Shown piece by piece: positions 1-59,008 of a stretch of 59,008 nt of DNA (the stretch's first letter is position 1; the number at the start of each line of letters is the position of its first letter). Source of the stretch: an uncultured beta proteobacterium (GTDB taxonomy: Bacteria > Pseudomonadota > Gammaproteobacteria > Burkholderiales > Burkholderiaceae_C); NCBI GenBank assembly GCA_903920695.1, contig CAIXNB010000185.1, positions 1 through 59,008 of the forward strand, given 5' to 3'. A program made the translations under genes and the position numbers. The notes beneath the pieces are model-generated. The model made no database searches, was not told the origin of the DNA, and saw only the letters and a list, made by a program, of their open reading frames with translations.

Positions 1-59
1 AGACCGATGAAGAGTGCAAGGCACTGCTCACAGGCTTCCGTTTCCCCTTCAAGAACTGA
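1..59 (+). CDS. rplE: 50S ribosomal protein L5, C-terminal end (partial)
   Basis: The frame from base 3 encodes the last 18 residues and ends ...GFRFPFKN before TGA at 57-59, the usual carboxy terminus of bacterial L5. The rest of the gene lies before the window. It is followed 8 bases later by rpsN, the standard order in the spc operon. L5 binds 5S rRNA in the large subunit. Confidence 0.9.
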   Translation, partial: TDEECKALLTGFRFPFKN

Positions 60-67
60 GGTGACCT

Positions 68-373
68 GTGGCTAAAATGGCTTTAATTCAGCGCGAACTC
101 AAGCGCGATAAACTGGTTGCCAAGTACGCGAAAAAACACGCGGAATTCAAGGCAATTTCGCGCGACATGAATCGCAGCGACGAAGAGCGTGCTGCAGCCC
201 GTATGGGCCTGCAAATGCTCCCGCGTAACGCAAACCCGACACGCCAGCGCAACCGCTGTGCGATCACCGGTCGTCCTCGTGGCACCTTCCAGCATTTCGG
301 TCTGGCGCGTGCAAAGATTCGTGAAATGGCTTTTGCAGGGGAAATCCCCGGCATAGTCAAGGCCAGCTGGTAA
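68..373 (+). CDS. rpsN: 30S ribosomal protein S14
   Basis: This 101-residue protein has the length of the long S14 form of proteobacteria. It assembles into the 30S head. The start is GTG at 68, in the context AGGTGACCTGTG just behind rplE. Only one cysteine is seen in the core ([11 protein letters not shown]), so it is the zinc-independent form without the two CxxC pairs. The C-terminal half [18 protein letters not shown] is typical of the family. It sits between rplE and rpsH as expected for the spc operon. Confidence 0.97.
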
Positions 374-391
374 GCGGTAGGAGACATAAAT

Positions 392-787
392 ATGAGCATG
401 AGTGATCCCATCGCCGACCTGTTGACACGCATTCGCAATGCGCAAATGGTGGCCAAAACCACTGTCAGCGTGCCTTCCTCCAAAGTGAAGGTCGCCATTG
501 CGCAGGTCTTGCAGGACGAAGGCTACATCGACGGATTCAAGATCAAGACCGAAGGCGGCAAGCCTGAGCTTGAAATTGCCCTGAAATACTACGCCGGTCG
601 GCCCGTGATTGAGCGCATCGAGCGCGTCAGTCGCCCTGGTCTGCGCGTCTACCGTGGCAGCGATGCCATTCCCCAAGTTCAAAACGGTCTCGGTGTGGCG
701 ATTGTCACCACTCCCAAGGGCGTCATGACGGATCGCAAAGCGCGCGCTACCGGTGTCGGTGGTGAAGTGCTGTGCTACGTCGCCTAA
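392..787 (+). CDS. rpsH: 30S ribosomal protein S8
   Basis: The 131-residue product opens with [18 protein letters not shown], the S8 signature, and ends near [10 protein letters not shown]8 binds helix 21 of 16S rRNA and, in enterobacteria, represses the spc operon by binding its mRNA near rplE; whether that holds here cannot be seen from this window. It lies 18 bases after rpsN and 17 bases before rplF. Confidence 0.97.
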
Positions 788-804
788 ACGAGGAGAAACT
801 GAAA

Positions 805-1338
805 ATGTCCCGTATAGGAAAAATGCCCGTCGCCATTCCGGCTGGCGTGGACGTCTCGATCAAAGAAGATCAGATCAGCGTCAAAGGCGCTGGCGGTGCT
901 CTGAGTCTGACGCAAAACGCGTTGGTCAAAGTCACCAGTGACGCCGGGAAGCTCAGCTTCCTGCCGGCGAACGATTCTCGCGAAGCCAATGCCCTGAGCG
1001 GCACCATGCGTCAGCTGGTGAATAACATGGTGGTTGGCGTGACCAAGGGCTTCGAGAAGAAGCTCAACCTGGTCGGCGTCGGTTACAAAGCCCAGGCCCA
1101 AGGTGCAAAGCTCAACTTGACGGTTGGATATTCCCACCCGGTCAATAAAGACATGCCCGCCGGTGTCACCGTGACGACTCCCACCCCGACTGAAATCGTG
1201 CTCAAAGGTGCAGACCGTCAGCGCGTTGGCCAGGTGGCTGCCGAAATTCGTGCTATTCGTCCTCCCGAGCCTTACAAAGGCAAAGGGATCCGTTATTCGG
1301 ACGAAAAGATCACGATCAAAGAAACCAAGAAGAAATAA
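805..1338 (+). CDS. rplF: 50S ribosomal protein L6
   Basis: The product has 177 residues, the normal L6 length, starting [15 protein letters not shown]. An open frame extends 33 bases upstream to 772 but overlaps rpsH; the ATG at 805 follows an AGGAGAAA-type ribosome binding site and gives the conserved N-terminus. The C-terminal signature [11 protein letters not shown] is present near residue 155. L6 sits at the base of the large-subunit stalk near the sarcin-ricin loop. Confidence 0.97.
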
Positions 1339-1349
1339 GGAGCTGCAAC

Positions 1350-1715
1350 ATGTTGACCAAAAAAGAGCAGCGTCTTCGCAGAGCCCGTCAGACCCGTATC
1401 CGGATCGCCACCCAAGGTGTCGCCCGCTTGACGGTCAATCGCACCAATTTGCACATCTATGCCAGCGTCATTTCTGGCGATGGCGACAAGATTCTGGCCA
1501 GTGCATCGACGGCGGAAGTCGAAGTGCGCAAGGCTTTGGGCGGTGCGGGCAAGGGCGGCAACGTCGCCGCAGCGAAAATTATTGGCAAGCGCCTGGCTGA
1601 AAAAGCCAAAGCGGTTGGTGTCGAGAAAGTCGCCTTTGATCGTGCTGGTTTTGCGTACCATGGCCGCGTTAAGGCGTTGGCAGATGCGGCACGTGAAGCT
1701 GGCTTGCAGTTCTAA
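1350..1715 (+). CDS. rplR: 50S ribosomal protein L18
   Basis: The 121-residue protein has the basic N-terminus [16 protein letters not shown] and the conserved C-terminus with [26 protein letters not shown]18 binds 5S rRNA together with L5. It starts 11 bases after rplF behind AAGGAGC and is followed 17 bases later by rpsE, as in the canonical spc operon. Confidence 0.97.
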
Positions 1716-1732
1716 GCAGATCGGAAATTAAG

Positions 1733-2257
1733 ATGGCTAAAGTTCAAGCGAAAATGCAGGGTAAGGCTGAAGGGCCTGAAGACGGTCTGCGTGAGAAGAT
1801 GATCGCGATCAATCGCGTTACCAAGGTGGTCAAGGGTGGCCGTATTCTTGGTTTCGCGGCGCTGACCGTGGTTGGTGACGGCGAAGGCCGTGTTGGCATG
1901 GGCAAAGGCAAGTCGAAAGAAGTGCCAGCAGCTGTGCAGAAGGCGATGGAAGAAGCCCGTCGCAACATGACCAAGATCTCGCTCAAAAACGGCTCAATCC
2001 ACCACAAGGTGATGGGTCAACACGGTGCAGCGGCAGTCATGATGGCGCCGGCCCCCAAGGGTACCGGCATCATCGCCGGCGGCCCGATGCGCGCAGTCTT
2101 TGAAGTGCTTGGCATCACCGACATCGTGGCCAAGAGCCACGGTTCAACCAATCCCTACAATATGGTTCGCGCCACGCTGGATGCGCTGTCGCATGCGACA
2201 ACGCCGTCGCAAGTTGCTGCCAAGCGCGGCAAAACGGTTGAAGAACTCTTCGTCTAA
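1733..2257 (+). CDS. rpsE: 30S ribosomal protein S5
   Basis: The 174-residue product carries the double-stranded RNA-binding N-domain ([18 protein letters not shown] at about residue 22) and the C-domain with [18 protein letters not shown]5 helps mRNA unwinding and decoding accuracy. It lies between rplR and rpmD in canonical order. Confidence 0.97.
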
Positions 2258-2272
2258 CCGGGATTCCGAAAA

Positions 2273-2455
2273 ATGACAACACAACAAACAGTCAAAGTGC
2301 AATTGGTGCGCAGCCCGATCGGTTGCCAGGAATCGCACCGCGCCACCGTCCGTGGTCTGGGTCTCCGCAAGATTCGCAGCGTTAGCGAATTGGTGGACAC
2401 GCCCGAAGTCCGCGGCATGATTAACAAGATCAGTTATCTGGTCAAAGTGCTCTAA
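2273..2455 (+). CDS. rpmD: 50S ribosomal protein L30
   Basis: This is a 60-residue L30, the short bacterial form, with the family core [20 protein letters not shown] followed by [15 protein letters not shown]. It lies 15 bases after rpsE and its stop is nine bases before the preferred start of rplO, so the genes are likely translationally coupled. Confidence 0.97.
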
Positions 2456-2464
2456 AGGTTGATG

Positions 2465-2896
2465 ATGGAACTCAATGACATCAAGCCCGCTGACGGTGCC
2501 AAGCACTACAAGCGCCGTGTCGGTCGCGGTATCGGCTCCGGTATCGGCAAGACCGCAGGTCGCGGTCACAAAGGCCAAAAATCGCGTGCCGGTGGCTACC
2601 ACAAGGTCGGTTTTGAAGGCGGTCAAATGCCTATGCAACGCCGTCTGCCCAAGCGCGGTTTCAAATCGCATCTGCTGAAGTTCAACGCTGAAGTCACGCT
2701 GGCTGCTCTCGAGCAACTCGGTGCTGCTGAAGTTGACCTGGTCACGCTGAAAAAAGCTGGCCTCGTGGGTGAACTCGCCAAGGTCGTCAAGGTCATCAAG
2801 ACTGGCGAACTGACCAAAGCCGTGAAGCTCACGGGTATTGGTGCGACCGCTGCTGCCAAAGTTGCTATTGAAGCGGCTGGCGGAAGCATCGCTTAA
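2465..2896 (+). CDS. rplO: 50S ribosomal protein L15
   Basis: The product is an L15 of 143 residues with the glycine- and arginine-rich N-terminus [19 protein letters not shown]. Three possible starts lie in tandem (TTG 2459, ATG 2462, ATG 2465); ATG 2465 gives the common [14 protein letters not shown] and the best spacing to AAAGG at 2454-2458, so it is preferred. L15 is a late-assembly large-subunit protein. The gene precedes secY, as usual. Confidence 0.95.
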
Positions 2897-2923
2897 GACG
2901 ACGGCATTTGAAAGACTTTACAC

Positions 2924-4234
2924 GTGGCAACTAACGCAGCTCAGCTCGCAAAAACAGGAAAATTCGGTGATCTACGCCGTCGGCTTGTCTTTTTGCTGCT
3001 GGCCCTCGTGGTCTACCGCGTGGGTGCACACATCCCTGTTCCGGGCATTGATCCGGCTCAGCTGGCGCAATTCTTCAAGGGCCAGCAAGGCGGCATATTG
3101 GGTATGTTCAATATGTTCTCTGGCGGCGCCCTGTCGCGCTTCACCGTCTTCGCCCTAGGAATCATGCCGTACATCTCGGCATCGATCATCATGCAACTGC
3201 TAACCTACGTGTTGCCCACATTCGAGCAGTTGAAGAAAGAAGGCGAATCCGGTCGTCGCAAGATTACCCAGTACACCCGCTACGGCACGCTCGGCCTCGC
3301 CCTGTTCCAGTCCATGGGCATTGCCCTGGCACTGGAAAGCTCGCCGGGGCTGGTGCTGGTTCCGGGCTTTGGTTTCCGAATGACGGCCATCGTCACACTG
3401 ACCGCCGGCACCCTGTTCCTGATGTGGCTGGGTGAGCAGATCACCGAGCGTGGCTTGGGCAACGGCATCTCGATTCTGATTTTCGGCGGCATTGCAGCGG
3501 GCTTGCCCAATGCCATCGGCGGCCTGCTTGAGCTGGTGCGTACCGGAGCCATGAGCATCATCGTGGCCCTGATCATTGTGGTGGTGGTGGCTCTGGTCAC
3601 CTTCTTCGTGGTCTTTGTTGAACGCGGTCAGCGAAAAATTCTGGTCAATTACGCTCGGCGCCAGGTTGGCAACAAGGTCTACGGTGGGCAATCATCGCAC
3701 CTGCCCTTGAAGCTCAATATGGCCGGCGTCATTCCGCCCATCTTCGCATCCTCGATCATCCTGTTGCCCGCCACCGTCGTCGGCTGGTTCAGTACCGGTG
3801 ACTCAATGCGCTGGCTCAAAGATATTGCCGGCTCCCTGACACCCGGCCAGCCCATATACGTCATGCTGTACGCCAGTGCGATTGTGTTTTTCTGCTTCTT
3901 CTACACGGCGCTGGTCTTCAACAGCCGTGAAACCGCAGACAACCTCAAGAAAAGCGGCGCGTTCATCCCAGGCATTCGCCCCGGTGAGCAGACCGCCAAG
4001 TACATCGACAAGATCCTGCTGCGTCTGACCTTTGCCGGCGCGATCTACATCACACTGGTGTGCCTTCTGCCCGAGTTTCTGATCCTCAAGTACAACGTGC
4101 CCTTCTATTTCGGTGGGACGTCCCTTTTGATCATCGTGGTTGTCACCATGGATTTCATGGCACAGGTTCAGAACTACATGATGTCGCAGCAGTATGAGTC
4201 GTTGCTGAAGAAGGCTAACTTCAAGTCTTCATAA
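2924..4234 (+). CDS. secY: Preprotein translocase subunit SecY
   Basis: The 436-residue protein is full length for SecY, the ten-helix pore subunit of the SecYEG translocase in the inner membrane. Conserved features seen are the plug-region text [20 protein letters not shown] at about residue 65, the ERGLGNGIS segment and the loop [10 protein letters not shown] near the C-terminal half. The start is GTG at 2924 ([14 protein letters not shown]). It lies between rplO and infA, which is normal for betaproteobacteria. Confidence 0.97.
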
Positions 4235-4248
4235 GGCGATTACCAGAT

Positions 4249-4467
4249 ATGTCAAAAGACGATGTTATTCAAATGCAGGGTGAGGTTGTAGAAAACCTGC
4301 CCAATGCAACGTTTCGTGTGAAGCTGGAAAATGGTCACGTCGTGCTCGGGCACATTTCCGGGAAAATGCGGATGCACTACATCCGTATTCTTCCGGGGGA
4401 CAAGGTCACTGTTGAATTGACGCCCTACGACCTGAGTCGGGCGCGCATTGTATTCAGGGCTAAGTAG
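4249..4467 (+). CDS. infA: Translation initiation factor IF-1
   Basis: The 72-residue single OB-fold protein starts [20 protein letters not shown] and has the core [19 protein letters not shown], diagnostic of IF-1. It binds the A site of the 30S subunit during initiation. It lies 14 bases after secY and before rpmJ, an arrangement common in Burkholderiales. Confidence 0.97.
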
Positions 4468-4532
4468 CATTAATGGGTGGTGGTTTGTGCAAGGTTTTGT
4501 GCAGACACCCAGAATAGTTTTAGGAGAATGAA

Positions 4533-4646
4533 ATGAAGGTTTCGGCTTCGGTCAAGAAAATTTGCCGTAACTGCAAGGTAATTCGGCGCAAGGGCGTGGT
4601 GCGTGTGATCTGTTCAGATCCGCGTCACAAGCAGCGCCAGGGTTAA
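4533..4646 (+). CDS. rpmJ: 50S ribosomal protein L36
   Basis: This small gene encodes 37 residues, [17 protein letters not shown] followed by a basic tail. Cys11, Cys14, Cys27 and His32 form the zinc-binding C-x2-C-x12-C-x4-H set of the zinc-containing L36 form. The ATG at 4533 is preceded by TTTAGGAGAATGAA, a strong ribosome binding site. It sits between infA and rpsM as in other betaproteobacteria. Confidence 0.95.
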
Positions 4647-4670
4647 TTGCATTAGTTTTAGAGGACGAAA

Positions 4671-5036
4671 ATGGCACGTATCGCTGGCATCAATATTCCG
4701 CCGCAACAGCATTCCGAGATTGGCCTGACAGCCATTTTTGGCATCGGTCGCAATCGCGCACGCAAAATTTGCGAAGCGTGTGGCATCGCCTATTCCAAGA
4801 AGGTCAAGGATTTGACCGACTCGGACCTGGAAAAAATTCGCGACCAGATCGCACAGTTCACCATTGAAGGTGACCTGCGTCGTGAAACAACCATGAACAT
4901 CAAGCGTTTGATGGACATTGGCTGCTACCGCGGCTTTCGGCATCGCCGTGGCCTGCCGATGCGTGGCCAGCGTACGCGTACCAATGCCCGTACCCGCAAA
5001 GGCCCCCGCAAGGCTGCTGCTTCATTGAAGAAATAA
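4671..5036 (+). CDS. rpsM: 30S ribosomal protein S13
   Basis: The 121-residue protein starts [19 protein letters not shown] and ends with the basic tail [17 protein letters not shown]13 contacts the P-site tRNA and forms inter-subunit bridges. This is the first gene of the alpha-operon block rpsM-rpsK-rpsD-rpoA-rplQ. Confidence 0.97.
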
Positions 5037-5052
5037 CAGGGATTAGAAGACT

Positions 5053-5457
5053 ATGGCAAAAGCTCCCGCCAGTAACGCATCCCAGCGCGTTCGCAAGAAA
5101 GTTCGTAAAAATGTGGCCGACGGCATTGCGCACGTCCACGCCTCATTCAACAACACCATCATCACGATCGCTGATCGCCAGGGCAATGCTCTGGCTTGGG
5201 CATCGTCCGGTGGTCAAGGCTTCAAAGGCTCACGTAAATCCACTCCGTTCGCTGCCCAGGTGGCTTCCGAAGTGGCTGGCCGTGCCGCCATTGAACAGGG
5301 TATCAAGAATCTTGACGTCGAAATCAAGGGACCCGGCCCCGGCCGTGAATCCTCGGTTCGTGCTCTTGCCGCGCTTGGTATTCGCATCAACATGATCGCC
5401 GACGTGACCCCGGTGCCGCATAACGGCTGCCGTCCACAAAAACGTCGTCGCATCTAA
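5053..5457 (+). CDS. rpsK: 30S ribosomal protein S11
   Basis: The 134-residue product has the S11 signature [20 protein letters not shown] near residue 28 and ends with [17 protein letters not shown]11 lies on the platform of the 30S subunit near the E site. It follows rpsM by 16 bases. Confidence 0.97.
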
Positions 5458-5464
5458 TTTTTCT

Positions 5465-5518
5465 AAACAAGCCCACCGCCACTGGCTTCGCGCCGGTGGC
5501 TCCCACACCATCGTGTGG
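5465..5518 (+). promoter_or_regulatory. Hairpins in the rpsK-rpsD gap
   Basis: Two inverted repeats occupy the short gap before rpsD: CCACCG pairing with CGGTGG (5473-5499) and CCACAC-CATC-GTGTGG (5503-5518). No T-run follows, so they do not look like a terminator. S4 autoregulates the alpha operon in enterobacteria through an mRNA structure, but no match to that structure was established here. Confidence 0.3.
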
Positions 5519-5541
5519 CAGATGACATAAAGGAAGTTCAA

Positions 5542-6165
5542 GTGGCACGTTATCTAGGCCCCAAGGCCAAATTATCCCGCCGTGAAGGCACCGACCTGTT
5601 CCTCAAGAGCGCCCGCCGCTCCATCGGGGATAAGGCCAAGTTCGACTCCAAGCCCGGTCAGCACGGCCGCACCTCCGGTGCCCGTACCTCTGACTACGGC
5701 CTGCAACTGCGCGAGAAGCAAAAAGTCAAGCGCATGTATGGCGTTCTGGAGAAGCAGTTCCGCCGCTACTTTGAACAAGCCGACAGCCGCAAAGGCAACA
5801 CTGGTGCCAATCTGCTGACCATTCTTGAATCGCGTTTCGACAACGTCGTCTATCGCATGGGTTTTGGTTCGACGCGCGCTGAAGCACGTCAGCTGGTTTC
5901 CCACAAGGCCATGACGGTGAACGGCAAGTCCGTCAACATCCCGTCTTATATGGTCAAGGCTGGCGACATCATCGCTGTGCGCGACAAGTCGAAGAAGCAG
6001 AACCGAGTGGTCGAAGCACTGCAACTGGCACAACAAGTTGGCCTGCCGAGCTGGGTCGAAGTGAACGTCGAAAAAGCCGAAGGCACTTTCAAGGCAACGC
6101 CTGATCGTGACCAGTTTGCCGCTGACGTCAATGAATCGCTGATCGTTGAGTTGTATTCGCGTTAA
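5542..6165 (+). CDS. rpsD: 30S ribosomal protein S4
   Basis: The product has 207 residues, the usual length in betaproteobacteria, starting [20 protein letters not shown]. The GTG at 5542 is preceded by AAGGAAG at 5531-5537; the frame is open to a GTG at 5515, but that adds a non-conserved leader. The S4 RNA-binding domain ([20 protein letters not shown], near residue 95) is intact. S4 nucleates 30S assembly. Confidence 0.97.
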
Positions 6166-6283
6166 AAAAAGAATTTAGTCGCATTTTTTGTTAGAAATCG
6201 TTCCTGAGGTGCAGGCGCTGCGCTTCAGGTGCTTCGTCAGCCTTACCGGTGTAACGAGCCGGGGGTATTGAGAGGAAGTCCGC

Positions 6284-7273
6284 ATGCAAAATAGTCTACT
6301 GAAACCCAAAGCTATCAATGTCGAGCAGCTTGGCGCGAACCGCGCCAAGGTTGCTCTGGAGCCGTTCGAGCGCGGCTATGGCCACACGCTTGGCAATGCC
6401 CTGCGCCGGGTTCTGCTGTCCTCAATGCCCGGCTATGCCGCCACTGAAGTCACCATCGCCGGCGTGCTGCACGAATACTCGTCTATCGACGGCGTGCAGG
6501 AAGACGTTGTCAACATTTTGCTAAACCTGAAGGGCGTGGTGTTCAAGCTTCACAACCGTGAAGAAGTCACACTCAGCCTGCGCAAGGACGGCGAAGGCCC
6601 GGTCACGGCCAGCGACATTCAGACGCCCCACGACGTCGAAATCATCAACCCCGACCACGTCATTGCCACCCTTTCGCAGGGCGGCAAGCTTGACATGCAG
6701 ATCAAGGTTGAAAAAGGCCGTGGTTACGTGCCCGGCACCATGCGCCGCCATGGCGACGAGCCCACCAAATCAATCGGCCGCATCGTGCTGGACGCCTCCT
6801 TCTCCCCCGTCAAGCGCGTCAGCTACACGGTTGAAAGCGCCCGCGTTGAGCAGCGTACCGACCTTGACAAGCTGGTGATTGACATCGAAACCAACGGTGC
6901 CATCACGGCCGAAGACGCCGTGCGCGCATCGGCACGCATCCTGGTTGAGCAACTGGCCGTCTTCGCCCAACTCGAAGGCAGCGAACTCGCCGCCTTTGAC
7001 GCACCGGCACCACGTGGTAGCACGCAATTTGACCCGATCCTGCTGCGCCCGGTCGACGAGCTTGAGCTGACGGTCCGTTCCGCCAACTGCCTCAAGGCCG
7101 AAAATATTTACTACATCGGTGATCTGATCCAACGCACAGAAAACGAGTTGCTCAAGACTCCAAACCTGGGCCGCAAGTCACTCAACGAAATCAAGGAAGT
7201 GCTGGCTTCCCGCGGTCTGACTCTGGGCATGAAGCTCGAAAGCTGGCCACCAGCCGCCCTCGAAAAGCGTTAA
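6284..7273 (+). CDS. rpoA: RNA polymerase alpha subunit
   Basis: The 329-residue alpha subunit has the N-terminal dimerisation domain ([20 protein letters not shown] near residue 30) and the C-terminal DNA- and activator-contacting domain (about 250-320) with [20 protein letters not shown] and [18 protein letters not shown]. It lies between rpsD and rplQ. A 118-base gap with an A/T-rich stretch precedes it, and AGAGGAAG is a good ribosome binding site. Confidence 0.97.
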
Positions 7274-7355
7274 ATCTGTCGGGCTCTGGCAACAGGCCCA
7301 ACGTCACGGGCAGTACCTGATACGGCTGCCTGCAATATAAGCAAAGGAAAACACC

Positions 7356-7754
7356 ATGCGTCACGGACTCGGACTACGTAAACTCAACCGCACCACATCG
7401 CACCGTCTGGCGATGCTGCGCAACATGATGAACTCGCTCATTGCGCACGAAGTCATCAAAACCACATTGCCCAAAGCCAAGGAACTGCGTCGCGTCGTCG
7501 AACCGATGATCACCCTGGCCAAGGTCGCTACCGTGGCGAACCGCCGCCTGGCCTTTGACCGCCTGCGGGATCGTGACAGCGTCACCAAGCTGTTTAACGA
7601 CCTCGGCCCGCGATTCAATAGCCGTCCGGGCGGCTACACCCGCATCCTGAAAATGGGTTTCCGCGTCGGTGACAACGCGCCCATGGCTTTGGTTGAACTG
7701 GTTGACCGTCCTGCTGACACAGAAGTGTCGGCCGACGAAGTCGCAGCCGCCTGA
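7356..7754 (+). CDS. rplQ: 50S ribosomal protein L17
   Basis: The 132-residue product begins [20 protein letters not shown], diagnostic of L17, and contains [23 protein letters not shown]17 lies near the exit-tunnel opening. It is the last gene of the alpha operon. AAGGAAA is its ribosome binding site. A tRNA gene follows 21 bases after the stop. Confidence 0.97.
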
Positions 7755-7775
7755 TAGGTTACAATAGACACATAC

Positions 7776-7852
<77 letters not shown>

Positions 7853-7879
7853 ATAGATACGGGCTTAACCCCGTAAGTA

Positions 7880-7904
7880 AACGCCAACCTAGTGTTGGCG
7901 TTTT
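7880..7904 (+). terminator. Rho-independent terminator after tRNA-fMet
   Basis: A perfect 9-bp stem AACGCCAAC / GTTGGCGTT with loop CTAGT is followed by TT. It most likely ends the alpha-operon and tRNA transcript. Confidence 0.8.
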
Positions 7905-7910
7905 GCTTGG

Positions 7911-7954
7911 TAGCCCAGATATAGCCCATCTGTAGCCCACGCATAGCCCATGAG
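7911..7954 (+). repeat. Four TAGCCCA direct repeats with an 11-bp period
   Basis: TAGCCCA occurs at 7911, 7922, 7933 and 7944, each followed by four variable bases, giving an exact 11-bp period, about one helical turn. The array lies 60 bases after a tRNA gene and just before a broken gene. Regularly phased short repeats beside a tRNA resemble integrase arm-type binding sites left by an integrated element. No integrase gene is present. Confidence 0.6.
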
Positions 7955-8052
7955 TTTTTCAAAAACTGAATTTTGACCATAGGGTCGTGGCCCAAATGGA
8001 GGTCTCCGAATTCAGTATGACGATTGGGTCAAAACGAATAGCGTTTATCGGA

Positions 8053-8295
8053 CAGCTTGGGTCTTGCGGTGCAGCGTGCGCCACGCCACAGGATCATCTG
8101 GCATTGGGTCTGAATGTCAATGCCAATCACCTGCAAAGTGTGAGTAGTGGCTGGATCACCGGCACCGCGCGTCCGGTTCAGATTGGAATTACCAGTCATC
8201 TGTGGAGAATCGAAATCCGAAATGATGATGGAGAATTGGTGTGCGTCTCCGAAATCACTATGGCCATCGTCAAGCCTAAACCTCAGGCTTCATGA
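8053..8295 (+). pseudogene. Truncated PaaI-type hotdog thioesterase (C-terminal part)
   Basis: The frame encodes the C-terminal half of a hotdog-fold thioesterase: LGSCGAAC, then GLNVNANHLQSVSSGWITG and SEITMAIVKPK. It aligns by eye with the intact gene at 55785-56237 (EINANHVRAVSSGWVYGEAR, SRVTMAVLSK). The first half, including the catalytic HGG region, is missing. Upstream codons back to a GTG at 7987 keep the frame open but have no family resemblance. It lies just beyond the tRNA and repeat array, so it was probably cut by recombination at this site. Confidence 0.75.
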
Positions 8296-8316
8296 CTGGG
8301 CTGAAATCGACTACTT

Positions 8317-9432
8317 CTAGATAGCGGGGTGCTGTTGGACCTGCTCATAGCGAGCATAGCCCTTGCCGACTCCGTATTCGATGATGCCCCAACCGACTTC
8401 GTCGCCATCCCGGACTTCGATGATCTGATCCGCCAGCGTGCGAACCTTTTTCCGAACCTGGTCTTCCGTCAAGTCCCAAACGTCTGACTCGCTGTAGCTC
8501 TTGCCCTTCGCATCACCATGAAACCAGCCGTTGAGGCCACCGTACAGACCACCTTTGAGGAAGTAGCGGGCAGGCATGGTGCGGATGGAAATCGATCGTT
8601 CATTGCCATCGGCAAATTTCAACTGGAACACGGCCGACTTCATCGATTGCCCTAGTGGATCGTCATGCCAGATGGCTTCATGTTTGACATCGACCAACTG
8701 GTTGCGACTCGATACCCGATTGCCGATCAAGAATACTTCCTCGCCCGAAAGGTAGATCTTGTCGTCGGGCGTGCGTTCCTTGAAGAAGATGTGCAGGCCA
8801 CGGTCCTTGAACTGGGCTGTCGCCCAGCAGTAAAAGAACGGCGGGTAGTAGGTCAAGGGCGGACTCGTCTCGTCGCTGCGCATCTCGGCGCGAACACCCC
8901 ATGAGTGGTCCCGCTGCCCCATCCAATTTGCTGAGTCCACCTCGATGCGGCGGCCATCAAACTCCAGCCAGCCGGTGTAGCGACCCAGTTGCTGGGCGCG
9001 TGCCATGTTTTCCGTGACGCGACCATCGCGCCGGCGCAGGTGGGATTTTTCCTCGTGCGGATTCATGCTCGCGTGAAATTCAAGCTCGAAGCGAATTCCT
9101 GATTCGTTGGAACCAAGGCTGAGCCGGTGCCGGCGCAAGCCTTCAAGCACTACAATTTCCAGAGCACCAACGCGTGTGGATAACGGATCCGGTCTGAGCT
9201 GCCGCGAGACCCGGAAATTCCACTGCCGGCCGGGCACGGCAATACCGGCAAAGGCATCCATCACATTGCGGTTGGGGTGGTAGCCCAGGCCGATATCGAA
9301 GATGATATCGGCTGCGGGCGAAGGGTGGCCGGTGTACCACAGGCGCTCCATCCAGGCAGGATCGCTGTTGTCAATTTGGTCGAAAGTGGTGGGTAGCTGG
9401 TGCCCGATAAGGTCATCTTGTGCGGTCAACAT
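8317..9432 (-). CDS. Conserved protein, lipocalin-like (CrtC/AttH-like) fold suspected
   Basis: The 371-residue protein has no signal peptide or membrane helix. It is rich in aromatic and charged beta-strand text, with a conserved-looking motif MGQRDHSWGVRAEM near residue 171 and YYPPFFYCWATAQF after it. That motif recalls the two-domain lipocalin-like family around carotenoid 1,2-hydratase (CrtC), often annotated as a domain of unknown function in lipid and terpenoid catabolic clusters; the assignment is from memory and tentative. It is transcribed away from two crotonase genes across a 130-base gap with an operator-like palindrome. It may hydrate or bind a hydrophobic substrate. Confidence 0.5.
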   Translation of the reverse strand: MLTAQDDLIGHQLPTTFDQIDNSDPAWMERLWYTGHPSPAADIIFDIGLGYHPNRNVMDAFAGIAVPGRQWNFRVSRQLRPDPLSTRVGALEIVVLEGLRRHRLSLGSNESGIRFELEFHASMNPHEEKSHLRRRDGRVTENMARAQQLGRYTGWLEFDGRRIEVDSANWMGQRDHSWGVRAEMRSDETSPPLTYYPPFFYCWATAQFKDRGLHIFFKERTPDDKIYLSGEEVFLIGNRVSSRNQLVDVKHEAIWHDDPLGQSMKSAVFQLKFADGNERSISIRTMPARYFLKGGLYGGLNGWFHGDAKGKSYSESDVWDLTEDQVRKKVRTLADQIIEVRDGDEVGWGIIEYGVGKGYARYEQVQQHPAI

Positions 9433-9481
9433 GGTTCAGTTCCTTCAAGTCGTCCGACCGTTTGCGGAAGTTCGTTCGGTA

Positions 9482-9505
9482 GTGTACATTACACTGCGTA
9501 TGTAA
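9482..9505. promoter_or_regulatory. Operator candidate between 8317-9432 and the crotonase pair
   Basis: GTGTA-CAT-TACAC at 9482-9494 is a 13-bp palindrome with perfect 5-bp arms. It overlaps a second palindrome with TTACA / TGTAA ends (9489-9505). The same GTGTA-N3-TACAC element recurs exactly at 25569 and in variants at other promoters of the cluster. It lies in the divergent promoter region. Confidence 0.55.
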
Positions 9506-9562
9506 TAAAGCGCACGAGCGGGGCATTCCCGGTCCAAAGAATCGTTAACCCGGAGACTTGAT

Positions 9563-10357
9563 ATGAACACTACCTATTCCTCGGTGAAAGTTGAAGTGCA
9601 GGACGGTTTGGCTATTGTGACGCTGACCCAGCCGGAACGTGGCAACCCGTTCGATGGCGACTTTACGCGGGATATGAAAGAGGTGTTTCTCGGTCTGTGG
9701 GATTGTCCCGGCCTGCGTGCGGTCCTGATCCGGGCCGACGGTGCCAACTTCAGTTTCGGCGGTGATCTCAAGAGTTTTTATCCGCAGCGCGCCAATCTGG
9801 CACCCCTGGTCCGGCGCTGGACCAGCGACCTGCACATGGGACTGCAACGCGCCTGGCAGTTGCCGGTTCCCATCGTGGTGGCTGTGCAAGGCTGGGCGAT
9901 GGGCGGCGGCGTCGCCCTGCTGGCAGGCTGTGATGTGGTCGTCGCGGGACAGTCCGCGCGCCTGGGCTCTGCCTTCGCGCAGCTCGGATTCAGCTGTGAT
10001 TCGGGCTCCAGCGCAACGCTGAGCGCGCGCATGGGCGTGGCACGCGCCAAGCGCTTCGTCATGCTGGCCGAAGTGCTGTCCAGCCTGGAAGCCATGCAAG
10101 CCGGGCTGGTGGACAAGATCGTTCCCGATGCCGAACTGGACGCCGAGGCATTGAGCGTCGCCAGAAAGCTCGCAGCCGGCCCAACCGTTGCCTACGGCGA
10201 GATCAAGCGCCTGTTCCTGCGCGCGAGCGCCATGCAAATGGAGGCGCTGCTGGAGGATGAAGCGCTGACCCTGGCGCGGGTCTCTTCCACCGATGACGCC
10301 CAAGAGGGCATTGCCGCCCTGATGGAAAAACGCAAACCGGTTTTTCTTGGTCGCTAA
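9563..10357 (+). CDS. Enoyl-CoA hydratase/isomerase family protein (PaaG-like)
   Basis: The 264-residue protein is a single crotonase domain. The oxyanion-hole segments are visible (FSFGGDL near residue 70, GWAMGGGVAL near 111). The hydratase glutamates are missing: GGGVAL has V where hydratases have E, and the second site reads AQLGFSCDSG. The aspartate in CDSG matches PaaG-type isomerases, so double-bond isomerisation is more likely than hydration. It starts at ATG 9563 behind CGGAG and is followed 14 bases later by a second crotonase, presumably in one transcript. Confidence 0.8.
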   Translation: MNTTYSSVKVEVQDGLAIVTLTQPERGNPFDGDFTRDMKEVFLGLWDCPGLRAVLIRADGANFSFGGDLKSFYPQRANLAPLVRRWTSDLHMGLQRAWQLPVPIVVAVQGWAMGGGVALLAGCDVVVAGQSARLGSAFAQLGFSCDSGSSATLSARMGVARAKRFVMLAEVLSSLEAMQAGLVDKIVPDAELDAEALSVARKLAAGPTVAYGEIKRLFLRASAMQMEALLEDEALTLARVSSTDDAQEGIAALMEKRKPVFLGR

Positions 10358-10371
10358 GGCGTGAGGTGATC

Positions 10372-11157
10372 ATGTCCACGGCATTCGAAGTGATCAAGGT
10401 CGATGTTTCCGAAGAAGGATGGGCGACTGTCCTCTTCAATCGTCCCGAGAAGATGAATACCTTGTCGCTGCAGTTGCGCCGTGAGTTGGACCAGGCGGTT
10501 GCGGCATTGGAGGCCGACACGGCTGTACGGGTACTAATTCTGAGCGGGGTCGGCTCGGCATTTACCGCCGGACTGGATCTCGACGAGTGGGATTCGACCG
10601 GTCTGAGCGCTGCTGGCGCCTATGAATACGACGTCGTGGCGACCCTGCAGCGCTTCTCCGGGCCCGTGATTGCAGCCATCAACGGGCTGGCCATGACAGG
10701 CGGCCTCGAGATCGCGCTGGCCTGCGACGTGGTGCTGGCGTCGGCTAATGCCAGATTCGCCGACACGCATGCACAGGTCGGCTTGCTGCCGGGATGGGGC
10801 GGCTCTGTCAGGCTGGCGCGCTGTGTCGGCCTGCACCGCGCCAAGGAGTTGGCGCTGACCGGACGCTTCTTCAATGCCGACGAAGCCCATGCCTGGGGTC
10901 TGGTCAGCCGCGTCGTGCCGCCGGATGCGCTGCTCGCGGAGGCTCAAGGCATGGCGCGCGCCATGCTCAAGGGCGTGCCCGATACCGTGCTTGCCTACAA
11001 GCGGCTGCTGGATCGGGGTTTCGAGGCGACACTGCCGCAAGCCATTGCTATGGAGCGTGCCATGTCCATTGCGAACAACTCGCCGGTCAGCCGCGATGCC
11101 ATTCAGGCACGCTTGCAGGCCGTGCGCGCCAGGCACAAAGACGAGTCCAAGTCCTAG
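10372..11157 (+). CDS. Enoyl-CoA hydratase family protein
   Basis: The 261-residue crotonase has AFTAGLDL at the first oxyanion-hole position and GLAMTGGLEIALACDVV, keeping the first catalytic glutamate. The second site reads ADTHAQVGLLPGWGGS, without the usual PE pair, as in several EchA-type hydratases. ATG at 10372 follows GAGGTG; an in-frame GTG lies six bases upstream. It forms a pair with the preceding gene. Its substrate cannot be told from sequence; a role in beta-oxidation of the ring-opened product or an alicyclic intermediate fits the context. Confidence 0.82.
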   Translation: MSTAFEVIKVDVSEEGWATVLFNRPEKMNTLSLQLRRELDQAVAALEADTAVRVLILSGVGSAFTAGLDLDEWDSTGLSAAGAYEYDVVATLQRFSGPVIAAINGLAMTGGLEIALACDVVLASANARFADTHAQVGLLPGWGGSVRLARCVGLHRAKELALTGRFFNADEAHAWGLVSRVVPPDALLAEAQGMARAMLKGVPDTVLAYKRLLDRGFEATLPQAIAMERAMSIANNSPVSRDAIQARLQAVRARHKDESKS

Positions 11158-11195
11158 CGCGGATCGCCAGCCGGCACGTGCTGGCCTCGCCGCAC

Positions 11196-12110
11196 TCAAC
11201 CCGTGCTGCGGCTCGCCTTTTCCTTTTCTGCGCGCCCACGCACGAGCGCCTTGGCCTCGGCCCAGTCCTCTGATGTCAAGCGACCCAGCGCGGCAAAGGT
11301 GCTCGGGGCTGCCAGGTGATGGCCGCCGTCGATGGCAATGTTCTGTCCGGTCAGGTATTCGCAACCGTCGGCTTGCAGGAAGGTCAGCAGATTGCACAAC
11401 TCGGGCATGCGGCCGAAGCGCTGCATCGGCACCTCATCGGCTGAGGCGGCGCCCACATTGGCTTTCGGGATCGGTGCCAGTTTTTCCCAGGCGCCTTCGG
11501 TCGGGAAAGGTCCGGGCGCGACGGCGTTCACGCGGATGTTGTTCTTGCCCCATTCAACAGCCAGCGACATGGTCATGGCGTGCACCGCCGTTTTGGCCAT
11601 TACCGACGGCAGAACATAGGCGGAGCCGGTCCAGACCCAGGTCACCAGCATGCTGACGACCGAACCGGGCAGACCCTGATCGATCCAGCGACGACCACAC
11701 GCCAGAGTGGCAAACAGGGCACCATCCATCACAGTTGAGCGTACCGCGGCAAAGCCGCGCGGACTGATGTCCACCGAAGGCGAAATGAAGTTGGCAGCCG
11801 CATTGTTGATCAGGCCGGTCAGTGGGCCGTCCAGCCAAATCTTGTCGATCATGGCGTCGATTTGTTCAGCTTCGCGCACATCGCAGATGTGGCTCTGGAT
11901 CGAACCGCCGTGAGCTGCGGTTTGCTTCAGCTCGGCCACGGTTGCATCGAGCACGGCGGCACGGCGACCGCAGATGTGGACGGCTGCGCCCTGTGCGCTG
12001 AAGGCGCGCGCCAGTTCCTTGCCCAGTCCGGTGCCGCCACCGGTGATGAGGATGCGTTTACCTTGCAGTGCATCGGGACGCATGGCGCCCGGCGAGACTT
12101 TGGTTTCCAT
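11196..12110 (-). CDS. SDR oxidoreductase, 2,4-dienoyl-CoA reductase-like
   Basis: The 304-residue short-chain dehydrogenase has the nucleotide-binding motif ITGGGTGLGKELA near residue 23 and NNAA near 106. The usual YxxxK is replaced by SVMAK after GSAYVLP, matching 2,4-dienoyl-CoA reductases (DECR), where Ser-x3-Lys is used. The start at 12110 (METKVSPGAM) is preferred over an in-frame ATG 24 bases upstream. It is the last gene of the leftward operon 15855-11196. Reduction of a dienoyl-CoA is the likely reaction; the substrate might be a cyclic diene. Confidence 0.78.
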   Translation of the reverse strand: METKVSPGAMRPDALQGKRILITGGGTGLGKELARAFSAQGAAVHICGRRAAVLDATVAELKQTAAHGGSIQSHICDVREAEQIDAMIDKIWLDGPLTGLINNAAANFISPSVDISPRGFAAVRSTVMDGALFATLACGRRWIDQGLPGSVVSMLVTWVWTGSAYVLPSVMAKTAVHAMTMSLAVEWGKNNIRVNAVAPGPFPTEGAWEKLAPIPKANVGAASADEVPMQRFGRMPELCNLLTFLQADGCEYLTGQNIAIDGGHHLAAPSTFAALGRLTSEDWAEAKALVRGRAEKEKASRSTG

Positions 12111-12160
12111 ATCGATTCGTTTCCTGTGTTGCAACTAATTGGCGATCACCATGGCTCGGC

Positions 12161-13330
12161 TCAACCCGTTTGGGCGTTGGCCCGGTAGTCGGAAAACAGC
12201 TTACGACCGATGATGAGCTTCATGACCTCGATCGAGCCGCCGGCAATCTTGACAACACGGGCATCGGCGTAGGCCCGGGAAATCGGGTATTCCCACATGT
12301 AACCCCAGCCACCGAACAACTGCAGGCACTCGTCGACCACCTTGCAGTGCAGATTGCTCAACCACATCTTGGCCATCGCGGCATCGATCGCATCGAGTTC
12401 CCCCTTCATGAAGTTCTCGATGCACTTGTCGGTGAACTGGCGACCGATGACGGCTTCCGTCTTCAGCTCGGCCAGCTTGAACTGCGTGTTCTGAAAATCC
12501 CCGATCGTTTGGCCAAAAGCCTTTCTCTCGGCCGTGTAGGCCACCGTGTAGTCGATGACCGTCTCCGCCACGGTGGCGGAGCGAATCGCCTGCGCCAGCC
12601 GTTCCTGCGCCAGCTTGGTCATCATCAGCTCGAAGCCTTTGCCCTCTTCGCCGAGCATGGCAGACGCCGGTACGCGCACCTCGTCGAAGAACAGTTCCGA
12701 TGTGTCCTGGCCCTTCATGCCGAGCTTCTCCAGGTTTTTGCCGCGCCGGAAACCCGGCAGGCTGGTATCCACCAGGAACAGCGTCACACCTTTGGAACCG
12801 GCGCCCAAATTGGTCTTGGTCGCCAGCACGATGACGTCGCACAGTTGACCGTTGGAGATGAAGACTTTTTGACCCGAGATCACGAAGTCATCACCGTCAC
12901 GCACTGCCTTGGTCCGAATCGCCTTGAGGTCGCTGCCAGCGTGCGGCTCGGTCATGCCGAGCGAGCCGATGGCTTCACCGGTAACCATCCTGGGTAGCCA
13001 TTGCTGCTTCTGTGCCTCAGTACCAAACGATTTGATGTAAGTTGCCACCAGATCGCAATGGATCATGAAGCCGGGCCCGGTGTGGCCGGAGCGTGCCATT
13101 TCTTCAAAGACGACCACGTCGAACAGATAGTCGACACCAAGACCACCGTACTGTTCCGGAACCGTGCAACACAGCATGCCGGCCGCGCCAGCCTTGCGCC
13201 AGAGCTCGCGCGGTACGATGCGGTCGTGCTCCCACTGGGGATGGTGCGGTGTAATTTCCTTCTCGATGAAGCGCCGCACCGTGTCGCGAAAGGCTTCATG
13301 GTCTTCGTTGAAAAGTGTTCTCTTAAACAT
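12161..13330 (-). CDS. Acyl-CoA dehydrogenase (long-chain/isovaleryl type)
   Basis: The 389-residue flavoprotein has all three acyl-CoA dehydrogenase domains: the signature SLGMTEPHAGSDLKAIRTK near residue 124, RKAFGQTIGDFQ near 271, and a C-terminal LFGGWGYMWEYPISRAYAD. The C-terminal catalytic position reads IAGGSIEV instead of EGT, so the base is probably on the helix before RKAFG as in isovaleryl- and long-chain enzymes. It is adjacent to and co-directed with a second, different acyl-CoA dehydrogenase, which suggests successive steps or a heteromer such as PimC/PimD. Confidence 0.88.
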   Translation of the reverse strand: MFKRTLFNEDHEAFRDTVRRFIEKEITPHHPQWEHDRIVPRELWRKAGAAGMLCCTVPEQYGGLGVDYLFDVVVFEEMARSGHTGPGFMIHCDLVATYIKSFGTEAQKQQWLPRMVTGEAIGSLGMTEPHAGSDLKAIRTKAVRDGDDFVISGQKVFISNGQLCDVIVLATKTNLGAGSKGVTLFLVDTSLPGFRRGKNLEKLGMKGQDTSELFFDEVRVPASAMLGEEGKGFELMMTKLAQERLAQAIRSATVAETVIDYTVAYTAERKAFGQTIGDFQNTQFKLAELKTEAVIGRQFTDKCIENFMKGELDAIDAAMAKMWLSNLHCKVVDECLQLFGGWGYMWEYPISRAYADARVVKIAGGSIEVMKLIIGRKLFSDYRANAQTG

Positions 13331-13345
13331 GGTTTCCTCTTTCTT

Positions 13346-14512
13346 CTAATAGGACTTCGGCAGGCCGAGCACCTTCTCGGCGATGAAGCACAGGATCAGC
13401 TGCTCGGTGATGGGCGCGATGCGGGTGATCGTCACCTCGCGCAGCAGGCGTTCGACGTGATACTCCTTGGCATAGCCGAAGCCGCCGAGGGTGAACACGG
13501 CCTGCTGTGCCGCCGCATAACCGGCGCGGGCGCCCAGGAATTTGGCGGTGTTGGCTTCGGCGCCGCAGGGCTGGTGCTGGTCGTACAACCAGGCGCCTTT
13601 CATGGTCATGGCCCATGCCGCTTCCAGGTCCATCCAGCGTTCCGCCAGCGGATGCTGAATGCCCTGGTTCATGCCGATTGGTCGGCCAAATACCACACGG
13701 TCCTTCGCATACTGGGTGGCGCGCCGATGCGCGTCCTGGCCGATGGCGATGGCCTCGGAGGCGATCAGCAGACGTTCCGGGTTCAGACTGTGCAGGATGT
13801 AGCCAAAGCCCTTGCCTTCCTCGCCAATGCGGTCGGCATCGGGAATGAACAAGCCGTCAATGAAGATCGCGTTGGAATCCACGGCCTTGCGACCCATTTT
13901 CGGGATGCGCCGGACTTCGATCTTCGAGCGATCGAGATCGGTGTAAAAAATCGTGATGCCGTCAGTCGGTTTCTTGCAGTCTTCCAGCTTGGTGGTGCGC
14001 GTGAGCAGCATGATCTTGTTCGCCACCATGGCCGTGGAGGTCCAAACCTTCTGGCCATACACCACGTAGCCACCCGGAACTTTTTCTGCAAAGGTCTTGA
14101 TGGCGGTCGTGTTCAGACCGGCGTCCGGTTCGGTGAAACCGAAGCAGCATTGGTCTTTGCCTTCGATCAGGCGCGGCAGCCAACGCTGGCGCTGGTCGGG
14201 GGTGCCGCAGACGACGATCGGGTGCGGTCCAAACAGGTTGATGTGCACCGATGAGGTAGCGGTCATGCCGCCGCCGTGACTGCCGACCTCATGCATCATG
14301 ATGCAGGCCTCGGTCACACCCAGACCCGCGCCGCCGTATTCGGTCGGCATCGTGATGCCCAGCCAGCCGGCGTCGGCCATGGCCTTGTGAAATTCACGCG
14401 GAAACTCGCCGTCCTCGTCGCGCGCCAGCCAGTATTCGTCGTCGAATGAGCTGACGACGGCGCTGACGCCGTCCCGTATCGCCCGATGGTCTTCGTTGGT
14501 TGAAAAATCCAT
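13346..14512 (-). CDS. Acyl-CoA dehydrogenase (atypical catalytic site)
   Basis: The 388-residue protein has the family signature CFGFTEPDAGLNTTAIKTFA near residue 121, VVFGRPIGMNQGIQHPLAER near 270 and GGFGYAKEYHVERLLREVTI near the end. The position of the usual catalytic glutamate reads IAPITE, that is proline in place of Glu, as in a known subgroup with APIxE tails. It lies 15 bases upstream of the neighbouring dehydrogenase in the same operon. The substrate is unknown; a pimeloyl-type or branched acyl-CoA fits the cluster. Confidence 0.86.
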   Translation of the reverse strand: MDFSTNEDHRAIRDGVSAVVSSFDDEYWLARDEDGEFPREFHKAMADAGWLGITMPTEYGGAGLGVTEACIMMHEVGSHGGGMTATSSVHINLFGPHPIVVCGTPDQRQRWLPRLIEGKDQCCFGFTEPDAGLNTTAIKTFAEKVPGGYVVYGQKVWTSTAMVANKIMLLTRTTKLEDCKKPTDGITIFYTDLDRSKIEVRRIPKMGRKAVDSNAIFIDGLFIPDADRIGEEGKGFGYILHSLNPERLLIASEAIAIGQDAHRRATQYAKDRVVFGRPIGMNQGIQHPLAERWMDLEAAWAMTMKGAWLYDQHQPCGAEANTAKFLGARAGYAAAQQAVFTLGGFGYAKEYHVERLLREVTITRIAPITEQLILCFIAEKVLGLPKSY

Positions 14513-14533
14513 GTTTTGCTCCGTATGGTTCTT

Positions 14534-15403
14534 TTAGTTCGTCAGGTCCAGTGTCCGCAAGGCCTGCGTCAGATGCGGCTTGTCGATCATGACGCCGTCG
14601 ATGCTCAGCGTTCCGGCATCGGGCTGGGCCGCAAAGGCTTCGACGATGCGGCGGGCATGCGCCAGCTCCGCCTCAGACGGAGAGAACGCTTCGTTGATCG
14701 TGGCCACCTGGTCCGGATGGATTGCAATGCGGCCACGAAACCCGCGTCGACGCGCCTGGCGGCAGGAAGCAGCCAGTCCGGCGGCATCGCGAAAGTCGGC
14801 GTACAAGGTGTCGATCGCCGGCACACCGGTGGCTGCCGCAGCGCACAGGCACAGCGAGTTGGCCCAGTGGTAGAGCGGCGACAAGGCACCGTCCTCTTCA
14901 CGGTTGGAGATCGCCCCGATCGCCGCCGACAGGTCTTCCGCGCCCCAGGTTATACCGGCAAGCCGGGGTACCGGTGCCGCGAAGCTCTGCATGTTCAGCA
15001 TGGCCTGCGCCGTCTCGGTCGCAACCGGCACGATGCGCACCGCGCCCTCGGTCATGTCCGCACGCGCCTCCAGCGCATCCAGGCAGTTGGCCAGGCGCGC
15101 AATGTCCGCTGCGCTGTTTGTCTTGGGCAGCATGATGCCGGCCAGGCCCGGCGCCACCACGGCGGCCAGGTCTTGCATCGCCATGCCGGAGTCGAGCGGG
15201 TTGATGCGCACGAACAGCGCCGACTGGATCCGCGTGGCGTGCTCGGCGATGAAGGCGGCAGCGCCGCGGCGCGCCTCGCTCTTGCGACTGGCGGCGACGG
15301 CGTCTTCCAGATCCAGGATCAGCGCATCGGCTGTGCTGCCCAGCGCTTTGGCGAGCTTGCGCTCGCTGTCAGCCGGAACGAAGAGCATGGATCGCAGCTT
15401 CAT
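14534..15403 (-). CDS. HpcH/HpaI-family CoA-ester lyase (CitE-like)
   Basis: The 289-residue protein begins MKLRSMLFVPADSERKLAKA and has the metal-binding LILDLEDAV near residue 30, the LFVRINPLDS strand and GITWGAEDLSAAIG near 156, all marks of the citrate lyase beta / malyl-CoA / methylmalyl-CoA / citramalyl-CoA lyase family. Such enzymes cleave beta-hydroxyacyl-CoA acids to acetyl- or propionyl-CoA plus a keto or aldehyde acid. Its start overlaps the stop of the MaoC gene by four bases (ATGA), so the pair is translationally coupled. A hydratase-then-lyase step on a branched dicarboxyl-CoA is likely. Confidence 0.85.
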   Translation of the reverse strand: MKLRSMLFVPADSERKLAKALGSTADALILDLEDAVAASRKSEARRGAAAFIAEHATRIQSALFVRINPLDSGMAMQDLAAVVAPGLAGIMLPKTNSAADIARLANCLDALEARADMTEGAVRIVPVATETAQAMLNMQSFAAPVPRLAGITWGAEDLSAAIGAISNREEDGALSPLYHWANSLCLCAAAATGVPAIDTLYADFRDAAGLAASCRQARRRGFRGRIAIHPDQVATINEAFSPSEAELAHARRIVEAFAAQPDAGTLSIDGVMIDKPHLTQALRTLDLTN

Positions 15404-15855
15404 GCCGCAGCCCGCTTGAGCATGAGCGCCTGCCGGGTGCAGGTGCAGACTTCCTCACCCCGCTGGTTGAAGCCCTGGTGCAGGAAGGTCACTATGCCAG
15501 CGTTCGATCGCGACTTGCTCTCGCGCATCTCCTTGACCGTCGTACGGGCGCGAATCGTGTCTCCGGCAAATACCGGGTGGGCGAAGCGCACATCGGTCAT
15601 GCCAAGGTTGGCCACGGTTGTGCCCAGCGTCGTCTCCTGCACCGATAGTCCGATCACCAAACCGAGTGTGAAGATGCTGTTGATCAGCGGACGGCCGAAC
15701 TCGGTCGTCTTGCAATACTCGGCGTCGATGTGAATGGCAGCCGGGTTGTAGGTGGCGTTGCAGAACCACATGTTGTCCGCTTCGGTGACCGTGCGGCGGA
15801 TCTCGTGATTGAATGCCTGTTCGATACTGAACTCGTTAAACCATAGCCCGGCCAT
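15400..15855 (-). CDS. MaoC-like acyl-CoA hydratase
   Basis: The 151-residue hotdog protein starts MAGLWFNEFSIEQAF; a longer open frame adds 18 unlikely residues. The hydratase-2 motif is recognisable in TEADNMWFCNATYNPAAIHI and TEFGRPLINSIFTLG. This variant resembles mesaconyl-CoA-hydratase-type MaoC proteins found beside CitE-like lyases. It is the first gene of the leftward operon and its stop overlaps the lyase start. It probably hydrates an unsaturated, possibly branched, acyl-CoA for the downstream lyase. Confidence 0.82.
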   Translation of the reverse strand: MAGLWFNEFSIEQAFNHEIRRTVTEADNMWFCNATYNPAAIHIDAEYCKTTEFGRPLINSIFTLGLVIGLSVQETTLGTTVANLGMTDVRFAHPVFAGDTIRARTTVKEMRESKSRSNAGIVTFLHQGFNQRGEEVCTCTRQALMLKRAAA

Positions 15856-15896
15856 CGATTGCTCCTTCCAAGATGCACAGAAAACAGAGTATAGGT

Positions 15897-15925
15897 GTGC
15901 ATTGTACACAGGTGTAATATATTAC
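15897..15925. promoter_or_regulatory. Operator candidates between MaoC operon and enoyl reductase
   Basis: GTGCA-TTG-TACAC at 15897-15909 is a one-mismatch version of the GTGTA-N3-TACAC element. It is followed by a perfect 12-bp palindrome GTAATATATTAC (15914-15925), which may also serve as an A/T-rich promoter core. The region lies between the divergent genes 15400-15855 and 15964-16980. Confidence 0.5.
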
Positions 15926-15963
15926 TGCTATTCTTTTTTTGAATTTTTCTGCGAGAACCTTCA

Positions 15964-16980
15964 ATGAATAAAGTCACCAACCGCCAAGTGCGCCTGCGCA
16001 GTCGGCCGACAGCGATCCCGCAAGCGGAACACTTCGAAATCGTGGCGCATCCGCTGCCCGGCATCGGGCCGGGGCAGGTGCTGGTGCGCAATGTGTTCCT
16101 GTCGGTCGAGCCGGCTATGCGCGGCTGGGTCAGCGCCGTGGGGAACTACAGTGAACCGGTCGCGCTGGGGGCGGTCATGCGCTCGTTTGCCGCCGGGCGC
16201 GTCGAGCAGTCGCGCGCGCCCGAGCTGCCAGTCGGCACCTGGGTCACCGGCATATTCGGGTGGCAGGACTATTGCCTTGTCTCGCCCGCCGATATTACGC
16301 GGCAGATCGCTGAGCGCGATCTGCCCCTGTCCACGGCCCTCGGAATTCTGGGAATCAATGGCGTCACCGCCCACTATGGTCTACTGGAAATCGGCCAGCC
16401 GCGTGCCGGAGAAACCGTGGTGGTCTCGACGGCGGCCGGGTCTGTTGGTTCCTGCGTGGGGCAGATCGCGGGGCTCAAAGGCTGCCACACCATTGGCATC
16501 ACCGGGGGCGAGACCAAGCGGCGCCTGTGCCGTGATCGTTTCGGCTTCGATGCGGCGGTGGACTACAAGTCGGTCGATTTCGAGACCCAACTGGCGCAGG
16601 CCTGCGTCGGAGGGGTCGATATCTACTACGACAACACGGCCGGGCCCATCAGTGATGCCGTCATGCGACATCTCAACCCGGGCGCACGGGTGATCATCTG
16701 CGGTACGGCGTCCATCGCCAGCTGGGAGCCGGCTCCGCAGGGTCCGCGCGTCGAACGCCAACTGCTGGTCAAGCGGGCGCGCATGCAGGGTTTCGTGATC
16801 TTTGACCATCCCGAGCATGACCAGCCTGCCCGTCGCGATCTGGCCGCATGGATTCGCCAGGGCAAGATGAACTACTTGGAAGACATTCTGGAAGGGATCG
16901 AACAGGCGCCGGACGCCATCGCCGGCCTGTACCGGGGCGAGAACCTTGGCAAGCGGTTGATCCGGATCGCGCCCTTGTGA
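15964..16980 (+). CDS. NADP-dependent enoyl/alkenal reductase (zinc-free MDR, CurA-like)
   Basis: The 338-residue medium-chain reductase lacks zinc ligands and has the family N-terminus ending FLSVEPAMRGWV near residue 55, the cofactor motif STAAGSVGSCVGQIAG near 157, and DIYYDNTAG near 219. It groups with 2-alkenal/prostaglandin/curcumin reductases, which reduce alpha,beta-double bonds with NADPH. It is not the zinc-type 6-hydroxycyclohexenoyl-CoA dehydrogenase (Had/BzdX). It is monocistronic, facing the next operon tail to tail. Confidence 0.83.
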   Translation: MNKVTNRQVRLRSRPTAIPQAEHFEIVAHPLPGIGPGQVLVRNVFLSVEPAMRGWVSAVGNYSEPVALGAVMRSFAAGRVEQSRAPELPVGTWVTGIFGWQDYCLVSPADITRQIAERDLPLSTALGILGINGVTAHYGLLEIGQPRAGETVVVSTAAGSVGSCVGQIAGLKGCHTIGITGGETKRRLCRDRFGFDAAVDYKSVDFETQLAQACVGGVDIYYDNTAGPISDAVMRHLNPGARVIICGTASIASWEPAPQGPRVERQLLVKRARMQGFVIFDHPEHDQPARRDLAAWIRQGKMNYLEDILEGIEQAPDAIAGLYRGENLGKRLIRIAPL

Positions 16981-17016
16981 GAAGTGCATCTGCAGCACCG
17001 GACCCGGCCCATCCAA

Positions 17017-17508
17017 TCAGGCGGTGCTGGCGCGCGGCGCGCTCTCACGGCTGATGGTTTGGTTCTCGGCATCATCGGAGATCAGGGCCCCGAGCTTGAA
17101 GACGGCGCTCGCGCGCAAGATCGGTAGGCCGTCGGCGCACACCAAACCCTGCACAAAAACGAGCGAATGGGTCTTGCGCAGAACATCCGCCTTGCCTTCG
17201 ATCCAGGCGCCCAGTGGAGCCGGCGCCAGGAAATCGGTCTGCAGGCTGATGGTGGGAAGGAAGTGGCGGGCCATATCGGTCTGGTACAACGCCGCCGTGG
17301 ACAGGAACATGTCGGCAAACAGTGCCAGCATGCCGCCATGGCACTGGTTTGCCGGGTTCACATGGTAGGGCTGGACGCGAAAGCCCAGCAGCATGTGTTC
17401 GCCGGTCCAGCGTGCAAACAAAGGCCCACTGCGCGTTGCATAGATCCCGCCGATGGTGACGGGATTGAAGCCCTCGGGCGCGTCGTTTTCTTTGGCGCTC
17501 TGGATCAT
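17017..17508 (-). CDS. PaaI-type hotdog thioesterase
   Basis: The 163-residue protein has the thioesterase hotdog core: NPANQCHGGMLALFADMFLS near residue 50 with the HGG-type turn, then TISLQTDFLAPAPLGAWIEG. It is the last gene of the leftward operon that starts at 25528. It probably hydrolyses a dead-end acyl-CoA and so recycles CoA. The last 20 residues are low-complexity and not conserved-looking. Confidence 0.82.
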   Translation of the reverse strand: MIQSAKENDAPEGFNPVTIGGIYATRSGPLFARWTGEHMLLGFRVQPYHVNPANQCHGGMLALFADMFLSTAALYQTDMARHFLPTISLQTDFLAPAPLGAWIEGKADVLRKTHSLVFVQGLVCADGLPILRASAVFKLGALISDDAENQTISRESAPRASTA

Positions 17509-17515
17509 GTGTTGT

Positions 17516-18754
17516 TCAAAGTTTGTCGCGCAGTGCCTGCCATGAGGAGCTCAAGCTGGCCTGGTGCTCAGGCGCAGCAATCCGGATCAAGGCTTGCGCG
17601 CGCGCGTCCATGGACAAATTCCGTATCTCCGCAATGCCGTATTCGGTGATGACCACGTCCGCCATGTAGCGTGGCAGCGTGCACAGAGCCTTGTCATTGA
17701 GCGCGGGAACGATGCGGGAAATTGCGCCCCGTTTGGCGCTGGCGCTCAGACAGATCAGGACGCGGCCGCCCTGCGATTGCAGTGCCGCCTGCGCAAAGAC
17801 GGGCAGACCGCCGGCGCCCGCCTGAATCGCGCCATCGGCTCGCTCGGAATTGACCTGACCAAAAAGATCAACTTCCACTGCCGAATTGATGGCGATGAAT
17901 CCGGGGATCTTCGCGAGAGCCGCAACATCATGGGTGTTCGACGCATCCGTGAACCAGAATTTCTCATTGTCAGCCAGAAAATCATAGAAATCGGTGCGGC
18001 CCAAGGCACAACCTGTGACGATGCGCGCATCGAAATCCAGGGCACTGGCCTCCCACAGCGTGCGCGCCGAAGCTGAAACCATGCCGCTGCGAAGCTTGAG
18101 CTTGCGGTGATTCGCAAGCGAATTGGCAATCGCCATCGGCACTGATCCGATGCCGAATTGCAGGGTGTCGCCATCGTGCACCAGCGATGCAACATGCACG
18201 CCGATGCGTTGCTCGATGTCCGAAGGCCGGCTGTCCGGATAGGTCACGACGGGGCACGCTTGCTCCACGACATCGTCGAGTTCCTGAATGTGCACGCGAA
18301 AGCTGCCGTCGGTACGGGGCAGGTCCGGATTGATATGGCCCACGCGCCTCCTGGCCCTAGCCCACACCAGCGGCAGAAAATCCGCGCAAAGGCCGATGCT
18401 GCAGAAGCCTCTTTCATCGGGCGCGCTGAGCTGCGCCACGGCCACGTCCACACTTGGCATGCCACGCAGATAGCGAACGATGCCCGCGTAGTCCAGCGGC
18501 AGCACTTCGGCGCGGCCCTCGCGCATGCCGGAGCGCGCCGACGGCGACATGAAGAAGGATGTCTGGCGCACGCCCGGGTGAAGCCCTAGGTAGTCGGCGC
18601 GACCGATACCCGGGAAATGAACGCCGATGACGTGGATGTCCCGGGCCCGCTCGGGCTCGGCGCCAAGCTCGTCAAGCAGCAGCTGTGACTCGCCGCTTTG
18701 CCCCGGCAGGAACACCCGTGCACCGGGGAAGAAGGCATCGCTGAGTTTCTTCAT
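17516..18754 (-). CDS. Acetyl-CoA hydrolase/4-hydroxybutyrate CoA-transferase family protein
   Basis: The 412-residue protein carries the C-terminal family text NSAVEVDLFGQVN (catalytic glutamate expected in VEVDL), GAGGLPVFAQAAL, and VVITEYGIAEIRNLS. Start 18754 (MKKLSDAFFPGARVFLPGQSG) gives a 16-base gap to the MaoC gene; an in-frame ATG at 18802 would overlap it. Enzymes of this type move CoA between acyl groups, saving ATP in activation of an acid. A ring-derived acid or acetate/succinate are possible partners. Confidence 0.82.
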   Translation of the reverse strand: MKKLSDAFFPGARVFLPGQSGESQLLLDELGAEPERARDIHVIGVHFPGIGRADYLGLHPGVRQTSFFMSPSARSGMREGRAEVLPLDYAGIVRYLRGMPSVDVAVAQLSAPDERGFCSIGLCADFLPLVWARARRRVGHINPDLPRTDGSFRVHIQELDDVVEQACPVVTYPDSRPSDIEQRIGVHVASLVHDGDTLQFGIGSVPMAIANSLANHRKLKLRSGMVSASARTLWEASALDFDARIVTGCALGRTDFYDFLADNEKFWFTDASNTHDVAALAKIPGFIAINSAVEVDLFGQVNSERADGAIQAGAGGLPVFAQAALQSQGGRVLICLSASAKRGAISRIVPALNDKALCTLPRYMADVVITEYGIAEIRNLSMDARAQALIRIAAPEHQASLSSSWQALRDKL

Positions 18755-18770
18755 GGGGCCAGCGGGCTCA

Positions 18771-19163
18771 TCAGGTCCGTGTGCCCACTTTCGCCAGGCC
18801 ACTGAGCAGATCAGTCCCGGACGAACTCCTAGCGGTCAGGCTATAGGATGCCGTGGCACCCGATTGCCCCGTGCGTGTTCCCGTCAGCACGACGGTATCG
18901 CCCAGTTTCGCGACGCCTATGAAGCGCGTCGATAGGGATAGCAGTGCGATGGGGCCAAAAGTTTCAGTCAACATGCGGCCAGCATAGGCCATGCTCAGCA
19001 TGCCGTGCACTATGGGTTTGTCAAAACCCGCGGCGTTGGCCACCGCCATGTCCAGATGCAAGGGGTTGTGGTCGCCAGACGCGGCCGCGTACAGGGCCAG
19101 ATCGATCGCTGTCACCGGACCGCACTGCGCTTCGATATGTTCAGGAAAAGCGCTTTCACTCAT
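18771..19163 (-). CDS. MaoC-type enoyl-CoA hydratase, catalytic subunit
   Basis: The 130-residue protein has a complete hydratase-2 motif, YAAASGDHNPLHLDMAVANA followed by GFDKPIVHG, with the catalytic Asp and His. Its start overlaps the stop of the preceding gene by four bases. The upstream partner is a similar but degenerate hotdog protein, so the two probably form one heteromeric hydratase, as ChsH1/ChsH2 do in actinobacterial steroid degradation. It sits in the BadH/BadI operon and may hydrate the unsaturated ring or chain. Confidence 0.85.
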   Translation of the reverse strand: MSESAFPEHIEAQCGPVTAIDLALYAAASGDHNPLHLDMAVANAAGFDKPIVHGMLSMAYAGRMLTETFGPIALLSLSTRFIGVAKLGDTVVLTGTRTGQSGATASYSLTARSSSGTDLLSGLAKVGTRT

Positions 19164-19618
19164 GGCTTGCCCACCTCCTTGCTGTTGCGGGCCACGATGG
19201 TCTGGCGGCTTTCGCACACCTTGGCGTCGTCGCGGCAGAACTCGGTACCGACGACGATGAAGCTCAGCGCGCCTTCGCGCTTGTCATAGATGTCCGTGAT
19301 GGTTCGCTTGACTTCGAGCCGGTCTCCGGCATAGACCGGTTGCAGAAATTCATAGCTCTGTTCGGCGTGAAGAACCGAGCGCACCGGAACCTGCAGCAAC
19401 TGCAGCAGGCTGGCGCTGGTGAAATGGTCGGTCTCCAGCGCTTTCAGAAAGGTCGGCGGTACCGGACAGCCTTTGAGCCCAAGCCGCTGCGCCGCTTCCA
19501 GATCCCAGTGGGCGGCATCGGTGGCACCGATTGCCTGGCAGAACAGTTTGACGCGCCAGGGGTCGACCGTGACCGTGGAAGGGGTGGTGCAAAACCCGAT
19601 GCGGCTGCGGTCGATCAT
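19160..19618 (-). CDS. MaoC family N-terminal-type subunit (FAS1-like dehydratase)
   Basis: The 152-residue hotdog protein resembles the non-catalytic N-terminal half of MaoC hydratases: PVPPTFLKALETDHF near residue 53, HAEQSYEFLQPVYAGDRLEV near 83. The Asp/His hydratase motif is absent (FCQAIGATDAAHWDLEAA). It overlaps both neighbours by four bases, so it is translated in step with the crotonase-like gene before it and the catalytic MaoC gene after it. It probably supplies the substrate pocket for that subunit. Confidence 0.82.
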   Translation of the reverse strand: MIDRSRIGFCTTPSTVTVDPWRVKLFCQAIGATDAAHWDLEAAQRLGLKGCPVPPTFLKALETDHFTSASLLQLLQVPVRSVLHAEQSYEFLQPVYAGDRLEVKRTITDIYDKREGALSFIVVGTEFCRDDAKVCESRQTIVARNSKEVGKP

Positions 19619-21171
19619 GCGTAGGCCTTTTGCAGTTTCGACTCAAGTTGCGGCCACTTCTGTCGTGTGGCCTGATCGAGTTGAGCGCACAAGCGATCGC
19701 GATGCTGCCAAAGGTGGGTGAACGGACCGCCACTGCAGGCCGGCGCGATGCTGGCCGCGCATGCCACCACGTCGAACAGTTCAACGTCTGCAATCTGCCC
19801 TTCGGCTGCCAGTTTCGCAGCGAGCAGAGACTTCCGGTCGAGCGCTTCCGGGCTATCGCCATCACTGCCCATCAGACCGGCGAGAACGCCGGACCGCGCG
19901 TTTGTGCGGTAGGGCAGTGCGCCCAGATGCGAAGCCAGTTTCGCGCAGCGCTCGCTCGTCTGCGCGTCGGCGCCGATGATCTCGATCACCCGACCATACG
20001 GGCCTTTGCGAGAAATCAAGACCGTCGGAGATGACAGTGCTGAGTCAAGCGATCGCGGCGCGAGGTCGCGCACAGCAAGCTGCGTGACCTGGCCGCTGCT
20101 ATCGACTATGGCCAGTGTGTCGGACGGCAATTGCGGGTCGGCGATCTGCGGTAGTTTGCAGGCCGCCAGGCTGGCTGCCCAGTCCTTTGCTGCATCACTC
20201 AGCAGCCCGATCCGGATCGATTCGATCTTGAGCTCGGGCGGCGCGGCAAATTCCTTGTCCGCGCGTTGCCGGTTCAGGAACAGGGAGCGGACCATGTTGC
20301 CGGCAACCGGATTGAACATCAGGCGCAGAAACTGCCGCATCTCGACGGCGGTCGCCTGCGCCAGCGGCAAGCGCGCGCCAAGCAGCACGCTGTCGATGAT
20401 GGCGCCATAGGCTGGATAAAGCGCGAAGTCCGACTTGGCCACACCATTCAGGGTGGCCACTTCAAGCGTCGCCTGCGCCGAGGCTGCCGGGACATCGGTT
20501 TGCGCCAGATGCACGAACTTGACCGCCGGGTCGTAAGCCTGCCCTTGCAACTTGATCGCCAGGCTCCTGGCCTGATCGAGCAGATCGGCGGCGCCGACCA
20601 TGCGTTTGAACAAGCCAAGGTGGGTGGCTTCGGTCGGATCGAGCGAGCGCCCGCTCAGCAGCAGTGCCATGGCTGGCCCGAATCCAATGAGGCGGGGCAT
20701 GCGCTGGGTCCCGCCCGCCCCGGGCAAAAGCCCCCAGCGCACTTCCGGCAAGCTGATCTGTGTGCGCGGGTTATCCGTGACCAACCGCGCGCGGCAGGCC
20801 ATGGCGAGCTCCAGACCGCCGCCCATGGCCAGGCCATTGACGGCGGCCACCCAGGGCTTGAAGGATGCTTCGAGGCGCACAAACTGCCGGCCCAGGCGCC
20901 CGCAGAGCTCGAACATGTCGTCTGCGCTGGCGGTGCTGGCCCGCTCCGTGTAGCCGCGCACCATGATGAGATCGGCCCCGGCAAGAAACGTGGACTTGCC
21001 GGACGTGAGGACAACGCTCCGAATCGCGTCGTTGCGATCCACCTCGTCCATCAAGGCATCCAGGGCGTTCATCAGGTCGAGCGAGAACACGTTCATCGCC
21101 CGGCCCGGCATGTTGATGGTGGCCAGCAGGACCCCGTCAGCGCCAAGTTGTGTCTGAATAAGCTGAGTCAA
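19615..21171 (-). CDS. Enoyl-CoA hydratase fused to a degenerate dehydrogenase-like domain (FadJ/PimF-like)
   Basis: Residues 1-200 of this 518-residue protein are a canonical crotonase with both catalytic glutamates: AMGGGLELAMACR near 117 and SLPEVRWGLLPGAGGTQR near 140. Residues 200-300 match the linker of fatty-oxidation multifunctional enzymes (MVRSLFLNRQRADKEF). The dehydrogenase half that should follow lacks the GxGxxG loop; the matching spot reads IRIGLLSDAAKDW, and the protein stops about 200 residues short of FadJ. Hydratase activity is expected; NAD-dependent dehydrogenase activity is not. It is the best candidate in the window for the cyclohexenecarboxyl-CoA (BadK-like) or pimeloyl-chain (PimF-like) hydration step. 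Confidence 0.8.
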   Translation of the reverse strand: MTQLIQTQLGADGVLLATINMPGRAMNVFSLDLMNALDALMDEVDRNDAIRSVVLTSGKSTFLAGADLIMVRGYTERASTASADDMFELCGRLGRQFVRLEASFKPWVAAVNGLAMGGGLELAMACRARLVTDNPRTQISLPEVRWGLLPGAGGTQRMPRLIGFGPAMALLLSGRSLDPTEATHLGLFKRMVGAADLLDQARSLAIKLQGQAYDPAVKFVHLAQTDVPAASAQATLEVATLNGVAKSDFALYPAYGAIIDSVLLGARLPLAQATAVEMRQFLRLMFNPVAGNMVRSLFLNRQRADKEFAAPPELKIESIRIGLLSDAAKDWAASLAACKLPQIADPQLPSDTLAIVDSSGQVTQLAVRDLAPRSLDSALSSPTVLISRKGPYGRVIEIIGADAQTSERCAKLASHLGALPYRTNARSGVLAGLMGSDGDSPEALDRKSLLAAKLAAEGQIADVELFDVVACAASIAPACSGGPFTHLWQHRDRLCAQLDQATRQKWPQLESKLQKAYA

Positions 21172-21226
21172 TTGAGTGTCTCCTGGACAAGGTCGTCGGT
21201 TTCTGCGGGTGCCGTTCTATTGCCGG

Positions 21227-22024
21227 TCAGCCTGCGTATTTCTTGTAGTCTGGTTTGCGCTTCTCATTGAAGGCGCGCACACCTTCCTTGGACTCTTCGG
21301 TCTGGTAGTAGTGCTTGACCGTCTGAATGCCGAGAAAACCGATGCCGCGGATGCTTTCCGAGTCGGCATTGAATGAGCGCTTGGCGATCGTCAAAGCGGT
21401 CGGGCTCATTTCGTTGATTTCCTTGCACCATTGCGCCACTTCGGCGTCGAGCTGGTCATGCGGCACCGCCTTGTTGATCAACCCCATGTCCACCGCTTCC
21501 TGCGCCTTGTAGCGGCGGCACAGGAACCAGATCTCGCGCGCCTTGCGCTCGCCCACCAGCCTTGCAAGATAGGCCGTGCCCCAGCCCGGATCGACCGATC
21601 CGACCTTGGGGCCGACCTGGCCGAAGGTGGCCTTTTCGCTGGCGATGACCAGATCGCACAGGGTACAGAACACGTTGCCGCCACCGATGGCGAAACCCTG
21701 GACCTTGGCAATCGAGACTTTGCGCAAGTCGCGCAAGGCGGTCTGCATTTCCTCGATCGGCATGCCAACCGTGCCGCGCGGACCGTACAGGCCATCTTCA
21801 CTCAAGTGAACCTTCTGGTCGCCACCGGTGCAGAAGGCCTTGTCGCCAGCGCCGGACAGGACCATCACATTGGCCGACTTCTCTTCGTCGGCGCGGTGCA
21901 GCGCGTCGATCAGTTCCTCGAGGGTCTGATTGCGAAAGGCGTTGTAGACCTCGGGCCGATTGATGGTGACGTTGACAACGCCGTCGCGGACTTCATAAAG
22001 AATATCTTTGTATTGTTTGGACAT
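21227..22024 (-). CDS. badI: 2-ketocyclohexanecarboxyl-CoA hydrolase (BadI-like)
   Basis: The 265-residue crotonase-family protein resembles BadI of Rhodopseudomonas palustris along its whole length from memory: AFCTGGDQ near residue 65, GFAIGGGNVFCTLCDLVIAS near 111, FGQVGPKVGSVDPGWGTAYL near 133, and the tail EGVRAFNEKRKPDYKKY. BadI is related to MenB and hydrolytically opens the ring to pimeloyl-CoA. The gene directly follows the BadH-like dehydrogenase, the same pairing as in R. palustris. A MenB function is less likely without men genes. Confidence 0.88.
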   Translation of the reverse strand: MSKQYKDILYEVRDGVVNVTINRPEVYNAFRNQTLEELIDALHRADEEKSANVMVLSGAGDKAFCTGGDQKVHLSEDGLYGPRGTVGMPIEEMQTALRDLRKVSIAKVQGFAIGGGNVFCTLCDLVIASEKATFGQVGPKVGSVDPGWGTAYLARLVGERKAREIWFLCRRYKAQEAVDMGLINKAVPHDQLDAEVAQWCKEINEMSPTALTIAKRSFNADSESIRGIGFLGIQTVKHYYQTEESKEGVRAFNEKRKPDYKKYAG

Positions 22025-22035
22025 GGTATTTCTCC

Positions 22036-22806
22036 TTAACCGTGCATGGTGAGACCGCCCGAGACGCTGATCGTCTGGCCGGTGATGAAACCAGCGTCAT
22101 CGCTGGCGAGGAAGGCAACGAGGCCGGGATAGTCATCGGGCATGCCGATGCGGCCCAGGGGCACGCCGCGGACCATCGCGTCGCGGATCTTTTGCCCCTG
22201 TTCGCCGGTGCCGACAAAGGCATCCATGGCCGGCGTGTCGGTCGGGCCCGGACACACCGTATTGATCGTGATGTTGTTGCGCGCCACTTCGCGCGCCAGC
22301 GCCTTGCCGAAGGCAATCGTGGCACCCTTGCAGCCGGAGTAGACCACCTCGCCGGAAGAGCCGACGCGGCCTGCGTCGGAGGCGATGTTGATGATGCGCC
22401 CGGCCTTGCGCGCCGACATGCCCTGGCCTACCGCATGGGTCATGTGCAGGGGGCCGAAGTAGTTGATGGACACCACCTTCTTCCAGAAGGCCTCGTCAGT
22501 CTTCAGGAACGGCTTGGGCGTATCCCAGCCAGCGTTGTTGACCAGAATGTCGGTCCCGGCTGCGGTGGCTTTTTCGAATTCGGCCACCGCGGCCACGACC
22601 GCTGGATAGTCCGTGATGTCGCAAGTCACCGGCACAGCCTTGCCGCCTGCTGCCGCAATGGCTGCCACCGTTTCTTCTGCGGCGTCTGCGCGGATGTCAA
22701 ACACACCGACGGTCACGCCTTCGCTGGCCAGCCGTAGGGCAATCGCGCGGCCGATGCCGCTGCCTGCGCCGGTCACGATGCCGGTTTTCCCTTCAAGTCC
22801 TCGCAT
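22036..22806 (-). CDS. badH: 2-hydroxycyclohexanecarboxyl-CoA dehydrogenase (BadH-like)
   Basis: The 256-residue SDR has TGAGSGIGRAIAL near residue 12, NNAGWDTPKPF near 89, and an intact active site with YSGCK near 156. The segments INIASDAGRVGSSGEVVYSG and SDDAGFITGQTISVSGGLTM closely match remembered BadH text. BadH oxidises 2-hydroxycyclohexane-1-carboxyl-CoA to the 2-keto compound with NAD. It lies 11 bases before the BadI-like gene. A generic FabG-like SDR is the alternative, but the pairing argues against it. Confidence 0.87.
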   Translation of the reverse strand: MRGLEGKTGIVTGAGSGIGRAIALRLASEGVTVGVFDIRADAAEETVAAIAAAGGKAVPVTCDITDYPAVVAAVAEFEKATAAGTDILVNNAGWDTPKPFLKTDEAFWKKVVSINYFGPLHMTHAVGQGMSARKAGRIINIASDAGRVGSSGEVVYSGCKGATIAFGKALAREVARNNITINTVCPGPTDTPAMDAFVGTGEQGQKIRDAMVRGVPLGRIGMPDDYPGLVAFLASDDAGFITGQTISVSGGLTMHG

Positions 22807-22859
22807 TCAAGTTCTCCTGTAAAAAATGGAATGAAATTGCTGTTGATACGTCAAGAATC

Positions 22860-24065
22860 TCAGGCGCCGTAACGGCCGACGATGGCGACGGAGCAGACGT
22901 TCTGATGCGGGTGCCCGCCCAGGTTCTGCGTCAGTCCAAGATCGATCTTGCCCAGCTGGCGTTCCCCTGCGCGCCCCAGCAATTGCTGGTAGATCTCGTA
23001 CACCATGCGCAGGCCCGAGGCGCCGATCGGATGGCCAAAACACTTCAACCCGCCATCGGGCTGCACGGGCAACGCGCCATGGCGATCGAAGGTGCCGTCG
23101 AGGATGTCATGGATCATCCGCCCGGGCTGACTGAAGCCAAGATCCTCCATCAGGACCGCTTCGGTAATCGAGAAGCAGTCATGGACTTCGGCCATATGGA
23201 TTTGCCGGCGCGGATCCGTCACGCCTGCAGTGGCGTACGAGCGCGCCGAGGCGATACGGGCGGTGGCGATGCTGGCGCCGTCCCAGCGCGTGAAGCTGGC
23301 TTCTTCCCCGTTGCTGACCGAAACGTCAATCGCCTTGATCGTCACGTTTTCGAGATTGGGTCGCAGCGCCTTCGCGATCTCGGGTGTGGTCAGGATGGCG
23401 CAGGCGGCGCCGTCGCTGACGCCGCAGCAGTCGTACAGGCCTAGCGGTGCCGCGATGGTGGTCGCCTTGAGCACATCCTCGATCGTGATGCGGTTGCGCA
23501 AATGGGCCTTGGGATTGAGCGCGCCATTGTCATGACTCTTGACCGAGACATGCGCCATGGCGCGTTTCAAGTCGGCCAGGTTCACGCCGTGCTTGGCGGC
23601 ATAAGCAGACGCCAACTGGGCAAAGGCGCCAGGCGCCGTGGTATTGGGGAGCCACAGGTCGTTGTCTATGCCACGCGTGCGCACCGGCAGGCCACCATAG
23701 CCGGTGTCTTTGAGCTTCTCGACCCCCAACGCCAGCACGATGTCGTAGGCGCTGGATGCCACGGCGTAGGCTGCGCCGCGCAGGGCCTCACTGCCGGTGG
23801 CGCATGCGTTCTCAACCCGTGTCGCGGCAATGCCGGGCAGGCGCAGTGCCTGCGCCAATGGCACGGCGGTCTTCCCGATGTTGTTCTCTTCCAGGCAGAC
23901 ACCGAGCCAGGCGGCTTCGATCTGCTTGATGTTGATGCCGGCGTCGGCGATCGCTTCGTTGAACGATTCCAGCATGAGATCTTCCGCGCTGCAATCCCAG
24001 CGCTCGCCGAAGCGGGAGCAACCCATGCCGACGATGGCAACCTTGTCGCGAATTCCTGTGGCCAC
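22860..24065 (-). CDS. Thiolase-family acetyl-CoA acyltransferase (SCP2-type)
   Basis: The 401-residue thiolase has VENACATGSEALRGAAYAV with the nucleophilic Cys near residue 87, HDCFSITEAVLMEDLG near 290, and KCFGHPIGASGLR near 340 with the catalytic His. This SCP2-like class works with DUF35 zinc-ribbon partners, as BbsB does with BbsA in benzoylsuccinyl-CoA cleavage. Here the partner DUF35 is fused to the neighbouring HMG-CoA-synthase-like protein, whose stop is 11 bases upstream. It probably does the thiolytic step of beta-oxidation after ring opening or side-chain cleavage. Confidence 0.85.
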   Translation of the reverse strand: MATGIRDKVAIVGMGCSRFGERWDCSAEDLMLESFNEAIADAGINIKQIEAAWLGVCLEENNIGKTAVPLAQALRLPGIAATRVENACATGSEALRGAAYAVASSAYDIVLALGVEKLKDTGYGGLPVRTRGIDNDLWLPNTTAPGAFAQLASAYAAKHGVNLADLKRAMAHVSVKSHDNGALNPKAHLRNRITIEDVLKATTIAAPLGLYDCCGVSDGAACAILTTPEIAKALRPNLENVTIKAIDVSVSNGEEASFTRWDGASIATARIASARSYATAGVTDPRRQIHMAEVHDCFSITEAVLMEDLGFSQPGRMIHDILDGTFDRHGALPVQPDGGLKCFGHPIGASGLRMVYEIYQQLLGRAGERQLGKIDLGLTQNLGGHPHQNVCSVAIVGRYGA

Positions 24066-24076
24066 TTGTTCTTCCT

Positions 24077-25528
24077 TTATGTTGGGTTGCGCACCGGTGT
24101 TGCTTTCCAGAAATAGCGCCGGAAACCACGTTTTGGGTCAAACTCCTTGATGCGAAACACCATTCGCACGGGGAGCCCCGAATGCAACTCGTCAGGTGCG
24201 GTGTCCGTGAACTCCATCAGAACGCGACCGCCGCCCTCGAAGTCAATGTGTCCGAACTGGAAAGGCGGGTGCGGCGTGTAGGCCAGAAAGTCGCTGGTAT
24301 AAGACAGCGCGTGCGCTGGCATGTCGGCAAGGCTGAACGGATCCTGTGAATCCTGTGCATTGCAATCCGGGTTGACACAGGTCCGCGTGCTGGGAAACTG
24401 CACTGTGCCGCAGGTACGGCAACGCCCGCCGTCGAAGTGCGCGACGCGCTCATGTTCACGCCAGGCCGCTGTCAGCGCGGTCTTGTTGTCCATCTCTGAT
24501 CGCATGCCCCATTCCAGCGGCAACTGGCAAGTGAAGGAAAGGTATTTCAGATAACTTGTTTCCGGCGCGCCCGCGCCGGGCAACGAGCCCGGACACGGTA
24601 CAGCGGTGCGCCGCAGCAGCAGCACGTCGCAGCCCGAACCGAACGCTACCAGCAGGATCAGCGCGCCCGGCGCCGCGGCGCGCAGGGCCGTATCCAGCAT
24701 CGCAAAACCTTGCGCACCACCCAGATCGCCTACGGTATCGCCGTGCGTGGACGTCAGCGCGCCGGGGTCAATGCCCAGGCGCTTGGCCATCGCCTCGTTG
24801 ATGCGCGGCAGCGCCGCCGGCATCACAAAATGATTGACATCAGCGGGCTTGGTGCCGCTTTGCGTCAGACATTCCTTGATTGCGGCGCCGGCGATCTTCA
24901 TGTAACCCTCGTCGCGAACCCAGCGCTCTTCCCATCCATAGTCGTAGGTCTCGCCGGTTTGCCGGAAATGGTCGACGAAATCGGCGCGCACGCTATGACT
25001 GGCAACCAGCGTGGCGATCGCGGCACCTTTGCCAACCACGACACCCGCAGCACCGTCCCCGGCAATCATTTCCTGGGCGCTGGCCGGGCGCATCAGCCGT
25101 CTTTCGGACGCCAGCAGCAGAACCGGCTTGTCATTTGCCGCAGGGCATTTGAGCGTGGCGATGAGTTCAGTGCAGGCGGCCCGGGAACTGGAGGTGACAT
25201 CGCGAACAACGGTGTCCTGCGCCAAACCCAGCGCCGAGGCCACGATGCCCGCATTGATCCGCTCGGCAAATGGCAAGGTCGTTGACGCCAGCGTAAGCTG
25301 ATCCGGCCGTGCCTCAGGCAGCGACTTCAGCAGCGAACGAGCAGTCTCAACTGCCATCGTCACGACATCCTCGTCCCAGTTCGCGATGGCACGGCTGCCT
25401 TTGGCCAGTGATTTGAGGCCGGGCGCCATCCAGCGATGCTGCTTGAACATCTCGCCGCGATCGAGTCGCAAATGAGGCACATAGCGACTGGTGGCCAACA
25501 CGCCAAATTCGATTTCGGGTCTGCTCAT
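24077..25528 (-). CDS. HMG-CoA-synthase-like domain fused to DUF35 (OB-fold zinc ribbon)
   Basis: The 483-residue protein has an HMG-CoA-synthase/KAS-III-like domain (about 1-330; AGDGAAGVVVGKGAAIA, THGDTVGDLGGAQG) and a C-terminal DUF35 domain with a zinc ribbon CRTCG-x10-CVNPDC at residues 370-389 followed by an OB fold. By eye the nucleophile region reads DVTSSSRAACTEL, with serine where the synthase motif has Cys. In archaea, thiolase, HMG-CoA synthase and DUF35 form one channelling complex; here two of the three are one polypeptide and the thiolase is adjacent. Start 25528 (MSRPEIEFG) is chosen; an upstream ATG adds 11 residues. It is the first gene of the BadH/BadI operon. Confidence 0.82.
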   Translation of the reverse strand: MSRPEIEFGVLATSRYVPHLRLDRGEMFKQHRWMAPGLKSLAKGSRAIANWDEDVVTMAVETARSLLKSLPEARPDQLTLASTTLPFAERINAGIVASALGLAQDTVVRDVTSSSRAACTELIATLKCPAANDKPVLLLASERRLMRPASAQEMIAGDGAAGVVVGKGAAIATLVASHSVRADFVDHFRQTGETYDYGWEERWVRDEGYMKIAGAAIKECLTQSGTKPADVNHFVMPAALPRINEAMAKRLGIDPGALTSTHGDTVGDLGGAQGFAMLDTALRAAAPGALILLVAFGSGCDVLLLRRTAVPCPGSLPGAGAPETSYLKYLSFTCQLPLEWGMRSEMDNKTALTAAWREHERVAHFDGGRCRTCGTVQFPSTRTCVNPDCNAQDSQDPFSLADMPAHALSYTSDFLAYTPHPPFQFGHIDFEGGGRVLMEFTDTAPDELHSGLPVRMVFRIKEFDPKRGFRRYFWKATPVRNPT

Positions 25529-25568
25529 TTTTAGGGACGCTATGTGAGTTGATTCGTACAATTCTTTT

Positions 25569-25581
25569 GTGTATGATACAC
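25569..25581. promoter_or_regulatory. GTGTA-N3-TACAC operator candidate in the divergent promoter
   Basis: GTGTATGATACAC is a perfect palindrome around one central base. It lies 41 bases upstream of the HMG-CoA-synthase-like start and about 190 bases upstream of the SDR gene on the other side. The same element occurs at 9482 and with changes at five other promoters. Confidence 0.6.
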
Positions 25582-25622
25582 TAGCGCATTACATTTTACA
25601 ATTGAAGTCGGGCTAAGAATAT

Positions 25623-25638
25623 CAAGGGTTTTCCCTTG
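25623..25638. promoter_or_regulatory. CAAGGG-TTTT-CCCTTG inverted repeat
   Basis: A perfect 6-bp inverted repeat with a TTTT loop lies in the 243-base gap between the divergent genes at 25528 and 25772. No T-run follows on either strand, so it is more likely a leader hairpin or protein-binding site than a terminator. Confidence 0.3.
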
Positions 25639-25771
25639 TCGGGCAAGGCGAAGCGAGGTGGGTCGGACGGGGTCGACAAGGCGGCGGTTCCGGCGCGAGG
25701 CCTGTGCTTTCAGGACGTATTGCGCGACCCGAGTGGGTGTTGAGCTGAATCACTAAAAGAAGGAGATTTTC

Positions 25772-26686
25772 ATGACGCGATTGCTTGAGGGAAAAGTGGC
25801 CCTGATAACCGGCGGGGGGCGCGGTGTGGGGCGAGGCGTTGCGTTGGCCATGGCGCAAGCCGGTGCCCGCGTCGTCATCAATGACCTGGGTGCTACGCTG
25901 GATGGTCGGCCGGAGGATGTGCAACCGGCCCATGAGGTCGCGGCCGCGATCAAGGCGATGGGTGGCGAAGCCATCGTCGACTGCGGCTCGGTCGCGGATT
26001 GGGATGCCGCACAAGCCATGGTGGATGCTGCACTGAGCGCCTTTGGGCGCCTCGATATCGTGGTGAACAATGCGGGCATCCTGCGCGACGTGATGTTTCA
26101 CCGCATGTCCGAGCAGGAGTTCGACGACGTGGTGGCGGTCCACCTCAAGGGCAGTTTCAATGTCAGCCGGGCCGCCGCGCCCATCTTCAAGAACCAGGGT
26201 GGCGGCAGCTACGTTCACATGACGTCCACTTCGGGTTTGATCGGTAATTTCGGCCAGGCCAATTACAGTGCGGCCAAGTTGGGGGTCGCCGCGCTGTCCA
26301 AGTCGATCGCCCTGGACATGCAGAAGTTCGGTGTCCGCTCCAACGCGGTCGCACCGTTCGCATGGACACGCATGGTGGACTCGATTCCGAATGAAACGCC
26401 AGAACAGAAAAAAAGGGTCGACTCCCTGAAAAAACTGGTGCCCGAGCGCGTTGCCCCGTTCGTGGTCGGCCTGTGCGCTGAAGGCGCACGACACGTCACC
26501 GGTCAGATATTTGGCGTGCGCAACAACGAAATCTACCTGTTCAGCCAGCCGCGCCCCATTCGCAGCGCGCACCGAAGCGATGGCTGGACACCGGAATCAG
26601 TGGTCGACGCCGCCTTGCCAATGCTAGCGGCGGATTTCTATCCGCTGGACCGATCTGGAGATGTTTTCACCTGGGAGCCGGTTTGA
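25772..26686 (+). CDS. SDR family 3-hydroxyacyl-CoA dehydrogenase (MFE-2/HSD17B4-like)
   Basis: The 304-residue protein has ITGGGRGVGRGVALAMAQAG near residue 13, NNAGILRDVMFHRMSE near 99 and an intact GNFGQANYSAAKLG active site near 160. The extended cofactor loop (INDLGATLDG) and the length match the dehydrogenase part of peroxisomal multifunctional enzyme 2, which oxidises (R)-3-hydroxyacyl-CoA. That stereochemistry fits MaoC-type hydratases, which make (R)-3-hydroxyacyl-CoA. It could replace the missing dehydrogenase half of the protein at 19615-21171. AAGGAG precedes the start. Confidence 0.84.
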   Translation: MTRLLEGKVALITGGGRGVGRGVALAMAQAGARVVINDLGATLDGRPEDVQPAHEVAAAIKAMGGEAIVDCGSVADWDAAQAMVDAALSAFGRLDIVVNNAGILRDVMFHRMSEQEFDDVVAVHLKGSFNVSRAAAPIFKNQGGGSYVHMTSTSGLIGNFGQANYSAAKLGVAALSKSIALDMQKFGVRSNAVAPFAWTRMVDSIPNETPEQKKRVDSLKKLVPERVAPFVVGLCAEGARHVTGQIFGVRNNEIYLFSQPRPIRSAHRSDGWTPESVVDAALPMLAADFYPLDRSGDVFTWEPV

Positions 26687-26748
26687 CGATCCTAAAATGT
26701 ACGCTTCATTACTTTATGGCTGACATTTGACTTGTCAGAATTTCCGGT

Positions 26749-27213
26749 ATGCCAACAAAACCCGTTTCGATCGATTGGGAACTGCGCCTCGGTTTCCTGA
26801 TTCACGACGTGTCCCGCCTGCGCCGCAGTGCGTTTGATCGTTGCTTGAAACCGCTCAATGTCACGCGCTCGCAGTGGTGGGTACTGGCGTACCTGTCGCG
26901 TGAAGACGGTATGACCCAATCGCAACTGGCCGAAGAACTGGACATGGGCAAGGTCGCCATTGGCGGACTGATCGACCGCCTGGAGAAGTCCGGTCTGTTG
27001 CGGCGCGATGCGGATACCGCCGACCGCCGGGTCAATCGTGTCTTTCTCGAGCCCAAAAGCAAAGCCTTGATCGCGCGCATGCGCAAGGTCAGCCACCAGA
27101 TGAATGAGCGGATCCTCAAGGGCCTGGACGACGAAAAGCTCGAGTCGACGGCGGTGACCCTGGATTCGATGAAACACAACCTGCTGGAGTTTCTCCAGTT
27201 GAACGAGCCCTGA
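26749..27213 (+). CDS. MarR-family transcriptional regulator
   Basis: The 154-residue protein is a winged-helix MarR regulator: RSQWWVLAYLSREDGMTQSQ leads into the recognition region LAEELDMGKVAIGGLIDRLE (residues 65-84), then the wing RRDADTADRRVNRVFL. It sits between the BadH/BadI operon and the transporter operon. In R. palustris the MarR protein BadR represses badHI and responds to 2-ketocyclohexanecarboxyl-CoA; an equivalent role is plausible but not shown. The half-site TGTACGC lies just upstream at about 26698. Confidence 0.88.
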   Translation: MPTKPVSIDWELRLGFLIHDVSRLRRSAFDRCLKPLNVTRSQWWVLAYLSREDGMTQSQLAEELDMGKVAIGGLIDRLEKSGLLRRDADTADRRVNRVFLEPKSKALIARMRKVSHQMNERILKGLDDEKLESTAVTLDSMKHNLLEFLQLNEP

Positions 27214-27329
27214 CAGCGTCTTCGATGGCGAAGTGTTTGTGTGGGGCATCCCATAACTGGATGGATGACAAAAATGGCAAATGACTAGCAAACACTGGCC
27301 GCGCGTGGCGTTGCAGGCGCATCTAGCTT

Positions 27330-27455
27330 CACGCAAAGTGGTCAGAGCAGGTTGACGTCATTGACGTCATTGACGTCATTGACGCTCTGCCGGCGACGCC
27401 GACGGGCAAGATTCAGAAATTCAGACTGAAAGACATTGCCAGGAGCGTTGCCTAG
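27330..27455 (+). pseudogene. Relic of an AMP-dependent acyl-CoA ligase C-terminus
   Basis: The frame ending at TAG 27453-27455 reads ALPATPTGKIQKFRLKDIA, the adenylate-forming-enzyme motif with the catalytic lysine (PTGKIQK). Only about 40 codons are left; the frame is stopped at 27324-27326 and no further ligase sequence is seen upstream. A run of V-I-D codons (DVIDVIDVID) from a 9-bp tandem repeat lies in it. It differs from the two intact ligases nearby, so it is a leftover of a third ligase gene. Confidence 0.75.
27352..27387 (+). repeat. TTGACGTCA 9-bp tandem repeat
   Basis: TTGACGTCA occurs three times exactly (27352, 27361, 27370), followed by TTGACGCTC. The unit contains the palindrome TGACGTCA and keeps reading frame, coding for Val-Ile-Asp in the ligase relic. 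Slippage in a decayed gene explains it most simply. Confidence 0.8.
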
Positions 27456-27708
27456 GGATTACGTTGTTGACAAGCAATCCGGGGCGGGACAACAATCCGC
27501 CCAACCCGTGACTTGCGTGTCCCGGTCAAACTGAAAAGTCTCAAGAATTCCCCGATCTGCCGAATCGGGCGCAGTTGGCTTGTAGGGAAAGTACCTACGC
27601 ACCCATGCTTATAGTACGCTATATTACTAGTATGCAGCGTATTAAAAATGTAGCCCGAGTCATTGACGATGACAAGCAGCTCTACTTCTGTTCAAGGGGT
27701 TTGAATAC
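27456..27708. promoter_or_regulatory. Promoter region of the transporter operon
   Basis: This 253-base stretch has no gene. It holds a hairpin CCCGAT-CTGCCGA-ATCGGG (about 27558-27576), an A/T-rich stretch with TACGCT (27615-27620) and AGCGTA (27636-27641) as inverted arms, and on the minus strand GCGTA-CTA-TAAGC (27607-27619), a variant of the shared GYGTA-N3-TA element. Transcription of the Liv-type transporter operon probably starts here. Confidence 0.45.
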
Positions 27709-28542
27709 ATGAGCGTATCGTCGGCCGCATTCAGTGCGATGCCACCTCAAACGTCCGAAGCCGGCATGGCACTTGCGGTCGAGGGTGTGGACCTGCGGTT
27801 TGGCGGCATTCACGCTTTGCGCAGTGTGTCATTCGCGGCTGCTCCCGGGGAGATCACGGCCATCATTGGCCCCAACGGAGCCGGCAAGACCAGTGTCTTT
27901 AATACGATTTCCGGCTTCTATCCGCCTTCTGCTGGACGCATCCGACTCGGTGATAAAGATATTACGCAAGTTCCTGTGCATGCGCGTGCCGCGCTCGGAT
28001 TGGCGCGCACATTCCAAAATATTGCGCTGTTTCGGGGTCTGACGGTACTTGAGAACATCAAGCTCGGCGGTCATCACATGATGAACGCCGGCATATTTTC
28101 AGCGCTGACCTACGGTTGCGCCGCGCGTGAGGAAGAGATGGTTTTGCGTGAAGAGGTCGAACGCAAGGTGATTGACTTTCTTGAGATCGACCACATCCGT
28201 CACTTGCCGGTCGACGTGCTGGCCTATGGTCTTCAGAAGCGGGTTGAGCTCGCACGTGCCCTCGCCATGCGGCCACGCGTGCTCATGCTCGATGAGCCAG
28301 TTGCCGGCATGAACCGTGAAGAAACGGAAGACATGGCGCGCTTCATCCTCGATGTGCAAGAGGAGTGGGGTGTGACGGTGCTACTGGTCGAACACGATAT
28401 GGGTATGGTGATGGACATTTCGAGTCATGTGGTTGTGTTGAATTTCGGGCAGGTTATCGCGAGCGGCACACCGGCCCAAGTGCGGGAGCACCCGCAGGTC
28501 ATTGAAGCCTATCTGGGTGTCGAAAGCGGAACTGCGGCATGA
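27709..28542 (+). CDS. ABC transporter ATP-binding protein, LivG-like
   Basis: The 277-residue ATPase has Walker A GPNGAGKTSVFN near residue 55, the LivG-type signature LAYGLQKRVELARALAMRP near 172 and Walker B VLMLDEPVAG near 191. It belongs to the branched-chain amino acid/aromatic acid (HAAT) importer class. It is the first gene of a five-gene importer operon (G-H-M-K-F) that runs on into acyl-CoA ligases, so the imported solute is probably the aromatic or alicyclic acid that feeds the pathway, not an amino acid. Confidence 0.9.
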   Translation: MSVSSAAFSAMPPQTSEAGMALAVEGVDLRFGGIHALRSVSFAAAPGEITAIIGPNGAGKTSVFNTISGFYPPSAGRIRLGDKDITQVPVHARAALGLARTFQNIALFRGLTVLENIKLGGHHMMNAGIFSALTYGCAAREEEMVLREEVERKVIDFLEIDHIRHLPVDVLAYGLQKRVELARALAMRPRVLMLDEPVAGMNREETEDMARFILDVQEEWGVTVLLVEHDMGMVMDISSHVVVLNFGQVIASGTPAQVREHPQVIEAYLGVESGTAA

Positions 28543-29411
28543 GCGAATTCATTGAATACAGCCTGCTTGGCCTGCTGTCGGGCGGTGTCATCGCGCTGAT
28601 CGCGCTGAGCTTTGTCCTGATCTACAAGGGCACTGGGGTTGTGAATTTTGCTGTTGGCGAAATCATGATGCTGGGCGCGTACCTGTACTACGCTGCGGCA
28701 GTAACTTTTGGCTTGCCACCGTGGCTGGCCTTCGCCCTGTCTTTGGTCATCATCGCTGTTTTGGGCGTTGTACTGGAGCGAACCGTGTTAAGACCGCTAT
28801 CAGGTCAACCTGCCGTGGCGGTGTTGATGGCGACCATCGGTATTGCCAGCATCATCCATGGCGCCGTGGAGGCGATGTGGGGCGGTGACACCTATTCCCC
28901 GCCGGCCTTGTTGCCGCGCACGCCGGTCACTATGGGTGAGATTCTGATCCCGGGCGCAGTGCTCGGCAACTTTTCTGTTGCCGCTTTGTTGATCGCCGGC
29001 TTCCTGGCCTTCTTTCGATATTCCAAGACGGGCATCGCATTGCGCGCCACTGCCAGCGACCCCGTAACTGCCGCCACACTGGGTATCAACATTAACTATT
29101 CACTGCGCCTGACCTGGGTGCTTTCCGGTCTGGTGGGCACCGTGGCGGGTGTGCTGATTGCCAGTTCTGCTGGTTTATCGCCATTGTTCGCCACCGCCGC
29201 GCTTAGCGTGTTTGCCGCCGTCATCCTGGGCGGGTTGGACAGCATTCTCGGAGCCATCGTTGCCAGTCTCTTTATCGGTTGGATCGAGGCGATTGGTGCC
29301 GGTTATTTGGGGGGCAAGACGAGCGAGGTTGTGCCCTACATCGTCGTGTTGGCCATCCTGGTCGTAAAGCCGTACGGTATTTTTGGTACCCGCACGATCG
29401 AAAGGCTGTGA
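28539..29411 (+). CDS. ABC transporter permease, LivH-like
   Basis: The 290-residue protein is hydrophobic throughout with about eight membrane segments. SFVLIYKGTGVVNFAVGEIM near residue 25 and GININ near 183 are typical LivH text, as is the late segment FAAVILGGLDSILGAIVASL. Its ATG overlaps the stop of the ATPase gene by four bases. It forms the inner-membrane channel with the LivM-like protein. Confidence 0.9.
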   Translation: MSEFIEYSLLGLLSGGVIALIALSFVLIYKGTGVVNFAVGEIMMLGAYLYYAAAVTFGLPPWLAFALSLVIIAVLGVVLERTVLRPLSGQPAVAVLMATIGIASIIHGAVEAMWGGDTYSPPALLPRTPVTMGEILIPGAVLGNFSVAALLIAGFLAFFRYSKTGIALRATASDPVTAATLGININYSLRLTWVLSGLVGTVAGVLIASSAGLSPLFATAALSVFAAVILGGLDSILGAIVASLFIGWIEAIGAGYLGGKTSEVVPYIVVLAILVVKPYGIFGTRTIERL

Positions 29412-29412
29412 C

Positions 29413-30453
29413 GTGAGAACTGGCGTTTTCCATGAGACGTTTGCCTCCGAAGAGAGGTTGTGGGAGTCTCCCACCGCGCGCAAATGGATGTTCGTATTTA
29501 CCATTGCGCTGTTCTCGCTGCCGCTTTGGGGGAGTGACTACGTCCTGGCGATGATTTGTATCGTCGGCATCCACGTCATCGCGACACTGGGGCTCAACCT
29601 CACCACTGGCAACGCAGGCTTGATTTCGCTCAGCCACGGCGTCTTCCTCGGCGTGGGTTGCTACACAGTGGCCTGGCTTGGCAAACACGGTATCCCGTTC
29701 TACCTGGCGCTACCGTTGGCTGGTTTCTTCGCCGCCTTGCTCGGCGTCATCGTTGGTCTTCCCAGTCTACGCGTAAAGGGACTTTATCTGGCCATTGCCA
29801 CGCTGGCGGCGCACTTCATCCTGACTTTTGTATTCCGTGAATGGAAATCGGTCACCGGCGGCATTCAAGGCACATCCATCCCCAGCGCCAATCTTTTTGG
29901 TTTCGAGTTCACAGGGGACCGGCGCAATTTTTATCTCATCTTTGTCTGTGCTTTCCTGATGGCGGTTGCCGCGCGCAATCTGGCGCGAACCCATATCGGC
30001 CGAGCTTTCGTGGCGGTTCGTGATCGCGACATCTCAGCCGAAATTCTGGGTGTCAACCTGCTGCGAACAAAGCTGCTGGCATTCGCCATCGGTGCCTTCT
30101 ACGCCGGCGTGGCCGGTGGCCTGCTGGGCTACTTCTATGGCGCCATTACACCGGACTACTTTATGCTGACCTTGGCGATATTTTATCTGGCGGCCGTCAT
30201 CGTCGGTGGCCTTGGCACTGTGCTGGGAAGCATCCTGGGCGCCGTATTCATGACCTTCGTACCCGAACTATTGCGCCTGATGGCGCAGGCCAGTTCCCAT
30301 TCATTTCCGGGCATTTCCGGCCTTCTGTTGCCGTTGGGACAAGTTGTATTCGGCCTGTTGATCATCGTGTTTCTGGTGTTTGAGCCGCACGGGCTGGCCG
30401 CCGTGTGGTCACGCGTACGGCGCGTCTTCCATCTCTGGCCGTTCCGCACTTGA
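29413..30453 (+). CDS. ABC transporter permease, LivM-like
   Basis: The 346-residue permease starts most likely at GTG 29413, two bases after the LivH stop (VRTGVFHETFASEERLWESP). Family text is LGLNLTTGNAGLISLSHGVF near residue 60, VRDRDISAEILGVN near 208 and a conserved AVIVGGLGTVLGSILGAVF near 263. An in-frame TTG lies 30 bases upstream inside livH and is less likely. It pairs with the LivH-like subunit in the membrane. Confidence 0.9.
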   Translation: MRTGVFHETFASEERLWESPTARKWMFVFTIALFSLPLWGSDYVLAMICIVGIHVIATLGLNLTTGNAGLISLSHGVFLGVGCYTVAWLGKHGIPFYLALPLAGFFAALLGVIVGLPSLRVKGLYLAIATLAAHFILTFVFREWKSVTGGIQGTSIPSANLFGFEFTGDRRNFYLIFVCAFLMAVAARNLARTHIGRAFVAVRDRDISAEILGVNLLRTKLLAFAIGAFYAGVAGGLLGYFYGAITPDYFMLTLAIFYLAAVIVGGLGTVLGSILGAVFMTFVPELLRLMAQASSHSFPGISGLLLPLGQVVFGLLIIVFLVFEPHGLAAVWSRVRRVFHLWPFRT

Positions 30454-30507
30454 ATCCGGTTTAGTTTTCGTTCTGCCTTTCACCCTCACCAACAAAAGGA
30501 GTCAACC

Positions 30508-31713
30508 ATGACAGACATCAACAGACGCAAATTGGTTAAAGCGATCGGTGCTGCGACCGCACTTGGACCGTTCAGTATCGGCTCTTCGTCAGCACAGGCA
30601 CACAAAGGCGATATTGTGATCGGCGCTGCGCAACCCATCACCGGAGTTTTTGCGTTCGCCGGAATTGCAATGGATAACGGCTTGCACGACTTCGTTGAAT
30701 GGAAAAATACCAAAGGTGGCGTATTGGGTCACAAGCTGCGCTACGTGTCTGAAGACAGCGGCTTCAAGGTCGACCAGGGTGTGGCGGTCTTCAAGAAGAT
30801 CGTGGCTTCGGAAAAGCCTTCGTTTTTTTACTGCGACGGTACGCCTTTGGTCAAAGCAGTTTCGCGGGATGTGATCAACTCGAATTCGATGATGACCTCG
30901 TCAACTTCGCTCACCAATGCGATGGCGGATCCGGTCAACATGCCACAGCATGTGGTACCTGGTGCCACCTACCCGCGTTTGCACGAAATCCTGATGGAGC
31001 ACATCGCGCGTTCCTCACAGGGCGCTGCTGCCAAGCCACGGATTGCCTATGTTTATACCGAAGCCGAAATGGGCATCGACGGCATCCCCGCTGCCAAGGC
31101 GCGTGCAGAAAAGCTCGGCCTGCCTATCGTCGCCGAGATTATTACAAAGCTCTCGGGTTTTGATGTTACGACCGAGGTTGCCAAGCTGCGCCGGGCCAAA
31201 CCAGATATCGTCGTCTTCCAAGGCTATATCCTGGCACCGATGCCCGAATTCGTGCGGCAGATGCACGAAGCTGGACTGAACCCGCAGATCATGGGGACGG
31301 CTTGGGGCTTGGATAAGCCGGCGTATGACGCTTTGGGTGCGCTTGGTGTGCAACTGACAGGCGTGAGCAGTTATCGCTATGGGCATGAGACCGATTCGCC
31401 AATGATCAATGCCATGCGCGAGTATCTGGCCAAGGCCAGGCCCGATGTCAAGTACCCTTCTCCGTTCTACATTAGTTCCTGGCTGTCCGGGATGATATTC
31501 GCCGAGGTCGCCGAGCGCTGCATCAAGGCGAACAAACCCTTGATCTTGCCGAACATGAAAGCGGCGCTCGAGTCGATGAAAGAATGGGACACAGGCGGCA
31601 TCGTGGGTCTGCAGGTTGACTTGAGCCGGCATCAGATCCCGGCTGGCCGCGTGTACCGGTATGACCCGGACAAGAAGACGATGGAACCAGCGAGCGCCTG
31701 GATCAAGGTATGA
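30508..31713 (+). CDS. ABC transporter substrate-binding protein, LivK-like (Tat signal)
   Basis: The 401-residue periplasmic protein belongs to the type-I Leu/Ile/Val-binding fold. The N-terminus NRRKLVKAIG followed by a hydrophobic stretch and SSSAQA-H is a twin-arginine-type signal, with cleavage expected near residue 31. The mature part starts KGDIVIGAAQPITGVFAFAG. Most Liv binding proteins use Sec, so a Tat signal suggests folding before export, though many HAAT proteins carry RR motifs. AAAGGAG precedes ATG 30508. Confidence 0.88.
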   Translation: MTDINRRKLVKAIGAATALGPFSIGSSSAQAHKGDIVIGAAQPITGVFAFAGIAMDNGLHDFVEWKNTKGGVLGHKLRYVSEDSGFKVDQGVAVFKKIVASEKPSFFYCDGTPLVKAVSRDVINSNSMMTSSTSLTNAMADPVNMPQHVVPGATYPRLHEILMEHIARSSQGAAAKPRIAYVYTEAEMGIDGIPAAKARAEKLGLPIVAEIITKLSGFDVTTEVAKLRRAKPDIVVFQGYILAPMPEFVRQMHEAGLNPQIMGTAWGLDKPAYDALGALGVQLTGVSSYRYGHETDSPMINAMREYLAKARPDVKYPSPFYISSWLSGMIFAEVAERCIKANKPLILPNMKAALESMKEWDTGGIVGLQVDLSRHQIPAGRVYRYDPDKKTMEPASAWIKV

Positions 31714-32519
31714 GTGATGCAGCGCTGACTGTGGAGAACATCGAAGTTGTCTACAACCACAGCGTTCAGGCCTTGCGCGGCCTTTCACTTGAAGTGCCGC
31801 AAGGCAAGATCGTGGCGCTGCTCGGCTCCAACGGGGCCGGCAAGACCACAACACTGAAAGCCGCGTCGGGCATCCTGCCTTTCGAGAAAGGAAAGATCGC
31901 CTCGGGGCGTGTGCGCTTCTTTGGCGAAGACATTGTTGGCAAAGCCTCTTACCAACTGGCCCGCCAGGGCATGGCGCACGTGCGTGAAGGGCGGCATATC
32001 TTTGAGGATTTGACGATCGAGGAAAACCTGGTTGCCGCAGAAAATGCGGCGGCCGGGCGGCAGCGCGGCGATGTCGATAGCGAGCTCGCATTCAGTTATT
32101 TCCCGCAGCTGCGCGAACGGCGCAAGCTGCTTGCCGGTTATCTGTCGGGAGGCGAGCAGCAAATGCTTGCCATTGGCCGCGCCATCATCGGTCAGCCGCG
32201 ACTCATCCTGCTGGACGAACCTTCACTCGGCCTGGCACCGCTCATTGTCAAAGACATTTTCTCAATCATTGAGCGCATCAATCGCGAGCAGGGCGTCGCG
32301 ATGCTGCTGGTGGAGCAAAACGCCCACGTCGCGCTCAGCGTGGCGCACTCGGGATACATCATGGAAAACGGCCGCATCGTGATCGACGGCCCCACCGAGA
32401 AGTTATTGAACGACCCGGATGTGCAGCGCTTCTATCTCGGGACCGGAGACGATGGCGAGGGCCACTTGAGTTTCCGGGATATCAAACATTACAAGAGACG
32501 CAAACGCTGGCTCTCCTGA
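31710..32519 (+). CDS. ABC transporter ATP-binding protein, LivF-like
   Basis: The 269-residue ATPase has Walker A GSNGAGKTTTLKAAS near residue 37, signature YLSGGEQQMLAIGRAI near 143 and Walker B LILLDEPSLGLAP. It overlaps the binding-protein gene by four bases. The C-terminal extension past residue 240 (GEGHLSFRDIKHYKRRKRW) is longer than in typical LivF proteins and basic. It completes the five-gene importer. Confidence 0.9.
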   Translation: MSDAALTVENIEVVYNHSVQALRGLSLEVPQGKIVALLGSNGAGKTTTLKAASGILPFEKGKIASGRVRFFGEDIVGKASYQLARQGMAHVREGRHIFEDLTIEENLVAAENAAAGRQRGDVDSELAFSYFPQLRERRKLLAGYLSGGEQQMLAIGRAIIGQPRLILLDEPSLGLAPLIVKDIFSIIERINREQGVAMLLVEQNAHVALSVAHSGYIMENGRIVIDGPTEKLLNDPDVQRFYLGTGDDGEGHLSFRDIKHYKRRKRWLS

Positions 32520-32531
32520 ACGACGCACACC

Positions 32532-34358
32532 ATGACGACCTCAAGTACCGACCTGAAAGATTTGCCGCTGCCGCAACAGTTGCTGCATTGGGCGCGCGTG
32601 CGCCCTGATGCCACCGCCTTGCGACAAAAGGAGTTTGGGGTCTGGCAGACGGTCAGTTGGGCGGAGTATGCGCGCCAGTCCCGCCTTTTCGGGCTAGGTT
32701 TGCTGCAACTTGGTTTGGCGCCGGGGCGCAGCGTCGCTTTGCTCGGTGAAAACTGCAGGGAATGGGTCTATTCAGAACTCGGCATTGCCATGGTGGGCGG
32801 CGTCACGGCCGGGGTGTACCCGACATCGCCGGCCCCCGAGGTGGAATACCTGGTGGCGCTTTCCGAAGCACCCATCATCGTGTGCGAGGATCAGGAACAA
32901 CTTGACAAGGTGATTTCGGTGCGGGAGCGCCTGCCCCACCTGCGCGCGATCGTGGTGATCGATCCACGGGGTCTGCGCCGTTACGACCGAACAGGTCTGC
33001 ACAACTTTGTTGACGTGGTTGCGATGGGACTGGCTTTCGAATCGGCGAACGCGGCGGCGGCTGCTGCTGCAAGCGCAGGCCCCAAGTTGGATGACATCGG
33101 TTTGATGGTGTTTACGTCGGGTTCTACCGGTCGGCCGAAGGCAGCCATGATGAGTTGGCGCGGCTTGGGCTGCGCTGCCCGCGGCCTCAACACCGTGCTC
33201 GGCTGCAACGAAAAGGATTCCCTGGTTTCTTACCTGCCCTTGTGCCACGTGGCCGAGCAGATGTTCTCGGTCCACATTCCCTTGGCCACGGGCGCTGTGG
33301 TCAATTTCGCCGAAAGCCTGCGCACAGTGCAGGAAGACCTGCGCGAGTTATCGCCGCAGATATTCTTCGGTGTACCCAGGATCTGGGAAAAATTCCATGC
33401 TTCGATCCAGACCAAACTGCGCGAAGCCGGCGGCCCGCGCCTCTGGCTGTACCAGAATGCGATGAAATCACTCGACAGTATTTCCACTAAATCACGTAAG
33501 CAATGGACTGTGCTGGACCGCGTGCGCTGGGCCTTCTGGTACGTGTTGATCCTGCGCGCCTTGCTCAATTACGTGGGTCTGCGCAGTTGCCGCATCGCGA
33601 TCTCGTCGGGCGCTCCAATTGCGCCCGGAATTCTGAAGTTCTTTCGCGTGCTGGGTGTCCCGATCCGCGAAGCCTATGGGTTGACCGAGGCCTCGGGTGC
33701 CACAACCATGCAGCCGAGCGATGCATCACCCGTGGGCACCGTGGGGCTTCCCTACCCGGGCGTCGAACTCAAGCTCGCTGACGATGGCGAGATCCTGATT
33801 TGGGGTGACGTCGTATTTCGCGGCTACTACAAGAACGAAGAGGCGACGCGCGAATCGATCGATGTCGATGGCTGGTTGCACAGCGGTGATGTTGGCTGCT
33901 GGGAGGATGGGCCAACCGGCAGGGAGTTGCGCATCATCGACCGCAAGAAGGACATCATGATCACGGCCGGCGGCAAGAATATCACGCCGTCCGAAATTGA
34001 GAATGCATTGCGGTTTTCGCCGTATATCAAGGAGGCGATCGTGATCGCCGACCGGCGACGCTTTGTCTCAGGCCTGATTCAGATCGACTTCGAAAACGTC
34101 AGCAAATGGGCTGAGGAGCAGGGGTTGACGTACACCAATTTCCGCAGTCTGGTGGAATTGGCGCCGGTTCGCGATCTGATTCAAGCTGAGGTCGATGCCG
34201 TCAACGCCGAAATGCCGCAGGTGCAGCAGGTACGCAAGTTCCACCTGCTGACCAAGGAGCTTGACCACGACGACGGCGAGGTAACGGCAACGATGAAGGT
34301 GCGGCGCAAGAGTATTAGTGAGAAATATGCCGCGGTGATCGAGGCCATCTACGTTTGA
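32532..34358 (+). CDS. AMP-dependent long-chain-type acyl-CoA synthetase
   Basis: The 608-residue ligase has the AMP-binding motif VFTSGSTGRPKAAMMS near residue 194, SYLPLCHVAEQMFS near 235, and the FAA1-type insertion with FFGVPRIWEKFH. The core ends IIDRKKDIMITAGGKNITPSEI near 475. The C-terminal lysine motif is not the usual PTGK; the tail reads DHDDGEVTATMKVRRKSISE, as in other FAA1-like enzymes. It makes an acyl-CoA from a carboxylic acid and ATP. It is 12 bases behind the importer operon, which supports uptake coupled to activation. Confidence 0.88.
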   Translation: MTTSSTDLKDLPLPQQLLHWARVRPDATALRQKEFGVWQTVSWAEYARQSRLFGLGLLQLGLAPGRSVALLGENCREWVYSELGIAMVGGVTAGVYPTSPAPEVEYLVALSEAPIIVCEDQEQLDKVISVRERLPHLRAIVVIDPRGLRRYDRTGLHNFVDVVAMGLAFESANAAAAAAASAGPKLDDIGLMVFTSGSTGRPKAAMMSWRGLGCAARGLNTVLGCNEKDSLVSYLPLCHVAEQMFSVHIPLATGAVVNFAESLRTVQEDLRELSPQIFFGVPRIWEKFHASIQTKLREAGGPRLWLYQNAMKSLDSISTKSRKQWTVLDRVRWAFWYVLILRALLNYVGLRSCRIAISSGAPIAPGILKFFRVLGVPIREAYGLTEASGATTMQPSDASPVGTVGLPYPGVELKLADDGEILIWGDVVFRGYYKNEEATRESIDVDGWLHSGDVGCWEDGPTGRELRIIDRKKDIMITAGGKNITPSEIENALRFSPYIKEAIVIADRRRFVSGLIQIDFENVSKWAEEQGLTYTNFRSLVELAPVRDLIQAEVDAVNAEMPQVQQVRKFHLLTKELDHDDGEVTATMKVRRKSISEKYAAVIEAIYV

Positions 34359-34459
34359 ACCGGTCGCCCTCAGACAAGCACTGCAAAGTTCGCAATCAAT
34401 TCAATCGACTTGACATTCGGATCGCAGGATGTCGCAACACAAGGTAACAAGAGGAAGCA

Positions 34460-36109
34460 ATGCAATTCGACACAACACTCACGTCAGTCCGCTCCGCCGC
34501 CATGCGCGCACAAGGTTGGTGGCAGGAAAAGACCATCAACGACTATTTTAAGGATGCGGTTGGCGCCTATCCAAACAAGACGGCACTCGTGGCCAACGTG
34601 CAGGGAGCCGGCGCCGCGCGAAGGATCAGCTACAGCGAGCTTGACGCATTGGCCGCCACGGCCGCTGCCTCACTGAGCGCCATCGGTGTCGGTCGTGGCG
34701 ACGTGGTGTCGATGCAGTTGCCCAACATCTGGGAATTCGTCGTCGTCACGCTCGCTGCATCGCGCATTGGCGCAGTGGTCAATCCGCTGATGCCGATCCT
34801 GCGCGAACGCGAATTGGCCTATATGCTTGACTTCTGCGAAGCGAAGGTGCTGATCGTGCCGGCGCTGTACCGTGGCCATGACCACGCGGCCATGGCGCGC
34901 AGCCTGCTGCCGCAGTTACCGCATCTGAAACGGCTGGTTGTCGTCGGCGAAGACGGACCGGATGGCTTTGCCCAGGCCTTGTTGAGCGCTGGCAAGCCCG
35001 GTGCCGGTTCGGACGCCAACATGGGCACGCTGAAGGCAGATGAAGTGACGCTGCTGATGTTTAGTTCCGGCACCACGGGTGCACCCAAGGGGGTGATGCA
35101 CACCTCCAATACCCTGCTGTCAACCCTGCGGACATCGATCGAGGACCTGCATCTGACACCTGAGGACGTCGTGCTGGCCGCTTCGCCGGTCGGGCACTTG
35201 ATGGGCTATGCCTATCTGACGATGATGCCGCTGATGCTGGGCGCCACCATTGTGTTGATGGACGTCTGGGAGCCCCTGGCGGCACTGAATCTGATGCGCA
35301 GTGAGAAAGTCAGCTACTGCTCCGCGGCCACGCCCTTCCTGTCCGATCTTGTGACGGCCGTGGAAGGTGGAGACCCCGGAGCTCCGACGTTCCGCCTTTT
35401 TGGTTGCGCTGGTGCGCCGATACCACCCGTGTTGATTGAACGTGCCGCGAAAGCCATGAACCTGACCGTGTGTTCGATCTGGGGCATGACCGAGCTGGTC
35501 GCTGGCACCCTGACACAGATTGAAAAGGCGCGAGAACTGTCGGCGGTGGCTGATGGTCGGGCAACTCGTGGCAATGAAGTGAAAGTAATCGACGGCAATG
35601 GTGGTCCGGCTCCAATCGGTGTGACCGGACGGCTCTTGTTCCGTGGCAGTTCACTGTTTGTCGGTTACCTCAAACGTACGGACTTGAGCGCGGTCGACGC
35701 CGAAGGCTGGTTCGATACCGGCGATCTGGCCTATGTGCTCAACGATCAGGGTTATATTCGCATCGATGGCCGCAGCAAGGACATCATCATCCGGGGTGGA
35801 GAGAACGTGCCGGTGTTTGAAATCGAAGGCTTGCTTTTGCGTCATCCCGCCGTGGCAGCGGTCGCCATCGTTGGCTTCCCGGATGCGCGGCTTGGTGAAC
35901 GGGCGTGCGCCTTTGTCGTCGTCAAACCTGGGCAGACTTTCGATATGAGCGATCTGACCGCGTATATGCAGGCCTCGCAGACGGCTAAGCAGTATTGGCC
36001 CGAGCGGTTGGTGTTGTGTGACGAGTTACCCCGGACTGCGACCGGAAAGGTGCAGAAGTTCAAGCTGCGGGAGCAAGTCAAATTGGCGCCGGGTGTGGCG
36101 GCGACCTGA
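34460..36109 (+). CDS. aliA: Cyclohexanecarboxylate-CoA ligase (AliA-like)
   Basis: The 549-residue adenylate-forming enzyme resembles AliA of R. palustris from memory, including the unusual start MQFDTTL and GWWQEKTINDYF, SMQLPNIWEF near residue 91 and NPLMPILRERELAYML near 110. AMP-binding motif FSSGTTGAPKGVMHT is near 201 and the catalytic-lysine motif RTATGKVQKFKLRE near the end. AliA activates cyclohexanecarboxylate; a related alicyclic or aryl acid is possible. The gene lies before the crotonase and AliB-like dehydrogenase genes. Confidence 0.8.
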   Translation: MQFDTTLTSVRSAAMRAQGWWQEKTINDYFKDAVGAYPNKTALVANVQGAGAARRISYSELDALAATAAASLSAIGVGRGDVVSMQLPNIWEFVVVTLAASRIGAVVNPLMPILRERELAYMLDFCEAKVLIVPALYRGHDHAAMARSLLPQLPHLKRLVVVGEDGPDGFAQALLSAGKPGAGSDANMGTLKADEVTLLMFSSGTTGAPKGVMHTSNTLLSTLRTSIEDLHLTPEDVVLAASPVGHLMGYAYLTMMPLMLGATIVLMDVWEPLAALNLMRSEKVSYCSAATPFLSDLVTAVEGGDPGAPTFRLFGCAGAPIPPVLIERAAKAMNLTVCSIWGMTELVAGTLTQIEKARELSAVADGRATRGNEVKVIDGNGGPAPIGVTGRLLFRGSSLFVGYLKRTDLSAVDAEGWFDTGDLAYVLNDQGYIRIDGRSKDIIIRGGENVPVFEIEGLLLRHPAVAAVAIVGFPDARLGERACAFVVVKPGQTFDMSDLTAYMQASQTAKQYWPERLVLCDELPRTATGKVQKFKLREQVKLAPGVAAT

Positions 36110-36146
36110 TATCGTGCGCATCTTGTAGACGAGGATTTTCTTACGG

Positions 36147-36839
36147 ATGAACCGACCCATGAACGAAGACCTTGAGCGCTCCCTGCAACCCGGCAGGATG
36201 ATCAACTCCGACAATCCGGCCGTGGTCGCTTTTGCCAACAACACGGCGGGAAGTGGCGACGCGCGCGAACGGGTCGTCAGGCTCTACTACGCCGTGCGCG
36301 ACGGATTCCGCTACGACCCCTACAAGATCGACTTGTCAAGCGACGGCTTGAGTGCGAGCCGCGTTTTGACGAACGGGTATGGCTGGTGCATCCCCAAGGC
36401 GGCGTTGCTGGCTGCGGCCTGCCGCGTCATCGGCGTGCCAGCGCGACTGGGTTTGGCCGATGTCAGAAACCATTTGTCGAGCGCCAACCTGCGCGAGGTC
36501 ATGGGGACCGACATCTTCTACCGCCACGGCTATACCGTGATTTATCTTGAGGGACGCTGGGTTAAGGCTACGCCAGCATTCAACATCGATTTATGCCGCA
36601 AGTTTGGCCTGCATACGCTGGAGTTCGACGGCATCGAAGACTCAATCTGCCATTCGTTCGACCTTCAGGGTAACCAGTACATGGAGTATGTGAACTTTCA
36701 TGGTGAGTTTGATGATGTTCCGTGCGAAGACCTGCTCCAGGTATTCGCCCGGTATTACCCAAATCTGCCGCGTCTCGACAATGCCAGCTGGGACGACGAT
36801 GTGGACGCCGAAGTCAGCAACGTCCAGACGAACAACTAG
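36147..36839 (+). CDS. Transglutaminase-like cysteine-hydrolase domain protein
   Basis: The 230-residue protein has a transglutaminase-like core: NGYGWCIPKAALLAAACRVI with the nucleophile Cys81 at the start of a helix, HGYTVIYLEGRWVKATPAFN with His127, and no clear aspartate at the usual third position (ATP replaces the DPT of the family). No signal peptide is seen, so it is cytoplasmic. It lies between the AliA-like ligase and a crotonase on the same strand. Its job in the pathway is unknown; acyl or amide hydrolysis would fit the fold. An alternative ATG at 36159 is possible. Confidence 0.75.
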   Translation: MNRPMNEDLERSLQPGRMINSDNPAVVAFANNTAGSGDARERVVRLYYAVRDGFRYDPYKIDLSSDGLSASRVLTNGYGWCIPKAALLAAACRVIGVPARLGLADVRNHLSSANLREVMGTDIFYRHGYTVIYLEGRWVKATPAFNIDLCRKFGLHTLEFDGIEDSICHSFDLQGNQYMEYVNFHGEFDDVPCEDLLQVFARYYPNLPRLDNASWDDDVDAEVSNVQTNN

Positions 36840-36894
36840 CTTGCGTCCACGTGCTCACGGGGTACTAGCGTGCGTTCATTACAGAGGTTGTTTC

Positions 36895-37737
36895 ATGGCG
36901 AAGAAATCAGTAACTGGTGAGCAAGTCAAAGTCGCCAAACGTGCTGGCGGCGCAACGCTGGAGTGGCTTGAGCCGGGCGTCCAGTTGCTGTGCTTCAACC
37001 GGCCCGACCGGCTCAATGCGCTGGACGACGAAACCGTCGGCCTGATTCGGGAATTGCTGGAGCAGGTGGCAGGCAATCCGGACTGCCGCGTATTGATCCT
37101 GACTGGCGCCGGGCGTGGCTTCTGCTCCGGCTTCGACCTGTCGCTTGCGGCCGATGCGCCAGGTAGTGAGCATGGCGAAACACAGGCCTGGATGAAACGG
37201 CAGGAGAACTTCTCACGCTTGGTCAGCCAGTTGCGAGATTTGCAGCAACCGGTGATCGCCGCCATCAATGGACCGGCCAACGGTGCAGGCCTGGGTTTGG
37301 CGCTGGCCTGCGATATCCGGATCGCGGCGGCGTCGGCACGTTTCAATGCCGCTTTCATCCGCGTCGGCATGTCGAGCTGCGATATCGGCGTGAGCTATCT
37401 GTTGCCGCGCTGTGTTGGCATGTCACGCGCCTTTGAAATCATGCTGACCGGCAGGATGATCGATGCCGCTGAGGCCGATCGAATCGGTCTGGTGTCGCGC
37501 CTCGTTGCCGACGAAACCCTGCTGGCGCAGGCCCTCGAACTGGCACGGCAGATCGCGGCCAACAGCAGCTTTGCCGTCTGGATGACCAAGCGCGGCATGT
37601 GGGCCAATGTCGAGGCGTCCAGTCTGCACGCAGCGATCGAGCTTGAAAACAGAACCCAGATTCTGGCGCGAACCACGGGCGAACTGAAGGCGGCCGCGCA
37701 GGCCGTGATCGCCCGGCAGAGCTCGCGCAAGCCCTGA
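36895..37737 (+). CDS. Enoyl-CoA hydratase/isomerase family protein
   Basis: The 280-residue crotonase starts at ATG 36895 (MAKKSVTGEQVKVAKRAGG); the frame is open further upstream across the previous gene but not as coding sequence. GFCSGFDLSLAA is near residue 79 and NGPANGAGLGLALACDIRI near 123. The first hydratase glutamate is replaced (GAGLGLAL) and the second site reads FIRVGMSSCDIGVSYLLPR, a subgroup with a conserved CDIG. Isomerase, dehalogenase-like or hydrolase activity is as likely as hydration. It precedes the AliB-like gene. Confidence 0.82.
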   Translation: MAKKSVTGEQVKVAKRAGGATLEWLEPGVQLLCFNRPDRLNALDDETVGLIRELLEQVAGNPDCRVLILTGAGRGFCSGFDLSLAADAPGSEHGETQAWMKRQENFSRLVSQLRDLQQPVIAAINGPANGAGLGLALACDIRIAAASARFNAAFIRVGMSSCDIGVSYLLPRCVGMSRAFEIMLTGRMIDAAEADRIGLVSRLVADETLLAQALELARQIAANSSFAVWMTKRGMWANVEASSLHAAIELENRTQILARTTGELKAAAQAVIARQSSRKP

Positions 37738-37782
37738 CACAGGTCGCGCGCATTATTTTGGCATCTGGATCACAGTAAACTA

Positions 37783-37795
37783 GTGTAAGATATGC
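37783..37795. promoter_or_regulatory. Operator candidate upstream of the AliB-like gene
   Basis: GTGTA-AGA-TATGC keeps the left arm exactly and 3 of 5 bases of the right arm of the GTGTA-N3-TACAC element. It lies in the 125-base gap before the dehydrogenase gene, within an A/T-rich promoter-like stretch (CAGTAAACTAGTGTAAGATATG). Confidence 0.45.
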
Positions 37796-37862
37796 CATAG
37801 CACTTGTTTGCCGAGAGTAGACAAGTTTGTCTTTTCACAACTTTGACCGCTCGGAGACACAG

Positions 37863-39011
37863 ATGGTATTGACTGAAGACCAAAAAGCCTTGCAGGAGAC
37901 TGCGCGCCGTTTTGCTCGTGAGCGCCTGCTCCCGGATTATCAGAAACGCGAGAAAATCGGCATTCTGGATCGGGAACTGATCTCCGAGATGGGACGTCTG
38001 GGCTTGCTGGGCGTGGATCTGCCCGAAGAATTTGGCGGGCTGGGCGCTGATTCCGTCACGACGGGTCTGATTGCCGAAGAACTGGCCTATGGTGACTTCA
38101 ATGTCAGCGCCGTGCCGGTCGGCATTTCACTCAATGCCGCCATATTGATGCGCCACGCCAAGCCCGAGGTGGCTCGGGAATGGGTGCCGCGCATGACGCG
38201 CGGGGAGGCCATCGTTGCCATTTGCCTGACCGAGCCGCGTGGCGGCTCCGATGCCAGCAACCTGCAATTGCGCGCGCGCCGTGACGGCGACCATTACGTG
38301 ATCAACGGAGAGAAGACTTCCATTACGTTCGCGGATTGCGCCGACGCCTACCTGATTTTCGCCCGCACCGGACAGCCCGACGAAGGGGCCAAGGGTGTGT
38401 CCGCATTCTTCATCCCGGGCGATACGCCCGGCATCTCACGCACCCGTTTCGACGACCTGGGCAGCATCATCATCGGCCGCGGATCGGTTTTCTTTGATGA
38501 TGTCCGCATCCCCGTCAACCACCGGCTGGGGGACGAAGGCAAGGGCTTCACCCAGGTGATGCAGGGCTTCGATTACAGCCGGGCGCTGATCGGACTGCAA
38601 TGCTGTGGCGCTGCCCAGGCCTCGCTTGACGAGGCCTGGGCCTATGCCAAGGAGCGCGAGGCCTTCGGTCGCCCGATCGGGCAATTCCAGGGGGTCAGCT
38701 TTCCGCTGTCCGAAGGCGAATCGCATATCGCGGCAGTGCGCCAGCTCTGCTACCACACGCTAGCACTGCGGGACGCGGCAATGCCGCACACTTCGGAAGC
38801 GGCGATGTGCAAGTGGATGGGGCCGAAGTACGCTTTTGACGTTATCCATCAGTGCCTGCTGACCTTCGGTCACTACGGCTGGTCAAAAGACCTGCCGCAT
38901 CAACAACGCATGCGCGATGTCAGTGGTCTGGAGATCGGTGATGGCACAGCGGCTGTCATGAAACTGATCATTGCCCGCGGCCGCATTGGCCGCGCGGCGG
39001 TGCAATATTAA
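37863..39011 (+). CDS. aliB: Cyclohexanecarboxyl-CoA dehydrogenase-like acyl-CoA dehydrogenase (AliB-like)
   Basis: The 382-residue flavoprotein starts at ATG 37863 (MVLTEDQKALQETARRFARE). Family signatures are ICLTEPRGGSDASNLQL near residue 118 and EREAFGRPIGQFQGVSFPLS near 263. At the C-terminus the catalytic position reads EIGDGTAAVMKLIIARG with Asp360 where medium-chain enzymes have Glu. Asp as base is described for cyclohexanecarboxyl-CoA and cyclohexenecarboxyl-CoA dehydrogenases. It lies after the AliA-like ligase, which supports the AliB reading. The LvaC/ACAD11-type phosphate-eliminating dehydrogenases also carry Asp here and are an alternative given the kinase genes downstream. Confidence 0.8.
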   Translation: MVLTEDQKALQETARRFARERLLPDYQKREKIGILDRELISEMGRLGLLGVDLPEEFGGLGADSVTTGLIAEELAYGDFNVSAVPVGISLNAAILMRHAKPEVAREWVPRMTRGEAIVAICLTEPRGGSDASNLQLRARRDGDHYVINGEKTSITFADCADAYLIFARTGQPDEGAKGVSAFFIPGDTPGISRTRFDDLGSIIIGRGSVFFDDVRIPVNHRLGDEGKGFTQVMQGFDYSRALIGLQCCGAAQASLDEAWAYAKEREAFGRPIGQFQGVSFPLSEGESHIAAVRQLCYHTLALRDAAMPHTSEAAMCKWMGPKYAFDVIHQCLLTFGHYGWSKDLPHQQRMRDVSGLEIGDGTAAVMKLIIARGRIGRAAVQY

Positions 39012-39028
39012 AACCTGAGGGGCTGCTC

Positions 39029-39898
39029 ATGTCTTATCAATCGGTGTTCCGTCCGGGCCTGTTTGCAGGTCAAACCATCATCGTGACCGGCGGCGGCAGC
39101 GGCATCGGGCGCTGCACGGCGCATGAACTGGCGTCGCTCGGCGCGCATGTCGCACTGATCGGTCGCACGGTCGAAAAACTCGAAGCGGTTAAAGCCGAGA
39201 TCATCAAGGACGGCGGCAGCGTCAGCACCTATGTGTGCGATATCCGCGACGAAGTGGCCGTCGGGCAGACGATTGACGCGGTGCTGCAGGCGCGCGGCCG
39301 CCTCGATGGCCTGGTCAACAACGCGGGCGGCCAGTACCGCACGGCGCTTAAGACCATCTCGACCAAGGGTTTTGAAGCGGTCGTGCGCAACAATCTGACC
39401 GGTGGTTTCATCTTCATGCGCGAGGCCTATACCCGCTGGATGGAGCACAACGGTGGCGCCATCGTCAACATCATCGCAGACATCTGGAACGGCTGGCCCG
39501 ACATCGCGCATTCCGGCGCCGCGCGTGCGGGCATGCTGAACCTGACTGAATCGGCGGCCTGCGAGTGGGCCGTGTCGAACGTGCGCGTCAACACGGTAGC
39601 GCCGGGAGGTATCGCCTCCAGCGGTTTCGATACCTATTCGCCCGAGGCCAAGGCCAAGATCCTGGAATACCCACCGACCGTGCCATTGCAGCGCTATGGC
39701 AGCGAGTCCGAGGTTTCCGCAGCCATTGTCTATCTGCTGTCACCAGCGGCGGCCTACATTACCGGCTCCTGTATTCGCGTCGATGGCGGCACACCCAACG
39801 CGCGCAACACCTGGAAGCTTGAGCACCATACCCGAAGCAAGCCGTTCACGGGATTTCACCGCGCCACCTTGCCCAAGCTTCTGACAGAAGGCAAGTGA
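39029..39898 (+). CDS. SDR oxidoreductase, trans-2-enoyl-CoA reductase (PECR)-like
   Basis: The 289-residue SDR has TGGGSGIGRCTAHELASLGA near residue 20 and NNAGGQYRTALKTIS near 97. The active-site segment reads HSGAARAGMLNLTESAACEW, with no YxxxK; HSGAARAG is the form found in peroxisomal trans-2-enoyl-CoA reductase. It therefore probably reduces a 2-enoyl-CoA or acts on a branched or cyclic enoyl-CoA, not an alcohol. It is 17 bases behind the AliB-like gene and 12 bases before the phosphatase gene, in one likely operon. Confidence 0.8.
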   Translation: MSYQSVFRPGLFAGQTIIVTGGGSGIGRCTAHELASLGAHVALIGRTVEKLEAVKAEIIKDGGSVSTYVCDIRDEVAVGQTIDAVLQARGRLDGLVNNAGGQYRTALKTISTKGFEAVVRNNLTGGFIFMREAYTRWMEHNGGAIVNIIADIWNGWPDIAHSGAARAGMLNLTESAACEWAVSNVRVNTVAPGGIASSGFDTYSPEAKAKILEYPPTVPLQRYGSESEVSAAIVYLLSPAAAYITGSCIRVDGGTPNARNTWKLEHHTRSKPFTGFHRATLPKLLTEGK

Positions 39899-39910
39899 CG
39901 GCAAGCAGCC

Positions 39911-40504
39911 ATGAACCTGGTGCTGATTCGCCACGGATTGCCCGACGAGTCACAGACTGAAGGGGCGCATGACCCTGCGCTGACGGCACTGGGTCATCGA
40001 CAGGCAGAGGCGGTGGCCAGTCGTCTGGTCGATGAAGGCATCACCCGTATCGTCAGCAGTCCGTTGACGCGGGCGCGTGAAACGTCCCGCCCCTTGTCCG
40101 AGCGACTCGAGCTCCCGGTCGAGATCGTCGATGGCTGGGCCGAGGCCGATCGCAACTGCCAGCGCTACCGGTCGACCGAGACACTGCGTTCGCTCGGCGC
40201 GGCAGAGTGGGCACGTTTTCTGGATGACCCGGTGGCCTACCTTGGCGGTGACAGTCAAGGCTTTCGCGACAGCGTTCTGGACGCACTCGGTGCAACGATC
40301 AGGAACGGAGCACGCGATACTGTGGTGGTGTTCACGCACGGCTTGCCGATCAATGTCGTCCTGTCGCAGGCCCTGGGGCTCAAGCGGATCGTGCATTTCT
40401 CGCCCGGCTATGGTTCGCTGACGCGATTGCGTGCGCGTTCGGTCGACGAAATCAATGTGGTCAGCGTGAATGAACTTTGGCATCAAGAGAGAAAGTCAGC
40501 ATGA
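39911..40504 (+). CDS. Histidine phosphatase (phosphoglycerate mutase-like) family protein
   Basis: The 197-residue protein has the LIRHGLPDES motif at residues 4-13 with the phospho-accepting His, RIVSSPLTRARETSRPL near 44 and the second His in VVFTHGLPINVV near 140. It removes phosphate from small molecules or proteins. Its stop overlaps the start of the kinase gene by ATGA, so kinase and phosphatase are made together. It may reverse or edit the phosphorylated acyl-CoA made by the next two gene products. Confidence 0.83.
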   Translation: MNLVLIRHGLPDESQTEGAHDPALTALGHRQAEAVASRLVDEGITRIVSSPLTRARETSRPLSERLELPVEIVDGWAEADRNCQRYRSTETLRSLGAAEWARFLDDPVAYLGGDSQGFRDSVLDALGATIRNGARDTVVVFTHGLPINVVLSQALGLKRIVHFSPGYGSLTRLRARSVDEINVVSVNELWHQERKSA

Positions 40505-41541
40505 ACGATACCGTCGGTGACGACGCGACACTGCAACTGCGCGTTGCCACCTATCTCAAGAAGGTGACCGGGCTTGAGGTCGAAGTGGGTGCCCTGCGCC
40601 GTTTTCCGGCGGGCTTCTCCTGGCGCACCTACCTCGTGCCGGTACGCGGCTTGCCCGGCGGCGCAGATGCCCTGCGCGAACTGATCCTGCGCCTCGGTCC
40701 TGATTACGGATTGTTTGCGCCCTACAGCGCCATGCCGGAGTGGCTGGCCATGAAGTCGCTCGAAGACAGCGCCGTGCCGGTGCCACAGGCCTACTGGGCT
40801 GACGACGACGCGGGCATCTTGGGCGCACCGTTTCTCTTTTGCGAGCGCATCGACGGCGCGGCGGTTGTGCCATGGGTCCCGGCCGGCACGCCACCGCTCG
40901 ATGAAGGCTACCGGCGCATGCTCGGCGAACAGTTCATCGATTCGCTCGCAGCCCTGCACCGCGTGCCCTGGCAAGCAAGACCCATTGCCGAAATGGGCCA
41001 TGGCATCACGGCCGAAAATGCCGCCCGCATCAATGTCGAGTTCTGGGAGAAGCAAATTGGGCGCTGGGCCATGCGCCCCTACCCGGCGGCAGAATGGGCT
41101 GTGCGCTGGCTCAAGGACCACTGTCCGGTGGCGCCGCACGTGGCCATCGTGCACGGCGACTACCGGACCGGCAACTTTCTTGAAGTGGACGGCCATATCA
41201 CCGCCATCCTCGACTGGGAGCTGGTGCATCTGGGAGACCCGCATGAAGACCTGGGCTGGGCCAGTCTGCCGATGTACATGGGTGGCAGCAAGCACATCTG
41301 CCGTCTGGCAGAGCCGGATTGGTTCTACGAGCGCTACAGCCAGAAAGCAGGGTTTGCAGTGTCGATGAAATCGGTCCAGTACTACCGGGCGTTTTCACTG
41401 CTAAAACTCGCTGCGACGCACATGGCAGCGGCACGCTGCTTCGAGGAAGGGCGCTTTAACGACATGCGCATGCCGGCCATGGGCAGCCAGATTGGCACCT
41501 GCCTTCGCCAATTCGAGAAGACCGTCGAGGCCTATGTATGA
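40501..41541 (+). CDS. Aminoglycoside-phosphotransferase-fold kinase (LvaA/ACAD10-11-like)
   Basis: The 346-residue protein has an APH/choline-kinase fold: the catalytic loop HGDYRTGNFLEVDGHITAIL near residue 218 and the metal-binding DWELVHLGDPHEDLGWA just after. Start 40501 overlaps the phosphatase stop. Together with the small DUF6285-like protein encoded next (ATGA overlap), it matches the LvaA-LvaB pair of Pseudomonas putida, which phosphorylates the 4-hydroxyl of hydroxyvaleryl-CoA so that an acyl-CoA dehydrogenase can eliminate it. An acyl-CoA dehydrogenase, SDR and ligase are all in the same gene run. Antibiotic resistance is unlikely. Confidence 0.82.
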   Translation: MNDTVGDDATLQLRVATYLKKVTGLEVEVGALRRFPAGFSWRTYLVPVRGLPGGADALRELILRLGPDYGLFAPYSAMPEWLAMKSLEDSAVPVPQAYWADDDAGILGAPFLFCERIDGAAVVPWVPAGTPPLDEGYRRMLGEQFIDSLAALHRVPWQARPIAEMGHGITAENAARINVEFWEKQIGRWAMRPYPAAEWAVRWLKDHCPVAPHVAIVHGDYRTGNFLEVDGHITAILDWELVHLGDPHEDLGWASLPMYMGGSKHICRLAEPDWFYERYSQKAGFAVSMKSVQYYRAFSLLKLAATHMAAARCFEEGRFNDMRMPAMGSQIGTCLRQFEKTVEAYV

Positions 41542-42023
41542 ACAACTCCTTTGTACGCTTGATTGACGGCATGTGCGCGACGCTCAGGGCCGAGGTGCTG
41601 ACGCGCCTGGACGACGAATTCGCGCGAGGACAGGTGTTTGGCGTGATCAACCTGCTCAATACCTTCAAGGTTCGCGCCGACTGGTCGGTGGGTTTTCTCT
41701 CACAGCAAGTACAGATCCAGTGCGACACACTGGAACAGGTCAGGCGCTTGCTCGAAGGCTGCGCCGATGCACCGCAACTGGTGCAACGTCTGGCGTCTGC
41801 GCCCATTACTGCGGCGCTGCTCGAAGCCATGCGTGACGATGCGAATCGTGACATCGGCAGCCTGCTGGCCTGGTTGTCCGATCACAGGGAATCGCTTCGA
41901 CCGGAAGTTGCTGTCGAGGCCGATCGCCTGCTGCGACAGTCGATGCGCAGCGAGATCGAGATTGAGCTGAAGAACTCGCCGCGTCCCCTGTTTGCCGAGA
42001 TGTCGAGCGGTCAGGAGACTTGA
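41538..42023 (+). CDS. DUF6285-like small protein (LvaB-like kinase partner)
   Basis: The 161-residue mostly helical protein has no catalytic motif. Text such as FARGQVFGVINLLNTFKVRA near residue 31 and HRESLRPEVAVEADRLLRQS near 117 fits the small DUF6285/LvaB-type proteins that follow APH-fold acyl-CoA kinases. It overlaps the kinase gene by four bases and ends the rightward gene run. It is expected to be needed for kinase activity on hydroxyacyl-CoA. Confidence 0.72.
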   Translation: MNNSFVRLIDGMCATLRAEVLTRLDDEFARGQVFGVINLLNTFKVRADWSVGFLSQQVQIQCDTLEQVRRLLEGCADAPQLVQRLASAPITAALLEAMRDDANRDIGSLLAWLSDHRESLRPEVAVEADRLLRQSMRSEIEIELKNSPRPLFAEMSSGQET

Positions 42024-42035
42024 TTCAGCCGGGAT

Positions 42036-42563
42036 TCAAAGGGCTGCGTCAAACTCACTGACGACCTCGACCGTCCCGAGTGCTGATCCATCCGGACGGC
42101 GCTGGAACATGCCGGTGCTCTCGATTTCAGTCACGCATTCGTCATGCTGATTCAGGACGCGCCAGCGCCAGCGGATGATGCCGACTTCGGGTCGAGTCGA
42201 TGAAGGACGCGACTCAATGACCTGGGCTCGGACGCGAATCGTGTCGTCCGGCCGGACCGGGATCTTCCAGCGCACATTCTCAACTCCGGGCGAGCCCATT
42301 CCGGCGGTCCTGAGAAGAAACCCATCGCAGATCATTCGCATCGTCATGGCGCAGATGTGCCAGCCGCTGGCAATGATGCCGCCAAACTGCGAGGGCGCTG
42401 CCGCCGCCTCGTCGACATGGAAATGCTGCGGATCAAACTGGGTCGCGAAGGCAATGATCTCCTCGCGGCTGACCAATTTCTGTCCGAACTCAAACTCGGC
42501 TCCGACTGAAAAATCTTCCCAGTACAGTATTTCCTCGGTGGCTTTCGGTAACGCTTTAAGCAC
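42036..42563 (-). CDS. MaoC-family (R)-specific hydratase-like protein
   Basis: The 175-residue hotdog protein has YWEDFSVGAEFEFGQKLVSR near residue 14, the motif ATQFDPQHFHVDEAAAA near 40 and GIIASGWHICAMTMRM near 63, the form found in single-domain MaoC dehydratases. It is transcribed leftwards and faces the kinase operon tail to tail with only 12 bases between the stops. It is probably monocistronic, with a promoter at about 42.6 kb. The substrate is unknown. Confidence 0.82.
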   Translation of the reverse strand: MLKALPKATEEILYWEDFSVGAEFEFGQKLVSREEIIAFATQFDPQHFHVDEAAAAPSQFGGIIASGWHICAMTMRMICDGFLLRTAGMGSPGVENVRWKIPVRPDDTIRVRAQVIESRPSSTRPEVGIIRWRWRVLNQHDECVTEIESTGMFQRRPDGSALGTVEVVSEFDAAL

Positions 42564-42697
42564 TGATAACTCTCATTGGGGGACAACATTCGAACTGAAA
42601 CTGTTCCAAAGCCCAGCACTTTGCTGCGGGCATGTCTATGGTCGCAACAATAGACGAAACACTGTTAATTTGATTTTCTGTCATTTTGAATTCACGT

Positions 42698-42901
42698 TCA
42701 TCCGCAGTGGCTTTGCAACAGCCATGGGGCTATCTGTTCGCAGTCGGCGCAGCAAACCTCGCCGTTCTTGAGGATGTACCAGACATCCGCGCCACAGCGT
42801 GCACACAGTTCTTTCGCTTCCATCGTGTCAGTTTTAGGTGCTGTCGCCGGCCAAGGCATTGGCGCGCGTCTCACCGTGTCGTTCCAGGAGAATTCGGTCA
42901 T
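42698..42901 (-). CDS. Small zinc-ribbon protein at the end of the bzd operon
   Basis: The 67-residue protein starts MTEFSWNDTV (an in-frame ATG lies 15 bases upstream). A CxxC pair LCARCGAD and a second pair VCCADC, spaced by 13 residues, form a zinc ribbon. It lies about 55 bases downstream of the BzdV-like gene on the same strand, so it is likely co-transcribed. No function is recognised; a metal-site or Fe-S chaperone role for the reductase is one possibility. Confidence 0.6.
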   Translation of the reverse strand: MTEFSWNDTVRRAPMPWPATAPKTDTMEAKELCARCGADVWYILKNGEVCCADCEQIAPWLLQSHCG

Positions 42902-42955
42902 CTTGCATTTCCTCATTTGACGATGAATAGCGTTTTGCCGCGCACTTGCTAGGTA

Positions 42956-45508
42956 CTAAAACAAATCGTCGAGCTCGTCGCTGCCGCCGCCCGGCATCTT
43001 GCCATGTTCCTGCAGATAGGCCTGCATCATCTGCGACTCGCGCGAGGTGTACATGGCGGCTTCTTCGAAGATGAATTCGACGGCGTCGCCGCCGCGCGCC
43101 AGTTGCTCGGAGAGACCCTGGCGTAGGTTCTCCACGCCCTTGATCATGAGCACGTTCTTGTCGGCGTCGAGCAGCTGAAAGACACCGGCTTCGGTGCTGA
43201 TGCCGGCCACGACCGATTCACTGAATTCAAGCCAGGACTCCGGCGGCAACAGCGCGTCGGTGATGCGCGGCGCCAGATTGCATTTGAAGCAGCGCGCCGC
43301 TTCAGCGCGCGCGCTGGCGTCGTCAAAGCCTTTCTCGACCTCGTCCCAGCCCGAACGCTGCGCGGGTTTAAGCAGAATCGGGTGGAACTTGTGCTGTTGG
43401 TTGAAGGCCGGGTCTTGGCCCAGGAAAGGCTGACTGTCCCAGCCGTCAGTCAGCAAGGTTTCCTCGATGTCGCCGTCACCGCCGAGTTGCTTGTCCATGG
43501 CCGCCGCTGCAACGCGGCCTTGCGCGATGGACTCAATCAGCGTCGAGGGGCCGAGCACGCAGTCGCCACCGGCATAGACTGCCGGGCGGCTCGACAACAT
43601 CGAATCCGCACGCACCGTGATGCGGCCTTTGGCGTCAGTCTGCACGCCAAAACCTTCGAAGCGCCTGGGGTACTGACCGACGGCTGCCACCACCAGATCG
43701 ACGCCTTCGCAGATTTCCTCGCCGGTATCAATGGGACGGCGCCGTTTCGAGGCATCGGGTTCGCCCAGCGCCATGCGGGCGTAGGTGATGTTCAAGCGAT
43801 GGCCGTTCTGTCCAGGTTCAATCTTCTTCGGCGCCAGCAGGTAGCGCACGTTCACGCCTTCGTCGATGCAGCCTTCAAACTCCTCCTGGCGTGCCGGCAT
43901 TTCCTCGCGCGTGCGGCGATAGACCATGTCGACCTCGGCACCGAAACGGCGCGAGGAGCGTGCGTTGTCGGTGGCGACGTTGCCCCCGCCAATGACCACA
44001 ACTTTGGCCCCGGTCTGAATGCCATCGGGCGTGTTGACCAGGCCCATGGTCGCCGCCTTGAGATAGCTCGGGCTATCGACCACGCCGGGCAGGTCGTCGC
44101 CGGGGATGCCAAGCTTGTCACCACCCTGGGCACCGATACCGATGAAGATGGCCTCGAAGCCCTCACCAAACAGGGCGTCGGCACTCTGCACTGGGGTATT
44201 AAAACGAAACGCGACGCCGAGCTTCTCAACTTCCGCAATCTCCTGGTCGATCACCTGCGTAGGCACGCGGTAGGAGGGGATGCCGTAGCGCGCCATGCCG
44301 CCAGCGGCTGGCTGCGCGTCGAACACGGTCACGCTGTGGCCTTTCTTGGCCAGGTAGTAGGCAACGGTCAGGCCAGCCGGGCCGGCGCCGATGACGGCCG
44401 CCTTGTGCCCGCTGGCTGGCAACTGCTTCGAGTGCGCGCGCCACAAGCCGGTGTCCTTATCGGCGGCGATGCGCTTGAGTGAGCGGATCGAGAGCGGATC
44501 GTCGAGCTGGCCGCGCCGGCAGGCCGATTCGCACATGGCAAAGCAAGCGCGCCCGACGATGCCCGGAAACGGCAGTTTCTCGCGCACCACGGCAATCGCT
44601 TCGCCGTACTTGCCTTCAGCGGCAAGTTGCACATAGCGCGGCACGTCAATGCCGGCCGGACAGGCGGTCTTGCACGGCACCATGCTTTCCTCGCGGTGGG
44701 CCGGGTCCAGCGTGCGATCGGTCAGGGCGCCGGTCGGGCAGACCGTGACGCAGGCTTGGCAGAACTTGCAGCCCGACTCGATCAGCGTGGCGGCTATGGT
44801 GCCGACATAGCGTCGCACACCCTTCGCCGTCTCCACTTCTTTCACTTCAAGGCAGCCAACACCGCGCACCTCGTTGCAGGCCACCAGGCAGCGCCGGCAA
44901 TCGATGCACAGGTTGTAGTCGCGGTCAAAGAAGGGCTCGTTCGTGATGACCGGCAACTTGGCCGGTTTGTAGGGCGGCGTGGTGTTGGGAATGCCGACGT
45001 AGTCGGAGACCTTGCGCAGTTCGCAGCTCGAAAAGATCGTGCAGCAACGCGTCTCGGGCGGGTTGCCATAAGAACACTGGCTGCGGGAGCAGCCTTCGCG
45101 CTGCGGACAGACCAGGCAGACGTGCGGGTGCAGTCCCAGAATTTTGGCCAGATGGTCTTGCCGCGCTTTCTGAATCGCCGGCGTATTGGTGCGCACCACT
45201 AGGCCGGCGCTGACTGTGCTGCAGCAGGCCTTGCTCATGCCGGGCGTGCACTCGATCTCGATCAGGCACAGGTTGCAGCCGACGCTGCCCTTGTCGGCGC
45301 AGCCGCGTTGCTGGGCCGGCGGCAGGTCCGGGTGCGCGCACAGCGCCGGGATGTAGATGCCGGCCACGCTGGCAGCGTTCAGGATGGATGCGCCAGCGGG
45401 CGCCTGCACGGTTTTGCCGTCGATACTCAGTTCGACCGGCGGGCCGAACGCCGCCACATCGCTGGCCCGGCTGACCGGCCACCATGTCATCGTTGCTATG
45501 CTTGTCAT
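42956..45508 (-). CDS. bzdV: BzdV-like NAD(P)H:ferredoxin oxidoreductase (Fe-S/flavoprotein)
   Basis: The 850-residue protein joins an N-terminal NuoG-type [2Fe-2S] domain (about 25-105, CAHPDLPPAQQRGCADKGSVG), cysteine-rich Fe-S regions including CIDCRRCLVAC and CKFCQACVTVCP, and a GltD-type flavoprotein (about 285-760) with GAGPAGLTVAYYLAKKGHSV for FAD and VVIGGGNVATDNARSSRRFG for NAD(P)H. An extra 90-residue tail ends DELDDLF. It is the expected donor that reduces the ferredoxin of the benzoyl-CoA reductase, as proposed for BzdV in Azoarcus sp. CIB in place of KorAB. It is in the same operon as the reductase. Confidence 0.85.
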   Translation of the reverse strand: MTSIATMTWWPVSRASDVAAFGPPVELSIDGKTVQAPAGASILNAASVAGIYIPALCAHPDLPPAQQRGCADKGSVGCNLCLIEIECTPGMSKACCSTVSAGLVVRTNTPAIQKARQDHLAKILGLHPHVCLVCPQREGCSRSQCSYGNPPETRCCTIFSSCELRKVSDYVGIPNTTPPYKPAKLPVITNEPFFDRDYNLCIDCRRCLVACNEVRGVGCLEVKEVETAKGVRRYVGTIAATLIESGCKFCQACVTVCPTGALTDRTLDPAHREESMVPCKTACPAGIDVPRYVQLAAEGKYGEAIAVVREKLPFPGIVGRACFAMCESACRRGQLDDPLSIRSLKRIAADKDTGLWRAHSKQLPASGHKAAVIGAGPAGLTVAYYLAKKGHSVTVFDAQPAAGGMARYGIPSYRVPTQVIDQEIAEVEKLGVAFRFNTPVQSADALFGEGFEAIFIGIGAQGGDKLGIPGDDLPGVVDSPSYLKAATMGLVNTPDGIQTGAKVVVIGGGNVATDNARSSRRFGAEVDMVYRRTREEMPARQEEFEGCIDEGVNVRYLLAPKKIEPGQNGHRLNITYARMALGEPDASKRRRPIDTGEEICEGVDLVVAAVGQYPRRFEGFGVQTDAKGRITVRADSMLSSRPAVYAGGDCVLGPSTLIESIAQGRVAAAAMDKQLGGDGDIEETLLTDGWDSQPFLGQDPAFNQQHKFHPILLKPAQRSGWDEVEKGFDDASARAEAARCFKCNLAPRITDALLPPESWLEFSESVVAGISTEAGVFQLLDADKNVLMIKGVENLRQGLSEQLARGGDAVEFIFEEAAMYTSRESQMMQAYLQEHGKMPGGGSDELDDLF

Positions 45509-45545
45509 TGGTTCACTTCACGCCTATCTGCAGGATGATCGACGG

Positions 45546-45821
45546 TCAAAACAATTCGTCGTCGCTTCGGATACCGCTGCCCGCGCGGATCCAGACCGTC
45601 CCCTGGATCTTCCCGGCCTCGCGGCCGGGAACAAAACAGGCGGTGCATTCTTCATCGACGGAAAAAACTTGCGCGTAGACCTCAAACCCGAGGCTCTGAT
45701 AAGTTTCGACCGCCTCGATCAGACGTTCCTCGCTCAGGGTGGTCAGCTTCTTCCAGTTCGTGCGCAGCAGTGCGTCGTCGCTCTGGTTTTGAACTGGCAC
45801 GATGTTGGGCATTTGCGTCAT
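45546..45821 (-). CDS. Small bzd-operon protein B (paralogue of the next gene)
   Basis: The 91-residue protein starts MTQMPNIVPVQNQSDD; the longer frame upstream is not needed. It shares with the gene at 45871-46260 the pattern L-x-E-x-Y-x-x-G-F/Y-E-V, then ECTACF and GTVWIRAG. The two Cys of C-T-x-C-F are kept in both. The C-terminus is SDDELF, similar to the ends of the BzdV- and BzdN-like proteins. Its position between ferredoxin and BzdV matches the unknown genes bzdS-bzdU of Azoarcus. Function is not known. Confidence 0.72.
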   Translation of the reverse strand: MTQMPNIVPVQNQSDDALLRTNWKKLTTLSEERLIEAVETYQSLGFEVYAQVFSVDEECTACFVPGREAGKIQGTVWIRAGSGIRSDDELF

Positions 45822-45870
45822 CAAGTTCTTCCTCAAAACGGAACCCTGACTACCAGGTTGGTCTTTCGGT

Positions 45871-46260
45871 TCAGGTTGTTGCCAAGCCAGGGCTGCCGCC
45901 CGCTCGGACATAGACCGAGCCCCAGACCTGGCTGGCTTGCGTCAGATCCACCGCATCGAAGCAGACGGTGCAGGATTCGCCGTTCTGCTTGGCGCCGGCG
46001 CTCGGTGGCGTCATGCCGAAGCGCTCGACATGCACCTCGTAGCCCATGGCTCGGTAGTTCTCCACCACCTCCGACAGACGCGGCTCGCCGATGGTGGTGC
46101 GCAGAATCCAGCCCTGCTGCTGCAGCAGCAGGGCCGGGTCCGTGCTGTCCGACGAGCCGCAAGAACTGGCGCCGCAGGTCGAACCGGAGGAACACGATGA
46201 CGCACTGGCACAGGCGCTGCCGGCCTGCACGATCGGAATCACCAAGGGGCTGTTGCTCAT
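45871..46260 (-). CDS. Small bzd-operon protein A with Cys/Ser-rich N-terminus
   Basis: The 129-residue protein starts MSNSPLVIPIVQAG, followed by a Cys/Ser-rich stretch (SACASASSCSSGSTCGASSC, residues 15-34) and then the domain shared with the neighbouring small gene: LSEVVENYRAMGYEVHVERF, ESCTVCF, GSVYVRAG. The Cys-rich stretch could hold a metal or Fe-S centre. It sits 10 bases after the ferredoxin gene, in the place of bzdS/bzdT in Azoarcus. A part in electron transfer between BzdV and ferredoxin is an inference only. Confidence 0.72.
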   Translation of the reverse strand: MSNSPLVIPIVQAGSACASASSCSSGSTCGASSCGSSDSTDPALLLQQQGWILRTTIGEPRLSEVVENYRAMGYEVHVERFGMTPPSAGAKQNGESCTVCFDAVDLTQASQVWGSVYVRAGGSPGLATT

Positions 46261-46270
46261 ACTCTGCTCC

Positions 46271-46555
46271 TTACCAGGAATGCTTGATGGCGCCGGGCGT
46301 GCACGCCGACGTACACGGCAGGCTGCTGTGTCCGACCGCGGGCTTGCAGGCCGAGCAGTCATAGGCCAGCGTGCGGCAGTTCGGCTTCTTGACCCAGACC
46401 ACTTCATCGTCGTAGTCGTCGGTAATGACCTCGAACATCTGCTTCGGGCAGGCCTCAAGACAGGCGCGCCCGGCGGCGCAGTCAATGCACTTGTCGGTGT
46501 CGACGCTGATGTAGTACTCGCCAGAACCGTCCTTGTAACCGTAATTCGCGATCAT
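46271..46555 (-). CDS. bzdM: Ferredoxin of benzoyl-CoA reductase (2[4Fe-4S])
   Basis: The 94-residue protein has two cluster motifs: Cys23-x2-Cys26-x5-Cys32-x3-Cys36-Pro and Cys67-x2-Cys70-x10-Cys81-x3-Cys85, plus Cys60. The longer spacing inside each motif is of the type seen in the low-potential ferredoxins that feed benzoyl-CoA reductases (BzdM, BadB). It lies 12 bases behind the last reductase subunit gene. It passes electrons to the ATP-hydrolysing BzdP/BzdQ subunits. Confidence 0.87.
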   Translation of the reverse strand: MIANYGYKDGSGEYYISVDTDKCIDCAAGRACLEACPKQMFEVITDDYDDEVVWVKKPNCRTLAYDCSACKPAVGHSSLPCTSACTPGAIKHSW

Positions 46556-46567
46556 GGGGTTTGCCTT

Positions 46568-47467
46568 TCAGGCGCTTGCCTGCGCCGCAGCCGCGCCTTG
46601 CTTGGCCATCAAGGTGTAGCCGAACAAGGCCGCGCCGAGTGCCCCGGCGATCTGGCTGTCGTACTTGGTTGCCGCGGCTTTGGTGCCAAGCAATTTTTCA
46701 ATCCGTTTGACCACGCCACTGTTCTTGGCAATGCCGCCGGTGATGAAAAAGTCACTCTCCACACCGATGCGCTCAATCAGCGAGACGACGCGCTCGGCCA
46801 TCGCCTGGCAATAGGCGGCAATCACCTTGTTCTTGGTGTAGCCGGCCTTCAGCAGGCCAAGGGCCTCGGACTTCGCAAACACGACGCAGGTGGACGACAC
46901 GGCTGATGGCTCGACGTCGATATCGAACGAGCGGTCGCCGAGTTCGGCGATAGGGATCTGCATCAGGTCGGCAATCACTTCCATGCCGCGACCGGTGCCT
47001 GCCGCACATTTGTCATTCATCAGGAAGTTGGTGACCTTGCCTTTGGCATCGCAATGAATCGCCTTACAGTCCTGGCCGCCCATGTCGAGGATGGTTCGGA
47101 TCGAGGAGCCTCCCATGTAGTTGGCGCCCCGCGCGTGGCAGGCAATCTCGGTGATGGCCTTGTGTGCAAACGGGACATTGACCCGGCCATAACCGGTGCC
47201 GATGACGTAGGTGATGTCCTCCAGCTTCATGCCGGACTTGGCCAGCACCGCATTGACGGCATTGGTGGCCGAGTCAGGGCTGTTGTTGCCGGTGCGCATG
47301 CTGTTGTAGCCGTAAAGCTCGCCATCAACGCAGATCACGGCTTGCGAACTGACCGATCCGACATCGATGCCGGCGGTGATGATCCTGGCGTCGCGCCAGT
47401 TCTTCGTGTCGTCGATCCAGCAACTCTCGTCCCAGCGCCAGTATTCCTTCTTTTCGCCTGCGGTCAT
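46568..47467 (-). CDS. bzdQ: Benzoyl-CoA reductase ATPase subunit, BzdQ-like
   Basis: The 299-residue protein is an ASKHA-fold ATPase of the BcrA/BcrD-BadF/BadG type: phosphate loop ITAGIDVGSVSSQAVI near residue 30, GTGYGRVNVPFAHKAITEIA near 90, DMGGQDCKAI near 128, and the cluster-binding motifs KCAAGTG and TCVVFAKSE. It dimerises with BzdP around one [4Fe-4S] cluster and couples ATP hydrolysis to electron transfer. Its start overlaps the bzdP stop by four bases. Length near 300 favours the Azoarcus type over the 438-residue BcrA of Thauera. Confidence 0.9.
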   Translation of the reverse strand: MTAGEKKEYWRWDESCWIDDTKNWRDARIITAGIDVGSVSSQAVICVDGELYGYNSMRTGNNSPDSATNAVNAVLAKSGMKLEDITYVIGTGYGRVNVPFAHKAITEIACHARGANYMGGSSIRTILDMGGQDCKAIHCDAKGKVTNFLMNDKCAAGTGRGMEVIADLMQIPIAELGDRSFDIDVEPSAVSSTCVVFAKSEALGLLKAGYTKNKVIAAYCQAMAERVVSLIERIGVESDFFITGGIAKNSGVVKRIEKLLGTKAAATKYDSQIAGALGAALFGYTLMAKQGAAAAQASA

Positions 47468-48303
47468 GATATTTTCCTTTCATACGTTGTGTCTTGCGTC
47501 TGGCCGTCAGTCGCGATGAGTGCGGCGCCCAGTGCGCTGATGTACTCCGGCATTTCCGGCAGATTGATATGGTCGATTTCGAGGGACGATTTGAGGGACG
47601 CGACGAAGCCGGGGTTGTTTACCATGCCGCCGATCAGGACCACGTCGCCATCGATGCCGACGCGCCTGACCATGGCGCAGACCCGGCTGGCAACGGCGTC
47701 TAGCACCGATTTGGCAATGTCTTCCTTGGGCGTTGCCGAGTGGATCAGAGATACCACTTCGGATTCGGCAAAAACGGTGCATTGCGCATTCATCGGAATG
47801 CTCTTGTTGGAGAGCAGACTGGCCTCGCCAAACTCATTCAGCGACAACTGCAGGGCGCGGGCCATGGATTCCGCAAAAGCGCCGGCACCGGCCGCGCATT
47901 TTTCATTGCCGGCAAAATCCACCACCTTGCCTTCGGCCGTGGCTTTGACGCCGCGTCCTTCCTCGGCCCCGACATCAACCACGGTGCGGGCACTCGGGCA
48001 CATGAAGACGGCACCGCGGGCACCGGCCGAGACCTCAGTCACGTCGCTGTCGGCAAATCGAACCTGCTTGCGCCCGGCACCGGTTGAGACAATGCGACCG
48101 ACCTGATCGCGGCTGATTCCCGCAATCACTAGGCCATCAGCCAGCGCCTTGTCAGCGGCAACGTCCATATCGAGTTCGTCAGGAAACATCATGTGCATGC
48201 CCCTGACAGACCATTTCATTTGCGGTGTACCTGTCGCCTGGAGTTCTTCGAGGAACACCAGTTTGACAGTGCGCGAACCCATGTCTATTCCGGCTGTGAT
48301 CAT
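47464..48303 (-). CDS. bzdP: Benzoyl-CoA reductase ATPase subunit, BzdP-like
   Basis: The 279-residue ASKHA ATPase starts MITAGIDMGSRTVKLVFLEE and has GAGRKQVRFAD near residue 75, VDVGAEEGRGVKA near 110 and the Fe-S ligands in KCAAGAGAF and QCTVFAESE. It is the second, smaller ATPase subunit and pairs with BzdQ. It follows bzdO by 14 bases. The gene order N-O-P-Q is that of Azoarcus. Confidence 0.9.
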   Translation of the reverse strand: MITAGIDMGSRTVKLVFLEELQATGTPQMKWSVRGMHMMFPDELDMDVAADKALADGLVIAGISRDQVGRIVSTGAGRKQVRFADSDVTEVSAGARGAVFMCPSARTVVDVGAEEGRGVKATAEGKVVDFAGNEKCAAGAGAFAESMARALQLSLNEFGEASLLSNKSIPMNAQCTVFAESEVVSLIHSATPKEDIAKSVLDAVASRVCAMVRRVGIDGDVVLIGGMVNNPGFVASLKSSLEIDHINLPEMPEYISALGAALIATDGQTQDTTYERKIS

Positions 48304-48317
48304 TTGTTTTCTCCTTT

Positions 48318-49631
48318 TCAGGCGCGCATGAATTCACGCTTGAGGTTCAACGTTTCCATGAATGAATCGACCCGGTTTTGCGTGCGTCCCATGTCGAATT
48401 CGCGGTCGTCACCCATGTTGCCTTCATAGGTCATCACCGGGACGCCGGCCTTGATCAGGTCAAGACGGTTTTCCATGATTCCCATCGACAATCCTTCGCA
48501 ACCGCGGTTCAGGTGCAGCATCACGCCGTCGACGCCCCACTGCTTGATGACCTTCATCATCTGGTCACTCTTGACCATCGGTTCGTAGAACTGCTGAAAA
48601 TCGGGCTTGGCCAGATTCCATTCGCAGTAATGCTTCATAGCCTGCTCGCGGGTGTTCATCACGACACCGGTCTGCCAGGTCGGTGTGCGCGGCACCCATC
48701 TGCCGTCGGCGCTGGTCTCCCAGGTGCCCATCAAACCGAACGTGTACAGAGACCCGATCGAGACCACACCGAATTCCTCGAGGTAACGGAAGATTTTGAG
48801 AAATGCCCACGGCGGTTGGGTATCGGACATGACGCGACAACGTTCGTTAGGCACGGCAGCGATGCCGCGCGCCACGCGGTCCTTCACCTCATCGTAGACC
48901 TCTTCGTAAAAATCGGCGCACCACTTGGAAGACTTCGAAAGAGCGGCAAGGACATAGAGTGAGTAAATGGACTTTTCATCCAGCGGGGCGGGGCGGGCCT
49001 GATTGAGTTCGCAGATCTTGGCCCAGACCGAAGTCGCGCGCATCTCGTTCTTGACCGCTTCAATAAACAACTCGTCGTCGTACTTTCGCCCGGTTGTCTT
49101 CTCCAGCCACTCGATGCCTTCGAGTCCCTGGTTGGTGACGTACATCAGTCGTTCTTCAGTCAAGTCCTTGTGGGGTCCAACGGAAAGATCGACGAAGAAT
49201 GTCGGCGTCTTTTCGATTTGTGAGGCTACTTGGTACCACTTGGCATGTGAGCAACATACTTGAATCTGGAAATTGAAATCCGGTCGGGGAAACTCTCCTC
49301 CAAATGCGTATCGATTGAGCATCAACGAACCCCAGTACGAGCGCATGTAAGCGCACAGGTCACGCGCGTAGCCAGCCGATTCCGTGGCATCCTGGCACTG
49401 TTTGTTGAACTTCTTGTCGACCGAAATAGCGGCGCCGTAGGGCTCGCCCGTCAGCGAATAGACGTCACGGCCGAGACCAGCCGGAATGGCGTCGAGTGTG
49501 GCGGCCGAACCGGACCAGCGAAGACCGCCGTTGTCTTTGGCGCGGGCATAGTTTTGATAATACTGCTCACGAAGTTCCTTGGCCTTGCCCCAGCACTTGA
49601 GTGGCTCGGTGGGGTATCTTGCATTTGACAT
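48318..49631 (-). CDS. bzdO: Benzoyl-CoA reductase active-site subunit, BzdO-like
   Basis: The 437-residue protein belongs to the 2-hydroxyglutaryl-CoA dehydratase D-component family. Seen are [20 protein letters not shown] at the start, [20 protein letters not shown] near residue 128 and [20 protein letters not shown] near 374, all with conserved cysteines expected to bind a [4Fe-4S] cluster. With BzdN it forms the ring-reducing module that adds electrons to the aryl-CoA. The substrate could be benzoyl-CoA or a substituted benzoyl-CoA; sequence alone does not decide. Confidence 0.9.
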
Positions 49632-49657
49632 TGTTATTACTCCTGATCGTTGGTCAT

Positions 49658-50797
49658 CTAGAACAAATCTTCTTCACTCATCGTCTCAAGAAACGCTTCG
49701 ATCCGGATGCGGAACGGTCCGATCGGATTGGTGATATCGAACTCGAGGAACAGGGTCGGTATCCCGTTCGCCTCCAGATGCGCTTTGAGGTTCGGATAGT
49801 CGCCTTCATGCGGATCGCAGAACTTCTGCTGCAGAAAAACAGCGGCCCGCGCGTTGTAGTCTTTGGCCAGTTTCAGCACATGGGCGTGGCGTGTGGGGAC
49901 CGGATAGTCCTTGGTGGGGCACGCGGGACGCTCGCAGTAGCGGTCGGCGATGGCATCGATGGCGTTGTCCTGGATCGTCGCCTCGTTCCAGAAATTGCGC
50001 GTGCCGGAGCACTGGTCATCGATGACGATCGTGGCACCGACGGACTCGACCATGGCCATGAAGGCCGCGTCGTCGTTCTCGGAGCCGATGGTCATGATGC
50101 GAACGCCTTCGGGTCGATCCTGCTTGCGCTGCGGCAGCGCTGCCAGCACGCGTTTCATTTCGGCGTTGTGCTCTTCACGGTCGATGAACTGAGCGGTCAG
50201 GGACGCATAGAGGGACTCCAGGCCGGAAACCCGTGGATTGGTCTCCTTGCGATATTCATAGATCTCGTGCAACAGGCGCCGGTTCTCGTTCATGATGGCG
50301 GTGGCGCGCTGGAGATCGGCATCGGTCAGCGGCGTGCCGGTCACGCCTTCGATGAAGGTCCGAAATTTCGCAACTTCGGCGCGGTGCAGGGTCTTGGCGA
50401 ATTTTGACTGCACTTCATTGGGCATGTGCAGGTAGTAGTCCCATTTCACGGTCGGAACATGCAGACGCCAGGAGTTGAAGGTCTGCCGGTATTGAATGCA
50501 GGATTGCGTCAGTGTCACTGCGTCGCAGTAGTTGTAGCGGCCCAGCAAACCCTGCGCCAGGGAGTCGCGGCAGAACGGACAGAACATGCCGAAGATATGC
50601 GGCTCTGTAACATTTTGCGGCTCGTGCGCGCCGAGCACACGTACTGGCAGCATGCCGGCGGCGATCAGCACTTCTTCCGGCACATAAGTGCACATGGTGG
50701 CGACCACCGACCCGCCAGTGCGCGCCTTCCAGTCGATTGCATACTCGTGGCGCTTTTCGTACCAAATCTTGAATTTATCAAACAATCCGCTGCTCAT
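49658..50797 (-). CDS. bzdN: Benzoyl-CoA reductase active-site subunit, BzdN-like
   Basis: The 379-residue protein is the second D-component-type subunit: [20 protein letters not shown] near residue 35, [17 protein letters not shown] near 73, [16 protein letters not shown] near 260 and a late [20 protein letters not shown]. Cysteines in these segments are the expected cluster ligands. The C-terminus is SEEDLF. It is the first gene of the operon and lies 155 bases downstream of tetR; that gap holds a perfect palindrome with TGCA in each arm. Confidence 0.9.
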
Positions 50798-50866
50798 CTT
50801 GAATCCTCGTTATGACCAGACCGGCTGCGATTCCGGATGTTCTGGCTTGTCGTTGAGATGGCCTCG

Positions 50867-50886
50867 GTGCATCCAAATGGATGCAC
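50867..50886. promoter_or_regulatory. Perfect palindrome with TGCA cores upstream of bzdN
   Basis: GTGCATCC-AAAT-GGATGCAC is a 20-bp perfect inverted repeat 70 bases upstream of the bzdN start. TGCA boxes inside longer palindromes are the described operators of BzdR and BoxR in Azoarcus. No T-run follows on either strand, so it is not a clear terminator for tetR. No BzdR/BoxR gene is present in the window. Confidence 0.55.
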
Positions 50887-50952
50887 TTGAGGGGTGGAAA
50901 TACTCCTGGCGGGACCCGTTCATGGCTGACCGATCACGAGTCTTGTCGCAAG

Positions 50953-51732
50953 CTAGTCTGGTGCAGTCGATCCTCCCGTCTTTGAGTGACCTGAAGCGCT
51001 CGCGGTCGAACGCTTCTTCTTTGGCTTCACTTCGGGCAGGGCAGCCTCCATGCGGACAGCGAGTTGCTCGAAACGCGCCAGAACGCGCTCGCTGGACTGG
51101 GGCTGCGCCGGTGAGGCGTCGGCCCTCATGCCATCGAATACCAAGGCCAACATCTGCCCGGTAGCGCTGTCGATGTCGAGCTCCTTGTGGTTAAACAGAA
51201 AGCCCGAGATCAGATGGTCAATGCCGCCGAAGATGAGGTCCCGCAGCAGACCCAGCGGCAGATCAGCTCGCAGGTCGCCTTTGAGAATGCCGTCGCGGCA
51301 GGTCTCGATGAAGACATGGGTGTACTCGCGGTTGAACTCGTAAATCTTGCTCTTGTAGTAGTCACCGCTGTGCCGAACTTCGTGATAGGAGAGCCGCGCC
51401 AGATCGGCGTTTTCCTTGAGTGCCCGCAAATGACGCGACACAATGTAATAGATCTTGTTTCGTGTCCCCTGGATGCCCGCCAGTTGTGAAACGAAGTCGG
51501 AAATCAAGGACGCGTACCAGGTCTCCAAAACCTGTATCAAGAGCGCCCGCTTGTTTTCGAAGTGCTGATAGAGCGTGCCCTCGGCTACGCCGGCCCTGGC
51601 CGCAATTTCGGCCGTGGATGCTGCCTCAAAGCCGCGCTCACAAAAGACTTCCCGCGCCGCGCTGGCGATGTCGCTCGCCCTGCGGTCACGCGGCAGTCGT
51701 ACGACAGTTCGACGGTTCGACGAATTTCCCAT
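50953..51732 (-). CDS. TetR/AcrR-family transcriptional regulator
   Basis: The 259-residue protein has a TetR DNA-binding domain: REVFCERGFEAASTAEIAAR leads into GVAEGTLYQHFENKRALL (residues 47-65). The rest is the ligand-binding helical bundle. A basic, low-complexity tail (PKKKRSTASASG) extends past residue 235. Start 51732 (MGNSSNRRT) is preferred over an ATG 39 bases upstream. It is divergent from the racemase gene and upstream of bzdN in the same direction. TetR regulators of aryl-CoA operons, such as MbdR in Azoarcus, often bind a CoA ester. Confidence 0.87.
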   Translation of the reverse strand: MGNSSNRRTVVRLPRDRRASDIASAAREVFCERGFEAASTAEIAARAGVAEGTLYQHFENKRALLIQVLETWYASLISDFVSQLAGIQGTRNKIYYIVSRHLRALKENADLARLSYHEVRHSGDYYKSKIYEFNREYTHVFIETCRDGILKGDLRADLPLGLLRDLIFGGIDHLISGFLFNHKELDIDSATGQMLALVFDGMRADASPAQPQSSERVLARFEQLAVRMEAALPEVKPKKKRSTASASGHSKTGGSTAPD

Positions 51733-52138
51733 TTTCAATTTCCAAAGGCCTTTTGCTCTGCAGGTTGACAAACAAATATCGTTTTAATGAGTTACGCTCA
51801 TTAATGTTAAGTTGCAGCGTTAGGCGTGTCAACAGTTTTTTCTAAAAATATCCGCAGAAAATTGATTTTTCATGTGCACTAACAAGACTGTGAATGGGCA
51901 AATATTGAAAGCCGTTCAAGTTTGGATTGCTGCGTGACTGCATTATTGAATGTAGCTCATTAAAGGCACGGCATTGAGCCGAACTCTGCATCAGAGCCGG
52001 AACGCGCGGCGTTGCTCAAGTGCACATAGTGCTGTAGCGTATGATATGCAGGTTGAACGACAGGAATTTGAATCAGCTCCCGCGTTATCGAGCGGGGCGA
52101 CGTTTGCTGCCAGACAGGCAACACCGAGGAGTCATTTC
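51733..52138. promoter_or_regulatory. Divergent tetR / racemase promoter region
   Basis: This 406-base stretch is A/T-rich against its surroundings and holds no convincing gene. TTAATGAG-TTACG-CTCATTAA (51784-51804) is a perfect palindrome 52 bases upstream of tetR; CTCATTAA recurs at 51956-51963. GCGTA-TGA-TATGC (52037-52049) is a variant of the shared GYGTA-N3-TA element, about 90 bases before the racemase start. Confidence 0.6.
51784..51804. promoter_or_regulatory. Probable TetR operator
   Basis: Perfect 8-bp arms TTAATGAG and CTCATTAA flank a 5-bp spacer directly upstream of the tetR start. A second CTCATTAA half-site lies 152 bases further on. Position and symmetry fit autoregulation by the TetR protein. 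Confidence 0.55.
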
Positions 52139-53290
52139 ATGAGTGGGCCATTGTCCGGGTTTCGGATTCTTGAACTCGGAGCCATCGGGCCGGTGCCGTT
52201 TGCCGGCGCCCTGCTTGCAGAAATGGGCGCGGATGTGGTTCGGATCGACCGCATTGCGGCGCCGCTTGCCGTGCCCGGCCTGCCCCCACGCTATGACTTC
52301 TACAACCGCAGCAAGCGCTCGCTGGCGCTGGACCTCAAGCGCGCCGAGGCGGTGGAGATCGTGCTTGATCTTGCCGGCAAGGCGGATGTGCTGATGGAGG
52401 GTTTCCGTCCCGGCGTTCTGGAGCGCTTGGGACTCGGTCCCGCGCAATGCCTGGCGGCCAATCCGAAACTGGTTCTGGCGCGCATGACCGGTTGGGGACA
52501 GACGGGACCACTGGCGCAGGAGGCCGGGCACGACATCAACTACCTTGTGCTGACAGGTGCGTTGCACGCCATTGGCGAAGTGGGCCATGTGCCGGTCCCG
52601 CCGCTCAATCTGGTGGCCGATCTGGGTGGCGGCGCGATGTACCTGGCCGTGGGCGTGCTGGCTGCGGTCATGCATGCGCGCGCCACGGGCAAAGGACAGG
52701 TGGTGGATGTGGCCATGATCGATGGCGTGACCCACCTGATGTCCGCTTTTCAGGCGTTCCGCCAGCAAGGCAGTTGGATTGACGACCGAGGCCGCAACAC
52801 TGTCGATGGCGGTGCGCCTTACTATGGCACCTATGAGACCAGCGACGGCAAGTATGTCGCCGTCGGCGCGATGGAGCCACACTTCTATGCCAATCTCTTG
52901 GGCGTGCTGGGTCTCGCTGCGACCAGCCTGCCGGCGCAGGAAGACCGCCAGGAATGGCCAACTCTGCGCGCACGTTTTGCCGCTGTCTTTCGGAGTCAAT
53001 CGCGCGCTGCGTGGGTGCAGGCTGCTACCGGTCGCGATGCCTGCCTGGCGCCGGTTCTGTCGATCGACGAGGCGCCGCAGCACCCGCACATGAAGGCACG
53101 CTCGGCTTATACCGATTTTGATGGCCTGCGCCATCCGAGCCCGGCCCCCCGTTTTTCCGAAACGCCATCGGTCCTGACGAGGCCCACTCCCGCAGCCGGA
53201 CAAAATACCGCCGAGGTCTTACAGGACCGGGAGGTTGCGCCAGAAAAAGTGGCGGCGGCAAGCGCGGCCGGGGCCTTTCAGAATTTCTAA
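52139..53290 (+). CDS. 2-methylacyl-CoA racemase-like CoA-transferase family III protein (AMACR-like)
   Basis: The 383-residue protein has the family III N-terminus GFRILELGAIGPVPFAGALL, ADVVRIDR near residue 33 and RMTGWGQTGPLAQEAGHDIN near 107. GHDINYL is the alpha-methylacyl-CoA racemase form with the catalytic His, which separates it from CaiB/FRC CoA-transferases. Racemases of this type convert (R)- and (S)-2-methylacyl-CoA so that acyl-CoA dehydrogenases can act. The start at 52139 follows GAGGAGTCATTTC. It suggests that the pathway meets methyl-branched acyl-CoA. The last 30 residues look low-complexity. Confidence 0.85.
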   Translation: MSGPLSGFRILELGAIGPVPFAGALLAEMGADVVRIDRIAAPLAVPGLPPRYDFYNRSKRSLALDLKRAEAVEIVLDLAGKADVLMEGFRPGVLERLGLGPAQCLAANPKLVLARMTGWGQTGPLAQEAGHDINYLVLTGALHAIGEVGHVPVPPLNLVADLGGGAMYLAVGVLAAVMHARATGKGQVVDVAMIDGVTHLMSAFQAFRQQGSWIDDRGRNTVDGGAPYYGTYETSDGKYVAVGAMEPHFYANLLGVLGLAATSLPAQEDRQEWPTLRARFAAVFRSQSRAAWVQAATGRDACLAPVLSIDEAPQHPHMKARSAYTDFDGLRHPSPAPRFSETPSVLTRPTPAAGQNTAEVLQDREVAPEKVAAASAAGAFQNF

Positions 53291-53330
53291 ACAACGCGGC
53301 GCAAGCCAGCCGCTTCAGCACACGGCGGAA

Positions 53331-54263
53331 TCAAAAAGCGACTTTTTCGGCGCCCTTGAGTTGCAGGATCTCGCGCGCTTCGTCGGGCGTTGCGATTTCG
53401 AGGCCAAGACCTTCCAGTATCCCTCTGACCCGCGTCACCTGTTCGGCATTCGAGTGCGCCAGTTTGCCACGCCCGATCCACAGACTGTCTTCCAGCCCGA
53501 CGCGAACATTGGCGCCCATCGACGCTGCCATGGCAGCGATCGGCATCTGGCTGCGTCCAGCGCCGAGTACCGACCAACGGTAATCGTTGCCGAAGAGACG
53601 GTCGGCCGTGCGCTTCATGTGCATAACATCATCAGGGTGTGTCCCAATCCCGCCGAGTATGCCGAATACAGTCTGCACGAAGAACGGAGCCTTCACCAGG
53701 CCGCGCTCGACAAAATGCGCCAGGTTGTAGAGGTGCGAGGTGTCGTAGCACTCAAACTCGTAACGCGTGTCATTGGCCGACAACTCGGTCAGCACCGTCT
53801 CGAGGTCGCCGTAGGTGTTGCGAAAAATCAGGTCCTTGCTGCCCTCGAGATAAGGGCGCTCCCAGTCGTGCTTGAATTCCTTGAAGCGCTGCAGCATGGG
53901 AAACAGGCCGAAGTTCATCGTGCCCATGTTCATTGACGCCACTTCAGGCTTGAGCACCTTGGCCGGCATCATGCGTTCCTGCACCGTCATGTAAGGCGAA
54001 CCACCCGTCGTCAGATTGACGATCGCATCGCTGTCGCGCTTGATGATCTTCAGAAATTTTTCGAATGCCTCGGGACGCTGGTCGGGTTTTCCGGTGACTG
54101 GATCGCGTGCATGCAGATGGATGATGGCGGCGCCCGCCTGCGCGGCAGCGATCGATGCTTCAGCGATCTCCTCGGGCGTAACCGGGAGATAGGGCGACAT
54201 CGAAGGCGTGTGGATGGCCCCGGTCACGGCACAACTGATGATGACTTTGTTCTGGACGTACAT
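53331..54263 (-). CDS. Beta-keto acid cleavage enzyme (BKACE, DUF849 family)
   Basis: The 310-residue protein starts MYVQNKVIISCAVTGAIHTP and carries the zinc-ligand motif HLHARDP near residue 50, then NLTTGGSP near 83, ASMNMGTMNFG near 110 and GANVRVGLEDSLWIGRGKLA near 250, all typical of BKACE/3-keto-5-aminohexanoate cleavage enzymes. Such enzymes split a beta-keto acid with acetyl-CoA into acetoacetate and a CoA ester. No lysine-fermentation genes are nearby, so another beta-keto acid is likely. Start 54263 is chosen over an ATG 48 bases upstream. Confidence 0.87.
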   Translation of the reverse strand: MYVQNKVIISCAVTGAIHTPSMSPYLPVTPEEIAEASIAAAQAGAAIIHLHARDPVTGKPDQRPEAFEKFLKIIKRDSDAIVNLTTGGSPYMTVQERMMPAKVLKPEVASMNMGTMNFGLFPMLQRFKEFKHDWERPYLEGSKDLIFRNTYGDLETVLTELSANDTRYEFECYDTSHLYNLAHFVERGLVKAPFFVQTVFGILGGIGTHPDDVMHMKRTADRLFGNDYRWSVLGAGRSQMPIAAMAASMGANVRVGLEDSLWIGRGKLAHSNAEQVTRVRGILEGLGLEIATPDEAREILQLKGAEKVAF

Positions 54264-54674
54264 GGCTGTTCCTCGGTAAGCGTTTTGACAGATCAGGAAA
54301 AATATCGGCAATCAGATAACGATGCGCAGCAGCAGGTTGACTCCGGAAACCACGGATCGGCTTTGTGGTGACTCTCTTTTTTGGCTATTGTACCGTAGCG
54401 TACCATATGTGTACATACCGTATTTTATCTATCTCTATCGATCAACTTGATACAATTAGTAATCTAGAAATTCATACTGAAGTTGACGATACGACTGCAG
54501 AATTTCAATGGCTGGATTCAGGTTTGCAAACAAATACCGGGGTACCATGAAATCATCTGTCGTCATGCTTGCATACGCCAAGGCGAGGCTCGAACGCGAC
54601 GATTCGTTGGCGCCGCCAGTTTACGATCTTGTGGCACAGGTTTGCGCAATGCTCCCGGTCAGAATCATTGCAAT
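54264..54674. promoter_or_regulatory. Divergent BKACE / TesB promoter region
   Basis: This 411-base stretch has no convincing gene and is A/T-rich at 54370-54500. It contains GCGTA-CCA-TATGT (54398-54410) and GTGTACAT (54409-54416), partial copies of the shared GTGTA-N3-TACAC element, and TACCGTA repeated at 54391 and 54416, 25 bases apart. Confidence 0.45.
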
Positions 54675-55577
54675 ATGAGCGCCGGCTCGGAAGGCCTCCA
54701 GCCCTGGGACGGTCACGACTTGTTTGCGCTCCTGACGCTGGAGGCAATCGATCCATCACATTTTCGGAGCCGTTATGCAAGCGAAAACGCGCGCGGCTCC
54801 GTCTTCGGCGGGCAACTGCTCGGTCATGCCGTCATGGCGGCGTCTATGACGGTTCCGCCAGACCGCGACGTGACCGCAATGCAGCTGTTCTTCTCGCAGA
54901 GTGCGATCCCTGATCGTCCGATCGACTTTGAGGTGACGGCGATTCAGGAAGGCAAGCGCTTTTCGTCGCGGCACGTGCGTGGTACACAGTCCGGTGGCCG
55001 CCTCGTTCTTGACGCTCAGGTGATGTTTGCATTGCCGCTGCTAGGGCCACAGCACGCGACGGCGGCACCTGCTATCGGTGTTGATCCGAACACCTTGATG
55101 AGGCTAGACGAGTTGCCGATTGAGATCAGTGATGCCGTTTGGCAAACACTCGGTTATCCGTTCGATTCATCAGCATTAGACCTGCGATTGGCAGACCCAG
55201 CCCAGGGTTTGGGTCTCGATGCTCACTCAACCAGGCTGCGCTTCTGGCTGCGCGCGCGCAACGAACTGCCGGACAATTCCAATGTGCAGGCTGCTGCATT
55301 TGCCTACTTGTCCGACTGGTGGCTGAACTTCAGCACGGTCGGGATCCATGTGCGCCAGATGCAGCATGATGGAACTCGTTTGCACGTGGCCAGTTTGAAC
55401 CATTCAATCTGGTTCCACCGTCCCCTGCTTGCCGATCGGTGGCTGCATTTCGACATACAAAGTCCATGTGCCGCCAGCGGTCGCGGCCTGTCGATTGCGA
55501 CCGTTCATGACGTCGAGGGCGTGCTGGTAGCCAGCGCAACTCAAGAGAACCTCATGACGCCGCTGGGCTCAACCTGA
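54675..55577 (+). CDS. tesB: Acyl-CoA thioesterase II (TesB-like)
   Basis: The 300-residue double-hotdog thioesterase starts at ATG 54675 (MSAGSEGLQPWDGHDLFALL). It has RGSVFGGQLLGHAVMAAS near residue 37 and the C-terminal SLNHSIWFHRPLLADRWLHF with the catalytic-region HSIWFHR motif, then EGVLVASATQENLM. It hydrolyses acyl-CoA to free acid and may rescue CoA when a pathway intermediate accumulates. The frame upstream of 54675 is open but not TesB-like. It is divergent from the BKACE gene. Confidence 0.87.
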   Translation: MSAGSEGLQPWDGHDLFALLTLEAIDPSHFRSRYASENARGSVFGGQLLGHAVMAASMTVPPDRDVTAMQLFFSQSAIPDRPIDFEVTAIQEGKRFSSRHVRGTQSGGRLVLDAQVMFALPLLGPQHATAAPAIGVDPNTLMRLDELPIEISDAVWQTLGYPFDSSALDLRLADPAQGLGLDAHSTRLRFWLRARNELPDNSNVQAAAFAYLSDWWLNFSTVGIHVRQMQHDGTRLHVASLNHSIWFHRPLLADRWLHFDIQSPCAASGRGLSIATVHDVEGVLVASATQENLMTPLGST

Positions 55578-55784
55578 AAACGCATCGGTTTGATCTTCTA
55601 TTTAACCAAATGCAAGAAACAGCCCACTGCTCCAAAGTCAAAAGCCACAGGCGAGCACTCAGTGGGGCCAACGCGTGCTCATGCCGCTCTGCAACGTCTT
55701 CGCCCTATTGCTGGCACGCCGGGCCGCAGTGTGAATGAGCGACACTTAAAGCACCGAATGATTTGAAGAAAGTTGCAGGCAGGC
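55578..55784. other. Gap after tesB without a recognised gene
   Basis: About 200 bases follow tesB; no terminator hairpin with T-run and no open frame of note is seen. Base composition becomes more A/T-rich toward the next gene. Confidence 0.4.
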
Positions 55785-56237
55785 ATGAACGGAAATATTT
55801 CAAAATCGATTTGGCATTCTTCGTTTCCAGTTGAATTGGTCAACCAAAAGGACCAAGGATGTGGGAATGGGCACCTCGGGATTGAAATATTGGAGGCTGG
55901 TGCCGACTACCTTAAAGGTCGAATGCCAGTTGACCACCGAACCAAACAGCCCGCTGGAATTCTGCACGGGGGCATTTCAGTTGTTCTTGCCGAAACGCTG
56001 GCGTCATGGGCTGCGACGTTTGTAGTGGACCAAAGTCTCTTCCATTGTGTTGGGCAAGAAATTAATGCAAACCACGTTCGCGCTGTTAGCTCGGGATGGG
56101 TGTACGGCGAAGCACGTCCGCATCACATTGGCAAAAGCTCCCATGTATGGGAGGTAAAGATCAAGAATGAGGACGGAAGGCTGGTTTGCATATCAAGGGT
56201 AACCATGGCTGTCCTCAGCAAGGTAATTCAGTATTGA
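55785..56237 (+). CDS. PaaI-type hotdog thioesterase (intact copy)
   Basis: The 150-residue protein starts MNGNISKSIWHSSFPVELVN and has the thioesterase core GILHGGISVVLAETLASWAA near residue 64 with the HGG turn, then GQEINANHVRAVSSGWVYGE. It is related to the truncated copy at 8053-8295. Codon use is more A/T-rich than the island genes (for example ATTTCAAAATCGATT), which suggests separate origin. It is the last intact gene before IS5-like remnants. Its position mirrors the broken copy at the other edge of the island. Confidence 0.82.
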   Translation: MNGNISKSIWHSSFPVELVNQKDQGCGNGHLGIEILEAGADYLKGRMPVDHRTKQPAGILHGGISVVLAETLASWAATFVVDQSLFHCVGQEINANHVRAVSSGWVYGEARPHHIGKSSHVWEVKIKNEDGRLVCISRVTMAVLSKVIQY

Positions 56238-56578
56238 GCTCCAGAACCACCAAAAAAAACGCATCCTTCACAGGTGTGCCCCTTCAAATCAAACACTCTT
56301 ACCGAGCTGCGACCAGGAGCGGCGTAAGCGTCCGCCGAGCACCGTTGTTGGCCCTGAACGACTGGTCTGGAACACTCGACAGAAAATCCTCGGAGGATAG
56401 GGGTACCCCACCATAACGTCTGAGTCCCTGTGCAGGTTGGCAAATTCATCGAATAAATCCGCGTTTCCTTAGCACCAACAGTCAGGGCTGCGCTGGCAGT
56501 GTCGCTTCTGACCACGGTAGAGAACGCGGCCACCGGCCTGCCAATTGCCGCAACGCTTCCTGAAACCGTCACCGTTGA
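56238..56578. other. Junction region with IS remnant, no gene
   Basis: This stretch holds no convincing gene. It contains the 65-bp IS5-like end (56404-56468) and unassigned sequence on both sides. An open frame on the minus strand (56228-56611) runs through the IS end and is taken as chance. Confidence 0.6.
56404..56473 (-). mobile_element. IS5-like element end, remnant
   Basis: This 70-base stretch is the reverse complement of 58869-58938 with one difference. The identical 65 bases (56404-56468) begin at the element tip GGAAACGCGGATTTATTCG when read leftwards. The tip is bordered by CTAA (56472-56469), a YTAR-type target as used by IS5 elements. Beyond 56404 the match stops, so the rest of this copy has been deleted. 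It lies between the island and the truncated ligase-like gene. Confidence 0.75.
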
Positions 56579-57022
56579 GGTCTGCATGAAGGCAACGCGA
56601 TCAAGGCGCAAGGTACGCTCGAGCGTGCGAAGACGCTGCAGCCGGCAGCGCCGCAGATTGCGGCGCTGGGGGTCATGCTGTGGAGCCAGTCGGGTCAGGA
56701 GAAACTGGCGACGCCGCGCGCCAAAGAATTGCTTCGGGCCGGCATCTTTGACTACGATCTGATTCGCACGGCGTACTACCTGGGGATGCGAAACCAGGAC
56801 CCGGAGCTTGCCATTCTGGCGCTTCAGTTACGAATCAAGACTTGGCCGGACCAGGCTACCGACGGCTGGCTAAAGCTCGGGCACATCTACAACTCACCTG
56901 CGGCCCTGGATGAGCAAAAGGCCTTGCAGGCCTATCAAGCGGCAATGCAAGCAGGCCCGGATGCCTTCAAGCCAGCCGTTCTGGCAAAGGTCCCGCTCGC
57001 CTACCAGGCCAAAGTTCAGTGA
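56579..57022 (+). pseudogene. C-terminal fragment, pilin-glycosylation/O-antigen ligase-like (PglL/Wzy_C)
   Basis: The frame ending at TGA 57020-57022 gives about 147 codons without an N-terminal membrane domain: HEGNAIKAQGTLERAKTLQP, TPRAKELLRAGIFDYDLIRT, DPELAILALQLRIKTWPDQA, then GWLKLGHIY. This TPR-like text resembles the C-terminal region of PglL-type oligosaccharide ligases in Burkholderiales, recalled from memory. The gene is cut at its 5' side about 100 bases from the IS5-like remnant. A translation start at ATG 56675 would give 115 residues but no function. Confidence 0.5.
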
Positions 57023-57357
57023 GTTGCGGGCTTCGCGTTCAATATTTCAGAGGAACTGGCTCGATATCCGTTAGCATGGGTCTGTGCGCCGATCCATCGA
57101 TCCGCGCTGCTGATTGAACTGGACACTGCTGCCTCAATCGAAGCGCGTGAAGCCCTGAACCGTTACGGCGGCCGCTGCACGCCGGATTCCTTGCTGTTCA
57201 TCGCCAATCGGCTCCTCGAAAGCGCCGACAAAGATGATGTCGAACTCGGCCGGAGCCCCTGCGATGAAGCCAGCAGGCCACTGATCGCCAAAAACAAATA
57301 ACGCTGTCGCCCTGGTCGCCTTGAAGCGGCGACCGTTACTGGAAGAGGATGTGTACC
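57023..57357. other. Region between ligase fragment and zinc-ribbon gene
   Basis: The frame of the ligase fragment stays open after its stop to TAA at 57299-57301 and would encode text such as EALNRYGGRCTPDSLLFIAN, but it has no good start codon. It may be a further gene remnant. The last 50 bases hold the ribosome binding site GGAAGAGG (57341-57348) of the next gene. Confidence 0.35.
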
Positions 57358-58125
57358 ATGTTCTGTGAAAACTGTGGCTCCAAATTGTTGGATACGACCC
57401 GCTTCTGTGGTGGCTGCGGCACGGCCGTGCCGGCTGCGCCGCTACCCGTACGGCCGCCCGCACCGCCAAGCAGCCCATGGCCACCGACGCAGGGCATTCG
57501 ACCGCCACCGCCACCGCCACCGCCACCGCCACCGCCACCGCCGCCACTGCCGCCACCGCCACCTGCGCCATCGTTTGCGCCGCCGCCATTGGCCTCGCCA
57601 TCACCATTGGCTGCGCCTCCTGCTGGCTACGTTCCGCCAATCCGGTTAGACTGGACGGCAACGGCCGCGCCACCGAGGACGGGCAGCAGCCCGACGCCAC
57701 CGAATATGCATTGGCTGGTGGTGCTGGTCCTGTGTGCTTTCACCTTCGGTCTGGCGGGTCTGGCATGGGCTTTCCGGCAAGCCGCTTTCGTCAAGAAGAT
57801 TGATCCCAGCAGCAAGGGGCTGCTTTATCTTGGACTTGCGCTGGCGGCCATGGTCTTGCAGGTGATTCTCTCGTTCATGATGGGCCGCATCTCGTCCTCG
57901 GGCATGGCGGTTATGCTGGTTTTGATCCTTTCAGCCCTGAACCTGGTGATCGTCGTTTTCGGTTTTCTTGCCGTGTTCGGTATGCGCAAGTCTCTGCTTC
58001 AGCACTACAACGCGGTCGAGCCGTTAGGCCTGCAACTGGGTGGCGTCATGACATTCTTTTTCAGCATCTTCTACTTTCAATACCATTTCGCTCGCATCAT
58101 CGCGCTGAAGAAGAAACCAGCCTGA
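57358..58125 (+). CDS. Membrane protein with zinc ribbon and polyproline linker
   Basis: The 255-residue protein starts at ATG 57358 (MFCENCGSKLLDTTRFCGGC), ten bases after GGAAGAGG; an ATG at 57349 is too close to that site. Two CxxC pairs at residues 3-20 form a zinc ribbon. A proline-rich linker (about 25-100) holds 15 consecutive prolines and then LPPPPP. The C-terminal half has four hydrophobic segments (about 120-240) typical of small integral membrane proteins of unknown function. The long proline run would need elongation factor P for translation. Function unknown. Confidence 0.72.
   Translation: MFCENCGSKLLDTTRFCGGCGTAVPAAPLPVRPPAPPSSPWPPTQGIRPPPPPPPPPPPPPPPLPPPPPAPSFAPPPLASPSPLAAPPAGYVPPIRLDWTATAAPPRTGSSPTPPNMHWLVVLVLCAFTFGLAGLAWAFRQAAFVKKIDPSSKGLLYLGLALAAMVLQVILSFMMGRISSSGMAVMLVLILSALNLVIVVFGFLAVFGMRKSLLQHYNAVEPLGLQLGGVMTFFFSIFYFQYHFARIIALKKKPA
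57499..57560 (+). repeat. CCA/CCG triplet repeat (polyproline)
   Basis: An almost uninterrupted run of CCA and CCG codons within the zinc-ribbon gene encodes the polyproline tract. CCACCG hexamers repeat about six times, so replication slippage could change its length in frame. Confidence 0.85.
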
Positions 58126-58141
58126 GTCGCAACCGGGTGCA

Positions 58142-58869
58142 CTAGCGCACGTAGAGTTCGCGCAGTTCGGCCAGCGCACGTGGCAGCATCGACTGAACGG
58201 CGGACAGGGTGACGGGCATCGCCTTGATGCCATTGAAAGCGCTGGCGCCTGCGCTACCACCCGTGGCACGCAGTGAGGTCTGGCAGCCACCCAGTCGCAG
58301 CAAGGCATCTTCTGTTCTTGCAGACAAGAGGTGGTCGATCAATGCTTTCGCCTGCGCCGGGTGCGGTGCGCCTACCACCATGGCAACCGTCCCGGGGATC
58401 ACCAGCGTGCCGCCTTTGCCCTGGTCCGGCGCGATGACCTTCACCGGTGCGCCGTGCGCAATCGCCTCGGCCGCATCGTCCGTATCGGTGAGACCAAATG
58501 CCAGTTGCCCACTGGCCACCATGTCACGCACCACCGAGTTGCCGTCGACCACACGCACGCCGCGTGCGCGCAAGGCTTTGAAGAAACTCAGAGTCGGTTC
58601 AGCGCCACGCGTTGCATAGAGGGCAGCGGCCTGCGTGGCCATGGTTCCAAACAAGGGGTTGGCCATGCCAATCGAGGTGGCCGGCCAGCGTGCATCCAGC
58701 ATGTCCTCCAGAGTGGCCGGGTGATCTGACGGTTTGAGCAGTTTGGTGTTGACGATAAAAACCCTTGCCCGGCCGCCGACCCCGGCCCAGCGCCCGTTGG
58801 CGTCCTTGTATTCGGCCGGCAGGTCGGCGGCCGAGGGTGAACGGTAGGTTTCCAGCAAGCCTTTTTCAG
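58142..58869 (-). pseudogene. ABC transporter solute-binding protein (iron-type), C-terminal part cut by IS
   Basis: About 242 codons of a periplasmic binding protein of the Fe(III)/AfuA-FbpA class remain: AEKGLLETYRSPSAADLPAE, GGRARVFIVNTKLL, GMANPLFGTMATQAAALYAT and GTVAMVVGAPHPAQAKALID. The signal peptide and first third are missing. The frame runs into CTAG at 58870-58873 and the IS5-like tip at 58874, so an insertion split the gene. The missing part may lie beyond the element, outside the window. Confidence 0.78.
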
Positions 58870-59008
58870 CTAGGGAAACGCGGATTTATTCGATGAATTT
58901 GCCAACCTGCACAGGGACTCAGACGTTATGGTGGGGTAGCCACCACAACACCGAACCGACATGAATCCAACACTGCAGACCCAAGTCAGTTTTGCCCAGG
59001 CCGAGTAC
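58870..59008 (+). mobile_element. IS5-family-like insertion sequence, left end (runs off window)
   Basis: The element tip GGAAACGCGGATTTATTCG starts at 58874 right after CTAG (58870-58873), the preferred YTAR target of IS5. The first 65 bases are repeated in inverted orientation at 56468-56404. A transposase frame opens at 58961. The right end and the second target copy are beyond the window. Confidence 0.75.
58961..59008 (+). CDS. IS5-like transposase, N-terminal start (partial)
   Basis: ATG 58961 opens MNPTLQTQVSFAQAEY, 16 residues to the window end. The QxSFAxAEY text is like the start of IS5-family DDE transposases (remembered form QLSFAEAEYAGKRK). Position about 90 bases inside the element tip supports this. 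Confidence 0.65.
   Translation, partial: MNPTLQTQVSFAQAEY

Follow-up and report, generated by a model that had tools for sequence, protein, structure and literature searches.

The analysed window, a stretch of DNA of 59,008 nucleotides, carries between positions 8317 and 55577 an island with a separate, diverged copy of both ring-opening machineries, paralogous to two standard sets elsewhere in the same genome, which are those for anaerobic breakdown of benzoate (bzd) and of cyclohexane carboxylate (bad-ali). The island may constitute a second dedicated ring-degradation pathway, apart from the standard bzd and bad-ali pathways, in which a bzd-type reductase (BCR2) feeds BadH/BadI-type ring cleavage (BadH-2, BadI-2); we consider the chances for and against this reading to be about even. 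The sequence evidence supporting it is the paralogy to the two standard sets, the distinct clades, a residue change in the reductase and a conserved module.

The standard sets were detected on other contigs of the same assembly (C107, C69 and C180). C107 carries a standard bzdNOPQ set with bzdR and bclA. C69 carries had (558 bits, cut-off 339) and oah (638 bits, cut-off 464), both over the curated cut-offs and adjoined by a dch-like gene (163 bits, under the cut-off of 292.5); the profile search found had or oah over cut-off in none of the 14 control genomes. C180 carries a standard bad-ali set with BadI, AliA and AliB over the cut-offs and BadH about 3 bits under (428.2 vs 431.2). Within the window, the best match to TIGR03200 was BadI itself (92.6 bits) and that to TIGR03189 a crotonase (73.9), and TIGR03201 gave none. 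The absence of bzdW/X/Y (dch, had and oah), pointed out in the original prediction, holds for the window and fails for the cell, as had and oah lie over cut-off beside the dch-like gene on C69. The prediction had taken the hybrid island for the cell's benzoate route and had named beforehand dch/had/oah elsewhere in the genome, with matching induction, as a finding that would refute it; since a dch-like gene, had and oah are on C69, and standard bzd (C107, C69) and bad-ali (C180) sets exist elsewhere, this claim is partly refuted for benzoate and is not supported.

The predicted parts list is real: the window has a bzdN-O-P-Q-M-V operon without bzdW/X/Y, together with BadH-, BadI-, AliA- and AliB-like genes. 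The operon lies on the minus strand and encodes the BzdN-like double-cubane protein (49658..50797; TIGR03190, 713 bits, cut-off 454), the BzdO-like active-site subunit (48318..49631; TIGR03191, 754 bits, cut-off 449), the BzdP-like ATP-dependent activase subunit, an acyl-CoA dehydratase activase (47464..48303; TIGR00241, 196 bits, cut-off 125; PF01869 match), the BzdQ-like activase subunit (46568..47467; TIGR03192, 577 bits, cut-off 380), a BzdM-like ferredoxin of 94 aa (46271..46555) and a BzdV-like NAD(P)H/ferredoxin oxidoreductase of 850 aa (42956..45508; Pfam Fer2_4, Fer4_20, Pyr_redox_2). N, O and Q all exceed the curated bzd-type NCBIfam cut-offs, making BCR2 a bzd-type class I benzoyl-CoA reductase by profile. 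The ferredoxin is an open frame with 4Fe-4S cysteine motifs, its Pfam 4Fe-4S matches all being below the gathering scores (Fer4_6, 22.2 bits, gathering score 25). BCR2 has its own TetR-type regulator directly upstream (50953..51771, minus strand; NCBIfam TetR matches, none over cut-off), and the operon is convergent to the Liv-AliB operon. BzdN aligned end to end with the BzdN of PDB 8s02, and the six cluster cysteines (Cys36, 73, 100, 263, 293 and 327) are kept in this alignment, read by eye; the ligand list and residue roles of BzdNO were taken from PMC11971306. The NOPQ tree placed the window close to reductases with adjoining dch/had/oah genes, L026 for example; L049, P0188 and others are long branches in the trees.

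We compared the BzdO residues (numbering of 8s02) across 82 BzdO rows. Trp46, which lines the benzoyl ring, is present in 80 of them; it is Ala in the window and Ser in L049 (genome G1183), and the BzdO of C107 keeps it. Trp46 is a bzd-type feature defined by conservation only, and BCR2 lacks it. Glu303 is additionally replaced by Met in BCR2, and Glu65, His131 (catalytic), the three ligand cysteines (Cys95, 128 and 380), Tyr97, Gln274, Tyr298 and Leu302 are kept in all 82 rows. Among the 120 listed of 1644 homologues, residue 46 is Trp in 110, another residue in nine and a gap in one; a tree of 37 selected rows, with the residue columns under comparison left out, unites nine of the ten non-Trp46 rows in one clade (100/98). 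Of the listed matches whose organism is named, the one nearest to the BCR2 O subunit belongs to this clade and comes from Aromatoleum aromaticum (85%), probably from the p-cymene degrader strain pCyN1. One of the 16 paper-named residues checked (Trp46) differs in the window BzdO, and 22 of 236 conserved BzdO columns differ overall, so the change is not concentrated in the pocket. The row L072 is without dch/had/oah yet keeps Trp46. The BCR2 pocket is probably enlarged, and diverged copies of both machineries that include such a reductase suggest as the most likely substrate a bulkier, ring-substituted benzoyl-CoA and/or its alicyclic counterpart, with a 4-alkyl benzoyl-CoA such as 4-isopropylbenzoyl-CoA as our leading guess.

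The window BadH, BadI, AliA and AliB have the right top NCBIfam matches, all four below the equivalog cut-offs. BadH-2 (22036..22806, minus strand), an SDR related to 2-hydroxycyclohexanecarboxyl-CoA dehydrogenase, scores 336 bits with TIGR03206 (cut-off 431) and is 57% identical to the C180 BadH; BadI-2 (21227..22024, minus strand), a MenB/BadI-type ring-cleaving hydrolase, scores 413.5 bits with TIGR03210 (cut-off 467.6). On the plus strand, the AliA-like ligase (34460..36109; TIGR03208, 719 bits, cut-off 792) is 53% identical to the C180 AliA, and the AliB-like acyl-CoA dehydrogenase (37863..39011, start also 37827; TIGR03207, 550 bits, cut-off 575) has an 88% relative in G438. The tree check proposed in the prediction was run for its BadI part, with rows that take in no experimentally characterised BadI; BadI-2 stands there in a distinct clade (100/99), to which neither the C180 BadI nor 25 further rows of the BadI family belong.

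The other island genes include further acyl-CoA enzymes, many with relatives in other genomes compared (G-numbers). The left edge encodes an Rv3169-family protein (8317..9432, minus; NF053593, 318 bits, cut-off 150; 75% in G438), followed on the plus strand by a crotonase family protein (9563..10357, profile match) and an enoyl-CoA hydratase-like protein (10366..11157; NF004840, 261 bits, over the cut-off of 253; 66% relative on contig C18 of G438). A 2,4-dienoyl-CoA-reductase-like SDR (11196..12134, minus; NF005811, 213 bits, under 318; 59-85% in G174, G438 and G772) has 2,4-dienoyl-CoA reductases as its closest solved relatives (DECR of PDB 7ucw/1w6u, 187/178 bits). Two minus-strand acyl-CoA dehydrogenases follow, acd12161 (12161..13330; 79-86% in G174, G438 and G772) and acd13346 (13346..14512; 85-86% in G174 and G772; 59% relative near the BCR2-type reductase of G1183), then a plus-strand CurA-like reductase (15964..16980; NF058644, 360 bits, under the cut-off of 440; 68% in G174). 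The minus strand continues with a hotdog-fold (PaaI-like) thioesterase (17017..17508; weak matches under cut-off; 46% in G174), a CoA transferase family protein (17516..18802; 64% in G163, 49% in G174), a crotonase-domain protein with a long C-terminal extension (19615..21171; PF00378; 48-56% relatives in G163, G174, G438 and G772), a PRK06157-type thiolase (22860..24065; NF004810, 638 bits, over cut-off; 83% in G163) and, presumably its partner, a KAS III/HMG-CoA-synthase-like domain fused to a DUF35 (ChsH2-type) OB domain (24077..25561; PF08541, PF01796; 70% in G163). Divergent from the latter is an SDR (25772..26686, plus; Pfam adh_short).

Also on the plus strand are five genes of a branched-chain-type ABC transporter, LivG-H-M-K-F (27709..32519; open frames similar to the C107 transporter genes, labelled by eye; 78-83% in G438), a FadD11-like acyl-CoA ligase (32532..34358; best match under cut-off; 83% in G438), an enoyl-CoA hydratase-like protein that may have a BadK-like role (36898..37737; profile match; 65% relative on C18 of G438) and a PECR/DECR-like SDR (SDR39029, 39029..39898; 72% on contig C7 and 86% over 114 residues only on C18 of G438; 71% in G772). 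The right flank encodes a CaiB-type CoA transferase (51974..53290, plus; 49% relative beside an HGD-type pair on C18 of G438), a BKACE-type beta-keto acid cleavage enzyme (53331..54311, minus; NF053538, 562 bits, over the cut-off of 430) and a TesB-type acyl-CoA thioesterase (54483..55577, plus; TIGR00189, 158 bits, under cut-off). Among the candidates predicted for an extra reduction, the SDR at 11196 is the best by its solved relatives; it is also kept in G174 and G772, which have no PF06050 gene, and hence gives no evidence for reducing the reductase product.

We detected BadI-2 at 83-90% in four of 398 other family genomes, followed by a gap down to 67%, and module genes recur in G163, G174, G438 and G772; in G160, BadI-2 itself is the only module gene seen. 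In four of the five other BadI-2 genomes (G163, which is 76% complete and has one PF01869 match over cut-off, G174, G160 and G772) no PF06050 (benzoyl-CoA-reductase-type) gene was found, so a benzoyl-CoA reductase is not a requirement of the module. G1183 partly repeats the association of a BCR2-clade reductase with module-like genes: its Ser46 reductase has no dch/had/oah after bzdV and is followed on the same contig by Liv genes, a FadD11-like ligase (40%) and an acd13346 relative (59%), and another contig carries acd12161 relatives (46-47%) and a BadI-family gene that resembles the standard C180 BadI (54%) more than the window BadI (48%). G438 has HGD-type pairs that belong to another family: on C7 they are found some 6 kb away from the module, and on C18 they accompany relatives of AliA (56%), CaiB (49%), two hydratases (65 and 66%) and SDR39029 (86%, 114 residues). 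For the O-type HGD proteins of C7 the top-scoring match is to 2-hydroxyisocaproyl-CoA dehydratase subunits (145 and 111 bits), and these proteins may therefore be dehydratases and not aryl-CoA reductases.

That BCR2 and BadH-2/BadI-2 are coupled is our inference, as are all the reactions, the widened pocket and the substrate. Uptake of the acid would be through the Liv-type transporter, and the FadD11- or AliA-like ligase would then activate it. An aromatic ring would be reduced by BCR2 (NOPQ with ferredoxin M and oxidoreductase V), in a pocket without the tryptophan, to a dienoyl-CoA, and a dienoyl/enoyl-CoA reductase, best the DECR-like SDR at 11196, could reduce it to a monoene, the level at which alicyclic relatives would join via the AliB-like dehydrogenase. 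Hydration by the 36898 or 10366 protein and ring opening by BadH-2 and BadI-2 would yield a substituted pimeloyl-CoA. Its shortening may fall to the remaining dehydrogenases and crotonases, together with thiolase/KAS3-DUF35, BKACE and the CoA transferases. More tentatively, at a probability somewhat short of even, we propose a new bzd-type class I aryl-CoA reductase subfamily, marked by loss of the ring-facing BzdO tryptophan, that reduces bulky substituted benzoyl-CoA (e.g., 4-isopropylbenzoyl-CoA) and whose product passes through one more reduction to BadH-2/BadI-2. In this reading a monoene route of the R. palustris kind would follow a reductase of the Azoarcus type, the whole having been assembled as a unit and recurring in several lineages, with the reductase perhaps exchangeable for unrelated HGD-type enzymes, as in G438.

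The predicted route, in which the island serves benzoyl-CoA itself with the BadH/BadI branch replacing bzdW/X/Y, agrees with the parts present and with the lack of dch/had/oah in the window, but we regard it as very improbable: the genome has elsewhere both a standard bad-ali set and a standard bzd set accompanied by bclA and bzdR, the window BadH, BadI, AliA and AliB are diverged paralogues, and Trp46 is kept in the C107 BzdO and lost in the window. Moreover, according to PMC9795900, Aromatoleum CIB, tested for both pathways, kept its benzoate growth after badHI deletion. The underlying idea of a possible link here between a bzd-type reductase and a BadH/BadI branch survives as the narrower claim of a second specialised pathway, the coupling being presumed. 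It is rather unlikely, in our judgement, that two independent pathways merely adjoin, the BCR2 dienoyl-CoA being processed in trans by the dch/had/oah of C69 (a backup or substituted-benzoate reductase) and the BadH-2/BadI-2 module handling an alicyclic acid (naphthenic or monoterpene type) alone. BadI-2 genomes without any PF06050 gene (G163, G174, G160 and G772), the dch-like, had and oah genes of this genome and the TetR and convergent orientation of BCR2 fit such independence, but the right-flank BKACE has a relative next to the module in G163, a BCR2-clade reductase shares a contig with module-like genes in G1183, and in G438 other HGD-type enzymes adjoin module relatives.

The assembly could also mislead at bzdV, with the contig jumping inside a collapsed repeat, BCR2 being really followed by dch-had-oah and the island joined to the standard NOPQ copy. 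Both C107 and C69 break off within a second bzdV, where 81 and 85 bases agree exactly with the ends of the window bzdV, the only full bzdV in the assembly, and the stretch 45905-46555 is 84.7% identical to C107 at the nucleotide level; the standard bzd cluster presumably has a second bzdV copy. As bzdV is a collapsed repeat, with a 2.3-kb interior beyond short reads, if such were used, the link from BCR2 over bzdV to the island is not certain. We nevertheless find an artefact improbable: the single cluster of L074 is matched in the right order by C107 and C69 alike (87-90%, nucleotide), which assigns these two to each other and leaves the window ends as the remaining pair, and BKACE, CaiB and TetR tie BCR2 to the right flank without crossing bzdV. 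The membership of this flank in the module is drawn from one half-length match, the 88% BKACE relative of G163 (contig-cut, 52% covered) beside KAS3-DUF35/thiolase/BadH/BadI.

If the second, dedicated pathway is true, facultative anaerobes would extend ring reduction past benzoyl-CoA by duplicating the reductase, opening its pocket at one residue and coupling it to a module for alicyclic ring cleavage in place of dch/had/oah. For the substrate range of class I aryl-CoA reductases, of which the BzdNO structure was published in 2025 (PMC11971306), it would provide a concrete one-residue hypothesis, and metagenome studies would gain a sequence marker by which to recognise anaerobic degraders of alkylated aromatics.

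Compared with the bzd pathway of Aromatoleum (Azoarcus) sp. CIB (BzdNOPQ, PDB 8s02), BCR2 has the same order N-O-P-Q-M...V, cluster ligands and catalytic residues, but is without adjoining dch/had/oah, has Ala for Trp46 and Met for Glu303 in BzdO, and has a standard copy elsewhere in the genome. The mbd 3-methylbenzoyl-CoA pathway of Azoarcus sp. CIB (PMC4424350) likewise combines a TetR regulator, an ABC transporter, a ligase and a reductase within a single region; BCR2 is only remotely related to MbdO and MbdN (61.5 and 94.5 bits vs 711 and 673 for BzdO and BzdN), so BCR2 is a reductase of another type. The thn operon for 5,6,7,8-tetrahydro-2-naphthoyl-CoA (N47, NaphS2), alike in outline by its published gene list alone, has a class I reductase, ferredoxin, oxidoreductase, hydratases, thiolases, acyl-CoA dehydrogenases and a CoA transferase (PMC12016498), whereas the island reductase is bzd-type and no old-yellow-enzyme naphthoyl-CoA reductase was recognised in the window. 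The island shares AliA, AliB, BadH and BadI homologues with the bad-ali pathway of R. palustris and Aromatoleum CIB, as described in PMC9795900; its genes differ in sharing 53-60% identity with the standard copies of the same cell and in scoring below the curated cut-offs, in having other partners (DECR, thiolase/KAS3-DUF35, BKACE), and in the AliB and BadH-BadI genes lying on opposite strands, 15 kb apart. The same paper cites Weiten 2021 for a badKHI cluster that lacks aliAB/badR, present in A. aromaticum pCyN1 and A. petrolei ToN1 and suggested to serve monoterpene degradation; likened by description and not by sequence, it is likewise a second BadH/BadI set in denitrifiers.

The window lies in a 4.88-Mb genome assembly of 231 contigs (99.4% complete). 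Its right half carries a minus-strand operon for TetR, BzdN, BzdO, BzdP, BzdQ, a 94-aa BzdM-like ferredoxin and BzdV, a second bzd-type reductase that we call BCR2. N, O and Q scored above the curated bzd-type NCBIfam cut-offs; the Pfam matches of the ferredoxin stayed below gathering scores. In the left part, the BadH- and BadI-like genes (BadH-2 and BadI-2) are accompanied by genes for a thiolase, a KAS3-DUF35 fusion, acyl-CoA dehydrogenases and crotonases, a CoA transferase and a DECR-like SDR. The middle encodes, in order on the plus strand, a Liv transporter, FadD11-like and AliA-like ligases, a transglutaminase-like protein, a hydratase, an AliB-like dehydrogenase and an SDR. All four BadH-, BadI-, AliA- and AliB-like proteins scored under the equivalog cut-offs. 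The original prediction of a bzd-type reductase operon together with Bad/Ali-like genes was confirmed by profile scores and open frames. Family labels denote similarity only, the Liv, hemerythrin-like and NnrS-like names being assigned by eye and loci L180 and L187 being annotated from similarity to a panel of our own; L169 and most short loci from the genome searches did not enter the analysis. The reductase calls were taken from NCBIfam models, PF01869 (activase domain) by itself being unspecific (matches in 10 of 14 control genomes). Directly upstream of the island is a ribosomal-protein/RNA-polymerase operon (772-7754, by eye) with a GC content of 56%, against 59-62% in the island.

The window as the cell's sole ring pathway was ruled out by standard gene sets on three other contigs of the same genome (C107, C69 and C180). 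A BcrAD search of the genome revealed a second activase pair on C107, in the order bzdQ-P-O-N, BzdR-type regulator, benzoate-CoA ligase and ABC transporter, with scores of N 816, O 930 and Q 628 bits, each above that of the window protein. Behind this ABC transporter lies another BzdR/BoxR-type regulator (L005, the fetched C107 locus, 14921-15853). At the start of C69, had and oah, both above cut-off, are preceded by a dch-like gene that scored 163 bits, under its cut-off; the dch, had and oah cut-offs were passed by none of the 14 control genomes. C180 carries aliA, aliB, badH and badI, and its BadI (488/468 bits, score/cut-off), AliB (666/575) and AliA (847/792) were over the cut-offs, with BadH 3 bits short (428.2/431.2). 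The window proteins are 57% (BadH), 60% (BadI), 57% (AliB) and 53% (AliA) identical to those of C180. With the window BzdO as query, a bzd-type O above 700 bits was found in 4 of 60 relatives, own genome included, and two such proteins only in the own genome.

The bzdV gene seems to be present twice, with the interior of the second copy absent from the assembly, judging from the contig ends. Base 1 of C107 and base 1 of C69 both fall inside such a gene, the assembly holds one full-length copy, and the ends of the window bzdV (42956-45508) share 81 and 85 exact bases with L005 1-141 (C107) and L022 1-90 (C69). Locus L074 has a single bzd cluster, to which both contigs align collinearly (87-90% nucleotide identity). 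The exact shared ends and this alignment suggest that the standard bzd cluster is complete and that the interior of its bzdV was probably collapsed with the window copy; this 2.3-kb collapsed repeat stands between BCR2 and the island, and the contigs are short. A 115-base exact repeat was also detected at window 58871-58985 and the right end of C107, and part of it recurs at window 56404-56471.

According to the available part of the BzdNO structure report (PMC11971306), the benzoyl ring is surrounded by Trp46, Leu302, Leu383 and Tyr97, and Glu65, His131 and three cysteine ligands are described. Glu65, Cys95, Tyr97, Gln124, Cys128, His131, Gln274, Tyr298, Leu302 and Cys380-Glu381-Gly382 were invariant in all 82 BzdO rows aligned, and Ser44 and Ala45 are variable (66/82) yet kept in the window. 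Position 46 is Ala in the window, Ser in L049 (a Sulfuricaulis MAG, genome G1183) and Trp in 80 of the 82 rows; position 303, which we added to the residues named in that part of the report, is Met, Gln and, in the other 80 rows, Glu. Position 46 in 120 listed homologues was Trp in 110, Ala in 7, Ser in 1 (P0207, taken as the L049 protein), Leu in 1 and a gap in 1. In a BzdO tree of 37 rows, hand-chosen from the 82 locus rows and 120 listed homologues and built with the position-46 stretch left out, nine of the ten non-Trp46 rows formed one clade (100/98), with the tenth, the Leu46 protein P0202, apart from it. The window BzdO differs at 22 of 236 conserved columns and at 1 of 16 paper-named residues, so the substitutions do not cluster in the pocket. 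Because of which residue changed and its marking a clade, we infer that the BzdO proteins of this non-Trp46 clade are a subfamily with a wider predicted pocket.

A NOPQ tree (62 rows, quick method) grouped the window with L049, both on long branches, inside a group that includes Herminiimonas CN and L026, and paired C107 with L074 (98% identical) in the vicinity of MAG loci from Polaromonas and Rhodoferax. The placement of C107 suggests that the host is a betaproteobacterium of Comamonadaceae type. An mbd-type 3-methylbenzoyl-CoA reductase was ruled out, MbdO and MbdN being remote relatives only. In loci L042-L048 the fetched stretch has a BzdO homologue (70-73%) and lacks BzdN, P and Q, with ligase, SDR and acyl-CoA dehydrogenase genes around it in most cases; these are possibly stand-alone or subunit-swapping O proteins. 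Two further loci (L095 and L097) have BzdN and BzdO pairs without P or Q over the following ~10 kb, with a 47% BadH-like SDR and, in L095, an AliA-like ligase (45%).

Window-type BadI orthologues (83-90%) were found in G163, G174, G438, G160 and the own genome among 399 family genomes (own included), and the next BadI came after a gap, at 67%. The order-level search (399 genomes) added G772 (72%) and the class-level search (369 genomes) no further window-type BadI, both with a stricter E-value and with genome draws that may overlap. The BadI-2 clade was supported at 100/99 against 26 other BadI-family rows (33-row tree) and nested within the family under midpoint rooting; the 26 rows, named by identity with the curated cut-off applied to C180 alone, include no experimentally characterised enzyme. 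Among the best 120 listed, matches of at least 84% to the window BadI include Burkholderia sp. OK233, Paraburkholderia and Rubrivivax entries, and matches of at least 85% to the window BadH include Polaromonas, Hydrogenophaga, Variovorax, Rhodoferax and Aromatoleum toluolicum entries. BadH and a crotonase-domain protein recur in G163, G174, G438 and G772, acd12161 and DECR11196 (window genes named by start position) in G174, G438 and G772, acd13346 in G174 and G772, the thiolase, KAS3-DUF35 and half of BKACE in G163, and a Liv-FadD11-AliB-APH-Rv3169 block in G438 (71-88%). In G160 the BadI-2 contig is short and showed no other module gene.

The idea that this module exists to serve a benzoyl-CoA reductase does not seem to hold. 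PF06050 genes (benzoyl-CoA-reductase-type) were absent from four of the five other BadI-2 genomes, namely G174, G160, G772 and G163 (only 76% complete, one PF01869 match over cut-off), and numbered six in G438. Because of this absence the module does not seem to need a benzoyl-CoA reductase.

We favour, on comparative gene content, one pathway that would join BCR2 and the BadI-2 module, given the recurrences in G1183, G438 and G163. G1183 belongs to the non-Trp46 subfamily, and its contig has, after bzdV, no dch/had/oah; next come homologues of the pair of genes located behind oah on C69 (by eye, one hemerythrin-like and one NnrS-like), and further on Liv genes together with a FadD11-like ligase (40%) and a relative of acd13346 (59%). 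Another G1183 contig carries relatives of acd12161 (46-47%) as well as a BadI-family gene that is 54% identical to the standard C180 BadI versus 48% to BadI-2. In G163, a relative of the window BKACE adjoins the BadI-2 module. G438 (7.1 Mb, same family as the own genome) has three divergent HGD-type pairs and one PF01869 activase found. Two pairs lie in a ligase-SDR run on its contig C7 (L151 9034-14259), ~6 kb from the BadI-2 module, and another pair with the activase on C18 (L168 7160-10590), surrounded by relatives of AliA, CaiB, two hydratases and SDR39029. The C7 N-type subunits resemble BcrC (164 and 159 bits), and the best match of the O-type subunits was 2-hydroxyisocaproyl-CoA dehydratase (145 and 111 bits). 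Every one of these scores is far below cut-off, and because of the O-type scores the C7 pairs may be dehydratases. A molybdopterin-oxidoreductase-like gene (by eye; L168 16468-18660) comes right after the two hydratase relatives.

The had gene was present in the fetched flank of 41 of 80 reductase loci, and many others end at contig edges. Missing dch/had/oah beside a reductase was rejected as a mark of a special substrate: L072 is without them in its fetched flank but keeps Trp46. Close relatives of the window-type BadI, BadH and AliA were found at none of the 80 loci (best 35, 47 and 45%) within flanks of at most 10 kb, which could not show the ~26-kb spacing of BadI and BzdO in the window.

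Methyl-group activation of p-cymene leads to 4-isopropylbenzoyl-CoA. Among the matches listed, the closest O subunit whose organism is named belongs to Aromatoleum aromaticum (85%, P0122), a species that includes EbN1 and pCyN1 (PMC7825797, in part). The best 80 loci of a search with one genome per species contained none from A. aromaticum, so the protein probably stems from a strain other than the representative, most likely the p-cymene degrader pCyN1. The latter strain activates p-cymene at the methyl group (PMC4561516, in part), and the available part of PMC9795900 cites second hand that pCyN1 and ToN1 have an additional badKHI set, for which a role with monoterpenes was suggested. From this kinship, the p-cymene chemistry and the badKHI set, our guess for the BCR2 substrate is a 4-alkyl benzoyl-CoA. 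A bicyclic aryl-CoA is possible, and a thn-like tetrahydronaphthoyl-CoA pathway was considered, its gene composition being alike as judged from the published gene list (PMC12016498, in part). For the 4-alkyl substrate, no mention of 4-isopropylbenzoyl-CoA or its stem was found in the literature searched, and the parts available on pCyN1, Aromatoleum and hydrocarbons gave no description of the reductase cluster; the pathway may have been published. Kueppers et al. 2019 reportedly deals with 4-isopropylbenzoyl-CoA in pCyN1 and Becker et al. 2022 is said to be on pCyN1, and either may describe the pathway.

Aromatoleum CIB uses bad-ali for cyclohexane carboxylate, and its growth on benzoate persists after badHI deletion (Sanz and Diaz, PMC9795900, in part), so finding bzd and bad-ali genes in one organism is neither new nor remarkable. 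The unusual features here are a second bzd/bad-ali pair, diverged and co-located, and the altered reductase pocket.
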